From contig OZ017752.1 of NCBI GenBank assembly GCA_963969365.1, forward strand, positions 2,728,001 to 2,792,000: a DNA stretch of 64,000 nt. The letters run 5' to 3'. The notes below the pieces were generated by a model. The model ran no database searches, had not been told where the DNA came from, and saw only the letters and a list, made by a program, of their open reading frames with translations. Below are positions 1-64,000 of this stretch, in pieces (positions within the stretch are counted from its first letter, which is position 1; each line of letters begins with the position of its first letter). Made by a program: the position numbers and the translations under genes. Origin of the DNA: Asterochloris sp. CNOR1 (lineage: Eukaryota > Chlorophyta > Trebouxiophyceae > Trebouxiales > Trebouxiaceae).

Positions 1-95
1 GGTCTTGCGAGGGAATCCCCTGATCTAGAACTGCCAGCTCAAGGCCAAGCTGGAGGCTGACCGTGGCCTCTGCCTACTATGTTGGCAAGATGACA

Positions 96-3000
96 TCACA
101 TGGGCCGCAGCGGCTGGAAGGAGTCTATGTGCTGGCGGCAGAAGGGGCACAGGGGGCTCTTCAGGCCGCGCGCACACATCTGGTAGGCGCACTGCATGCA
201 CATCTGCAGGCAGGGGCTGGTGTTGGCTCCAGTGCAGGCGCTTGAGGTCTGCTCAGCCTGTGAGGCCTACACCTGCTGTACACTGGCACAGGGCTCCAGC
301 CCCAATGCCAACCATGCTGAGTGCTGGTGGCTGCTGGTTCTGCAGGTGCCAAACCTCATCAGGGGAGGAGCTTTGCAGTGCAAGGCTTCTGGCAGCCATC
401 TCCCAGGGGCCCAGAGGGTGGAAGACCTTGCCAGCAATGTTGAAGAGGGGCAACAATGCAGTGCTGCTGGCACAATCAAAGGCCTAGCGGTCGTAAGCAC
501 AAGCATCTGATGCAACGTGTCTGCGGCTCAGCCAGCTTACATGTCAGGAGGTGCGTTCAGGGCTAAGCCGGGGGTGCGTCGTCGGCCCTGCATTTCAGCC
601 CCACCACAGCTGTTTCAAGTAAGCAATCTCACCTGATGTGAGCACTCAGCCACAGAGACCTGGAGGGGTCTATCCATACAGATGGGGCACAGCAGGTGCT
701 CCTCCTCCAGGATGTCCCCAAAGAGCTTGGACTTGCCCTGCAAGCCAATGACAAGGCACAGGTCAGCTGCTGACATGACCACACTCCTGCACGCCTGCTG
801 GTGCCTCCCGCAAGCCTCACTGACCACCATTGGGTGACAGTCAGCCAGGGCGCTGACCTTGCATGTCTGCAGAATCAAGTACTACAAGGGCTGCCTGGAG
901 GAGGGACCTCTGCTCAGAGCTGTCGCAAACCAGTGCAAACATCCTCATGCCTGAGTTCTGTCGGGCCGCCAGGGCAGTGCTGTTGCCAAGAAGGACAGGT
1001 CTGCCTCAAGCATCCTGCAAAGCAATCAGTCATGCAGAGCAGAGCAGGCCCACCTTTATTGAGCTGCGGCTTCGCCGGTGGCCTGCAGTTGCGTCGCGCT
1101 GCAGGCTGAGACGGCGGGAAGGCGCCTGAGCGTCGGCGGCCTGCGCTGCGGGGCCATCAGACTCGTCCTCCTCATCCCCAGACTCATCATCTGCACTCGA
1201 GCGCAAGACTGAGCTCATCAGTCATCATGACATGGGAAATGCAGATGGATTATCTCATGGATCATCAGCACTCTGCTGCAGCTCAGCGGCTAATATGCAC
1301 AGCCAGCAGCTCTGCACACATGCCATGTCATGTGCATCCATCCTGTTAGACTGCAGGAGAACCACCAAATGAGGGCTCACAGCTCAAGACAGGCATCCTC
1401 AGGCAGTCATCTACAATCCTTCCCCAAACCCTCTGCAGAAAGGCCCCTGAGACGCAGACCACCCGCTCACCGTCGTCCTCCGACTCCCCGCTGCCGCTGA
1501 AGGGCTCCACCAGGTGGAAGCTGTACCCATGCTTGCCCAGCAGGCCCTGCAGCTGCTGGGTGCTCATCACGTCCTGCTCCCCCTCCTCCTCCCCGGGCCG
1601 AGTGGCTTCCGGGGCGACCTCCACAGGGGTCGGGGGCGCCTGCTGGGGCAGCGGCTGCCACGGCTGCCACTTCTGTGGGATGGCCCCACCTGCACAGCAT
1701 CAGCAAAGGGGATCGACCACCAGCCAGGAGTGAGGCGCTGCCTGGCTGCAGAGGCCCCTGCCTGCAAAGCGTCAGCCTGAAGCGTCAAGGTGTCTCGAGC
1801 ACAGACGATGCAAGGTGCACCCACATCTACTTGCAGCAAGGCCTGCCACTGAATTACTTTGAAGATTTGTTATATGTTTTCTATTGTTCTGGGGGCCGAC
1901 CCCGCCTGCGCAGGGTCAGCAGGGGATTATAGCCCTACAACAGTTGCCAACTCAGGCAGCATGGCCCGAGGCAAAATCGCAGTCTCAGCACACATGCTGC
2001 ATTGTCACCTGCGCAGCGGCAGCATGCAGCATGAGGCAAGAGCGGGCCCTGCCTGGACGTCTCTGGTGGCGACGCCCGGACCAAATATCTTTACCTGGGC
2101 GACGGTACGAACGAATGCACAGCAGGGCAGCCCATGCAGCTGAGCTGCCAACAGAGTCCTGCTGCAAGCACACACCTGCAGGCTCCTGATGGCTGCCGCT
2201 GCTGCTGCTGATCGAGCCTCCGTCGCTGCCTGCCAGGGCCGCCTTGACTGCAGGGTCGTGCTTGGCGGTCAGGGAGCCCACATAGCGCGGCCGCGTGCTG
2301 TCCTCCGGCTGGGACCCATCAAACAGGGTGTTGCTGTACGGCAGCATCGACCCTGTGGTGGGCAGCCTGGAACTGCTGCCCAGGGCACCTTGCGGGCCCT
2401 CTGCAGACTGCTCAGTAGTCTGCAAGCAAAGTCACTTGACGCTCTCACACGCCCTTGCTGGCAGACTTCGCGACCACAGGAATGTCGTAACCTGCTCCTG
2501 AACGAGACAATCGCAAGCAATGCTAGGAGAGACACCTCAGCATTGGGCGCTCTCGCCAGCACTTTGTCTCTGTGGCTGCACCAAGCATGCCGGTGCTCAG
2601 CATGCCCAGAGCCACAGGCTGATTGAGAAGGCCTGCCACACAGCCAGCAGTCACCTGTTGAGCAAAACACCTTGCTAGCCCTGAGCGCTGCGTGACGTAG
2701 AGTCACCACTGGCAAAATTGCCACGCTGATATGCACTGCTGCCCTGACCCCTAGCCCTGACATACTGCATTTCCAACCACTATTGGCGACATGAAGCGCG
2801 GTACCACATCTGTGGTGCAGGCCACCTACATGATGGCCTTGCAGCGATCCTTGGTGCCCCCCATGAACACTGAACCCATGAAAGTTGTTGGCCGCATTGC
2901 AGCCACAGGTCACCTGCCGGTCAAAGTTGCCTCCCTCCTGCTGCTGCAGGTCCAAGCGCTGCCCAATCTGATCCTGCTGGTCCATCGGGCTGAGCAGCAC

Positions 3001-6000
3001 GTCGATGTCCTCCATGGTGGGGATGTCGGCAGCCTGTTGGCTGTCGATGAAGCTGCTGCTGAACAGGGGGTTGACCTGCATCCTGGAGGGTGCACCCATC
3101 TGATCTTCATCATCCGGCAGCACCTGCAGCAAAGTCAGCTACATGAGAGACGTGGTCTCTCATGCAAGACCTGCTCATTCTGACTGTCTATTAGCACTGT
3201 CAAACAGCACCAACTGAAGCATCAAGTGATCCTTTTGATTGAGGGAGGGTCCTGTGATTGTAACACCGTCAGGCGGCACAGCGCCCGGTACAGCAGCAGG
3301 TGTTCCAGCTGTGCAGGGTTGAGCACCGTCATGTCCAGTGACTTGGCAGGGAACGCCACAGGCAGGCGCCTCCTCTGGTGCATTGTGTAATCTGTCTCAA
3401 TCAACCCAGCTGGGGCTTTCTGGTGTCACCAAGGCCTGTTCGGCCGGCAGCAGAGCCCACGCAGTTAAGCTGGTCCCAGGCACAGGGGCTCCCACAGCAC
3501 AGCAGCAGCTTCCAATGTGGCTGGCCCCTGTTTGCATCCAAGACAGGCCTGGGGGCTCCCACAGCAGCAAGACTGCTGCTGTTTGACCAGCAAAGGGAGA
3601 CGCCAGCAACTCAATGCTCAGTTGATGGGTACCTGGCCAGCCACGGTGCCATTGCGATCAGGTCGGTCCCAGGCAAAAGGGCTCCAGGTGGCCAGCATGT
3701 TGTCGTGGGGGCGCGCGCGGCTGGGGGCGACCACTTGGGCGCCCTCCGTCTGCAGCAGCGCGCTGGGCTTGCTGGCCGGCCCCTCCAGCTGGTGCTGCTT
3801 GGAGACGGGCAGCCGCGGGTCGAAGTTGCGGTGCTGCTGCTGGGCCACTGGCAGGCGTGGGTTGGGGAGGGGCTCCTTCTGCTGCAGGGACAGCCTCCGG
3901 TCGTTGATCCGGCTGCCTGGCGGGATAGCCAGGCTGTCCACAGAGGAGCGGCGGTCTGCGCTTCGCTGCGAGCGTGTCGAAGCCGCCTGCAGCGGAAGGC
4001 AAGCAGGCGATGAGGGAGCACCTCCACACTGAAGGCAACCTGTAACAAGCGTCGCTCCATGCTCTGCCCACAGTGATGGCTCGTGACAGGTTGCTTGAGC
4101 CAGTGCAGGCAGGTCAGGCAGCTACATGCCGGGTGTGCCACTCAGGCGCCAAGGAAGCCTGAGGACAGCATGGAGCCAGGCATACGCCACGCCAGACGAG
4201 ATGCATGCTGCATTCGCAGGTGACACCTGGGAGCAGGGCACCACAAGCTGAGTGCCATCGCAATTACCGCCTGCTGAGGCTCGGCAGGGGTGTGAGCGTG
4301 CTGCGCCCAAGGACCAGTCCTGGCAAGCTGCACCAGCATACAACGTGCAGCAGCAATGTACTCACCACCTGCTGGGCCCCAACAGCAGGATGAGTGAGCT
4401 TTTTCACTCACCCCATGCTGTGTGCCCCTTCACCTGGCAGGCTGTCTCTCTCATTACTGTGTACCTGCTGCATGGCAGCAATGCACAACCGCCTGCTGAG
4501 GCCTGCCTCCAGGGTTGGATGCGCATGATGCCGAGCTGTGGCAACCTGTGTCTCCCGCTTTGTGCACGTTTAGCAGCAATGCACTCACCGCCTGCTCAGG
4601 CTCGTCAGCAGGATAGACGCGCTCTATGGTGGGCTCCCGCTGCTCAGAGTCACCGCGAGAGCCTGCGTAGGAGGCAGAGCGCTCCGGCTCAGGCAGTGCT
4701 TTACCCCGGGGCGCGCTGAAGGAGCGCCGTATGCGGTCCCGCCACTTGCTTGGCGCCTGGCCTGCATGCAACGAGCAGGTACCCATGAGCACAGGGTACA
4801 ACAAAATCAGGCATGCTGCCCTTCTCGGGCCAGAAAGCTGCCTTTTACAGGCTTGAGCAACATGAGCACAGCAAGATGGTCTGCCACAGGCTTGCTGATG
4901 CTTCCCCCACAGGTGGCAATCGATTTCGTTGAGCACATGCTGCAGTTGGCTGGCCAGGGGACTGCCGCCACGACAGCCTGGGTTACAAGACAATTGCACA
5001 GGGGGCTATGTGTTACTAGGTGCCCAGCATGTCCCATTGAACACCAAAACCATATAGAGTTGGCATGGTGTCAATTGCTGGCTGGGGCTTGACGGCAGGC
5101 AGCTACCATGACAGCCAGCACGACGTGCCAAGCAGAGTGGCAGCAGGTGGGATGCTGTTACACACCATGTAGGCTAGCTCACGTGTAACGTGCCTCACTC
5201 AGGACCCAGACTCAGTGCACTTGTGAGCGATATGCAGAGTCACATGCCACCACATGCTCCGCTTCAAGATTCCAGCCAGCAGCAAGAGCTTGCAGCAAGA
5301 AATGCATCTGCTTTCTGCACGGTGAGTTGCGCAGTGAGCTCACCTGGCTTTCGTGCCGGGCTGGCAGCACGAGCTGTGGGGGCGGCTGGCTGGGGAGGGG
5401 TGGGTGGCTTGAGGAGGTCCTGCACCACACCATATCTGTCTCAGACCGTGGCATTTGCCCAAAGAGAGCATCAAGCAAGGCCGCCGGCACTGACTGCGCG
5501 CCGCACAACCCTTTGGGTACTCAGAGGCCCTGGAGCACATTCAAGTCCCTGCACTTGTACTAGGACCTGCATTCTCACAAGAGTTGCGCTATTGGCACCT
5601 TGACCCAGAGCATCTGTTGAGCTGCATGCAGCGCATGGGAGGATGGGATGGTCGCCACAAGGCCAACATGGCAGCATGCCAGAGCGTTCAAGGTCCACCT
5701 CTGCTTCAGGGTCCGCATGCACCTCATGGCAGTCCACCCTGAACTGCCAGGATGCGCATTCACTGAGGCAGCCCACCTTGGACTGCTGAGGTGAGGGGGT
5801 CGCCACAGCGCGGTGCTCCCCCGCTCCTCTGTCCGGAGTTGTGGGGCCAGCGCTGATGCTGCCACCCTGCTCAATGCCGGCAGGAGATCCTGGACAGGCA
5901 GTCAGATGAGTGAGGGCTCCAGTCACTGTAACGCTGCAGTCTGGGTGAATCAGCCTGACGCCAAGTCAGCGCGTTGCATGCATCCCACAGGGCGCAACAG

Positions 6001-9000
6001 CGCTGCCCAAGGGTCTGGCAGTGCTTCAGTAAGCAGCCAGAAGAAGCCTTTTGTGCCCACAGTCTTGACTGAGTTTTTCAAAACAAATGGCTGGTGTGGA
6101 GCGCATGATCGATGGCTCACCATTGATGACAGCCACCACCGCAGACATCACAGCCGCTGGCACTCCCGGCGCATACGTGCCCCCGCCAGCACGCCGCCGC
6201 TTCTTCCTGCTGCCAGTCAGGCTGCGCAGGGCTGCCTGCAGGGCGATGCCGATGGTTCCCCTCATTGATACATGCAGATGCTCACAGTGAGGCCTAGGCC
6301 TGAACGCTGCTCTTGCTGTGTGCAGCTGAGCGTCACGCAGCAGAGCTTGGTGGGTGAGGTGGACTGATTGCCAACACTGACACCCAGTGCAAGCTGCCCC
6401 AGCATGACGCACAGGCAGCCTTTGGGCAAACGAACCCTGCAGCCCATCTGCGCATGAGGGCAATGCCATGCATGTCGTGGGTACTGACAGCTGCTGCGGC
6501 TAGCAGACAGGCTGAGGTGGAGGTTCGCCTCAGCCTGTGCACTGTGACAGGGCAAGGGCTCACCTAGACAGCTTCTGCAGGCGCAACAGAGGTGGTGGCT
6601 GACTCACAGACAGCGCAGCCAGCACACAGCCAAGGGGGCCAGCCACACATCCACAGCCAGCAGGTCAACGCTCACCTGAACGACCACCGCAGCCGCCGCA
6701 GGGGTAGTGGGGGTCAGGCCGCCTGGCGACGTGTCCAGAGGGTCGGTGCTGGAGGTCGACGCCATGGCATTCAGCGCGGCCTGAGCCATGGCAGCCGCCG
6801 CAAAGCTGTTGCCCTTTTGGGGCCCACCTGCCTTGTCCCCGCCTACACAGCCAGCAGCCAGTGAGGAGCCTGCAGGCCGCTGGGTGGCAGGATCAGTGCT
6901 GCAGGTGGACACCCTCGTGTTCAGGACAGCCAGAGCCATGGCAGCCGCCGCAAAGCAGCTGCCATTCCTGCACCCTGCCTGCCTTGTCCACCCCTTCACA
7001 ACCAGTCGCCAGTGACAAGGCTGCATGCTGAGTAAAATGAACATGATGACGAGCACCACAAAGTGCGACAGCGGCAGCACATGAGCCCCAGCAAGTCTCG
7101 GTCTTGAAGACAGAGCTGGACCTCCCAGGATGCGAGCCTTCCTGCCCATCCTGTCTTGCAGCACTGGGCGCAGCTGACAAGCTGTCAGACAAGTCGACTT
7201 GCAGAGCAAGCAATGGTTGCAAAGAGGGTGACTCAGCAGCAGACATGTCCCCCAAGTGGCCAAGCATGCCGGCTGCTAACCCAGCTCTGCCTTCTCCCAG
7301 CTCTTGCTCAGCATCTGGGCCACAGGTAGCTCGTCCAGGGCAGCTATGAGTCTGAGCAAGGAGGCTGCGGGCTTGACCGAGTGGTTCCCTCGCTTCCAGG
7401 CCTCCGTACATCCCAGGACGCCAGCAGCAGCCTCCTGCACCTGCGCACATGCAGGGTGGGTTTGGCACAGCCTCTGTACATCTCAGGACCCTGGCAGCAG
7501 CCTCCTGCAGCTGTGCACATGCAGGGTGGGGTTGGCAGTTTATGGCACTCACTGCAGGTGCATGCTGCACAGCGCAGCTGCTAACCCCAGGAATATGCCC
7601 TCCGAGGCAGGCAGAAGATTCCGTTGGGTGCCCATCGCTGGCGTCTGCCCGGCTGCATGGGCAGCCATGCGCTGCCTGCTGGCCTACATGTTCTGCAAGA
7701 CCTCAAGCGAGGGCTGGACCGCCTGCAGGGTGCCAGCGTCTGCGGCCTGTCAACCAACAGAGCCGCACAATGGACACCAGGTGGCCAGCCTGTCAAGTAA
7801 GCATGTACTGAGTGGAGCTGCTGTTGTAAGGCCGCACCCCACCTGCCGCTCATCTGTGTGGGTGTCAGACTGAGCCAGGATCTCGATAGGCATGCCTTGT
7901 GAGGACTGCACCGTCATAGCCCGCAGCGACAGCAGCAGCTTTGCCCTCTGCAGTCAAGAGAACACCTGGCTGAGGGTCTGCGCCCAGAGCGCAGCATAAT
8001 GCGCAGCGATGCCTGACGACACGCATGCTCTGGCAAAGTCATGAATGAGACCTGTGTGAGCTCAGGCCTCTATATAATCAAATTGAAATGCAGCTTTGGC
8101 ATGGCAGACATGCATGCTGCCAGCAAGTAATCCAGTGTCTAGTGTCAGCTTGTCACAAGCAGCACAAGGTCAGGCAGCAGCCACTGCTAAACCCATGCAA
8201 CCAAGCAGGCTCTGTTGCTGTCTTTCGCTGCTACATCAGCCTGTCTAAGCAGCCCCAGGCACCCTGCTTTGAGGCCCAGCCCCCTCACCTGGATCAGCAC
8301 GGTAAGCACAGCCTCTGCCGAGCGCTTTGGCGCGCCGGCAGCCTCCAGCCCCTCTGCAGCGGCTCGTTGGGGCCGCCCCTGCCTGCGGCGTGAGCGGCCC
8401 AGCTCGGCTGCCAGCTCAGCGTGCCCACTCAAACGCGCCAGCTGGGAGGCCTTCTGGCCCCTGTGATTGCGCACCCGGCGGAGGTCCACTCCTGCAGACA
8501 GGCAGGCATGGAAAGAATAGATAATTTGCGTTTATTGCGCCACCCAGCTGGAAGATCGCCTGGCCGCGATGGTTGCGCGACTGGCGCGGCTTCCAACGCT
8601 GCAGGAATGACCCTGTGTGAACTCAGTCACAGGTGCGCACCAGCGCAGGAAAGCAGATTGTCATTTATCTAGCCAGCTGGGGGCCCTCTGCCTCAGCACA
8701 GGCCCACTTCAACTGACATGCAGACAGGTAGCCATTGAGGCACCCGGCTGAAAGGCCGTGTGACTCTGATAGTTGCCCACCCGAGGTCCACCTCTGCGGG
8801 CAGATGGCAACTTAGAGAGCAAAACAACCACTCCTGCTGTCAAATGAGGCAGTCATGCATGCAGGGCAACCTCCAGCATGAGCTGCTGAGTGCCATGAAC
8901 CAGCACTGTGCAATCATGCAGGATGGCGGCCAGCATTGCGCCACAACTGTCCCCACATGGCAACTGGATTTGGCATCTGGGACAGCGGCAGGTGATCTTC

Positions 9001-10405
9001 TATGCAAAGCCACCTCAGCGGGCATCACCGAAAGCTGTGCATTACAGCCCCACTGCTGGACAAGCAGCACACCTGGGTCCTGCCCCTGGGCCTCCAGCAG
9101 GGCTTGGGCAACTGTGTGGGACCCCCGGGCAGCCGCAATGTGCAGCGCCGTTGATCCGCGGGAGAGCCAAGGCGTCTGACTGCTGCCCATGATCTGGGCT
9201 GACACACTGGCCCCATGCTGGACCAGCGCCGTCACAGCCTGCACCGCAATCATACACCTTGCACCTTCCTGCTGACAGTGTGATGCAGCACCTAAGCAGG
9301 GACGGCTGAAGCTTGAGGGCTGAAGCTTGGGGTGCTGTGCCTAACAGCACCTGCAAGGGCAAGCAATGAGCCATCATGCAGGTTTGCAGCTGCTGCGTAT
9401 CAGCATGTCCCTTCACCCAATGATCCCCAACAGACATGTGAAACTGCCTGTGCCAGCTCCAGTCCATCACTGCTGTTTGTAAAATGCACAATGAGCTGCT
9501 AGTTCGCCTGGACTTTGCCAGCTGCCTGACCTGAGGACTGCCCTTCATGGCAGCCACATGCAGCGCCGTCATCCCTGCCCCATTGCTGCAGTCTGCAAAC
9601 TTCTGGCTGTCCACGCCGTCTGTGAGCACCAGGTCTCCAAGCCTGCATCCAAGGTGCCGTTCGTGGGCATGCAGCAGCGCTGTTGGGCTGCAAGACTCGG
9701 CTGGTGACATGAGTGTCAGGCGGTTTGTACTCCCGCCGGCAGCCCACCTTCACTGTGGAGGCTGAAACAATCATTCCTCCCCTGCCTGCAGCTGGGAGCT
9801 TGCACATGCAACACACCACTGGCTGATGAAATATTGCCCGCAGCTCCACAAGCAAGGCTGATAGTCACCTGGTGGGCTGCCCCTCAGGGGACAGCACGCG
9901 GGAGGTCAGCAGGCGGGTGATGCAGGCTGCATGCCCGTTCCGGGCAGCCATGTGCAGCGCGGTGTCCCCCTTCTGGCTGCCCAGGGTGGCGTCCGCACCT
10001 TTGCTCAGCAAGTAGGTCGTTATGTCTACATAGCTGCAGCAAAGACAGGTCAAGCAGTTAGGTCAGGTGCTGAGCGGACAGCCAGTGTGCAGGCGCAAGT
10101 AGCACAGCAGGTAGGCCATGTGATGAGCAGACAGGCTGTGTGCGCGCATGGAACACCCCATCACCAGTACGTGTCTATGCTTGCCACTGGGTGCCTGCCA
10201 GCGCTGGCAGGCAGCATCTGCAGCAGATGCAGGTGGCGTCACTGGGCTGCCCATCTGCTTGCTCACCCATTGTAGCAGGCTCTCATCAGCAGCGTCTGCC
10301 CATTGGTCAGGGGGTGGTTGAGCAGGTCAGCGCGGGTGCTCATGGTGCCTCTGCTCTCTTCGGCAGCCTCATAGATGGTCACCACCAGCTGCAGGTTTCC
10401 CTTCT
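96..10405 (-). CDS. Ankyrin-repeat RING-HC E3 ubiquitin ligase, XB3/XBAT-like, multi-exon
   Basis: Likely a ubiquitin-protein ligase: ankyrin repeats bind the substrate and a C-terminal RING recruits the E2. Ankyrin exons whose phases agree are 10405-10267, 10033-9869 (GDTALHMAARNGH), 9687-9531 (GMTALHVAAMKG), 9238-9073 (GSTALHIAAARG) and 8491-8289; 7947-7843 continues in frame. The RING is split between 737-633 (CPICMD, ECSHQ) and 203-96 (MCMQCAY, then CPFCR); these join in phase 0 to give a C3HC4-type RING ending shortly before a TGA at 96-98. Between lie low-complexity exons rich in Ser, Gln and acidic residues, for example 4761-4589 and others near 3620-3940, 2930-3130, 1350-1620 and 1060-1218, whose exact borders I did not resolve. 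The first coding exon was not found and must lie upstream of 10405. Ankyrin plus C-terminal RING matches the plant XB3/XBAT family, but about 10 kb with a long disordered middle is large for it. The tail and ankyrin part could in principle be two genes. Confidence 0.75.
6741..7020. repeat. Tandem duplication, about 150 bp period, within the ankyrin-RING gene
   Basis: The block at 6741-6805 recurs at 6891-6955, and both contain the string gccatggcagccgccgcaaa. The second copy differs by scattered substitutions and a few small changes. It lies in the region between the ankyrin and RING exons, so one or both copies may be coding. Confidence 0.75.
7401..7540. repeat. Two 70-bp tandem units
   Basis: Units 7401-7470 and 7471-7540 are near-identical. 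Both begin cctc-gtaca or cctc-tgtaca and share cagcagcctcctgca and catgcagggtggg. They sit beside a probable minus-strand exon reading EAWKRGNHSVKPAASLL. Confidence 0.85.
8545..8800. repeat. Decayed copies of the 8491 exon boundary in the upstream intron
   Basis: The exon start and acceptor around 8440-8500 (gattgcgcacccggcggagg) has weaker copies at about 8550-8585 and 8745-8800 (gatagttgcccacccgaggt). The copies lie inside the intron upstream of the real minus-strand acceptor. Confidence 0.6.
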
Positions 10406-11652
10406 CTGCATGGAACAGGCAAGAGCAGAGTGCCGGGGTTGGGCGAGCCTGCAAGATCTAGGCAATTTGACCCACACTATGTTAGTCACCTTGGCCTTCG
10501 TTGCAGGAGACAGGCTGGAGCAGAGTGTGGGGTCAACAGTTGACCTACAAGACCTGTGAAATTGACGTGAAGTGTGCTTCTGACAGTCTCAGCAACAGGG
10601 AAGGGAGTTCTCATGTGCAGGTGCAGCCAAACGCTACAGTGCAAGATGTGCAAAGCGCTCCCACAAGGCACAGTCCAGGGGCCCATGCATGTGCTTCAAC
10701 ATTGCTTTGTAGGGAAACTTCAGACCTGCGCAGAACATGAAACAGCCCGCATCAAGTGTGCTCTGAGGGACGTAAGGGCAGGCTCTCAGTCTGTGCCTTG
10801 TAGCTGACAAGCTCTGGATGAGCATGCAGACGTGACTTGGAACTGCACAGCTGATTCAGACATGCCAGGACAAGGACGGCATTGGCCAACAGGCCCTCTT
10901 TGGCATGCTATCACTTGAAATGAGTCAGCAGATGCAAGCCCATGTTTGCGCTCACCGACTGCCACAACAAGGGCCGCACGCCTTCCCTTCAGGGTGTGAA
11001 AGTATCCGCTACTCTGCTGCTGCTGCTCAATCTGGAGCAGGGGAAGAGAGGACCTTGGCGTGCTGGACCTTTACATGCCTGGGAGAGAGGATGCTGTGCA
11101 AGCTACTTGCCCCCATGCATGCAGGCTTCCCAAAAGCAGCCTGCACGACACAGCTCTCTGAGCATGCTTGCAGGTCAACAGTGGATTTGCAGAGCGTCGG
11201 ACTTGCCTCTCGCTCCGCCTCCCTGTTCCCTTCTGCCGCTCTGGCCAGCACCTTTTGCGCATGAGGAGTGCTGTGGGCCTGCCCCATCTTGTGTGCTGGC
11301 CCCGATGCAAAAGGAGTGAGTGCGCCCCCTGATCAACAGGCCGCTGTCAGCAGCAAACCAGCACACAACCCAGATCTAGACGGCATGCCAGGACGTTGAA
11401 ACGCTGGCGGAGGCCCAGACGTAGGAAGTCTTCCGGTGAGAGAGTCAACGCAGCTGGGACTCAGAAAGCTGCAACAACGACATGAGGCAAGCAATCTGCT
11501 CCCCCAGCAGGGCCGACAACAGCTGGACTTGCACGCACCACTTGAACGGCGGTTTGACCAGAGCTCGGCAGGTGAGCATCTGTTGGCAGAAGAGGGAACC
11601 ATATCTCGTGATGCCCATTGCATACCGAAGTACATGGTATTCTGAGGGTGCC
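10406..11652. other. No confident gene; probable shared upstream region
   Basis: This holds the unresolved 5' end of the ankyrin-RING gene (minus) and the region upstream of the RuvX-like gene (plus). A frame starting at 11482 with Arg and Ser residues could be an organellar targeting exon for the latter, but no phase-consistent join was found. Confidence 0.4.
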
Positions 11653-12715
11653 ATGGCATGCCATGCAGGTACTGACATGGGCAGATGGTGCTCTGCACAA
11701 GCCTGCAGGTGAGGCTGCAGCCTGCCGGATCCTTGCTAGAATTGTGAGGCTGCTTAAAAGGCAGCGGCCTTTGCAGGGCAGACCCTGCAGCGCGCGATTG
11801 GCATCGACGTCGGTCATGTGAGGACAGGGGTGGCTGTGGCAACTCCCACATCACGTCCAGAGCCTCTGCAGGTCAGCCTGGTCTCTGCCAGTGCAGAGCT
11901 CAGCTGCCTGACCAGTCAGCTTTGACGCTGTAGCCCATGGCATGCAGATTGTTTCGTGCAGAGGCGTCACCCCCCTGGATGTTGCGACAGAACTGCTGCA
12001 GATTGCAGCACGGCAGGGTTGGTCACCATCTTCTGCTGCAAGATGAGCAAATGTCCCCTGGCTGCACCTCTCAAGCTGGTGCTGCAGGCGCCGATGGCTT
12101 TGTTGTTGGCCTCCCCGTGACCCTCAATGGCACCCTGACCAGACGCAATACTGACTCTCAGCAGGTGAGTGGCCGCCTCCTGGCCTGCATGCAGCAGGCT
12201 CTCACCTGACCATCTGTTGCAGGTGCAGGTGCCATGCCTGCAGGAAGGAATCACTCAGCCTCACACAGTTGGCACAGCCCCTGCTTGCCCTGCAGGGCCG
12301 GCGCTGCCGCAACTTTGCAGAGAATCTCCATGCGCTGGCCAAGCGGCAGGGTCTCCCTGTCTATTTGTACAGTGAGTCCATGCAAGGCTGCCTGCCAGCT
12401 GACTGCTGCAGCAACTGGGCAGAGTCAGCAAATGAACCTGTACTGTGTCAATGCAGATGAGGTGTTCACAAGCTTGGCAGCTGCCTCCTCCCTGGGCATG
12501 GACAGGAAGTCAAGGCTTCAGCAGACTGTGAGCTTGCCTTTCTGGTGCTGTGCTTGCTGCAAGCCAGCCCCCTCTCAAGTAGCAATTGCGGTCTGCAGGG
12601 CAAGCTTGATGCAGCGGCTGCTGCGGCCTTGCTACGATCCTATTATGCTGACCCATCCCAGGCTGTTCTGGTGGAGCTGAAGCGCAAGTGGCACTCAGAG
12701 CGGCCGCAAAGATAG
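11653..12715 (+). CDS. YqgF/RuvX-family RNase H-fold nuclease
   Basis: This belongs to the YqgF/RuvX family, which in bacteria matures the 16S rRNA 5' end and was earlier described as a Holliday junction resolvase. Plant members are often organellar. Exons 11777-11871, 11948-12017, 12088-12164, 12296-12371, 12457-12527 and 12599-12715 join in agreeing phases. They give the first strand with its catalytic-type Asp (IGIDVGHVRTGVAVA), the GFVVGLPVTLNG strand, the YNEVFTS element and a final helix KLDAAAAALL, ending at TAG 12713-12715. The first exon is a guess: a 16-nt exon 11653-11668 (MACHAG) fits the phase and gives about 173 residues. If so, an organellar transit peptide is missing and a longer upstream start is possible. 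Confidence 0.82.
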
Positions 12716-13202
12716 CACAGAGAGGAGCATCAGGATCGGCACTACGGCAGCTCACACGAGCCCTGCTGGGCAGGGTGTGAGAGAGGCGGCCCTCAGTTCT
12801 GGTCGTCACGCCAGAGCTGGGCACATGGGCTGTAGACCAGGGCAAAATGGACGCAGTGGGCTCCTGCCTGCCTTGGCATGCAGCGCAAGGAGCAGAGCTG
12901 CACTGCTGACCACAGGACAGCAGCAGACTTTTGAGGTGGAATGCATCATTGAAGAATAGCAGACCATGCCAGACGCTTCTCCCCTGCTTGCTCATCTGAC
13001 AGGTGCAATAGGTCAAGTCAAAAAATACTCAATGTGACGCGCCTGGTGGTCCCACAAAGTGGGCAAGATCAAGGATTTGTCAAATGTTAGCTGGAGGCAA
13101 AAGCCTTAAGTGGGGTAAAGCAGCTGGCATAACAAAATCGCCTAATCCACCGGACAGTCGCACTGTGCTCGAGCATAAAGCTTCGGAGGTCTGCCAATGC
13201 AG
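12716..13202. other. Intergenic, probably containing the first exon of the TPR gene
   Basis: No recognisable coding sequence. The TPR gene has no in-frame ATG at the front of its first recognised exon, so its start codon is expected somewhere here. Confidence 0.4.
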
Positions 13203-14161
13203 TGCTGCACGCCCACTGCTTCCTGGCCTGGAATGCTGCTGACACCACCGTATCTGCGCAGCTGCGTGGCCAGGCAAAGCAATGCCTCCTTCAGCATGAC
13301 TTTGAGAAGGCTAGGGCCCTGCTAACTGAGGCCCTGCAGCTCACACCAGACTCCTACAAGCTGTACAGGCTGCGAAGCGTCGCACTTGCTTGCATGCAGC
13401 AGTACCAGGAGTCACTGGCGGTAAGGCCAGCAGTAGTTTGCAGCATGCTATGCAGTGATCTGGTGGTGCAGCAGTGCCTTGCGGTGCACTTTCCAGTCAA
13501 AGCATGCAGTGCAGTATTGACTTGCATTCTGTGGTCAGCCTCGGTGTGTGCACCAGTGCCTTGCAGCGCCCTTGCACTTGATTTTGGCAGTCTCCATCTA
13601 TTCTGCTTATTGTGGGTCCCCAACGCAGTGGATGCTGCTGCAGGATGCTGACCAGGTGATTGCCGCCATGCCCAGCAGCACGGATGGCTACTATCATAGA
13701 GGGTTTGCCCTGTACCATTTGCAGCGATATGCTGGTGAGGGTTTTGCTGACAGGCTGGCTATAGTTCTTGCCATGTGCTTTACGCTGCGCTATGCTGTGA
13801 TGCTTTTTGCTCTGACCAGCAGAGTGTACTGCAGGCGCAGCACATGCATTCCAGGAGGCGCTGCGCTTGAACCCGCATGACAGAGTCCTCAAGCAGGTAT
13901 GAGGCCCTGCAGCCACAGCTGCAGCAGAGCGATAATGGCTTGCCTGACCGAGAGTGTCACAGCCGCGCAGGGTAGATAGCCAGCCCTGGTGACCTGGGAG
14001 CACTTCTGACTTGTGCTGAGCTCAATACTCAAGCACCTGCTGCCTGGCCCCTGCAGGGCTTTTGGGATGCCGTCACGCTGCTTTCCCAGCACAGGCAAGA
14101 TGATGCAGAGCTGCCCATCAGCAATGTCAGCCATGCAGTCAGCCTGTCCGGCGCTTCATAA
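13203..14161 (+). CDS. Small tetratricopeptide repeat protein
   Basis: The recognised exons are 13203-13420, 13644-13734, 13835-13896 and 14057-14161, with matching phases. The first has a TPR helix pair (LRGQAKQCLLQHDFEKARAL then LLTEALQLTP); the second (GYYHRGFALYHLQRYAG) joins the third (AAHAFQEALRLNPHDR) to make another. The tail starts GFWDAVTLLSQHRQDD and stops at TAA 14159-14161. TPR units are protein-interaction scaffolds, and no enzymatic domain is visible. The start is not resolved because there is no ATG in frame in the first exon. The gene follows the RuvX-like gene on the same strand and converges on SKP1, whose stop is 321 bp away. Confidence 0.72.
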
Positions 14162-14481
14162 GTCACAGCTGGGGCTTTGCACCCCAGCATGGTATATGAT
14201 GCAGCTGTGGTGGTGTCCCTTAGTCTACAACTGCAACTCCGGGCTGTGTTGTCAGCTTGATCTTACATGCAGCGCTACATCCATGTGAACATTGTTCAGT
14301 AAATGGTGGTGGCAGGCAACAATGGAACACTCAAAGGATAGAGTCCACACTTCAGGGACAGAGGCTCTGCATTTGAGGAAGGCTGAATGCAGCCTTTCCA
14401 GTGAACTCCTGCCATTGTTGAGCAACATCAATGATCAAGCCGGTAAAGCTAATGGCCCAGTGCTGTGGTGGGGCAGGCTGC

Positions 14482-17222
14482 TCACTCAAAGGCCCACTGG
14501 TTTTCCCTCCTGCAGCAGCACAGCACATAGCGTGTCAGGGCTTCTGCACCCTGGCAGAGGCTCAAGCTGCATTGATCCATGGCACCCTGGGGGAGAGGCA
14601 GTACCATGGCAACCAAAGTCGGCACTGAGCACATGAATTAATGTTTCCATCTGTGAGGACTGCCAGATGATGACAGCAGAGCGCTAAGCGCAGACTGTTG
14701 TAGGATCAGCGCTGAGGCAGCTGGTGCCTGTGTGCCGACAGCACTTATCTAGATGCCAGGTGCAGTGAACCAAGCCCTGACGGCATTGACATCCGGTGAG
14801 ATGAGAGCAGGTGGCATCAAGATGTGAACAAAATGCGAGGCTTCTGTGCCAATGCAAACAACCATTGTGTTTGAGAGCTGCCAAAAACGGTCTGCCATGC
14901 AGCAGTGTGAGGCCTCTGCCAGCTCAGACACATGTTGGCCTGTCGCAACCAGAAGTGTCGTGCAGACTAGAGGAGGCCTTGCCATTGTGGACAGATGAGT
15001 GATGGTGCTCACCTGACTTCCTCCTCCTCTTCTGGTGTGAAGTCGTTGACAATGTTGAAGGTTCGCCTGATCTCCTCAGGGGTCTTGCCTACAGCACAGG
15101 GGCCAAGCGCTCCGTCAGCAAAAGTGTGGATTGGGTCAGCAGGGGATGAGCTTGGTGTAAAACCAGCATCTGAGATGCCTTACAACCGCCATGACGCAGT
15201 GCAGAGTGGGACCCCATTGGGTGCTGGGTGCAGCAGGTGGTGCCAGCGACTGCTGTGCCCAAGCCACTGCTGTCCAGGACGGGGGAAGGGCGGCAGCTGC
15301 CAGGACTCAGGCAAGCAGGGACTGTGGGCAGCTCAACAACAAGCAATGCAGGGTGGTAGACGCACTGCTTCCCTGCTGCCCTGCTTCATGGTGATGGCTT
15401 TTTAGGAATAATCCAACATAGCAGAACAACCCTCAGCCCACCCTTGATCATGTTGGCCACAGTCAGGCACGTCAGGTCCAGCAGGGGCTTGATATTGAGG
15501 TAGTTGGCCGCCTGCAGGGCACTTGTCTGATGTGAGGAGGTACAGCATGAGTTCAAAGCAGAGCTTCCAGGACATCTCAGCAGTGCAGGCTGCCCAGATG
15601 GGCTAATGTGCCCATGCAGCTGGCCAGAGCTGGTCCTGTGCCTGCCAGCCTGGCTGGCACGGGTAGGCAGATGCCGGCATCGAGCCCAAATCGCTGAAGG
15701 TGGAGCACGTCATCACGGATCTGCAGACAAACAAGCATGCACCCACAATCAAGCAACCACGCAGCCATCTGCCCTAAGCTGCACTCACCAGGATGAGCTC
15801 AAACAGGTCAGACTGGTTCCACTGCACGCTTTCAGGGTCCCACTGCACATACAGCACACTAAGGATTGGCATTGTAAGCCTCAAAGCAGCATGCTTACCA
15901 GGATGAGCTCAAACAGGGTCGACTGGTCCACCTTGACGAACTCTGTGTCCCACGTCTTGATGTCCTCCTCTGTCTTGGCCGGCTTGTCATCAGGCCCCTG
16001 CTCTGCCTCCACGTGGAACTTGCAGTACTCTATCACCTTGGCCAGGACTGCAGGGCACGGGAGGGGAGTGCACAGGCTGGTCTTGGGCCGTGCCAAGAAC
16101 ATGGCTTCAGGTCAAACTGCTCAGGTCAAACTGGAGGTGGAGGACGCGATTGGGTTGCATGAACTGGTGAAGGCAGCCTGGTTGAGGGACCGCTTGCGTG
16201 CCAGGACTGCAGAGCAGGCAGGGAATCACATCAGCCTGGAGCAATGTGGCTGGCGACAAGAACTGGACTGCAGCCCAGACCACCTCTTGAGTCCACCGCA
16301 GTTGGGCCGTGAGCGTCAGGCATGCCTAGGTCTCAGTGGCGCAGCAAAATGCATTTGCGTGCCAGGACTGCAGAGGCAAAGTATGCAGAGGTGCGCTCAG
16401 TGAGGCGAAAATCTTTGGGCTATGCAGGGAGGAGAATCAGCTTGCAGCCCAAGCTGGAGGCAGGTGGACAGGAACCGCCAGCTGGGCTTTAGCACGTGAT
16501 ACACTGGGTAGTGGGGCACTGGGGGCCATGCTTGCAACCTGCAGGTAGCGGCCTGCAAGACATTACATAAGTCAAGCTCATGGCTGAGCAGATCAGGGCC
16601 CTACCAGACTGATGAAGGACATCCAAGGAGTGGTGTGGGGTTTTGATGCTGCAGCAGGTGTTGAGTTAGGGGCAGCTGACATGCTGACAGCTGTGAGACA
16701 GAAGAGCAAAGTGCGCAGTGCCTTGCTGCTGGTGGACTTGCCAGCTTGTGTAGTGTTGACAATGCCTGGGAGCTGGCTCCTGTTGGGCTGAGCATGCACT
16801 GCTGCAGGGACTCACAGGGATGTGCTGGACACTGAGGCAGGCTCAACACGGCGATGGGTCACCACTGCACAGCTCAAGGCAGCCATGCATGCCTGCAGCG
16901 GGAGCTCACTCTTGCTGGTTACGTTGGGCAGTGGAATCATGGCACCGGCATCAGTGTCCTCCAGGAGTTCCTTCACCGTGACAGACTGCGTGGCCACATC
17001 CTTTGGCACCTCAAAGGTGTCATTGTCTGAGGACCTGAGCTTCACCTGCAGGGGTACAGAGGAGGACATAGCCTTGGCCAAGAGCGCAGCATGCAGAAAG
17101 ATCTTCATGGCAATGACGGTGGCTAAGGCACACTGCAGGGCGGAGGAGATCAGTCTGGGAGGGCAAGCGTTGTGAGATTGGCCTGTGGTGCAGGGCAGGA
17201 AGCTGACCTTCTCGTCGACCAT
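14482..17222 (-). CDS. SKP1: SKP1, core adaptor of SCF ubiquitin ligases
   Basis: SKP1 bridges cullin-1 and F-box proteins in SCF E3 ligases. Six exons agree in phase: 17222-17208, 17045-16910, 16047-15899, 15511-15442, 15088-15013 and 14509-14482, giving 157 residues, the usual SKP1 length. The start [18 protein letters not shown] is typical. It is followed by the BTB-like core ([12 protein letters not shown], then [20 protein letters not shown]) and the F-box-binding C terminus ([15 protein letters not shown]), ending RRENQWAFE with TGA at 14484-14482. The first coding exon has 15 nt and the last 28 nt. If the last intron is retained, an in-frame TGA directly after Arg at 15013 removes the terminal residues. 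The gene is divergent from the AARSD1 gene, with 255 bp between start codons. Confidence 0.95.
15785..15850. repeat. Copy of the SKP1 exon 3 donor end inside intron 3
   Basis: The string aggatgagctcaaacagg at the real exon end (15900) recurs at 15790, 110 bp away. On minus it reads as an 18-codon phase-0 segment, starting after a TGTGCAG acceptor and ending in [10 protein letters not shown] before GTGAGT. Confidence 0.8.
16042..16380. repeat. Three copies of the SKP1 exon 3 acceptor region
   Basis: The string ccaggactgcag occurs at the real exon 3 acceptor (16042) and again at 16201 and 16362 in intron 2. The spacings are 159 and 161 bp. Confidence 0.75.
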
Positions 17223-17477
17223 GGTGGAGACTGCACAGGAGTGGAGGATCAGGAGGTGTGACAAGTCGTCCTGGGTTTAAACCGGAACACAGCCAAGGCC
17301 ACCGCTAGGTCAGGCAAGAGAGGCATGCTGGCAGCACCCCCTAAGCCTCTCTCTGGCTGTGCATTGCTTCACAGCAGGGCAATCGCCTCTGCACCAGCAG
17401 CCACCCTCAAGTCTTCATTGTCCAGGCAGTCAGCAGATCAGGTGACCTTGTGGAGATCTGCTGCATCCACCGCAGTC
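17223..17477. promoter_or_regulatory. Bidirectional promoter region, SKP1 / AARSD1
   Basis: The 255 bp between the divergent start codons must hold both promoters and 5' leaders. No TATA box is obvious. The role is inferred from gene layout only. Confidence 0.45.
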
Positions 17478-20400
17478 ATGCCAGGGTCCACAGGCCTGCT
17501 GCCTTGCCAGCTAGATTCATACAGCAGCACACAGCAAACCAGCGTGATCAGGTGCGCCCAGGGGGTGGCAGAGCATAGTGCTGTCACTGTCATTTCTAGC
17601 AACAGCTGTTCAGCCTCTGTCTTGCTGCAAAAACAGGACGACAAGCGCCACACGGGCTGTGATGTGATATGTTGCCCCTTTCTCCAGTCAATACTACAGC
17701 AATCTCTCACGTCATTGCCTGATTGCTGCAGTTGCGAGGCACTGCCAAAGGGCAAGAAGGGCCTGCCTCAGAAGTGGGCAGTGGCGCTGCAGCACAGCCC
17801 CTTCTACCCTGAGGGCGGCGGTCAACCTTCAGATGGTGGCACGCTTCAGCCTCAAGGAGAAGCCCACCAGGTCCAGACCGCCTGCCATCTGCACCTGCTG
17901 CTTCTTTGGGTGGTCAGGCAGCCTGCCATAGAGCTGATGATGTTTGACTTGGCGGGTCATGAGCCCTGGCCAAGTGGTTCTATCTACGACTCACAGTGTA
18001 GCCTTATCTGCACTGCATCCAGGCCGCTAAGCAGTCTGCTTGCTCCCCTAAGCACTTTGCCTAGCTCATCTGCCAGCTGCTGACACCCTGCGTAGGTCAC
18101 TGCAACTCAGGCCTGGCATCACAGATGTCCTAGTGATCTTACATGGGAGCACCTCTTGTAGTCAGCAGCATTCATGCCTGCCTTCAGGTGCACGTGCTGG
18201 ATGTTCAGCGCCAGCCAGATGGGGCCCTGCTGCATACCACTGACGCTGCACTGGAGGCAGGGCAGCAGGTCGACGCCTCTGTCGATTGGGCCCGGCGCTT
18301 CGACTTCATGCAGCAGCATACAGGTGACTGCTGCTGGTCACCCAGTACCTCTTCAACCTGACAGCAGACCGCCTTATCTCACCCATAGGCATGGTGCAAC
18401 ATTGCCTCGCAGCTGACAGCGGGGACATGCACGACTGGGCCTCCTTGACTGGATGCTGTTGTTACCTCGAGGCATCCACAGAAGTCTACTTATCAGGTGA
18501 GTTTGCAGCTTGAAGTGGAGGCGCTGATGTTCCTGGAGGATACCTGAAGTTGTTTGAAGGCATGCTCGACATGCTTGACTTCCATTCTTTACAGGGCAGC
18601 ACCTTCTGAGTGCCATGTGTGAGCAGCTGCTGGACGCAGACACCCTCAGCTGGGAGCTGCACCCGCTGACAGGGGATGGCAGCGTGGAGACAGTGTGCAT
18701 CGACCTCTCCAAGGCTGTCAATTGGGAACAGCTCCAGCAGGTGGAGGCAGCCTGCAACGCCCACATCCGCGAGGCAAGGCAGGTGCAGCCTGTGGTGATG
18801 GACCAGTCAGAGGAGGGCTGCCGCCAGCAGGAGCAGCTTCTGGGCTCAGGGCGCCTCAGAGGAGGGCTGCCCGCTGCTGACAAGATCAAGGTCAGAGCTT
18901 GCACGGGCTCACGATGTGTTCTGGGCTGGTCACCTGCTGTAGCTGCAGGAATCCATGCCCGCCGTCCTGGCATTCCTCCCCCATAAGTCTGGAGAGCCTG
19001 AGAGCTGTGCAGGCTGTGTTGGGCCAAGGGGCCTGTGGCAGAGGCATGAGGTGTGCGGCCCGGGGCACCTCAAGAGGGGCCCTGGCTCCTGCCGAGAAGA
19101 TCATGGTGGGTGCGTCTTGGTGCAGGGCGCTGGTTTTGCCTGGTAGTCTGCCCATGCTGCATGGAGGGACACAAGCCAGCAAGGGATCTCTTGGGGTCAG
19201 GCACCTGAAGAAGCTGCTTCCGGCTGCAAAGTACAAAGCTGTTCAAGGCTCCCGAGCTGTTCAGTGCAGTCATGTGCAGATGTTCCTTACTAGCAGCAGA
19301 GGTACAGTGCCTGTGACCTCCTGGATGGCAGGCACACAGCTGGTTGAGACGCGCCAGGCCTGTGCCAGATGAACCTGCGCTTGTCTCAAATCACTGCTAT
19401 CGATCTGCATTGGCTTCCTGTGTGCTGCAGGGGGCCCTGTGCCTGCTTGGCATCGTCTGCATGGACAGCTGTTGTCTTTGCACTGGCTAGCGAGTGTCGA
19501 TCCTGTGCAAGACCATGACTGGCTGGGCAACCTGACAGGCCCCTTGCTGTGCCTGCAGGGGGCTCTGCGCTTGATTGACATTGACAGCGTGGACATCAAC
19601 CCCTGTGGGGGCACCCACGTGCGTTCGCTGGCCGAGCTGCAGCTGCTGAAGATCACAGCGCTGGAGCGCAGCAACAAGGGCCCTGCTCGGGTGCGCTTCC
19701 TTGTGGGCGGGCGGGCGATCCAGGCGCTGGGGGCTGGCCTGCAGCACGAGGCTGCTCTGACCAAGGTTGGTAGCCTGCTTGCCTGCTTGAGCTGTTAAAG
19801 CGAAGCTCCTCAGCTTGGAGAACGGGCCAGATAGGCTGCACAGAATGAGGAGGGCTGCCTGCAGGTGCTGGCTGCAGGCTGGCGGACCTCTTGAAGCACT
19901 GCTGGCTGCAGCCTGACACCTGCAGGCACCACAACACTCCCACTGTCACTCTATGAAGCCTGTAAATTTACTTTTTACATTTACTTTACTGGCTGCAGCT
20001 GCTCAGCTGTGGGCCCAGGGACCATGAGAAGGTGGCAGCAGCGCTGCAGGATGACAGGCGCCAGAGCGTCAGGATGGTCAAGGCCCTGGAAGAGGAGCTT
20101 GCTTCAGTGCAGGCTGCTGCCCTTGTCAGAGATGTGCCCCCAGGTCAGCAGGAGCTGCCTGCGCGGCTTGCAAGCGGTGCCGAACGCGGCTTGCTGCCTC
20201 AGCCGTGGCCAGCGAATGGGTGCAGCTTAGAGCTGCAAAAGGGCTGAGCCTCGAGTGGCACACCTGAACATACTGATCATTGAATGAGTACACAACTTCA
20301 TCGTGCAGGTGGAGCTGCAATCTTTCACAGGGAAGGCGCCACTGTCCAATACCTGTCGCTGGTGGCAAGCAAGGCCCTTGAAAGCCAGCCGCAGGCTCTG

Positions 20401-20786
20401 CTATTACTGTTGTCTGCAGCAGAACCTGGTGCCAGCAGCAAAACTCAGGAGGGGCCCTTTTTGGTTGCCGGTCCAGCAGGTGGGTTCATTCTGCCCCCTG
20501 ACCGAATATTGGATGTTCTGCAGTTGCATGAACAGCTCAACTCAAGCGTGTACAGAGCTTGCGATTGTACAGTCATGCAGTTTGTGTTGCAGATGGCTTT
20601 AGCTTGGATGCTGAGTGCCTATGCCGATTTCCTGTTGCAGCCGCTGTCAAGGCGGTGGGAGATAAAGTTACTTCAATTCTGGGGGGTAGGGGTGGTGGTC
20701 GGCCAGGCAGACTGCAAGGGACAGCAAAACACCTTGAAAAGGGGCAGCAGGCTCTGCAGCTGATGAGGACACCACTAGGGGGGTGA
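17478..20786 (+). CDS. AARSD1: AARSD1/AlaX-type alanyl-tRNA editing protein
   Basis: This trans-editing protein hydrolyses mischarged Ser- (or Gly-) tRNA(Ala). Eight exons agree in phase: 17478-17551, 17732-17870, 18188-18323, 18595-18890, 19559-19765, 19999-20143, 20309-20479 and 20593-20786, giving 453 residues. The N-terminal AlaRS-like part has FYPEGGGQPSDGG. The zinc-binding editing motifs are intact: HTGQH near residues 114-118, split by an intron, and CGGTH near 231-235. The C-terminal half (GGAAIFHREGA, FLVAGPADGFSLDAE, GRPGRLQGTAKHLEKG) matches the long AlaX/AARSD1 form. There is no aminoacylation domain, so it is not AlaRS itself. It ends at TGA 20784-20786 and converges on the SURF4-like gene, 185 bp apart. 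Confidence 0.93.
18990..19470. repeat. Copies of both flanking splice junctions in an AARSD1 intron
   Basis: Near 19085-19108 a degenerate copy of the upstream exon end (ctgcygagaagatcatggtg) resembles the real donor region ending at 18890. At 19421-19450 the junction ctgcaggggg plus about 25 bases resembles the real acceptor and exon start at 19559, 128 bp downstream. Confidence 0.65.
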
Positions 20787-20971
20787 CCAGCAGCAGGCAA
20801 CTGCTATTGAATCCAATCATCAAAGGCATGGGCATGCAACACTGGTGTACACTGAGCCAAAAAAAGCTGGAGGTCAGGGGCAGACTTCTGGTCTATGGCA
20901 GTCATGACCTGTCAACTAGAATGCTAGACAGAGGTCCCTCAGCGCATGCTACACGTCGTCGCCTTTGCAGT

Positions 20972-23900
20972 TTATTCTTTCTTGCGCATCAGGCTATCCA
21001 CTGCAAAACGGCCAGCTCCAAACGACTGCAGCAGTATGAGGCCGCCCGCAACCCCCATATTTGTCATGAAATGCGACCTCACATGTGCGTGATAGTGCCT
21101 GAATGGCAGGCAGCTCACAGCTTCAGCATATCCCCTGAAGCTGTTGAACTTGAATCACATTGAGCAATGATGCATGAACCCATTGTAACAGTGCCTTAGA
21201 TAGTACACCATGGATGCACTCATCAGAAATTCTGAAGGCTCACCATGTGGGGAAGACTTTCCAAAAGCGCCAGCATGTCAGGGCCTCCAGAGACAGGCAC
21301 AGTGCCAGCAGGCGGGAGACGGCAGCAGTCTTGAAGCCCACTGCAAAGGGGATGGCCAGCACAAACTCCGCCAGCAGCCAGTTGTTGTCGTGGCCATCTG
21401 TCAGGCCTCTGTATGCCGTGTGCTGCCTGAAGAGTGCCCAATCGCGTGCAATGACACGCTTAATCTGCAGCAGCATATGGGTGTGTGCAAATTGAAGGCA
21501 TGCGTTGACTGCTGTCAAGCTTCAACAGCACTGATGGGCAGCAAGGTCAACAGCAAGCACATGTCGGGGGCCGCACGCCCATGCAGGCTGCTGGCCCAAG
21601 ATGCCAGCCCCGCATGGCTACCACTAGGGAGCAGACCCACCTGTCCATAGCCGACGAAAACAAAAAGGCAGCACACCAGGAGGCGGCCAATGAGCAGCAC
21701 CAGTGACCGCCTGATGCCAATGTCCTGCCTGCTGCTCAGCTTGGAGTTCAGGAGCCCTGCGCGACAACAGCAATCTGTCACGCACCAAGCACGCCAGCAC
21801 GACGATGCAGGGCAAGAGGCTGGCATGGCAGATGCCTCCACATGCAGCTGACTTGGCAGGTGCCTCCACATGCGACTGAGGTTGAGCGGCAGCCTAGTCC
21901 TGGCTAAGCTGGAAGCAAGTAGACCACCTGCCTGTGCATGCCAGGCCTCATTGGGCCTCCATTGGCGCTCTACAGCCAGCTGCAATGCACTTAAGTGGTA
22001 CGTGCTCAATGTACATGTAGCCCTGTACCTGCATAAGTGTTGCCCAGCTGCCTGTCCTGCTTCACTGCGTGTGCCAGCACCAGGGCTGAGCAGCCCAGCA
22101 TGGCCACTCGCTTGACCATCAACTCGTTGGGGCGCTGGGAATACATGACCAGCATCATCCTGCAGAGCAGCAACAACAACAGCCTAGGTGCGGGCCAGTG
22201 GCTGGACCAGAAGATCATTGGGGCCGCAGTGGAACCAGCAGCCCAGGGTGGCGCTGGGACGGCATGACGAGCACGATCTTGCAGAGCAAGAATGCTGACA
22301 CTCTCAGAGTCAGGTGCCAGCCTGCAGCTGAGTCAGCAGCTCAGTGGGGCGCTGAGAGTGCACGACAGCACCCTCCGCTTGCAGAGGAGAACAAGATACA
22401 GAGTGACTGCTGGCTGTATGCCAGCTGAGCTGGCAGCTCATCAGAGTTGCTCAAGCAGCAGCGTCCTGCTGAGCAGCAATAGCAACAGCCTCAGCACCAG
22501 TTGCTGGCCTGCAGCTGCATCAGCAGCTCATTGGGGCATTTGGAGGGCATGAATCGCAATCCCCAGCAGGACAACAACAGCAAGAGCCTGAGAGGCAGCT
22601 GCAGGCCTCCAGCTGAACCTGCAGCTCGCGGAGGTGGTGACCAGCACCATCATGCAGAGCAGCCACAGCAGCAGCCTCAGGACTGGCTGCAGGCTCCACA
22701 AACAAGAGCGTAATGCTGGCAGCTGGTCACAGGGGTGGCAGCCCTTTGACATCCGCTGCAGCGCCAGAACGGTGGCAGACCACAGGGGCACCAGGCTGCG
22801 TGAACTACAATGCTGTGTCAGAGCTGCAGGGGAGGTGCTAAAAGGCTCCAGGCAGGCAGAGCAGCGCCACAAACAGCAGCGGACTCCCACAACACCACAA
22901 CCAGCTTCAAACACTCAGGCACATGCACATCATGCAGAGCAGGGCACAAGCAGATGCAGAGCAGACGCTCACAAGCCGTGCCACAGGAGGTCTGGTGCTG
23001 TCCCATGGCAGCAAACAGGCCTCCAAGCTCCCAGGCACATGCACATCGTGGAACGCAGGGCACAAGGTGATGCAGAGACACCAGGCGCTCACAAGCCATG
23101 CCACAGAAGCCTGGCGCTGTCCCACAGCATGTCCAGTACAAGGACAGACGCAGCTAGCGAGGTCTTGATGCCCAGCACCACCAGCGTGGCGCAGGGTACC
23201 AGGACCCAGATGTCAAACCAGGGGTAGCGGGGCAGTTTGTATGACCTGCAGGGGCAGGAATGCATAACAAACTGTACTGGCATGAAAACAGACTGGTGCG
23301 GACAACCATGTAGGTTGGCGGACTCTCTGCAGCTGTTGGGGCACCTGCCAGCAGTCAGACTGTGGGACATGCACGTGTGACATCTGAAACACCGCAGTGC
23401 GCACAGACAGTGAGCGACGCCACTGTCGTGAGCGCTGCCAGTGGCATGAGCAGTCAGGAGCAGGGGCCTGCCAAGCGACATGCAGCCAAAGAGAGGGGAG
23501 GCTCACGCTGGGAACTGCTTTGCTCGCAGTGCCATCTCAGGAGAGTTCATATGGAAGTAGGTCTCGATGTTTTCGTACGCCAGATTCATGAAGTAAGTGG
23601 CCACCAGGAACCTAGCCAACCCAGCCACTGCAGCACTGCCCTCCAACTGTTTAAAGTACCACCATATCTTACGGGTACCCTCCTGGGGAGTTCTGCTGGC
23701 AGCAATGTCGCGGGCTGCTGTCTGTGCCTGCTGCACTGACTGCTGTGTTTGCCTGGCCGCCTGCAGGTTGCAGTCTCAGATGTGCGTGTGTTGCTTCTGC
23801 TTGCAACACTGACAGTAAATGCAGACCAGGCACTGTCAAGCTCACCTGCTCACGCAGGCGCTGTGCCTTCTGCAAAGCCTGCTTTTTCAGGTGATCTATT

Positions 23901-23995
23901 GATTTTTGATCAAGGTGAAGCTTCCTGCCATTCATCAATCTCTTCAGGAACTCCAGCCTGTCCTCTCCCAGCAATCCAGGGCTGCTGGAGGCCAT
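20972..23995 (-). CDS. SURF4/Erv29-like multi-pass membrane protein
   Basis: SURF4/Erv29 proteins are ER-Golgi cargo receptors. Seven exons agree in phase: 23995-23846, 23730-23507, 23245-23093, 22159-22029, 21756-21641, 21464-21244 and 21077-20972, giving about 366 residues. Hydrophobic helices include AAVAGLARFLVATYFMN, WVLVPCATLVVLGI, LVLLIGRLLVCCLFVFVGYG and FVLAIPFAVGFKTAA. The last exon (GVAGGLILLQSFGAGRFAVD) resembles the conserved SURF4 C terminus, and the protein ends RKKE, a possible ER-retrieval dilysine. The N-terminal 50 residues are charged and helical, which makes the protein longer than animal SURF4 (about 270). The family call rests on the GFKT segment, the C terminus and overall topology. 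Another DoxX/SURF4-superfamily member is possible. Confidence 0.68.
22140..23060. repeat. Minisatellite-like intron made of exon-junction copies
   Basis: The SURF4-like intron between exons 23245-23093 and 22159-22029 contains copies of both borders. The real acceptor (plus sequence catgaccagcatcatcctgc, 22144-22163) recurs at about 22264, 22459, 22637 and 22922 with changes. The real donor string gctcacaagcc at 23087 recurs at 22967, 120 bp away, with the exon end before it also copied. Confidence 0.8.
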
Positions 23996-24474
23996 GGCAG
24001 AAACAACAAGAGGAATAATTTTAGGTTATAAGGAAGGCGAAATGCCGAGCCCTCATCCTTCCAAGCTGCGGGCTTCTGCTCCAGCAAGGTTTCCACATGA
24101 TGAATGGTTGTGTGAGCCTCAATGTTAGGCGATGAACACACCTGGGGCTCCTACATTCACTTGTTACTCATATGCCCAGGACACCTGTCTGACCCCCTAA
24201 GCCAGCCCCCAAGCTCAGATCTGACGATCTGACAAGCAGGGGCAAGGGAAGGATCATGACACCAAAGCCCATTGCCTGGGGCAAGGTGTCTTACCAGCAG
24301 ATACTTCAGAGTCAGCTCACTTGCCCTGCAGCCTGCCCTGGCCCCACATGTGTCAGTCTGGCAGCACAGAAGCTGTCTGCACTATGCTGAAAGGTAGAAG
24401 CCGCCGGCGGCTGTTTGCCCTAATTGCCTCTCTGCGTTCAGCCAGGCATGGGCCCCACTGCATGCCTGGCTTGT
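23996..24474. other. Intergenic between SURF4-like gene and tRNA-Sec
   Basis: No gene recognised. It must hold the promoter of the SURF4-like gene (minus) and the upstream element of the first tRNA-Sec. Confidence 0.5.
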
Positions 24475-24561
24475 GCCCGCATGATCCTGGCTGGTGCTGG
24501 GGACAGCCTTCAAAGCTGTTGGAGGCGAGAGTCTCAGAGGTTCGATCCCTCCTTGCGGGCG
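24475..24561 (+). tRNA. trnU-TCA: tRNA-Sec (anticodon TCA), copy 1
   Basis: An 87-nt tRNA with selenocysteine features. The acceptor stem GCCCGCA pairs with TGCGGGC, followed by discriminator G. A six-pair D stem (CCTGGC/GCTGGG) is longer than normal. The anticodon stem ACAGC/GCTGT encloses loop CTTCAAA with TCA at 24510-24512. A long variable region follows, then a short T stem GAGG/CCTC with loop TTCGATC. The 5' GCCCG...ATGATCCT start and layout match eukaryotic tRNA-Sec, which reads recoded UGA. An ordinary TCA suppressor would lack the long D stem and variable arm. Confidence 0.93.
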
Positions 24562-24868
24562 TCTGCCGGTTGTGCTGGGCCCATCACCTTGTGTGTGTCG
24601 TTGTAAGCCTCAAAAATCCTGTCTTGGTTCATCAAAGCTCTTTTCAAGGCTGCAACCCCCACCTCACCCTGCTGTAAGATTTGATGTTGTATTGCTCTTT
24701 GTCTGAGCAGCACCAGCCTAGCACTTCACACATATGCAGGCATCTGCCAGCGTTGCATGCACAGGTGATGCCTGGGGCAAGATGCCTGGTCGGCAGATAC
24801 ATCAGCCGTGGCTTGCCTGTGTGCACTGTATTCAGCTGGGCATTGCTTCCACAGCATGCCTGGCTACA
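24562..24868. other. Spacer between the two tRNA-Sec genes
   Basis: No coding sequence seen. The last part (catgcctggct before copy 2) repeats the flank before copy 1, showing that the duplication extends beyond the tRNA. The overall period is 394 bp. Confidence 0.6.
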
Positions 24869-24955
24869 GCCCGCATGATCCTGGCTGGTGCTGGGGACAG
24901 CCTTCAAAGCTGTTGGAGGCGAGAGTCTCAGAGGTTCGATCCCTCCTTGTGGGCG
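24869..24955 (+). tRNA. trnU-TCA: tRNA-Sec (anticodon TCA), copy 2
   Basis: Identical to the copy at 24475 except for one C-to-T change in the 3' acceptor strand (24950), which turns a G-C pair into a permitted G-U pair. The anticodon TCA is at 24904-24906. Structure is intact, so this is probably a functional second gene. It ends 108 bp from the IMP dehydrogenase stop codon, which is on the opposite strand. Confidence 0.92.
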
Positions 24956-25006
24956 TCTGCCAATCGGTGGTCATGTCCAGCTGCTTGATGCAGCATGCCG
25001 TTGGCT

Positions 25007-25011
25007 TTACA
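25007..25011 (-). terminator. TGTAA polyadenylation signal for IMP dehydrogenase
   Basis: Plus-strand ttaca gives TGTAA on minus, 53 bp past the IMP dehydrogenase stop. TGTAA is the usual poly(A) signal in chlorophyte algae. Confidence 0.5.
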
Positions 25012-25063
25012 GAATGAGTTCCCAAACTGGCAGATCCTTCATTGTCACTGGTACAAGCTGCAG

Positions 25064-28000
25064 TCACCACTTCACTTTGCTGTACGACTGCATGTCATGC
25101 ACATTGCCCTCTGCTTGAGCAGCGCCCGTGCGGCACTCGACTCGCATGCGACCATCTGCCAGCATTGCATGTGCAAAGGTGAGGTCCTTGGCACCCAGGT
25201 CCTGGAAGCCCTGCTTGACAGCTTGAGCTAAGAAAGGGATCATCTTCCTGCAGCAGTGTCACGGCCACTCCTCACCACCCTTGAGAGAGCTGCAGGAGTA
25301 AGCACCACCAGTACAGGTCAGATTCAGACTGGTTTGAGGGCCACAGCTTCAGGCTTGTGAAGGACCCGAAAGTGACATCAACGCCATGAAGGCTTGCACT
25401 TCACGTGCACCACTTCTGGATGATGTAAACAACATGGTGTTGCATACTCAAGTTGCCTGGGTTCAGGTGCAAGCTCACGTGATGGACCCCTTGTCCTTGA
25501 CTGTTCCGCTGACACCCTGCGCAATCTTCAGATTCTGAGTGTCCCCATAGTAACGGCTCTCGCTCCCTTTGGCCATGGCCTCCAGGCTGCCCATGCCTCG
25601 GTACTTCTTCACCCGCACTCCATTTTCTGTGAAGAACTGCCCTGCACTCACAGGGCACACAGCTCCATCAGCTTCAAGCAGGAGTGACCTGGGGTTGTAC
25701 TTTGTCACGCTGTTCTCAATACTTGCCCATGCCTCTGACATGCACAATGTTCTCTATGGGAGGTACTGCGCAGGGCATGCATAGGGCCTCCCAAGAGCGG
25801 CCTTGATAATGAAGACTTGCATGCCGTGCTCTGTGAAGGAGGCAAATGCCCTCACACAGGGCATGCAGCTGGGCAGATAGCTGCCACCAGGGCATGACTT
25901 GGCCACCTTTCATACATGGCACACAGCTCTCTTTGTACCTGCCAATGGCGCAAATGGATACCCGTGCACAACAAGCTGCTGTGCTGCCCCCTGGGAAATG
26001 CCACCGCATTGCTATATCTGGCCGTCTGTATGCAAGTCAGTGGCCACACCATCTGGTTTTGTCAGGCCCAGCTCCACAAGTGCAGCCTTGCAGGCAGTCA
26101 CCGACCACCTGATGCAGTCAAGTGCATGCTGAGCAAACAGGGCTGCGTACCTGGTGCCTCTGCGGTGCCAGCCAGCATGGAGCCACACATCACAGTAGAG
26201 GCCCCTAGAGCCAGTGCCTTCACGATGTGCCCTGAGTTCTGGATGCCTCCATCTGCAATAATGGGCACGCCTGCGCGAGCTGCCACGCGGCCAACATGGT
26301 ACACAGCTGTGGCCTGGCCCCGACCTACAGCACAGACCTGCATGCAGGCGCACCAGGGCCCTCAGCAAGTGCACTGGAGATGGCTGTCAGGGGGCAGCTG
26401 AGCCGAGAGCAGGGGCTGTCAAGGCGGAGCATGAAAAGCCTGCAGCAATGTGGCGCAGCAAGCTTTGTGGCAACAACTATGGGCATGGAGCCGGCTGCGC
26501 CATCAGTGACGGCTGACAGGCAGCCACAGCATTGCGCAGCACAGGTGCAGCTGAGTGCATGCTGGGGCACAGGCAAGGGCAAACAGGCAGAGACATCGTT
26601 GAGCTCAGCCTAATGCCTGTGTGTGGCAAGACCCAGCAGTTGCATGGCACTCTGCGTTTTGGTAGGGCTGTCTCCAACTAGCATCGTGGCCCCCACGATC
26701 AGCTGTGAGTGCGCACCTCCTGCGTTGTGCAGATGGACCCTGAGCCCATGCCCACTCTGAGAGCATCAGCGCCAGCCTGTATGAGCCGCTGTGCCTGGGC
26801 ACCAGTGACCACATTGCCACAGATGACCTGGAGGTCTGGGTGTGTCTTCTTCAAGTGCTGAACCATGTCTATCTGGAAGGTGGAGTCACCTGCACACAGG
26901 GACTGATGGGTGCACGGCAACGGACTGCATTGGTATGGGTCAGCAAGCAGATCTGAGCTAGATGGCTATCGTCAGGTCCCATGTGCAGGCGCTTTGGGGC
27001 AAAATCGCTCAGAAGGTGTCGTCTGTGAGCTTGGCAGAGATCCACATGGCGGGCTGGCTGCCCTTGTAGTGATGGAGAGCTGGCAGCCCTCTCATCTGTA
27101 GTCTAATGCAGCAGGCGTTGCCGTCCACAGCCAGCTAAGCAGCAGCAACTCACGCAAGCATTGTGGGCCGCCAAGCAAGTAAGCAGCATTGATGTATGCA
27201 TGGTGTCCAGGCACAAGTGGCGTGCTCCAGGGCTCATGCCCTGCCACAAGCGGCGCTGAGGTGAAGCTCACAGATAGCACCTCATAGCTTGACATGTCCG
27301 GGCCTAGGCCACCTGGCGTTCAACGTGCTGACATCCATTCCAGCTGAGCGACTGTTGCTTCGGGGCCGGGCTTGTGCCCGGAATGACGACAGCTTTGTCA
27401 ATCCCAGACTGAGACCCAGGCCTTCATACTCAGCTGCTGTTCAGAACAAGCACATATGGTCTGCCTCTTGTCATCCTTCAAGTGCTGGTCTCATGGGAAG
27501 CAATGCTTGCTGCAGCTGCAAAGTCCAGGTGAACCCCACTTCCCTCATTTTACATGCCAGCCACAGAAAAGCATGTCTCACTGCTGCTGTCCCGCCTCAG
27601 CCCCTGCACCACGACCTTGGCAGGCACTTCCTAGAGCAGCCCTTGCTGTAGCTGCCTGAAGACTGCTGTGGACCCCATTCACACCAGAGACGCCTGGAAC
27701 AGAGTTCCACCTTGGCTGCTGTCCAGGATGACGACATCCACGTCGGCCTCCTTGACGAGTCGCTGCACCCTCTCTCTGTCAGCCTCTCGCGTTCCCACTG
27801 CCGCCCCTACCAGCAGGCGCCCCTGCGCGTCCAGGCTGCACCGCGACAAGCGCTGCCCACGCTGCCACTCCAGCAGGGACTGCCTGGTGGCCACCGCTGC
27901 CTGCAGCACAAGGTGGCATGTTGCAAGGTCCAGCCCCTAGGGAAAAAGCTGCCAGAAAGCTGGTGTGTTGTAAAAATGGTGCCTTGCCCACTATCAGAAG

Positions 28001-29767
28001 GCACGGCTTCAGGGGTCATGCTGCTCTGGCAGCAATGCTTCACACAGCTGGCCAGATGGCAGCAGAGTACTGATTGAGCCTCAAGTGGCCATGCTGCCTG
28101 CAGCAGAATCTTTTGCTCATGCTAGGCCCTTTTGATGACTTTGGTCAACGAAGGCACAGTGCTTGCTGGGGTCAAAATGCTCACTGAGGCCTTCAGCATG
28201 CACGGCTGTTGCACATCACATAAGTCTGGCACAGCACAAGCTGCACTGTCCCCACGACCAGTTTTTATGAATGGTTGAGGCTGCAGGCCTGCCTGCCAGC
28301 ATCATGTCGGAGCCTAAAGTGTCTCTGTTCTGTGTGGCGCCAAGGTGGAGGCTCTTTGCTGGACTTTGCAGAATTGGAAGGGGTGGTGGTGGTGGAGGTA
28401 TTTGCTGCAGTATGCAGAGGTGGCTATGGTAGTCCAAACTCCTTGCCAGGTGCTGCAGAACGCAGAGCTTACCAGGTTGCCATTGCTGTCGACAATTGGC
28501 AGCTGCGAGAAGCGGGCCTGCTGGAGCTGCTCCAGCACCTGCTGCGGGGAGTCGCTCGTCTGCACCGTCTGCACCTTGCTGCAGGCAGGCACAGCAGCAC
28601 CTGAGACAGCCGGCAAAGGACATGAGACAGCACCCAAGGTGCACAAGGCAGCCTGCGGAACTGAGTCAACATACGTCTGCAGGGCTGTGATGCAGACTGC
28701 AGGCAGCATGTGCAGGTGTGGCCGGCTATCCCTCAGACCGCTTCAGGCATGGCCTCGGCCTGAACTTGCATGTTCATTTGCGAATGCCTGTCTCTTAAGT
28801 GGCGCCTGGACCTCACCTCTTCATGATGTCCTGCAGCTTTCTCTTGCCATCAGTCTCAAAGGCAACATCTGCAAACGTCAAGATGCCCAGTAGGCGACTG
28901 CCCAGCCCACCGGACGATGTGATGCAGACACTACAAGCGCCCCTCTGCTCCTGCAGACGTGTGGAGGTGCACTGACTGTCATCCTGGAAGTCTGCACTGG
29001 TGCAGGACTGCATCAGCGTGGGAGATGCAGCACGGGCTGTGTTGTTAGCCAAGAAGGACTGCTTGCCAGTGTGAGTATGGCAGTGGCAGCAGCTATACCT
29101 GTGCAGACGCAACCAGAGCAAGCTGCCTTGAAGCGCGATACTTGCTGCAGACAAGCCCCAGTGCCAGACTCTACATGCAAGCCCACCTGTAGGGGCCAGA
29201 GAATGGCGACAGGTGCATCTGCTGGCGCCGTGGCAAATTGTGCCGCAGCCCAGGGCAGCCTGGTTTTTGCCTGCTTTACGGCCGCCACCTGCTCCTCCAC
29301 ACTCATGTTGTAATGGACAAAGCCAATGCCCCCCAGCTGCACGTCCACCAGGCAGTGTCAAGCAGCAGCAGTGTCGGAGGACGGGAGGAGCTGCCGTGGC
29401 AACTTCAGCAGTGCTCAAGGGACGCTCAGCTGCTGCACGAACTCACCATTGCCATGGCTGCTGCCATGTGGCCTTCTGTGACTGTGTCCATGGGCGAGCT
29501 GACTACTGGCATGCTCAAGCGCAGCTTACGTGTCAGCTGGGTGGCCAGCGCCACCTGCAGAGGCGCAGCTTGTCCCAGAGCAACACAGAGTGGCCAAACA
29601 CCCTCAAGAAGCTGAAGTCTGCATTGAAGGAAGAATACGGATGGGGGCACCTCATGAGCACCAAAGTTGATGTGTCCAGGATGGAAAATGACATCATCGT
29701 ATGTGTAAGTGATGCCCTGGCCGAACAGCCTGGCTGCAGGGATACCTGCAGTAGGAGCGTCAAACAT
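25064..29767 (-). CDS. IMPDH: Inosine-5'-monophosphate dehydrogenase
   Basis: It oxidises IMP to XMP with NAD+, the committed step of guanine nucleotide synthesis. Resolved exons are 29767-29651 ([15 protein letters not shown]), 29554-29447 ([16 protein letters not shown]), 29336 onward ([10 protein letters not shown]), 28950-28817 and 28578-28473 (CBS/Bateman region), 27900-27708 ([10 protein letters not shown]), 26889-26717, 26337-26151 ([10 protein letters not shown]), 25641-25479 ([13 protein letters not shown]) and 25247-25064 ([13 protein letters not shown]). The catalytic loop [12 protein letters not shown] carries the active Cys, codon 26731-26729. The end of the third exon and its join to 28950 are unresolved: reading on to 29188 does not fit the next phase. 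Stop TGA is at 25066-25064. Introns reach about 800 bp. Confidence 0.95.
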
Positions 29768-30286
29768 ACATCAGGCTGGTGGCGATCCGGCTTCTGCATA
29801 TGTGCTGATTACCGTCTGCTAGCTCATCAGAGCCATTCATCACGCTTGCAGCAGCCATCGCAGTGCTGATTGAATCTAAACCTAGTTGGTCAAAGCGGCT
29901 GTTCATGTCATGTGTCAATAGAGGCTGGCCCCCAATCCTGGCCCCCGACTATAAGTCCTCCATCTCTTTCTCATCTGTCACCCTCAAAGCATGGGGCCCT
30001 CGCTTGCAGATGGCCAGCTTGCATGCCCTTGTTCACATGGTCCACTTCATCTGTTTGGCATCACAAAGCTGTCACATCTGCCTATGAGCCCTTGCTTCGG
30101 GATCGTCGCCGCTCATATTGTTTGTAGGCAGTTGGGAAGACATTTCCTGCAGCATTCGAAGAGGCTGATCATGGTGTTGACCAGGAACTACCAAGCTGAG
30201 CACAACAGCAATGCTCTCACCTGTAAAGGTCCGATGTTCACACATGAGGGCTCCTGCAGGCAGTGCGGAGCATCTTTATGATTATG
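29768..30286. other. Intergenic, upstream of IMP dehydrogenase
   Basis: No gene recognised. It should hold the IMP dehydrogenase promoter and the 3' UTR of the SPC3 gene, both on minus. Confidence 0.5.
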
Positions 30287-31220
30287 TCAGATGCAGTGGC
30301 AGTCATCTGATCTGCTGGAATATGGATTGAGCTTTGCTGCATGCCGGCATGGCAGCACACCAACTTTGGGCATTGTGTTCCAGGCCACTGTGACATTGTA
30401 GGGCAGCCCTCGCAGGTTTGCGCCCTGGTCCTTCAGCTCAAAGGGGTAGGAGAGGACTGCATTCTTGTCTGGGCTCCTCAGCTTCAGGATGTTGCTGGGG
30501 TGGCTGTGTGTCAGGTGGCTCTGCTGCAACACTGCATCCTCCTGCAGCAGCAAAGCAGGGTGGGGGGTCAGAGTCTGCTGCAAGTAGAGCTAGATGGTCT
30601 TGCCATGCTTCACACCCAGATGAGAAGCAGTAATCCCAGGCAGCACAGCAGCGCAGTAGCAACAGCTGAGCAGCTGAAGCACACATGCGTCCTCTGCGCG
30701 ATGTGCAGCAGCATGGTCAGCCAGATCACCTTGTGCTGGAAGATCTGGTTCCAGATGACCGCCTGATTGAGCTGGTTCTGCTTGGTCACAAATGTGACGT
30801 AAACTGAGAGGTAGATCTGCTTGGTGTTCCAGGTCCAGGCGCTGCGCAGGTCTGCTGTGACATTGAGGGCAAGCAGGGCCTACAAGAAGTTACCAGCCAA
30901 GGATCAGAAACAGCTTTGAAAGCCAAGCACAAGACGTGAGGCGCAAGCCTTCATGGAGCCTGACCTTGTCATTGCTGCCTGTCCATCGATCATAATCCCT
31001 CCACAGGCCTTGCACGTCCACAACTGCTGCTCTGACGTTTGGGTTGCTGCGGTGCACTAGATCTGCAGGGGCAATGCTGCCTGTGGGGGGTCTGTCTCCA
31101 CCACTGCATTCATGCACAGCTGATCACCTCACCTGTCAAGGTTGTAATTCCACACAGCACAGCCAGAGCCGTTCCTGCCAATGTCAGAAAGGCATTGCCT
31201 CTGTAGTACCAGGTGTGCAT
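30287..31220 (-). CDS. SPCS3: Signal peptidase complex subunit 3 (SPC22/23 family)
   Basis: A single-pass ER membrane subunit required for signal peptidase activity. Four exons agree in phase: 31220-31133, 31062-30965, 30879-30730 and 30541-30287, giving 196 residues. The start MHTWYYRGNAFLTLAGTALA contains the one N-terminal membrane helix. The lumenal domain has the diagnostic NVTADLRSAWTWNTKQIYL, NQAVIWNQIF and PYNVTVAWNTMPKVGVL stretches. The C terminus (from PCRH on) is unlike other family members. Stop TGA is at 30289-30287. The gene is divergent from the ANKRD13-like gene, with 110 bp between start codons. Confidence 0.93.
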
Positions 31221-31330
31221 GGCTCAGCACAGTCCAGCTTGCAGTGTGTGTCCATATATCAAGTTTTGCGAGACACAACTTCTACTTCTTCGCATGATTA
31301 CAGGCTGGGAAACCTGACCTTTGTACAACA
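31221..31330. promoter_or_regulatory. Very short bidirectional promoter, SPC3 / ANKRD13-like
   Basis: Only 110 bp separate the two start codons. Both transcripts must initiate here or inside each other's 5' region. This is inferred from layout; it contains an AT-rich stretch tccatatatcaagttttgc. Confidence 0.5.
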
Positions 31331-34300
31331 ATGGGATTCAGCGAGGAGGACGAGGTATTCCATGATATAGAGGAAGACAGCTTTTATGACTGCACTGGTA
31401 TGTTTCCACCATCAGGCTCTTGTCCGAGACAGGCAGCATCATGGCCTGCCTGTGCCCTTCTGGCATGGTCATGATGCATGATCATGCCTGTTGCAGATGG
31501 TGGCATGGAGGATCCAGGGCTGGTGGAGCGCAGGAATAGCTCTGCAGGGGCCAGCTCCTCCCAGGACCCAGGCGCAGAGCTTGCATATCCTGCCCACAGG
31601 TGGGGTGGATGTCCCTATATAAGCATTACCAGCAGTTGTCCCCACTCAGCTTGCACCAGCTCTCAAAGCCTGAAAATCGCTGGTGATGCCTCTGTGGCCT
31701 GCCCAGACAGCTTGTGTAAGCAGACCGGCCCAGTCTGCCACTGAATGGGCAAGGCAACTGCTGGACAGGCAAATGCTGGACAGACCCCTCTTGCTGCCTG
31801 GCATACTAGTCCCTTCTGTTGCAGGGTGATGCTGCCCGGGAATCACCTCCTGTTGCACAGTGGTCTCTGCTGCCAGCGGAGCTCACCCTGTCTGTTGCTC
31901 CCCTGCAGGGCAGCCTTCGACGGCAACGTGCCCCTGCTCATACGGCTGCTCAAGGGATGCTCTGCGGATGAGCAGCAGCAGCTTGACTCACAGGGCAACA
32001 CAGTAAGCTGCTGGCCACGCCACCTGTGGACTGTGCCATGCACATCAGGCCCCCCAGCATCCTCCTGCACTCCACAGCATGATGCATACCAGAGCCTCAC
32101 TTCAACTTGACCAGCATACTGTCTGATATGTGTTGGCTGGCCTCTGCCTGCAAACGTCAGCAGCAGAACCCACAGGTGCTTCCAAGAGTTCCAGCGTGCT
32201 ACTTTGGTACACTGCCAGAGCTGTTAGACGCTGTCTGCAGGGAGCTGGCTACGAGGCTCATGCTGCCTTACATCCTGCACATGGGTGCTGCACAAGCAAC
32301 AGGCTGCAGTACGATGGACGCTGGAGCTGAGCCTGCAGGCCGTGCTCTGCAACACCACCAGCCATCATCCTTCTGCTGCAGGCGCTGCAGGCGGCAGTGC
32401 TGCTGCAGGCAGCTGGGCAGCTGGGCAGCACGCAGACGGCTGCAGGCGACGCCCTCACCACTGTCTTTGTAGTCGCAGGTGCTGCGTGTGGTAGTGTTGC
32501 AGAATCAGCAGGCCCTTCACTGAATCCCCACCGACAACTGCACAAGTTCTTATGGTGTCCGATGCATGGGGCATTGGTGGGCTTGAGGCCGGCCCATGTC
32601 AAATGCACTGATCCACAGTTCTGTGCTGCGCAGGTGCTGCATGTGGCGGTGCTACGCAAGCAGCAGGCAGCTGTGGAAGCCCTGCTAGAGCTGGGGCTGT
32701 CCCCCACAGTGCACAACTCGCGGCGGTGGACACCCCTGGACGAGGCAGTCTCGCTCAGGGAAACGGCACTGGTCAGGCCCCTCTATCTGAGGAGGGTGGC
32801 CGATACGAAGGCAGAGTTGAAGGCCAAGAAGGCGCTGCTTATGGAGTCGTTGGGCAGCATGCCAGACTACACCATGAAGGTGTGCTGTGCAATGGTTCTC
32901 AAGACTGTGTGTTGGTAGTGCTCCTCTTGTAGAGTGCCATAGTGCTGCTGGGCAACGAGTCACTGTGCGGCTTGAGGTGCACGAGAGGGCATTCAGCTGC
33001 AGGCGTGGGGCACATGAACGCGGGAAGGCAGGTCTGCTAGGTTTGCCACAAGCCTGGTTGGTGCCATGTTTCTGATCCCATCTCAATGGCCAGAGTGCGG
33101 GACATTGAAACGGCCACAATGAGTTGGAGCTGAGGTGCTGACGCAGCAGTGCCTTCCTGGAGAGTCTGGGCTGTGCCCCTGAGCTGCAGCGCTGCCTCCC
33201 TCCTGTCTCCTTTCAACCTTGCTTTAGAAAGACATGCCTCCATGACCACCGCCTGCCACCCACCCCACTCACCAGCTCCATCACTGCTGTGCAGATCAAC
33301 TGGCAGTTGGGCAGCGCAGTGTTTGGCCTGCTGCTGCGCAGATACGCACCTCACGACACATACACGGTGAGCAGGCACCTGTGTCTCTCCCTTGTGCCAT
33401 GTCCTGCTGCATGGCTTACAGTCCTGCTGAGCAGAGACCCTTGGATTTGAATATAAGGCATGTACTCACCTGGCTGTCTGGGTGTGAAGGGCCAGTTGCT
33501 TGGTCTATGAGTAGTGCGGTGTGCCTGTCCCCGGTGCAAGCAGGGTATGTGGCTTGCTGTGCTTTACATGTGCACACAGAGATTAATTGTCAGAACAGGT
33601 AGTGCCATCCGCAACACAAGTGGTGACATAGATGATCGGCTGCCATAGCACCAGCGACCCCGTGCATTGATCGCAGCTTGGCCTTGCACCAAGTACGCAC
33701 TTGCTACCTCCTGCGTATGTTTGGTGTGTGTGCCGTGTCTGCGCTCAGTGGCGCCTGGGTGGGGCACGACTCCTTACTGTGCTCTGAGCTTGAACCCTCA
33801 GAGCTGTTCACCCGTCTGCATATGGGAGCAAGGCCTCCATCTACGCCTTCTGTATGTTGCTGCACCCCTACTACCCTGCTTACTGCAAGCCACAATGCCA
33901 GACATGTGCTGCATTTTGTGCAGATCTGCGAGCGGGCACCTGCCTGTGCATTGACAGCAGCCAAGCTCTGCCTGCTGCAGGCAACATCGCTTCTTTCCTG
34001 CCACCTGTCTGCAGATCTGGGAGTGATGCGCCCGCCCATGCATCAGTGTCGGCCGAGCTGTGCATGTTGCCGCACCCAGCTTTGCTCTGCCTGCTGCATG
34101 CCATTTGCCCGCAGGGTCTGCAGCTCTGCAACTGGGGAAGTCACCTGCGCACGGACAGCAGCCAGGCTCTGCCTGTTGCACGCACTGCAGGAGCTGTCAA
34201 GGAGAGCGTCTCCCCTGCCACCAGTCTGCAGATCTGAAAGCGCTGTCGCTGCATGCTGCGGGTGCACCAGGGAAGCTACCAGCCAGCCCCTCAACACCTG

Positions 34301-37300
34301 TCTTGTCTGCAGATCTGGAAGCGGGGTACCAGGCTGCGCATCGATGGCAGCTGGATGGGGGTGGACGAGGAGTCCACCTCCATGATCCCTGAGTGGAAGC
34401 GCGGCCACTTCAGCCTCCTGTTTGATGGAGGTTTTCAGCCCTCCTTGATCCTGCTGCTGGACCACGAGAAGAAGACGTGGATGGACCTGCACAAGGAAAA
34501 GAAACAGGCGGGGAAGGACCCTGATAGTGAGGTGGGCACATGTGAAGTCTGCCAGCTTGCTGCCCTCCTGCTGTGCTGCAGGGTCGCATGGGGAGCATCC
34601 TGTTTGTGTGCAAGATGGGAGGCCAAACACTGCACACGCTGCTGAGCAGGTTCAGGGCTGGCTGAACCGGCTGCGAGTACGCAGTCATCATGACAGCCTG
34701 CCAGTGCAGCATTTGCCAGGCAGGGGCCTGCACCCTCTTGCCCCTCTTCTAACATGACTGCACCCTCAGCTGGAGGCTGCAATCTGCTTGTACTGGAGCA
34801 AAATGCTGTTGGACGTAAATTTCTGGTACTGGTCTGCAACCGCGGGCTGTGCCGTGCCTGGACCTTGGCAGACGCGCTGACCTAGACTCTATCGGGGCAA
34901 ACTGACAAGGTCTGGTGTGGCTGCATTTAGCACTTATCACAGTGCCTCTGCAGGTGCGCCTGCTTGCCTCACATAGCGCAGGCAAGACCAGGCTGCCTCT
35001 CAGTTTGCTGGGGCTCACTGCAAGGTCGGAAAGCTCTTCAATGTGTGCGCTGAGTGCCCCTGCAGGTGCGTCTGGGTACTGAAATCAGCGTGGGTGCAGG
35101 AGCCTGCATGTCTTGTCTGTAGGGACCCACCACCTGACATGGCTATGCCCCTGCACTCATCTTTTGTGGCGTGGGTCAGGTCTTGCTGCGTATTCACACA
35201 GCAAACCCAACAGTCGTTTAAGGTCTTCTCTGAGTGCATCTGCAGGTGCGCCAGCTTTTCTTGGACTGCGCAGAGAAGACCTCGCTGCGTGTTCACGGAG
35301 CAAATCCAACAGCTGGTTAAGGTGTGTTCTGAGTGCATCTGCAGGTGCGCCAGCTTATTTCAGATGGCGCGGGGAAGACCAAGATGCGCAGCTCAGAGTT
35401 CCGCTTCAAGCCGGCCAAGGGGTGGCTGGGCAGGGATGTGGTGGAGAAGGTGGAGGGCTGGCGGACGCGAGTGTACGAGGCTGCAGGCAAAATGGTGGCA
35501 GTCGAGCACTTGAAGGTGAGTGATACGTTCACGGAGAGGGGTGGGTGTGCCGAGTCCAGAGCGTGTGAGTTTGCGATAAGGTGGTAAGCGCTGAGCACAT
35601 GAAGGTGAGCGTGGAACTCTCTTAAGGCAGGTGTGCAGGGAGGCTGCGGGCTGTTCCTGGGGCAGTTCATGTAGCTTCCACATGCAAGGCTGGGGGACAA
35701 CTGACTGCAGAAGGTTTGCTGGCAGCCATGCAGCAGCTGAAGGCACGTGAGCCAACGGAGGGTTCAGAGCACCTCCAGATGTTTGCTGAGCCCACAAGGG
35801 GTCCTGATGCAGCTTAGAGCATGGACTGATACTCTCATCAAGGTGAGCTATGTTCAGAGGAGGGAGGATCTGGATCACCTTTTGCTTTTGCTAAGGGCCC
35901 ACATCCCAAGGAGGTCCAGAATGTGGGCTGCCGCACGAGCGAGTGAGATGGTGGCGGCGAGGCACTTGGGTGCAGGGTGAGGGTCTGAGCAGCTGTGCAG
36001 CGCCTGAAGGCATGCATACAGAGGGGTGTGCGCATCACGTCCTGAAAAGGGTGGCACTGCCAAGGGGGCCTGAAGTGTAACAGCCAGACCGGCATGTTCT
36101 TAAGCCTAGATCTGCACGGCTGGCTGGGAAGATAGCGAAGGTGTTGCTCTGCAAGGCGGGGCTGGGCCCCTTGCCGGAGACCCCTCAAATCTGCAAGCTT
36201 CACACACCATGGGGACCCCAGCAGCGCTGTCCCTCCTGCAGGCTCATCTGCAGGAACATCTGCTGAGGGGCTGGTGATTGTTGTTGCTTTCCCTGTCTGT
36301 GGTGAGCATTCCATGCAACATGGGCCTTCTGCTGTGCATGATATGCCCCTGCTGTGGCGGGCCCCCTTGAGCAGCCCAACTGCAGCAAAGTCTTCTGGGT
36401 GCTGATGAAAGTTGATTGGATGCTGTGCCCCTGCTGGTGCAGGCCCCCCTGAACATCCCGGACGATGCCACCTTCGACGACTACCTGCGCCTGGCCATAG
36501 CCAGCGATTTTGTGACTGAGATCCCAGTGGACCCCCTGTCCATGGGCGGCGGCGGCCCCACGAAGGGCAAATCAGAGCGCGCAGGGCAAGCTGAGGAGGT
36601 ACGTGCTGTACCTGCTGCACCTCATGCGTCAGTGCAGCCCACTTGATGGGCATCTGCAGTGGGGTATGCTGCTCCAACTTCAGCAAATTGCAACAGCAAC
36701 CCAGGTGCTCTGTGCAGCGTATGGCAGCAGACTCATCAGGCTCTGCTGAGCGCGCTGCAGCGTTCAGCGTTGCAGCATACCACGGCCCTCCTTGGCGGGT
36801 GGGCTGTGCTGCACTGCTTGTGCAACAGTGTGCCTTAGCAGATGCCAAAGCACACCTGTATGGGATACGGTGCCGATTCCTGCCCAGCAGCCTGCGGACA
36901 CCGTGCCAGCCACCAGGTCTATTTGTCTGTCCATTATGTTCCACCTTTCATGCAATTGCAAAGCCATCTGTTGGCATGCAGGCTAACCCTCAGGGACCTG
37001 CATGATGTAGCCCTGGCAGGACAGCTCTCCCAGCTTGTTTCACTCTCAAGGATCACCAGCCCATTGTCCACCTTTGGCATGCAGGCTGCTCTCAAAGAGT
37101 TGGAGGATGCAGCCTTGGCAGCAGAGCGGGCAGAGGCTGGTGAGGGGGAGGCCTGTGCTGTCACGGACCCGCTGCAAGCGGACGCTGCCCAGCCAAAGAA
37201 GGGCGGCAAAGCCAAGGGCGGACGCAAGATCACTGGCAAGGTTAGCTGCGTGCATAAATGGGCACTGACATGCTGTTGCGGACAGTTGAAGAAAGCATTC

Positions 37301-38673
37301 AGGAGTGGCTGACGCGCCTGACAATGCTTGCTCTGCTGCCTGTTAGCGTGGCTTACTGTTGTGGACAGCCCAGCTGCCTGCTGACGTTCATGCAGCTGAG
37401 CTGCTTGGCAATTTCTTGCATTGCAACTGACAGGAATGCTTGGCCTGGTGCGGGGATGAGGACACCAGCCTTTGCTTGCTGTCAGCTCGAGCCTGTATCT
37501 GGAAGGCCTGTGCTCAATGAGATGCCGGCTTTCAGTAGGCCTCATGCACATGGCTGACCCTGTAGCATGTGCTGATGCAGTGCTGGATGGCAGAGGACTT
37601 CCCTATGAGCCTCAAGCAGCTGCTGCCCCTCATGGAGGTCGTGGGGGAGGCCAACAAACACCTAGCCAGGATTTCAAAATTCATGGCCAAGTGAGTGGTC
37701 AAGCTGCCTGCCGGGCTCGAGCATTGACTGTCTGGCATGATGTCATGGCGCTTGCTGTACTCCAGATGCTCTTAAGCTGCACTCTGCCAGGCTCAGGCTC
37801 TGACAAGCCGGTATGCTGTCACAGTGCTGCGGGTTCCTGCAAATGACTGCAGCTGCTGTCTCTGCTGCAATCTGCAAGGCTTAAGACTCTGACGGGCTGG
37901 CATGCTGCATACTGCTCCTGATGCTTGGAGAACTGCAGTGGCTGCTGCCTGCTGCGCAGTGCAAGGCTGAAGCCCTCTGACATGCTGCTACCTTGCCTGC
38001 ACTGCCAGAACCTCCATGTGCCAATGTTGTGGTGCAGGTATGGCAACATGGCACTGTTTCCTGTCAAGGTCCAGGTAAGCCAGTGCTGCCGCCATGTGCC
38101 AGAAGGTGGCCTGGTGCTGTCAGTGTCCCCTCCTGGCAATCATTATGGTTGACCTGCACTGGCTGTGTCACCGTGTGCAGCTGGCGGCTTGCTGCAGAAC
38201 TGCACATGCTTTTGGGTTGGCCTGGCGCAGCCCTTTAAGCCTGAGAGCTGGGCCCAGCAGTGAGCACAAATTCTGACCGCTGCAGGTGCCCCTGATCATG
38301 ACTATATATGCTCTGGTGACGTTCAAGCAGTTTCGGCTGCCAAGTCCCGGCGAGGAGTGTGCGCAGCAGAGCTTCTTTGAGCGCCCAGAGGACTACACCT
38401 TCACCTCAGTGGTAGGCACTGCGGGCTGTAAATATGTCATAGACGTTGTTGACCGGCTTGCATGTATCGACGTGTTTTAGGTGAAGGCTTTATCAGTGTT
38501 GCGCTGTGCAAGCGCAAACACCTGCTCACAAAAGGTGCCTGGCCCAGCTGGTTGAGTCCGTGCAGAAGGAGTACATGGGCAAGAGAAAACATAGGCGACA
38601 GGAATCTGACCTGGACAGCGCTCTGCAACAAGAGGGCTATGGAGGAGAAACACTGCCATTTGATGATGCGTAA
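31331..38673 (+). CDS. ANKRD13-like ankyrin / GPCR-chaperone domain protein
   Basis: ANKRD13 proteins bind ubiquitinated membrane cargo and carry ankyrin repeats plus a GPCR-chaperone domain. Thirteen exons agree in phase: 31331-31397, 31497-31599, 31909-32002, 32634-32879, 33295-33366, 34313-34531, 35345-35515, 36443-36598, 37085-37240, 37581-37690, 38038-38068, 38286-38411 and 38548-38673, giving 558 residues. Ankyrin repeats span exons 3-4 (AAFDGNVPLLIRLL, LHVAVLRKQQ, RRWTPLDEAVSL). The chaperone domain follows (INWQLGSAVFGLLLR, GTRLRIDGSW, WKRGHFSLLFDG, WMAEDFPMSLKQLLPLM, PLIMTIYALVTFKQF). The C terminus ends GYGGETLPFDDA, with stop TAA at 38671-38673. One exon (38038-38068) is only 31 nt. 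Introns of exons 4, 6, 7 and 9 hold junction copies. Confidence 0.9.
32378..32530. repeat. Two decayed copies of the 32634 exon start
   Basis: The real junction gcaggtgctgcatgtggcgg at 32630 has copies at 32475 (gcaggtgctgcgtgtggtag) and, weaker, at about 32378. The spacings are about 155 and 97 bp. Confidence 0.8.
33915..34320. repeat. Five-unit array of acceptor plus exon-start copies
   Basis: The junction gcagatctg occurs at about 33920, 34011, 34120 (as gcagctctg), 34228 and at the real exon start (34309). The spacings are 91, 109, 108 and 81 bp. Some copies extend 40 bases into exon-like sequence. Confidence 0.85.
34941..35360. repeat. Four-unit array ending at a real exon start
   Basis: The junction ctgcaggtgcgc or close variants occur at about 34948, 35060, 35240 and the real exon 35345. 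The last two units are 99 bp apart and share flanks (gagtgcatctgcaggtgcgc) as well as about 50 exon-like bases. Confidence 0.9.
36971..37084. repeat. Copy of the 37085 exon start, 103 bp upstream
   Basis: The string ttggcatgcaggct starts at 36971 and at 37074 (real). Similarity runs on into gatgtagccctggcag versus gatgcagccttggcag. Confidence 0.85.
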
Positions 38674-38848
38674 CAGGACACGCCCAGCAGATGATGACCC
38701 TGACGCTCTCAAAATATGAGGGCCCCAAGTGCTATGCCCACCAGTTGCAGTTTTGTGCAGAGCCAGTGCTTTTGTAGACTGCAGCAAGCTAAATATGACG
38801 TCAACACATGAGCTGCACTGTTGCACTGAGCCCTGCCTGTCATGGCCC

Positions 38849-41800
38849 TCATTCATCACCTTCAGTGTCCCATGAATCCCAGTCATGCAGGGGCTGGTCT
38901 GTCTGGGCATGCTGCTTGCTCTGTACCTGTAATTCATGCTGCTCTAGGGGCTGCTGCTGATCAGGGCGAGAAATAACTGTTCCTGCTGCACGCAGGCGTC
39001 TCAGCCTAGGGTTGGGACTGCCTGGTGCGCTGCCACCTCCAGCTCCGCCAGGTGGTGGCCGCGGCACTCTGTTGGGGTTTGGGCTGCTGGGGGGATGCGG
39101 GATCAATGCCTGCCTGAATTGAGTGCTTGCCACCTGAGTAGCGGCCGCTGCCTGCAAAGGCTCACTTGCCACAGACTGACCCTGGGCTCCTGAATGAACA
39201 CCACCTGCTGGCACAGCCTGAGCAGGGGCAGGTCGCTGGCTTGCTCCTGCTTGCTGGCCTGCTGCGTCAGCAGCAGGAGGGGCTACATGTCTCAGCTCCC
39301 CTCCTGCTGCCTCTGCTCGCGTGACAGGCACAGCCAGCGTGGCTTGCACTGAAGCTCCAGGGAGCACATGGGGTCCTGGACGGGCAGCATCGCTGTGGCT
39401 CTCTGGCCGCTCAGCCTGTGCTGGGCTTGGCACCTGCTGCTGCATGCCAGCTGAGTGCTGGGGCCCTGCATCAGCGCCAAAGTCCCTGGCAGTCGGCGTC
39501 TCAGCAGCTCCTCGCTGCTGCTGGGGCTGCTGCCTGCTGACACCCACCCCTCCACCAGCCGCCCCAGGAGCCAGCGCAGCAGCATCATGCTGCTGCTCCA
39601 GCTGCTGCCTGCTGGCGCCGGGCCTCCGGAGTGCTGCTGCTGCAGCATCTTCATGCAGCTGCTGAAGTGGCTGCCTGCCTGCACCTGCAGCCCTGCTTGC
39701 CGCCTCAGGAGCCGCATCAGCTTTCTCGTGCTGCTGGAGCTGCCTGGTGGCGCCTGCTTCCCACACTGCTGCTGCTGCAGCAGCCTCTCCAGCTGCGCTC
39801 TGCTGCTGCTGAGGCAACTGCTTACCAGCACCTGCACCCCTGACTGCCTCTGAAGCAGCCTCATCGGGCAGGCGCTGCTGCTGCTGCTGGGGCGGCTGCT
39901 GGGGTTGCGGCCTGCCACTGTCAGAACCCCTGACTGCTGCTGCAGCAGGCCCCTCATCAGCCTTGCGCTGCTGTTGGGCCTGAGGCTGCTGCCTGCTAGC
40001 GGCCAGGCTGGCAAAGGCTGCAGGGTTGGCCAGCAGGTCTCGCGGGTCAGCTTTGGAGGCAAATGGTGCAACTGGGTGGCTGCCCACACTGCCTCCAGGT
40101 GATGTCTGGAGGCGCATGGTGCTCACACCTGCCAGAGCGGCCCCCTGCAGTAGGACACAGCCACAGGGCGCCTGAGACGCACTGCAACACCGCAAAGACT
40201 TGAGAGCAAGACTGTGCTGTGAGGCTCGCATCTGAGCACCCCCCCAGTGTCCGACTCCTTCTCACAGAACAGCACCAGCAGCTGAGCACTGATGCTCGGA
40301 GCTGCAGGCTGTGGCCTATGTCCCGTCGACCCCGACTCCCAGAGCTCTTGCAGCACTGCAGTGTGCTGTGAAGTGCTGACCTGCGGCTGCCAATCATCCA
40401 GCACTGAGTCGTTGTCCTCTGACTCATCCCCGCTGCTGGCAGCCCTGTAGGGGGGCTCCTCCGCCGCGCTGTTGCCCAGGCGCTGCAGCCAGAGCATGGC
40501 CTTTCCCCTTGAGTCAGCGCATGAGAGTTCGATGCAGACCTCTCTGCTGGAGTGAGGAGTGAAGCAGCTTGCGCAGGCAAGCGTCTGTGCTCGAGTGAGC
40601 AGCACTTCAGTCTGGCTACCGGCAGACATCCGCACTCTGTCGAGCTGCGTGTGTGGCAAGGCAAAGCCACTGACTGACACCTGCCTCGGCTGCTGGCTGG
40701 AGGGGGTGCCTAGGCAAAGCCGCCTTAATCAGCTCAGCGTGCTTGCCCAGGATGCAGACTGCTCAGAGGAGGCTTACTGCCAGGCGGGTCCCCGATCCCA
40801 CTCCTTGCACCCGCCCCTCCCTGCCTGGCCCCTGCTCCGCAGCTGAGGGCCCCAGGCCAAAGCCTCTCCCTTCTCGCACCAGGCCCCCACCCGAGGGCTG
40901 GGAAGAGCCAGCCTCTGCAGTGTGCCGTGGCGTGCTGTTGCCGGAGGCAAGCCCTGGCGCTGCCGACACCTCCACACCATGTCCACCGCATTGCTGCAGC
41001 AGCTGGGCGCCCTGCTGCATGCCTTGGGCGTGTGCAACAGGCCCACCCTGCTGCACGCGCCAGCTGGGGGCATGTGCAGACAGGGGGCTGAATGTGGCTG
41101 AGGCGGCCTCTGCAGAAATGTCTGCCTCCTCACCCAGCTGAGGCTGCAGGTGGTCACTGCCAGCCCCTGCAGGCACATTTGAGAGACCCATCAGGCCAGT
41201 TGGTGGTCCACTCCTGATCAATTGAATATGGGCCAGGTGAAATCAAGGGCTGCTGCAGAACGAGGGCAGAGGGCAGAAACCCCACAGATATGCAACCTGC
41301 TTGGTGCAGGATGGCGACGCTTTGCAGCACATGACCAGGTGTCAGAACATCAGGCTGTACCTGATCACTGGGTTCACACAGGCTCAGAAGAGTGCTGCGG
41401 AGGCTGTGGGAGGTGCCCACGGCAAGCAATTGCAGCAGCAGACTCTGGGCATGCTGAGTAGCCATGGTGCACATCGGCTGCCAGATTGAGACACATGGGG
41501 CTTGCAAAGGTCCAGCAGACTCACCAGCAACAGAGCTGCCATCACCATTACGCTGGCCCACATGCAGCAGTCCCTGCTGCAGTGGAGACTGTGGCCCTGC
41601 AGGACTGGTGGGGGCTGAGGGCTGGTGCAGGTTGAGCACCCCTGCCTGCATGCATGCGGAGGGGTTTTGTCGCATGTTTTGTACCACAGGTATCAGCCTG
41701 CATGTGACGGCACGGTGTGCACTGTCTGTGGCTGCACCAACACATGCATGCTTGGGCAAAGCAGGCTGCAATCGAAAAGGCAAACAAGTTCTAAGGGTTG

Positions 41801-42956
41801 GGAGCTCATCTGCAATAACAGGATGCGAGGAATGTGTGCCAGGCTGCTTGCCTGCTGCTCCCCTGGGTCTCCCCTTGGGGTGGCAAAGGCTTCGATGGGT
41901 GGAATTGTGCGTGTCTTCAGGGCAGACTTCAGCTTGGGACCCTGCATCAGGCGGGGAGCCAAATCAACAAACAGCGTCGTGGCAGTGAGTGATATGTCTG
42001 TGCTGCAGCCCCCAGAGCTGTGTCAGGGGCGGCAAGGCAGTGCTCAGCTGCAAATGAGAGGGGCGGGAAGGTTTGCCCCTCAACACCCATCATGTTTGTC
42101 GCTGAAAGTGGCTTTGATGTCTGGCAGAATCAGCCCTGGGTTTCCCATCTGCCCCCTGCTGCAGTGCCCAACTCGACCTGGGCAGTCCTCACCGACTGAG
42201 ACACCACTGGCGACTGGGACTGCTCTGGCAGGCTGACACCTGCCTCTCCCTTGTAGACTCCCCGCACATCCTTCACCCAGGCAGCAGCCTCATTGCTGCT
42301 GGCCGCCTTGAACTGCAGCGCTGCCTCAGGGAATTGAACCTGCACGACAGGTTGCCAGTGGTCTGGCACTGGCAGCCTGCCGACACGCTTTTGTGGCAAG
42401 TGCATAGCTGCTATTGCACTCATTCCTGCAGACTGCAGCCTACTGCTTCCAGCAACAGTTCAGGACAGGTAGCTGCCATGTCATTGAGGCTCAGCAAGGA
42501 CTTGAGCTGGCAGAGCCCTGCAACATCTGCAAACCTCGGGCATCCTTTTGTGGTCAAGACCAGTGGACAGCCTAGCTGAGGCGGCAATGACATCCTGAGG
42601 GCATGCAGACACAAGCAGTCCACCTGGAAGATGTTGCTGGGTCCAGGCATGGTCCCAATGAGGTCGCTGGTCTTGAAGACTTTGTACCGCCCGCAGAGCA
42701 TGTCCTTCTCGGTCTTTGCATAGGTGAAGGTCTGGCTGGTGAGCTGCACCCAGCGCAGCTCCCACTGTCTGCCCTGCACAGCAACGTCAGCTATCAAGCC
42801 GGTTGCAGTTGCTGGTGGATTGCAGCATATGCTTGTGCAGCTCACCAGCAGCATCTTGCCCACTGCGCCTTTCTTGTGCAACCATCCTGTTCGCACCAGT
42901 CTGGGCTCCTCATCGATGTACATAGTTACTCGAGTGTTGCTGTTTGGTGCGGACAC
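38849..42956 (-). CDS. PH-domain protein with long glutamine/alanine-rich tail
   Basis: Exons 42956-42846, 42773-42624 and 42339-42193 join in phase 0 into an N-terminal PH domain: RTGWLHKKGAVGK, RQWELRWVQLTSQTFTY, FKTSDLIG and LQFKAASSNEAAAWVKDV, where the Trp is the canonical PH helix residue. PH domains bind phosphoinositides or proteins. Downstream are low-complexity exons near 41960-41840, 41640-41500, 41200-40763 and 40680-40340. A last long exon from about 40130 down to the stop at 38849-38851 is full of Gln and Ala runs. It ends HDWDSWDTEGDE, an aromatic-acidic tail. Joining the PH part to the Gln-rich part is inference, since I saw no start or stop separating them. A second gene starting near 40680 (SGFALPHTQLDRVRMSAG) is the alternative. 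Confidence 0.62.
39490..39990. repeat. CTG/CAG-rich imperfect repeat, coding for Gln/Ala runs
   Basis: The plus strand shows many CTG-CTG-CTG blocks. On minus these read as QQQQ and AAAA runs separated by recurring units of the form G-A-G-R/K-Q-x-P/L-Q-Q. At least seven such units occur in one open frame. Confidence 0.8.
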
Positions 42957-43507
42957 AGCATTGGACTGATGTTACATGCAAGGAATGTTGCTACACTTGC
43001 CGGCAGGGCTGGTCAACATCGCCCAGCAGCATTGACCAGAGCCTCGCCATGGGGCTCAAGATCAACAGGGGCCTCACACAAAACGATGAGGCACCTCAGA
43101 ATTGAAACACCTCACAAGCGAGCTTCAAGCTTTTGTTCTGCACTTGCTCATTAACCTTGCGTGTCATTTGAAGGTGTTCAACTGACTTCTCAAATGCTAA
43201 TCCATTCTGCAGCTATTTGCCTGCATTCTTTGAACCTCGCATTGTCTGTAAGGGTCGTTTGCAATCAGGTAATGGACATTAGACATGAAAGACAATAACT
43301 CTTGTGTGTCACACAATTCGTCCCGTGTCTTTTAGGCCCTGGTCAGCTGTCACAAATTGTGATGCATTATGGCTCCCTGATCATGAACCTAATCATGGCA
43401 GTAATGTGTGTGTGACTGTCAATACTGAGTCATTGTGCTTCTGTGGTCCACATATAAGTCCTGGTCATACCCCATCACACAGGAATACAGAAGAGGCGTG
43501 CAGGAGA
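42957..43507. other. Intergenic, comparatively AT-rich
   Basis: This lies between the PH-gene start and the ZIP-gene stop, both on minus. No gene was seen. It should hold the PH-gene promoter and the ZIP 3' UTR. Confidence 0.5.
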
Positions 43508-45904
43508 CTAAACTCCAGCCCAGAGTGTTGCTATCATGAGCACTGCGCCAATGCCGACGCCTTGGGCCAGTCGCAGGTCTTGACGGCACTTCCTGCCTTC
43601 TGGCAACAGCTCTACACAGCAGACTGCCATCTGCAGCCAGACAGGCAGGTGGCTCCTGAAGCGAGGCATGTGCTGCCATTAAAATTGCTGACGGGTGGAA
43701 TAGAGGGGCACTAAGTCTCGGGGCAAGTCTGCATCTCAGTGCTGAACAGGCAGGTGTCTGTGGCTCACCATAATGCCTCCAACAAAGCCCAGCAGCAGGT
43801 GCAGCCTGAGCGGTGTTAGGAAGGGGTAGATGACCAACAGGGCAATGAGGGCGCCAAATGGCTCAGATAGCCCCGATGCTGTGGCAATGCCCAGAGCCTT
43901 CCACCTGCTGCCAGTCGCAGCAAAGACTGGGGCAGCCACGATGATGCCCTCTGGAATGTTGTGCACTGAAAGCAGCAGGATTGGAGTGACTGGGCTGACT
44001 GGGAGAGGCAGCACATGGGCACAGACAGGTGTGACCCCCTGTTCAAGACAGCCACCTGCTATGGCGAGCGCCATGACCGGGCCGACAGTCGTAAAAGAAG
44101 AGAAAGCCACCTGCAGACAGCAAGGCCTGCATGTCTGAATCTGGGCATGAGAAAACGCAAAATGCAGCTATCCAGAGCCACCCCGGCACAGCAATATGAT
44201 GATGCGCTGTGGCTGTACGCTAGCAGAGCCTCTCAAGCAGATGGGCACCACAGCAGCAGAAGCAGCCTGCACCTGCTTAAGAGGGGTGATAATCATAAGA
44301 GGGGTGATAATCATAAAATCCAGCACCCAAGCACCGCGCTTGCTGCACTCACCGCAAAACCCTCGGGCATGTTATGGAGGGTCATGGTCAAGCCCATGAC
44401 TAGACCTAATCGCAGGAGCTCTGCGGAGCGGGCCTGTGTGATCCTGCAGAACACTGTTGCAGCTTGGGGCGCCTGCCTGTGCCACCCTCTCAGCTGCACT
44501 ACTGGCATCAGTGCAGGCCCTCTGCATGCCATTGCTCAAGAAAGAGATGCTGATCCAGCATGTGCTGCCTGATCGGCAGCTTGCAGCAACCACAAATGTG
44601 CATGCCCAAGGCTGGTAGCACATGCTGCTGACCGTGCTTCAGTCTCTGCCTTGGCCAGCGCTGTTGAAAAGCCTTTCTGCTGCTGCTGCTGCTGCAGCTG
44701 CCCGCCGCTGTGCCTTGGTGCCAGGGGCGACTCTGAGCTTGAGGAGCGGGCTGAGGGAGAATCAGCATCGATTGCAGAATCTGCAGGGGTCGGCAAACAG
44801 CTATATACAGTGGCTGGAAGAGCACAGCGCCAATGAGCAGCGTCACTGGCAAATGGAGAACACGGCTGGTCTACACAACGACAGGAGAGCACCCTAAGCA
44901 TCAAAGGCTTGCAGGGATGCAAAGAGGCCCCCTGAGGCAAGCACCTCAACATAAGCTGCTTGCTTGCCACCTGGTAGGTAGGCAGGACATCTTTTAGTGC
45001 AAACTGTGGACAATGTCCACAGGGCAAAGCAACACACCTTTTGCAGCAAGCTGGTGACCCTTGGTGGCTGCAGGCTGGTGCTTTTGGCCAGCCGACCCTG
45101 CAGAGCATGAGTGCTTGCGTCACACATTGTCAGTGGCTCCATGTGGCAAAAAGGAGGCTGCCGGCCAAATAGACAGAAGTGCTCTGGCAGGGAGCTCAAC
45201 AGACAACTGGGGAGGGCACCAGTGCAGCCATGGCAGGCACTTGCCTTCTGAGGTGGCACTCGAGGGTGTGGTGACTACTGCTGCAGGCACCTGCATTTAC
45301 GAGAGACATGGTGTGTGCAGAGCACCTGCACCTGACTGCAGCACCAGGCATGGCAAGCAAGCCCTCAGTGGCAGCATACTACATGTGCAATGAGGTGTGG
45401 GCAGACTAAGCTGTGTGCCAGCTCAGGTTCTGCAGGCACCTGTTCATACTTGTGACCCTCAAAGTCTGGCAAATAGGGCTGCCCATAATAGTACAAAGCC
45501 ACGCCAGCAGCGGTAGCTGCGGTGATGCCAATGACTCCATGTTCGTAGGCATTATGGAGCCACATCTCCAGCACTGACAGGGTCAGCATGACTCCGATTG
45601 CCAGCCCCAGCAGGAACGAGAGGAGGGCAGGGCCTGGGCGTCTGATGATCTGCAGAGGAATATCTTATGACGCTGCTGGAGTGGCTGAGACGAGACGGCA
45701 GATGCAGTAGGCTATTGGCCAAGCAACAGCAGGGGCTGTAGGCCTCTGAAGCCTGCCTGTATCTGGTGTCAGGACAACCACCACCTGCTCAGCATCAGGA
45801 GCTATGTTTGCAGAGGCACTCACCGCAATGCATCCTCCTATTGAGGTGGATAGCCCAGCCAGCGTGGACAACAGGAGAGCATAGCGTTCGCCTGAATCCA
45901 GCAT
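43508..45904 (-). CDS. ZIP-family zinc transporter, ZTP29/GufA-like
   Basis: ZIP proteins move zinc or other divalent metals into the cytosol; the plant homologue ZTP29 is in the ER. Exons are 45904-45824, 45649-45440, 44780-44633, 44443-44353, 44110-44056, 43965-43769 and 43630-43508. Helix 1 has AGLSTSIGG. The two metal-site motifs are present and intact: HNMPEG in 44443-44353 and HNIPEG in 43965-43769. GLSEPFGALIALLV and GFVGGIM follow, then VELLPEG and a last helix ending WAGV; TAG is at 43510-43508. The loop exon 44780-44633 is Ser/Gln-rich and lacks a His cluster. Its phase does not match the 45440 exon end, so one small exon or another donor is missing there. All other joins agree. Confidence 0.87.
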
Positions 45905-46930
45905 GTTCCCCCCGATCACTTTGGGCAGGGCTGGTTCTGACAGGCTGATACCTAGATCAGTAGGGAGGGCTGCCGCTGGTCTGGACCGCGGCGAGTGCTT
46001 CTCCTTGCAGGCTCTCTGGGCAAAGTGCAAGGATGGATACGTATGTCTCTGTGGCTGGCTGTGTGACAATGCCAGAGACAGCATGCACTCACGGGACAAT
46101 GAACATTACTTGGAGCTGAGCACAGGCTGGACGAGCTAGGTCAGATAGATCTTGACGCCGCCAACTTCTGCAGCGATCTGCGGACTCAGAGGGACGGGAG
46201 CCCGGCAGGGGACGCAGGTAACCCTACATGGCACCTGCAGCCGACATGCTGGTGTGTTGAGGTTGCCGTGCCCAAGTGGCCAGCATGGCTCCAGGTTGTG
46301 GATCACCAGCTTTAAAAGAGATCAAGGAGGGCACAGGCAGCAGGAGCCACTGCTGCCAGTCTGTCAGGAATGTGCACGGCTCTCCACTGTCATGCGAACG
46401 TCTTTGCTGGGCTCCCAATAGAGTGACTGCAGAGCAGCAGCTCACATTGCATTGCAGCAGCCCATACTACTGCTGTGCATTTTCTTCAGCCTGCACATCC
46501 ATCTCATTGACATGCCTGTTTGGGATGGTCTGTAAGAGCACAGGCACCCAGCACCTTTTGTCCAGCTTGCCTGCCATTACACTGTGTTCTGCTAACTTGG
46601 CCTGCGGACAGGCCGGCAGGTGCCAGGAGTGCCTGCAGCAATAGCCAGCCCGTGCCCTGCCTTGTGTCACAGTGGGACTGCTTGCTGCAGGTGGCCCCTA
46701 CAGGTGCAGACAGCAGGCAGGCGCCATGAACCCTTCTGGCCGTCAGCAGGTCAGCCTTCGCTGACCCTGCACCTCCATTGGCCTGCAGGCACCATGAGCG
46801 CCCCTCAGACAGAGGGAGGAGTAACAGGCAGCTCAGGCACCACTGCTGGCTGCAGGCGCCCAGTGTTGATCAATGGCAGCCTCACTGATCAATCAGCTGT
46901 ATCGATTTGCTGCCATTGCCTGCAGGCACC
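45905..46930. promoter_or_regulatory. Divergent upstream region, ZIP transporter / RPSA, with start-codon copies
   Basis: About 1 kb with no supported gene. A string cctgcaggcaccatgagcgcc at 46782 copies the real RPSA leader and start at 46919-46937, 137 bp downstream. A weaker third copy lies near 46712-46730. Each copy holds an acceptor-like CTGCAG and an ATG. Transcripts may use alternative first exons here. Confidence 0.5.
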
Positions 46931-49414
<2,484 letters not shown>

Positions 49415-49573
49415 ATTGATGGAGTTAGAGTGATGTCAGCACCACACACGGGCTGCATAGGCTAGCCCCTTTGCTGTGAAGCCCACTTGTGTCATTGTGT
49501 GTTGCCTCTTGTTACGCTGGTAGTGAGGCTGCAGTTGTGTCTCTGAGGTTGCAGCTGATGAGCACCAGAGCAT

Positions 49574-49578
49574 TGTAA
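49574..49578 (+). terminator. TGTAA polyadenylation signal for RPSA
   Basis: TGTAA lies 160 bp after the RPSA stop, the usual chlorophyte poly(A) signal. It is in the 284-bp gap before the convergent prefoldin gene. Confidence 0.55.
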
Positions 49579-49698
49579 CAAAGCCACAGCATTCCAAACA
49601 TGTTACCATATCAACATGAAATGGGCAGGAGGGGTGGATTCAGGCACTTGCAGATGAAACAATGATACACTTGGGATTGCCTAATAGCACCACTTGTG

Positions 49699-50243
49699 CT
49701 ACTGTTGGCTATTCATGACAGCTCTTGGGAGCCCAGGGTTTTGCTGCAACAGCTCCTTGAGCTCATTTTCTGTGCTCTTGTAAGTCTCCTCCATCTTTAA
49801 GTGGCGCTCTTTGAGCAACTTGACATTCTCATTGCGCTCTTGCTGGAGGTCCTTGAGCTCCGACATTAGCTCTGCTTTAGGCGCCAGGAAGTATCTGCAT
49901 GCCAGCAAGGCCCTGAGCGCCTCTGCCACTTCCATGTGATACAATGAACTCATGCGGCAACTCACCCTCTGCCGATCTGCTGATACATCCTGCAGCTCTC
50001 CGGGACACCTTTCAGCTCATCTGCTGTGAGCAACGCCTTCTTGATGGCTGTCTGATGATGCCTGATCTGCACTGCAATCTGCACACAATGCTGGCAGGTC
50101 AGGCTTCACGGGACCCATAGTCTCGCTTGACACTACACAACACAACTCCTTGCGGAGCAGCCAGAGACCTGATCCTTCTCCCGTGTGAGCTGAATGAACT
50201 TCTGCTGGAGCTCTTTGAACGTCTGAGCAGTAGCCTCATCCAT
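49699..50243 (-). CDS. PFDN1: Prefoldin subunit 1
   Basis: A beta-type subunit of the hexameric prefoldin co-chaperone, which passes nascent actin and tubulin to the CCT chaperonin. Exons 50243-50169, 50078-49966 and 49894-49699 agree in phase, giving 127 residues, the usual length. It has two coiled-coil helices (FKELQQKFIQLTREKDQ; KDLQQERNENVKLLKERHLK) around the central hairpin segment SCRMYQQIGRGYFLAPKAEL, which is the PFDN1 signature region. Stop TAG is at 49701-49699. The gene is divergent from the NDUFB2-like gene, 169 bp between start codons. Confidence 0.9.
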
Positions 50244-50412
50244 GGCAGCCCCTCACAGGGTGATGTGCAGCAATTAAGATCGAACTGGCAGCACCAGATT
50301 GCCAGAAGACGAAGTCACAAGAAAGTTGCATTGCAATTCCTGATCGCTCTGGGCAGTCTGCGCAGCATACTGAACGGATTGCACTGCCCAAGAGTTGCTG
50401 ACCAGCTTAGAC
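50244..50412. promoter_or_regulatory. Bidirectional promoter region, PFDN1 / NDUFB2-like
   Basis: 169 bp lie between two divergent start codons. No clear core motif was seen; the role is inferred from layout. Confidence 0.45.
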
Positions 50413-51312
50413 ATGGCAGCTTGGACCCGGGCAGCACGAGCTGCTGCCCAGGGGTGCAGGCACGCTTGGCAGAAGGGGATGCCAGGCTTGGCAGGCCAGG
50501 TGCAAGGCTCAGGCATGGCACCAGCAGGCCTTCAACAGCAGATGCGGGGAATGGCAGGAGGTGTGCATGGATTGTGATGGTTCATGGGGCTGCCTGCCAA
50601 GCTGCCTTCCTGATCAGTGGCAAAGCCTGAGCCACCTCCTGACCCACACTGTTCCTGTGCAGGGCATCATGGCCCTGGCGTGACCTATGCTGGCCTGACG
50701 CTCCATGCGCCCTCTGTCTGGCATACAGCTGTTGGAGAAGGCATGTGTGGTCTCATGTGGTGAGCAGGGTGCTCCCCTTCTCTGCCTTGCTGACCAATGT
50801 GTACATAACGGGAGACTGCAACGCACCCACTGACAGGGTCATGCTCACAAGTCTGATGCCCTCCCCCTGCAGGTTCTGGATCCTGTACCGGGCGTACCAT
50901 GATGGACACACCTTCATCGTGAGTTTGGGTGCCACCTGGCATGCTGTGGCCAAACCGACGCACCTGCGTGACCTTGGCTGCCACCTGCTGCAAATACAAG
51001 TGCTGGGCTGGTCGGCACAAGCTGCTCCCCTTATCAGCCATGCTGGCAGCTCTGTGCTGGGCCGGCTAGGCTGCAGCCTGTGCGCTGCAAATTCCACCAG
51101 CTACAAGAGGCAAAGGCAGCCCGTTGTCAAGGCCTGTGTCCCTGCTGCAGTATGGGCATGCCGCTCATTTTGAGCATGAGATTCACGCTGAGCATGCTCA
51201 CCACAAGCATATTGACAGCCATGAGGATAGCCACGACGACAGCAGCAGAGAGGGAGGTGTCGACAGCCCGGCTGAGTCGGATGAGCAGGATGGCAAGAAT
51301 CAGGACACATGA
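50413..51312 (+). CDS. Complex I subunit NDUFB2-like (plant type), mitochondrial
   Basis: A small inner-membrane accessory subunit of NADH:ubiquinone oxidoreductase. Exons 50413-50560, 50663-50759, 50873-50918 and 51151-51312 agree in phase, giving 150 residues. The start MAAWTRAARAAAQGCRHAWQ is Arg/Ala-rich with no acidic residues, like a mitochondrial presequence. The core GGHHGPGVTYAGLTLHAPSV, then GLMWFWILYRAYHDG, matches the plant NDUFB2 pattern (GG-H...TYKG...WH...MWFWI-YRA). The tail is a long His/Glu/Asp-rich stretch (HFEHEIHAEHAHHKHIDSHE), longer than in plants. Stop TGA is at 51310-51312. Identity rests mainly on the single-helix core. Confidence 0.75.
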
Positions 51313-51709
51313 GCACCAGTCAGCTGGGTGTTTCTACATGGCCTCAGCAGATGCCCTGTCTTTACTTTCTGGCTTCAGGAGGCCCTCCTTGCAAGCATCT
51401 CCATCAAACATCCAGAGCCTGTCTTTGTACCTGCATGGCCACATGGTCAACAGCATGGCTCAAAGCCTGAACTTTTTTTGGACAGCAAAGGTGATCAGGT
51501 GGTCTGCTGGCATGCACAACTTTGTTCGAGCCGTGATTAGCTACTAGGTCAACTCACCTGCCATCTTCCCCAGCAACCAGTTGGGAGCAGGCGGCCCGGG
51601 GAGGCACTTCCCCAGACTCAGCTGTGAGGAAGCGAGTTGTCACTAGCAGCACTCAGATCCTGGCTACCGTGTCTCAGCTCAAAGTTCAGCAATCTAGCAA
51701 CAGGCCAGC
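51313..51709. other. Intergenic, upstream of the sigma factor gene
   Basis: No gene seen. It contains a run of eight T near 51473 and should hold the sigma-gene promoter and the 3' UTR of the NDUFB2-like gene. Confidence 0.5.
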
Positions 51710-52995
51710 ATGAGGGCTGGCGTCACCTGGTTGGACGCACAGCAGCATGCTAGCACAAGCTGCTCAGCCTGGCCTCAGGTGGCGACCCAGCACACCTGTG
51801 GTCTGAGGCCTCGCAACTCTAGGAGGGTCATACGCCCCCGGGGATTGCCCCACGACACCAGCACGCAGCATGGCAGGCGCTTGCGAAGTCCCCCAACGAT
51901 CAGGGCGGTGGCTGCTGAGGTCGAGACGGCAGAGGCTGAGCTGCTCACCACTGAGGGCCTGGGGGACCAGTCAGACGCTGGCCAGCTAGCGCTGCTCAAT
52001 CTTGCAGCCACATGCTCGCGATTGGAGCAGCAATTGGATGCATTGCCAGTCCTGGGCCTTGAGCAGCCCTCAGGCAGCATCACGGTGAGCCAGGAGGCAC
52101 ACCGTGTCAGCTACATGCAAGCGCAGACCAGGCACGCATTCCCACTGGGTCTGTGGTCAAAATCTTGGCTTTCAGTGTGGTCCACCCTGCCATGCTGCCT
52201 GTTTGGCTTGCTGCGACACAGGGACTTGCTGGTGCAGCCTGAGTGCCAGGGCATGCATTGCGCAACAGCTGTGCACAATGCCAGCCACATGTGGTCTTCT
52301 GTCGAAACCTGTGGCTGCTGCCAGCAAGGCACGACCTGGCGCCCTGCTGCAGGCAGAGGGCACTGCAGCCAATGCTATGTCTGGGCTGCTGCGCACTTGC
52401 CCAGCACGAAGCTAGCCTCAGCCAGTTCCTGCTTGCAGTTTGAAGGCCACAGGAGCAGGTAGAGGGGTCTCGCAGGCAGCACTGGCGTGCCGTTCAGGAT
52501 GATAGTAGATGCAAGCAGGCCAAGCTTACAAGCTGATAGTGTACGCAATCTGAGGACCCAAGGACACAGGATGTTCTGCTGCGCATCTCTGAATTACCCC
52601 AAGCTCATATACCATGTGTCTGCAGCCTGAGGACCAGAAGCGGCTGGAGGAGTCCCGCGAGCAGCACTGGCGCGCCGTCCAGGATGGCCGCCAGCAGCGC
52701 AAGCAGGCCAAGGCTGCCACCAGGCAGCGCAAGCAGGCCAAGCCCTGCAAGGTCAGCCAGGAGGACTGGGACAGCCATATCATGCTGGGCAATTCAATCC
52801 AGAGCGGGATGGTGCAGAGCCCTGAGCTCATCACCAAGTGGCAGGCAGATGAGGCAGAGTTCAGTGCAGCCCCGCCACTCAGATCACGAGCGGCCAACGG
52901 GGCAGCCACCCTCACACAGGCCAAGCCCGTGTCAACTGTGGTGGATCCATGGACTGAGTCTGCGCCAGAGGAGGGGACAGAGGAGGCAGAGGGTG

Positions 52996-53026
<31 letters not shown>

Positions 53027-56000
53027 GGCGGGCCCCGCAGCTTTGGCGCCCGTTGCTGCAATGCAACGCCTTCGTCCAGGGCTGCTGCAGCCAGTGGCGG
53101 ACCCGGAGTCTGTCGTCATCAAATCCCAGCGAGCACACACACGGCGCAGCCCAACAGGCACGCGCCGCATGCGGGCGGGGCCAGCACGGGCTGGAGCACC
53201 AGCAGAGGTGAGACATCTCAGTACATTGTTCACTCGTGGGAAGCCATGTCCAACGGTGGGGCAGGAAGAGACCTGCGAAACAACAAGACGCTTGAATGAC
53301 GAGGCTCATCTGATACAGCAGCTGTGCGTCTGATACCTGAGCCTCCTGTCCAAGGTGGTGCTCACGGGCTTGCAGGGACTTAGCAGCACACCATTTTGAT
53401 GTTAATAGGCACAGCCTGTTCTGCTGGGTCAGCTTTCCCTTGCACAAGAGCTGCCTGCCAACCCTTCTCACGCAGGATGCAAAGCTAGTTGCGTCCATCC
53501 TCACCTTGACAGACCTTGCCCTGATGCAGTGTGCAGCGTCCATGCCAAGAACAGCATCAGCCCCTGCTCACATGCACTTTGAAGGCAGCTCCCTAATCTC
53601 CCCCTGCATGGGCAGCAAGCCCCTGCCCACAACAGCCACTAGCCACGTTTCTGCTCGACCCCCTGGCATGTGCAGGTGCAGGCGCCAGCAGCAGCAGCCC
53701 CTGCCCACGCAGCCCGTGGCGGGCGGGTTACCTCCCGGCATAGGACGGACACCAGTGTGGAGGAGACGCCAGCTGCCATGCTGCAGCAGAGCCTGGATGC
53801 AGAGGCAGAGGGCGATGACTTGGATGCCGTTGCCAGCAAGGGGCTGACGGGCAACATCTCCAGGGTGAGTGTTTGCTAGATTTGCTGTCCAGGGTCTTCT
53901 CAGCAAGATTCAGCAGCAGTACCTCGAAGCCAGATGCTAGCAAGGGCCTAACAGGCCAGCCCTTGGGTGCCTGCCCTGAAGATGCGCCATGGTGGCAGGG
54001 TGTCACAGCCATGCAGTCGCCCCTGCAGGACATGCATTCTGAAATGGCCACATTTTCTAAGGCAGTGATCCTGGCCTCATGCTGGTGCTGCGCCAGCTGG
54101 TGGCAAATGGGAGCAGTTTGAGCTGAGGGGCATGCACTGCAGGTGCGCAGCATAGCCAATGCTGCTGAGCGCAGATAGTGTATTCTACTACCTTCAGGAA
54201 CCTGATCAGGGTGCTTCGGGCCCTATCCGGCGTGCCTCCAGAAGGTGCTAGGAGGGACTGAAGAACAAGCAGGCCTAGCTGCTGGGATCGTCTGGTGTTG
54301 GACTCTCACCTCGGGATGGACAAGTGCCCAGGCTGCCATATGACCCACCTGGAGGACAAGCAGTGCATGCAGCTTGAGCATGCAATCTGCAGGCATATGA
54401 TCTATGCAAGGGGGTTTGCACCACCCTGCTCTGCTAACGTCTCAGCATGCTGCCTGCTGCTGCCTGCAGACTCAGTGGAGAGCAGCTGAGTGGCCCTGGC
54501 CACTTGCAGCCACCAGTCAACAAACACTGAGCTGCTTGTGCCCTGCCTGCAGAGCATGCAGGTCTCCCTGCTGGGCCAAGAACAACATGACCCTGGCCCA
54601 GGAACATTCACAAGCTGTGACAAGCAATGAGCCGTCCCTGTGCCCTGCCTGCAGAGCAAGCAGGCCTCCCTGCTGAGCGCGAAGGACGAGGTGGCCCTGG
54701 CCAAGCAGATCTCTAAGATCAAGCCTTACCTGCTGAAGCGAGACGAGATGACTGAGGAGCAGGGGCAGCAGCCCACCCTCAGCGAGTGGGCCACGGCCTG
54801 CGGCTTTGAGGATGAGGAGGTGAGAATGTATTCAGATTCATCAATCATGCCACAGCCGTTGTGGGCAGCTGTGGCAGCCAGTTGGGTGCCTGCAGTCTTG
54901 ACAGGAATCATGCAATTGTCAGCAAGTGCGGGAAGCCTGCTCTTGCTTGCAATCTGCAGAGCACAGGTTTTGAATGCATGTGCCTCGCCAAGGGCCTGCC
55001 CCGGTGTACTAGCCTGCGAATTGCGCCGCCTTGGCCATAGCCCTGTTTTGGGCTGCCACTGTTGGCAGGCAGCCAAATCAGTGGAAGCCCACCCTGAGCA
55101 TTCGGGCAGCCTACTGTTGTCTTGAGAATGAAGAGGTGCACTTTGGGTGTAAGCTCATGAGGTCAAGCCATGGCTGAGACCTGCACACTCGTGGGGGCAT
55201 TGGTGCTGCCATGCTGTGCTACTGTGAGAGCTGCACCTTCATGTTTTCAGCCCAGCTGTTGGGCTGCGACTGTTGGCAATCACTCACGTCAGATGCACCA
55301 ATTGCAAGGTGCTGACCGGCTGCCATGGTCCCTGTTGTTCCTGGTCTGAAAATCAAGCCTGCCAGTCCAAGCTGCTATGCCAGCTGCAATGAGAGGGGTC
55401 CCCTCAGGGGCATGGCAGTCTCATTGTTTGTGTGGCAGTGTCTTGCATGCACCACAGGCTGATGCAAAGGCAGCTTGTACGCAGCTGCCTGTGGCACTGA
55501 CAAGTGTTGAGCCCTCAAGGCGCAAATGGCCGGCGACAAGGCTCGCCACACCCCTGTTTCAAGACATGCCCGCTGCTTTTCTGAAGCCACTCTCACTGTC
55601 CGTGCAGGCATTCCAGTCGCGAGTGGCCATTGGCGAGGAGGCCCGCCAGACCATGATCTGGGCCAACCAGAGGCTGGTCATCTCAATGGCGCGCAAGTTC
55701 ACTGGGCGGGGCATGGACATGCCTGACCTGATCGCAGAGGGCATGACGGGCTTGGCCAAGGGTGTCGACCGCTTTGACCACACCAAGGGCTTCAAGTTCT
55801 CCACCTACGCACACTGGTGGATTCGGCAGGCCATCTCGCGCTCGCTATCAGAGCAGGGGCGCATGATCAGGTGGGACTTCATGGGAGCGAGGGGGGGTGC
55901 CTCTGACCCCTACTACTGTGGTGCAAGCCTCTGCTGCAGTGAGGGTGCATGGGAACAGGCATCTGGTGGGCGCTGGAGCAGTGCATGAGCAGTTTTTTTT

Positions 56001-58003
56001 GTGAATGTGACGGTCAGCACATGGTGGCTGTTGCAGCAGGGGCACATGATCCTTGGGCTTCTCATGAAGACACCAGCACTGACAGTGCTCATTGGCAAAG
56101 TGCAGCAAAGGGGCAGTTGTCACACCCCTGTGGCCACAGCAACAGGAATTTGCTGCTTGTCCGTGTGCCCGTCGCCATGATGACACATGCAGCACCCTAT
56201 CCATGAGCACATCCCCAGACTGTGTTTCCTTCAGCCCTGTAACAGTCTGGGGCAAAGGGGCGAGGCAGCTGCCTCAGCTCAAACATCCCTGCCTGCAGTC
56301 TGCCCCCGCGTGTACAGGACCGGGTGCCACCCCTGAGCCCTCCCCATGCCCCTGCAGGCTGCCTGTCCACGTGTATGAGCAGATGCTGAAGATCAACAAG
56401 GCTCGCAAGCAGTTCATAGATGACAACGACCGCATGCCGACCAATGAGGAACTCTCAAAAGCCTCAGGCATCGGCATGGAACGCCTGGAGCTTGTTGTGA
56501 AGGTGAGCGCAGGGTTCCCAGATGGGACCGTTGACTTTGACCTCTGCCAGCAGGCATCGAGCCTGCAGTGTGCCTGTTTGTGCCTGCCAGGGCTCTGTTC
56601 CTCAGCACTGGCGTCCCTGCTGCAGGCCCACAACGACCCCATGCACCTGGACGCCCCCAGCGCGTTTGGCGGCGACGACGGCGATGGGTCCACCATCGGC
56701 GACTACATCAGGGACCCCGCACCCTCCCCTTTCCAGATGCTGCTGAACAAGAGCCTGGAGAAGGACCTGGACAACCTCCTGCTCACACTGACCCCGCGGG
56801 AGGCCGCAGTAGTGAGTACTTGCTGGCTAGTGTGCTGCCTACTGAGTTCCTTGCTCAAGATCTTGTTCTGCTGCATCGTTGGGGTCCAGCCTGTGCTGAG
56901 CCAGAGGGAGGCTTCTGCAGTACACAAGCCTGCCAAAGGAAGCGTCATCTTTCTGCATAATGGAGCCAGGCTCATATTGAGCCTGTGGCGGCCAGCAGAT
57001 GGTTGAAAGAGGCGTCTTCATTGTTGTCAGCCTGCCCTGTGCTGGCTGAGCTCACCATCTGAGTACTGCCCCTGCGTCTGAGGCCTTGCTCGCAACTCAC
57101 AGGTGGCATCTTTGCAATGCAGGTGCGCATGCGCTACGGGATGGACGATGGCAAGGAAAAGACGCTGGAAGACGTGGGGCAGGCGCTTGGGGTGAGTCAA
57201 CCTGCTGGGGAAGTGGTGCAAGGGATGGGTTGAGCACCGCTCTAGATGGCCTTTGTCGGGGGTTTGGCTTTAGGCATTTACGAGACTTTGCCTAAGCAAG
57301 CAGCAGCATTTGTGGCAGAGTTGCTGCGAAGCTACCTGGACAGGTAGATGGGACATGTGGTAATCAAAGGTGCGGGGAAACAGCACATTCTCTGTGCCCT
57401 GTAAGCATGTGTCAAGAGCTGATGAAAGCCTGGGGTGGCAGCTTGTTGCTGTCTTTGCAAGCGGCCTGTGTGCCTGCATCAAGGCTGTCTCTCAGGTGGA
57501 TGCTGTTCTGTGGTCTAAACCCATCTGGGCATGTGTAAGCATATGGAAGGTATGGCCCAGTGCGGTGGCAAGGTCCCTTCAGATGCCCTGCAACAGCACT
57601 TCTGGCACTGGTTTCAGGCATGTGGTGGCTGTCTTCAAGCTGGAAGTTCTGGAACAGCCACACTCCACAATCCTCAGCACCAAGTCTCGCTGCTGGATTG
57701 CGAGGGGGAGAATTCCAGCTGCTGGCCCTGGCAGACCCATGGCCTCAAGCCTGTGTTGCCTTTGCCCGTTTTCAGCCCCTTTGTTGAGGCAACAACCAGT
57801 TCGTCCCCTTACCTACAGGACTGCATTCTGAGTTCAAACCATTTTGCCTGCAGGTGACTCGTGAGCGGATCCGCCAGATTGAAGGCAAAGCCATCAGGAA
57901 GCTCCGAGACCCTCACAGGTCATCCATGCTGGGTGACTACGACGGATACGCCGATGCTGAGGACCCGCTCACTGGACTGCCCAGCATCATCGGTCCCAGA
58001 TAG
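51710..58003 (+). CDS. Plastid RNA polymerase sigma-70 factor
   Basis: A nuclear-encoded sigma factor that directs the bacterial-type plastid RNA polymerase to promoters. Nine exons agree in phase: 51710-52084, 52626-53207, 53676-53864, 54655-54819, 55608-55870, 56358-56502, 56626-56811, 57123-57191 and 57854-58003, giving 707 residues. The first exon is Arg/Ser/Thr-rich like a transit peptide. Residues about 126-382 are an Ala/Gln-rich extension. Region 1.2 is LLSAKDEVALAKQI. Region 2 has NQRLVISMARKFTGRGMDMP, GLAKGVDRFDHTKGFKFSTY and WWIRQAISR. Region 3 has HVYEQMLKINKA. Region 4.2 is the helix-turn-helix VTRERIRQIEGKAIRKLR. Stop TAG is at 58001-58003. Only one copy is present here; plant genomes often have several. 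Confidence 0.95.
52998..53026 (+). repeat. GCT microsatellite coding a poly-Ala run in the sigma factor
   Basis: A run of about nine GCT/GCC codons lies in exon 2 and gives an Ala run of about ten residues just before a Gly-Ala-Gly-Pro stretch. Confidence 0.85.
54541..54654. repeat. Copy of sigma exon 4 start, 102 bp upstream
   Basis: The string ccctgcctgcagagc starts at 54541 and at 54643 (real acceptor). Similarity continues through tccctgctg and ccctggcc, so about 60 bases of exon are copied into the intron. Confidence 0.9.
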
Positions 58004-58622
58004 GACCCTGGCCCGCGCTAGACAGCTGCCTGCGGCCGAACCTGCGGTCCCTGGTGGTCCAGGCCATGCAAGACAGTTGCCTGGCATCAGTCGCAGCTAA
58101 GTTGGCCAGACGCCACATCCAGTTTTGTCAGCAGATGGCCAATCTTGGATTTCTGTGGCCCTGCTGGCAATGGCCCTCCGTGCCTCAGCATTCTTTTTGG
58201 TTCCACCTAACAGACTTCTCCTCAGGCCCCATCTGTATAACTCTGCAGCAGGCACCCGTATCTGCAGGCTATGCACCTCCCTTGAGAATTCTTGTAGGGA
58301 ACATGACATTGCGTTGCACATTCTGCTGCCTGGCAAATTTTGAAATTGAACGCAGGTGCCTGTAACATTGCTGCCAGGATGAGGCATTACAGGTTTTGGC
58401 AGCAATGTGGAGCACTTCATGGGCTGGAGGATACTGCATGCAACGACATGACGCACTTGTGTAGCATGAGAAGCGTGTTTGCAGCATGATCGCCACAGTC
58501 TGAGCAGCAAATTGTACAACTTAATGGGGCACGACAAAGATGGGGTCAGTGTCCTTGAACAAAGCAAAGATTCAGTAGCAAACGCAGGTGGACCTGTCTA
58601 GCAAGGGCTGGCTACATGGGAT
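58004..58622. other. Convergent 3' regions of the sigma gene and the right-edge gene
   Basis: No coding sequence is supported. A TGTAA at 58361-58365 on plus may be the sigma-gene poly(A) signal. Confidence 0.5.
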
Positions 58623-58625
58623 GTG

Positions 58626-61600
58626 TCACCAGGCACCACTCCTGTTGCTGCTGCTGGTGCGCATGGGCAAGGTGCTGCTGGTCACAGGCGGCCTCTGGTG
58701 TGCAGACTGCGGGGACAGCGGCGTGAGGTCAGCAAACCTGTTGTCGTACAGCCCCGCAGCTCGGGGTGACCTGGTCTGCTGCCGCTGCTCTTGCGCAGCG
58801 TCTGTACCAAATGGGGAGGCTGCAGGCTGACTGGACAGTTGGAAAGGATCAAAGCCATGGCTGCCGCCACCAAAGCTGAGCCCCTGGGCGGCCCCACCCA
58901 CTGGAGTTCCGTCTGGCGAGGGGTTTGAGGAGGTCAGCATGGGAGTCACAGCGAAGCTGGCTGGAGTGGGGCTGTGCTGGGGCGATGTGTGCCCTGCAGC
59001 ACAAGGGGGAGGTCTGTTGGAATCCATCAGGCTGTGATGGTGCCCAACCCTGAGCACAAGGCTGAAGCTGGGCTGATTTGACGTGGCAACAATGCTTGGT
59101 GAACCACAATTTACAGATGCCGTGGCACAGAAGCAGGTTGGCAGCAAGATGTGTGCAGACAACAAGAATCCCAGTTCAGATGTGTTTTGCAAGTTACCTA
59201 GGGTGGGGACCTGAACAGTGGGAGGCAGAAGGGAGCCACTCCCAGTCTTGAAGGGGTTGCCTGCGCGAGCGCCCACATTGCCGTTTGCATGCCCTTCAGC
59301 GGGCGGAGCACCTCCAACAAAGCCTACAGGAGTGCATGGAGGTCAGGGTGAACGACTCTGTAGTCAGCAGCTCAGCAGCTGCCAGACCTAGACAGCAGGT
59401 GCCCCTGCTGGTGTGTAGCGGCATGTCTGCACTGCCGCGCACACGGTGCAGCCTTAGCTATGCCGCCTGGACGCCGTTCTAGCCCGACAGTTTGACCACC
59501 CTGCACAGACCTGCACAGCACTCACCTGCATGTTGGGGCTGCACACACAGCAGTTGACCCCTGCCCACAGCACCAGCCGCTCCGTGAGAGCTTCTCACTC
59601 CTGCTTGGCTAAGCGGTGGAGACCTCATTGGCATGGACCCCTCCTCACAGGGTCCAGTCCGTCCCGTGGAGAGCCCCCACCGCCCCTGCCATGGTCGTAT
59701 GGGCAGTGCTCAACAGCAAAGCACACGCCTACCTGGTAGGGGCCCACTTCCTCTGCGCAAGGACTCAAGCTGCTTCAAGTTGCAGTGACAGCGGCCATTG
59801 TCTCGTAAATCTGACAATCCAAAGCGACAGTGCACTGCCCTGCACTTGTGCACAGCCACAGAGCCCTCACCTGCGTGGTAACGCCCCTCCTCATGAACCG
59901 AGTCCAGGCTGCCCCGCGCGGAGCCCAGGCCAAGTCCACTCCCCTGCCGGGCGTGGTGGGGGCTGCCAGCCACAAACCCTCCTGGCCTCACGGGGGGGCT
60001 GCCCACCGTCTGGTAGTGCTGCTGCTCAGGTGTGGCTGCCGCCCCATTACTGGCCCCCACTCGGGACGTCACATCAGCCTCCCTGGCCTGCAGTACAGCA
60101 GCATTGGTGGGTGGTGCCCAGTGTCACAGCGAGCCAGTCCTACCCTGAGCATGTGTTCATGTGAACTCTCCTAGAGATGCAAACATGTGAAGGTAGAGGG
60201 TGCCTGCTGCTCAGCCGCCAGCATGCCACTCATGCAGCGACTCTGCGGTCTGCTGGCCCATGTTTGCAAGCGCACCAGTGCTTGTGGACTAGGAGACAGC
60301 AGAGGGAAGGGATCTCCAGCAGCATGACCTTTCTGCATGCCTCCTTCCTGTTGACCTCTAATCGAGCGGCAGATCCAAGCATGAGGTGCAGACATGAGCG
60401 CTGTTGCTTCCACCTTACACACAGAGCATCCGCTGGAGAGACCATGCCAGCAGTGCACTCCTGGAGGACTGTCAGGCAGGGTCACAGCAGGAGCCGATCG
60501 TCACTTGTCACTGGCACCCCAGAGCCAACAAAGCTGGCACACCTGCTGCACTCGCACCTCACCCACCATGCCTGCTGAGCTCAGCACACCAAGAAGCAGG
60601 GCCCAGATCTGGTGCCTGGGGTGGTCCTACCGCAGCTGTAGTCCGCTACCTGAGATGTGACCCATCTCAGACACCAGTCACTGCCTCGAGTGTGGCCCCC
60701 CTCATCTGCTGGTATGTGACCCACCTGAGCCATCCCGAGCAGAGCAGCTTGGATTGGACTGCCCTGCCTGCTGCAAGGGGGAGGGCATCAGCATTGGCCC
60801 TGAAGCACAACATTCAGTCCTGCCTGCTGCAACGGGAGGGCATGGGCTCAGCACTGGCCCCAAAAGCACAGGTTCCACACTGCCCACCTGGAAGGGGTCG
60901 TCGGTGGTCGGGGAGCGCGCACTGCCAGGCTCTGACCCCAGCCCAAGGAGGTCATTTACCTGCATGCCGCTCATCTGGCGCCCCAGCGCAGATGCGTCCG
61001 AGCCCCGTGGCTCCAGGCGCGACTCCTGAGGGCAGGCAGACACCCTGTGACACATGTGCAGGCACCCAGGGGGACTAGGAGGTGTGGCTGCCAGAGCTGT
61101 TGTGTGGCTGCCAAGTGGAGGCGCGGCATCAGCGCAGCCTCCTGAGCCTGGCAGGTCCAGCCTGAGCAGGCGGGCTCACAAATGCCCTTCTCATGCTGTG
61201 TTGGCACCATTGGGCCACAGGTGGACAGGCAGCATCAGCGCGACTTTATGAGCCTGGCAGATCCAGCCTGGGCAGGAACGCTCGCAGGTGCCCTGCTTAT
61301 GCTGTGTTGCATCATCAGGCCAGGCTGAGACCTGGCCAAAGCCATGTGTGCAGGCATCAAGAGGCCTGCCATTGGCAGGCACCTCTGCGAGATGGCGTGC
61401 AGCACTGTAGCTGCCTCAGGCTGTGCCTGACATTCGCATTGTCCTCTGTTACATGGGGCAAGCCAAGCATACCAGCTACCGCAACACCCTGATACCACAT
61501 GACTGCTAGTTTCAAAAGCACCCTGCCGGCACATCCTAATTGGACCCTGGAGGACCTGCGAGACCTTGCATCAGCCCAGCATGCCCAGTGGCAACAGCGT

Positions 61601-64000
61601 GGCGCAGTGCCTGTCTCCCTCTGGGACTCCGTCAAAGTGCTGGTGCAGGCTGATGGCCGCTGCAAGCTGGCCCACACAACGCCACTGTCATGGGAGAGCC
61701 CTCTGCTTATGCCCGGCGCTACCTTGCCCGGCGCCAGCGCTGAGAGCGTGGCAGCGTCGCCTGTCTCCGTCAGGGAGTCTGCCTGCAGGAGCACCCTGAC
61801 CAGAGGGAAGAGCTTGGAAGCGGGGGCTCGCTGCAGATCCTCAAAGGCCATCACCCAGGTGCCCTCCCCACCAGCGCTCATGCCCGACCACTTGCGGCTC
61901 AGCGTGCGCAGCTTCAGCCCTGCAGGGGCCCAGGATCTTGACAGTCTGTTGCGAGACTGCAGGTTGTGTGACCAGCTGTGGCTTTCGGTAGATGTCCTTC
62001 AGGGAGCCACAAGACTGTAACAAAGCATCTTCAGCTGCCACCGACATGCACACCCTGCGCTGTAGTGAGAGGCCGGCTGCAGCCCAGCATGGGCAGCTTC
62101 AGCCCTGCAGGGCTTGCATTCTCTTGACTGTGGCTCCTAGTGTGAAAGTTGAAGCCTGCTGGGGAACCAGAATTCAAAGAGTTTTGAATGCTGCTGGCAG
62201 TCAGGCCCAACCAAATCCAGCTCAGTAAGGGCAAATGCAACCCTCTAGATGGCCAAAGCCTGGTGGTGGTGACCCACAGCTAAAGGCTGGTCCATTGACT
62301 GTTCAGCGTGCGCAGCTTGGGTGTGCAGGCCTGCAGGCTTGCCGTGACATGGGGTGCTGCGTTCCCAGCTTGAACCCTGTAGGGTGGCAAGATGCACAGC
62401 CCCACCTCTAGGATGGGCAATGCAGTGGAAGGCAGTCAGCAACCCAGGAGGCAGGGAGACAGTGGCACAAGGCCCACCTGAGCCTGCAGTCTCCAACTTT
62501 CTAGAGCCAGACTTCTCGGCCGCCCGCTCTTGCCTCTGCACAGAGCAGCCAAGCTTTGTCAGCCTGGGGGGCTGACATTGCCAATGTTGCTGCTTGATAG
62601 ACTGCCTGAGCAGAGGACAAGGCACAGCAGGTGCCCTGCTGCTAGCAAGACATGCCCGCTTGGGGCAGCCCCACCAGAGCATGCTTGAATAGCAGAAGCT
62701 GACCGCATACTTCCTTGTGCCCTTGACAGCTACGACATGTTGCAACGTTGAGGAGAAGTAGTGGGGCGGGAACGGGGAGTTCTGGTTAGCTGTGGATGAT
62801 GACCACACATTTAGATGACAGAGAGCTGCCTTAGAGACGAACCCACTTGCAGAACACTTGAACAGGGCTCACCGCATATTTGAACATGCGTTTGAGCCCC
62901 CACAGCTTGAGCTCTGGGAAATCCTCCCATGTCTCCCCAACCACCTGCAAAGCCGACCAAGCTGTTGCAAGCGCACCAAAATTACAGCCATGCGCCGCAG
63001 CAATGGCCTGCTCATATGGAAAACGGCTCATCAAAGCCTCTGCCGCAGCAGCATTTGTCTGCGCAGTACGAGGTATGTGAGCAGAAGGCACGCCAGGGTG
63101 TCCCTCACAGTCAGGGACATGTTCTGTTGCCTCTCTGCCGCAGATCTGAGTACTCAAGAGAAAGCGCTGCTGCAAGGGGCCAGGCAAAACATCAGGGCAG
63201 GGCTGCAGAGAACACTGCAGCCATGACTCACCATTCTTGTGATGCGCGCCCTCAGCTCCGCCAGCAGGACAGAGTAGACAGTCCGGTCCGTTGCGGACGC
63301 CTCAGGATCACGCAGGCCCGATTGAGACATGGCCTCCATCTGGTCATACAGCTGCAACCATTATAGTGAAGACTCTCATGATATTGGGCATTACCATCAT
63401 GCCAAACAACTTTGGCGCAGCCCACTCATGGAAGCTCATGCAGCCACAAGCATCTCAAGCAGCAGCTTTGGACCTCGGCTTGTGGCACACAACGCATTCC
63501 AGCTGCGGCAATGAGCAACTGGGGCCTCTGCAGCCGCCCACACCTTGATGTTGTTTGGCCAGGTGGCAGAAAGTTGGATTGATACAAGATGTGTCGCCTC
63601 CATCTTGAAGCTGATGCGCAGCAGCAGAGCTGCTGTGACCATCTTTGCCACGCTCAAGCATCCCCTCAGCAAGGCAGATGCTCTGTCAAGTCAGAGCTGC
63701 AAGTGTGTCACGCCTCGGCAGGCTACAGCAAGGCACTGTTTTGCGATTGTATCTGTATAGTCCTCACTTGCAGTGTCTAGGGTGTGCCAGGCAGTGCAGA
63801 TGACCCAAAGTGCTCACCTGAAACAGTGCCTCCACATCAGCATTGCGCGTGTGCTGCGGTGAGCTGAAGTAAACACGCGAAATCTCATCTCTCAGGACGC
63901 GCATGGGGACCTTGACCTCATCACGATCCCCCTTCTCGACCAGGTTTCTGATCTGGGCTGCAGGCAGCACAGACAGGCAGAGTCAGGGGCATACGCAATG
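58626..64000 (-). CDS. Unidentified multi-exon gene with NPF/DPF motifs, 5' end cut off
   Basis: I do not recognise the family. The gene enters from the right edge. The N-terminal part seen is helical: 63957-63818 (IRNLVEKGDRDEVKVPMRVL), an exon ending 63544 (LLLRISFKMEATHLVSIQLS), 63351-63232 (LYDQMEAMSQSGLRDPEAS) and an exon ending 62873 (GETWEDFPELKLWGLKRM). Next, near 61930-61730, comes LKLRTLSRKWSGMSAGGEGT with FEDLQRAPASKLFPLVRVLL. The rest is disordered, with PSPDG, NPFKTG and DPFQ motifs in exons near 60950-60890, 60060-59870, 59330-59210 and 59040-58626. NPF and DPF are bait motifs for EH domains and AP2 ears, which would suggest an endocytic role (inference only). Exon borders between 62.8 and 58.6 kb are incomplete, and two genes are possible. 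Confidence 0.5.
60765..60890. repeat. Two tandem units of about 60 bp
   Basis: The segment from cctgctgcaagggggagggc to the next cctgctgcaacgggagggca is repeated once, with shared cagcaytggcccy-aagcaca. It lies within an intron or between exons of the right-edge gene. Confidence 0.7.
61120..61315. repeat. Two tandem units, 106 bp period
   Basis: gcatcagcg starts at 61126 and 61232. Both are followed by gagcctggcag-tccagcctg and by tatgctgtgtt or catgctgtgtt, so the whole 106-bp unit is copied. Confidence 0.85.
61905..62110. repeat. Copy of the exon acceptor of the LKLRTLSRKW exon
   Basis: gcagcttcagccctgcaggg occurs at about 61909 (real junction, minus-strand acceptor) and at about 62091, with a weaker copy near 62310. 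The spacing is about 180 bp. Confidence 0.75.

Follow-up and report, generated by a model that had tools for sequence, protein, structure and literature searches.

Decayed local tandem duplications, some including exon edges, in introns of an Asterochloris genome

Exon-edge copies in the window

The window analysed here, a 64-kb stretch of contig OZ017752.1 of the green alga Asterochloris sp. CNOR1, encodes among others SKP1, a protein with alanyl-tRNA synthetase-type domains, an ANKRD13-like protein, ribosomal protein SA and a sigma-70 protein. Copies of exon edges and other local duplicates were found at the following positions (window coordinates, spacings in bases):

4343..4391, minus strand, donor edge copy (original 4566-4614, spacing 223)
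6889..7028, minus strand, copy of an acceptor edge plus exon (original 6739-6877, spacing 150)
7470..7537, minus strand, acceptor edge copy (original 7400-7467, spacing 70, head to tail, 88% identical)
15771..15843, minus strand, intronic copy of an SKP1 exon end and its donor (original 15878-15953, spacing 107)
16200..16230, minus strand, SKP1 acceptor edge copy (original 16047, spacing 157)
19414..19467, plus strand, acceptor edge copy in the gene with alanyl-tRNA synthetase-type domains (original 19543-19595, spacing 129)
22250..22681, minus strand, array copying the exon edge 22130-22189
22250-22288, 22347-22401, 22456-22491 and 22638-22681, minus strand, members of this array (scores 21.4-30.0)
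22534-22589, minus strand, borderline member of this array (score 15.8)
22885..23010, minus strand, donor edge copy (original 23001-23129, spacing 116)
32451..32496, plus strand, copy of the region around 32630 (spacing 155; both copies inside a predicted exon)
33909..33951, plus strand, acceptor edge copy (original 34312, spacing 390)
35182..35289, plus strand, acceptor edge copy in the ANKRD13-like gene (original 35281-35388, spacing 99, head to tail)
36964..37025, plus strand, acceptor edge copy (original 37068-37127, spacing 104)
37759..37987, no strand, junction-free pair within an intron (spacing 87)
46775..46838, plus strand, acceptor edge copy in the ribosomal protein SA gene (original 46913-46973, spacing 138)
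52434..52524, plus strand, acceptor edge copy (original 52621-52712, spacing 187)
54520..54601, plus strand, acceptor edge copy in the sigma-70 gene (original 54620-54705, spacing 100)
61110..61322, no strand, junction-free pair within an intron (61110-61217 and 61214-61322, spacing 104)
62078..62131, minus strand, acceptor edge copy (original 61893-61945, spacing 185)

The pair at 61110..61322 is the product of the same process without an exon edge.

A first-pass annotation had reported copied splice junctions at 13 coordinates. When a 60-base segment on each junction was compared with the DNA within 600 bases, the local copy beat every foreign flank at 12 of them (copy scores 18.4-34.8, reached by none of 289-299 foreign flanks, the number varying by site). 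The exception was 8491, where the best score of 13.4 was equalled by 13 of 291 foreign flanks. A junction of our gene model lies at most 6 bases from 12 of the 13 coordinates, 32630 falling inside a predicted exon. The copies were said to be spaced 81-180 bases from their originals; the best spacings at the 12 sites cover a broader range of 99-492 bases, with 22159 and 34309 as the long ones.

All later tests rest on a self-trained, sequence-only gene model, which merges neighbouring genes. A preceding gene-finder run over-split genes (2,326 introns) and was dropped, after which the penalties were raised. The second model contains 477 introns, 321 of which were kept (120-2000 long and flanked on either side by exons of 45 or more), a filter that leaves out introns such as the ribosomal protein SA leader at 46925; the shuffle tests used 267 introns of length 220-2000. 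As a warning for annotation, a copied exon edge can resemble an exon: the SKP1 copy at 15771..15843 was called as an 18-residue exon, and a few such false exons stay in the test set.

Number, spacing and decay of local duplicates

In 264 kb of DNA, comprising the window and 200 kb outside it, we found 131 non-overlapping local pairs (39 of them in the window), 92 of which have a spacing of 60-219 bp. The spacing mode lies at 80-119 bp (39 pairs vs. 23 expected) and recurs in the other 200 kb taken alone (26 vs. 16.25, P 0.016). The narrower peak originally proposed, 97-110 bases, is weaker in those 200 kb (10 vs. 5.7 expected, P 0.064). An ungapped search (distance 10-599, score at least 18) returned 41 segments in the window and none in each of three 4th-order Markov sequences, and no segment with a score of at least 17 occurred on 500 random far diagonals of the 264 kb. 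The duplicates are local, not dispersed. Their density is uneven, being clear on C7 and C12 and low, with almost no pairs, in the C1 sample.

The freshest pairs are head-to-tail tandem duplications, with adjacent copies and an aligned length equal to the spacing; the two freshest run 1 and 7 bases past it, two cases being few for judging microhomology at the ends. Among 23 strong pairs (score at least 30, spacing up to 240), the aligned length is within 30% of the spacing in 12 by our own count; the remaining 11 have alignments that mostly fall short of it. Most pairs are decayed, and a few form multi-copy arrays. Only two of the pairs listed (ungapped, score at least 26, spacing 40-260) exceed 95% identity, which points either to an old process or to the renewed collapse of young duplications. 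This casts doubt on the word "persistent" in the earlier proposal of a persistent short tandem duplication process, of which the duplication itself and the resulting spare splice sites are supported. Introns in the DNA examined bear many decayed local duplications, mostly 50 to 220 bases apart, and some of these include the neighbouring exon edge.

Acceptors, donors and the intron interior

The copied unit had been described as centred on the exon border. With positions shuffled within the same introns, as the first-pass annotation had itself suggested, this holds for acceptors (30/267 vs. a null mean of 12.6, with 0 of 5,000 draws as high) but not for donors (16/267, P 0.16). The contrast narrows when regular, length-weighted interior windows are used, with rates of 9.7% for acceptors, 5.3% for donors and 6.4% for the interior. 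The interior rate depends on the scheme, as two random windows per intron give 21/532 (3.9%) and regular windows 106/1,663 (6.4%); the random scheme is the more favourable of the two to the original claim, and our judgement rests on the matched shuffle. About half of the interior matches have an exon or junction as their partner, which inflates the interior baseline, and the true junction excess, donors included, may exceed the values given here.

At score 18, copies are found at 31 of 321 acceptors and 17 of 320 donors (P 0.050), and they lie predominantly on the intron side: 27 acceptor copies are upstream and 4 downstream, and 14 donor copies are downstream and 3 upstream. The numbers of intron-intron pairs and of pairs with an exon edge are 6 and 5 at scores of at least 36, 2 and 8 at 30-36, 5 and 20 at 24-30, and 25 and 35 at 18-24. 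The series favours a longer recognisability of copies with an exon edge, but against it, pairs with such an edge do not gain steadily in share with falling similarity (25 and 35 in the weakest class). The first-pass annotation argued from the border-centred unit against random growth. This conclusion is not warranted, since duplications that reach into an exon should persist chiefly when they take in a junction.

Random duplication was also simulated with assumed rates as a guide rather than a fit (an order-5 background, third codon positions evolving at 0.7 times the neutral rate, 0.08 or 0.25 indels per substitution, sizes drawn from 50 intron-intron pairs). Old random duplications give 17.7 donor and 22.7 interior matches, compared with 17 and 21 observed, and young simulated ages put the interior above the junctions. 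Whatever the age range, the simulations fell short of the acceptor count (at best 19.3 vs. 31 observed) and of the strongest acceptor matches, nor was the low exon-interior count obtained (24.7 simulated vs. 11 observed). This leaves a roughly two-fold acceptor excess beyond what the simulations give.

Intron growth and its possible causes

Introns with an intron-side copy have a median length of 558, compared with 340 for all introns, and of 338 after subtraction of the spacing; they are longer by about one unit, which supports the suggested lengthening of introns by short tandem duplication. A mere requirement that the copy fit into the intron would give an expected median of 401 (340-486; P 0.0006).

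We consider it probable that most of the pattern is explained by short tandem duplications placed at random, filtered by splicing and recognisable for longer at conserved exon edges. In many places within genes, units whose size is mostly 50-220 bases and peaks near 100 would have been copied head to tail, a step for which the local pairs, their spacing mode and the unit equal to the spacing in the freshest pairs provide the evidence. A duplication wholly within an intron would be harmless, and one within an exon would alter the protein and mostly be lost. A junction-spanning duplication would be tolerated if the outer junction copy, presumably the one used, stayed in use, the other copy becoming part of an intron now longer by one unit; this growth step is borne out by the position of the copies on the intron side and by intron lengths exceeding the others by about one spacing. 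The intronic copy would then decay while selection holds the exon edge, which may keep junction copies recognisable longer than intron-intron copies. Several rounds in succession could build up an array like that next to the 22159 acceptor, and spare splice sites would be by-products. The fill-in and joining of staggered breaks would suit the duplication size as an origin. Against this account stand the acceptor and exon-interior counts that the simulations missed and the near absence of pairs in the C1 sample.

Acceptors may instead be special in themselves, either as hotspots where duplications start more often or as sites whose copies are kept because they are useful. We regard this as possible, though distinctly less probable than random placement. 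Besides the shuffle result, the acceptor-donor difference and the excess missing from the simulations, it is favoured by the C1 and C12 samples (7/73 acceptors vs. 2.57, P 0.004) and by the AG preserved in 27 of 36 copies. However, the excess in these samples is not significant at score 20 (3 vs. 1.5, P 0.17), the AG retention lies inside the simulated neutral range of 0.57-0.83, and the spacings of kept copies show no excess of multiples of three (4/23). Nor is there enrichment in the intron flank beside acceptors (10/319 and 13/319 vs. 173/2,710 deep in introns), an argument against a mutational hotspot. Considered as a duplication hotspot, the word CTGCAG gave matches in 41/259 interior windows placed on it, but about half of the interior matches have an exon or junction partner; with intron partners only, the rate is 0.071 vs. 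0.030 overall, and CTGCAG ranks only 30th of 196 words. We therefore rejected it as the main cause, although it may contribute to duplication. Purging of donor-spanning duplications was likewise set aside (donor flank 13/638 vs. acceptor flank 23/638, over differing distance ranges, P 0.13, not significant), and the comparison with simulations gave no clear departure from neutrality that would indicate selection keeping or purging copied sites. A stronger version, in which intron length is set largely by ~100-base tandem duplications biased to include 3' splice sites, appears doubtful. If true, introns would, as they grow, keep receiving spare acceptors with attached coding sequence, from which new exon edges could continually arise.

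The remaining alternatives are far less plausible. The gain of introns when an exonic AGGT segment is duplicated in tandem is known in other eukaryotes (PMC3443670) and shares with our case a tandem duplication touching splice-site sequence; the first-pass annotation had proposed the link. Here, in contrast, existing introns grow: none of 56 junction copies lies one intron length away, and donor and acceptor edges are alike in 0 of 390 introns at score 18 and in 2 of 390 at score 16 (foreign 0/1,945). Recent gains of this kind are very improbable on these counts, a test that is blind to old ones. Chance similarity arising from low-complexity CTGCAG- and TGC-rich sequence is extremely unlikely: CTGCAG and TGCTGC words abound in the genome, and the borderline score of 16 is reached in ~1% of foreign comparisons, but at score 18 own flanks match in 5.3-9.7% of cases at junctions vs. 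0.10-0.16% for foreign ones, and the Markov sequences gave no segments. Introner elements, dispersed intronic elements that bring their own splice sites, also place repeated acceptor-like sequences within introns and resemble our copies at first sight. The copies described here stay within their own gene instead of being scattered: a whole-genome search that skips very common words matched each of two arrays to itself alone, and the far diagonals are empty. An introner origin is therefore extremely unlikely.

Relation to other duplications

In the accessible portions of the open literature on intron gain and growth, duplicated splice sites and green algae, we found no report of this pattern. 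Because intron sequence decays rapidly, growth of introns without transposons is difficult to observe. A conserved exon edge anchors an old duplication and keeps it recognisable, so that one genome is enough to count such events and measure their size. The contrast between acceptors and donors amounts to a testable statement on which spare splice sites the spliceosome ignores.

Small tandem duplications arising from break repair, as presented in PMC8355091, are likewise small and head to tail. Those are fresh events that followed the induction of breaks with 43-50 bp overhangs in mouse and human cells, whereas the copies described here are decayed and have a spacing mode near 100. Minisatellites and other intronic tandem repeats share the head-to-tail units and, in a few cases here, the multi-copy arrays, but our duplicates are mostly decayed pairs, many of which include an exon edge. 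At score 40, Tandem Repeats Finder returned 20 rows in the window, only some of which correspond to the duplicate pairs described here.

Distribution of local copies

Decayed nearby duplicates of splice junctions are genuinely present; the pattern is only modestly surprising and mostly ordinary, apart from an excess at acceptors that simulation did not reproduce. The DNA read comprised the window with the adjoining 200 kb upstream (contig C7, 264 kb in all), 50 kb of contig C1 and 40 kb of contig C12, three regions amounting to <1% of a 56.4-Mb genome of 21 contigs. A self-trained gene finder predicted 477 introns (donor consensus cAG|GTGaGc, acceptor consensus CTGCAG|G). The first-pass annotation had placed junction copies at 13 coordinates; a predicted junction lies within 6 bases of 12 of these (32630 falls within a predicted exon), and 12 of 13, all except 8491, have a copy that beat every foreign control flank tried. 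Pfam supports the names of the AARSD1-like (tRNA synthetase class II A and SAD domains), ANKRD13-like, ribosomal protein SA and sigma-70 genes, the last adjoining ordinary nuclear genes. The best PDB matches of SKP1, plant SKP1-like proteins, back its name, while the piece of the SURF4-like gene searched against Pfam matched no family and its name is that of the first-pass annotation. The plant-like SKP1 matches and the nuclear setting of the sigma-70 gene suggest that the DNA comes from a green alga.

Non-overlapping local pairs number 131 in the 264 kb (39 in the window): 68 match an exon edge or exon to an intron, 38 are intron-intron, 17 mixed and 8 exon-exon. Spacings are 60-219 bases in 92 and at least 220 in 29, those below 60 being under-counted because a query tile could not overlap its own partner. 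Intron-only pairs have a median of 99 bases, and pairs that include exon sequence one of 164. Spacings of 80-119 bases are in excess (39 vs. 23 expected under a flat 60-219 distribution, P = 0.0015), also outside the window (26 vs. 16.25, P = 0.016). The proposed peak near 100 bases holds as a broad mode, but its narrower form of 97-110 bases is not significant outside the window (10 vs. 5.7, P = 0.064).

The freshest pairs are head-to-tail tandem duplications, as their aligned stretches are about as long as their spacings (alignments of 78 bases at 99% identity for a spacing of 77, of 59 at 97% for 52, and of 68 at 88% for 70). Length is within 30% of spacing in 12 of 23 strong pairs spaced at most 240 bases apart; the others are mostly shorter, and for those we infer a tandem origin. 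In the intron by the 22159 acceptor, the exon edge is copied four times clearly and once borderline, about 80-110 bases apart. Two arrays searched against the genome had no other match. One copy entered a gene model:

15789-15842, decayed copy of an SKP1 exon end, which the gene finder predicted to be an in-frame exon of 18 residues

The alignment to the best PDB match shown splits in two at this piece and both parts cover the same TLFELIL, which marks it as a spare copy that does not belong to the family. Exon-edge copies of this kind may be mistaken for exons when a genome is annotated.

Acceptor excess

Copies had been described as centred on exon borders, and shuffling positions within the same introns (267 introns, 5,000 draws) bears this out for acceptors but not donors. 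At a similarity score of 18, 30 of 267 acceptors have a copy, a count that none of the 5,000 draws reached (null mean 12.6, 95% range 7-19); donors show no significant excess (16 of 267, P = 0.16). At scores of 16, 20 and 25, acceptors again exceed all draws and donors are unremarkable. C1 and C12 pooled agree (acceptors 7 of 73 vs. 2.57, P = 0.004; donors 4, P = 0.25), with no significant acceptor excess at score 20 (3 vs. 1.5, P = 0.17) or in C1 by itself (1 vs. 0.78). Regular windows narrow the gap between acceptors (9.7%) and intron interior (6.4%), with donors at 5.3% and exon interior at 4.3%. In about half of the interior matches (3.1 of 6.1%) the partner is an exon or a junction, so this baseline is partly built from junction copies; with the baseline restricted to intron-only partners (3.0%), donors would also rank higher.

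A neutral simulation placed duplications randomly, within introns or across one junction, and let them decay. At ages of 0.25-0.55 substitutions per site, it reproduces the random-window data for donors (17.7 vs. 17 observed) and interior (22.7 vs. 21) but not acceptors (19.3 vs. 31), and overpredicts exon-interior matches (24.7 vs. 11); younger ages make interior matches commoner than junction matches. On regular windows it gives 4.3% for acceptors, 5.0% for donors, 4.1% for interior and 3.6% for exon. Randomly placed duplications anchored by a conserved edge account for donors and much of the pattern, with acceptors left about two-fold too high. If acceptors were mutational hotspots, matches should be elevated on either side of them, yet only the conserved exon side is elevated: matches fall from 33/319 at 0-20 bases into the exon to 27/319 at 20-40 and 10/417 at 60-90, and the intron side 20-60 bases off is low (23/638 vs. 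173/2,710 deep within introns). Because the intron flanks are low, we consider it somewhat likelier that exon heads stay visible longer than assumed and donor-spanning duplications are partly purged than that acceptors are special in themselves.

The copies give no sign in their sequence of use as spare splice sites. AG is retained in 27/36 and GT in 11/19, inside the simulated neutral ranges (0.57-0.83 and 0.49-0.74), and spacings divisible by three are not over-represented among kept acceptor copies on the intron side (4/23).

Growth of existing introns

The claim that duplication lengthens introns is supported. Median length is 558 bases for introns that carry a copy on the intron side (41 hits) vs. 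340 for all good introns; subtracting the spacing brings the former to 338. A model in which the copy need only fit predicts 401 (340-486; P = 0.0006), and one in which the intron grows by the length of the copy predicts 517 (448-602). C7 has 148 ungapped segments in its 264 kb, or 28 per 50 kb, compared with 10 in the 50 kb of C1 and 19 in the 40 kb of C12 (24 per 50 kb); the C1 sample (stretches L022-L026) has about one third of the C7 density, and shorter introns. Median intron lengths of 293 (C7), 224 (C1) and 388 bases (C12) are in line with growth across these three regions (<1% of the genome).

The suggested link to intron gain found no support: of the 56 junction copies, not one is offset by the length of its intron, and in none of 390 introns does the donor edge resemble the acceptor edge at score 18 (2 at score 16 vs. 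0 of 1,945 foreign pairs). Gain by AGGT duplication, a known model (PMC3443670), is therefore not the main thing seen; here, existing introns grow. Small tandem duplications arise from staggered-break repair in mouse and human cells (PMC8355091), to which the present ones may bear a loose analogy.

Other repeats

Two selenocysteine tRNA genes, 394 bases apart at 24475-24560 (76.3 bits) and 24869-24954 (73.6 bits), belong to a duplicated segment (24432-24567 and 24826-24961), a case in which an entire tRNA gene was copied in tandem. Several overlapping exon-exon pairs at C7:2718750-2719250 (about 750-1250 of stretch L021; spacings 49, 81, 207 and 367) point to a tandem repeat in coding sequence. 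At 44278-44316, a perfect 18-base repeat of 2.2 copies, TAAGAGGGGTGATAATCA, stands out against its G+C-rich surroundings.
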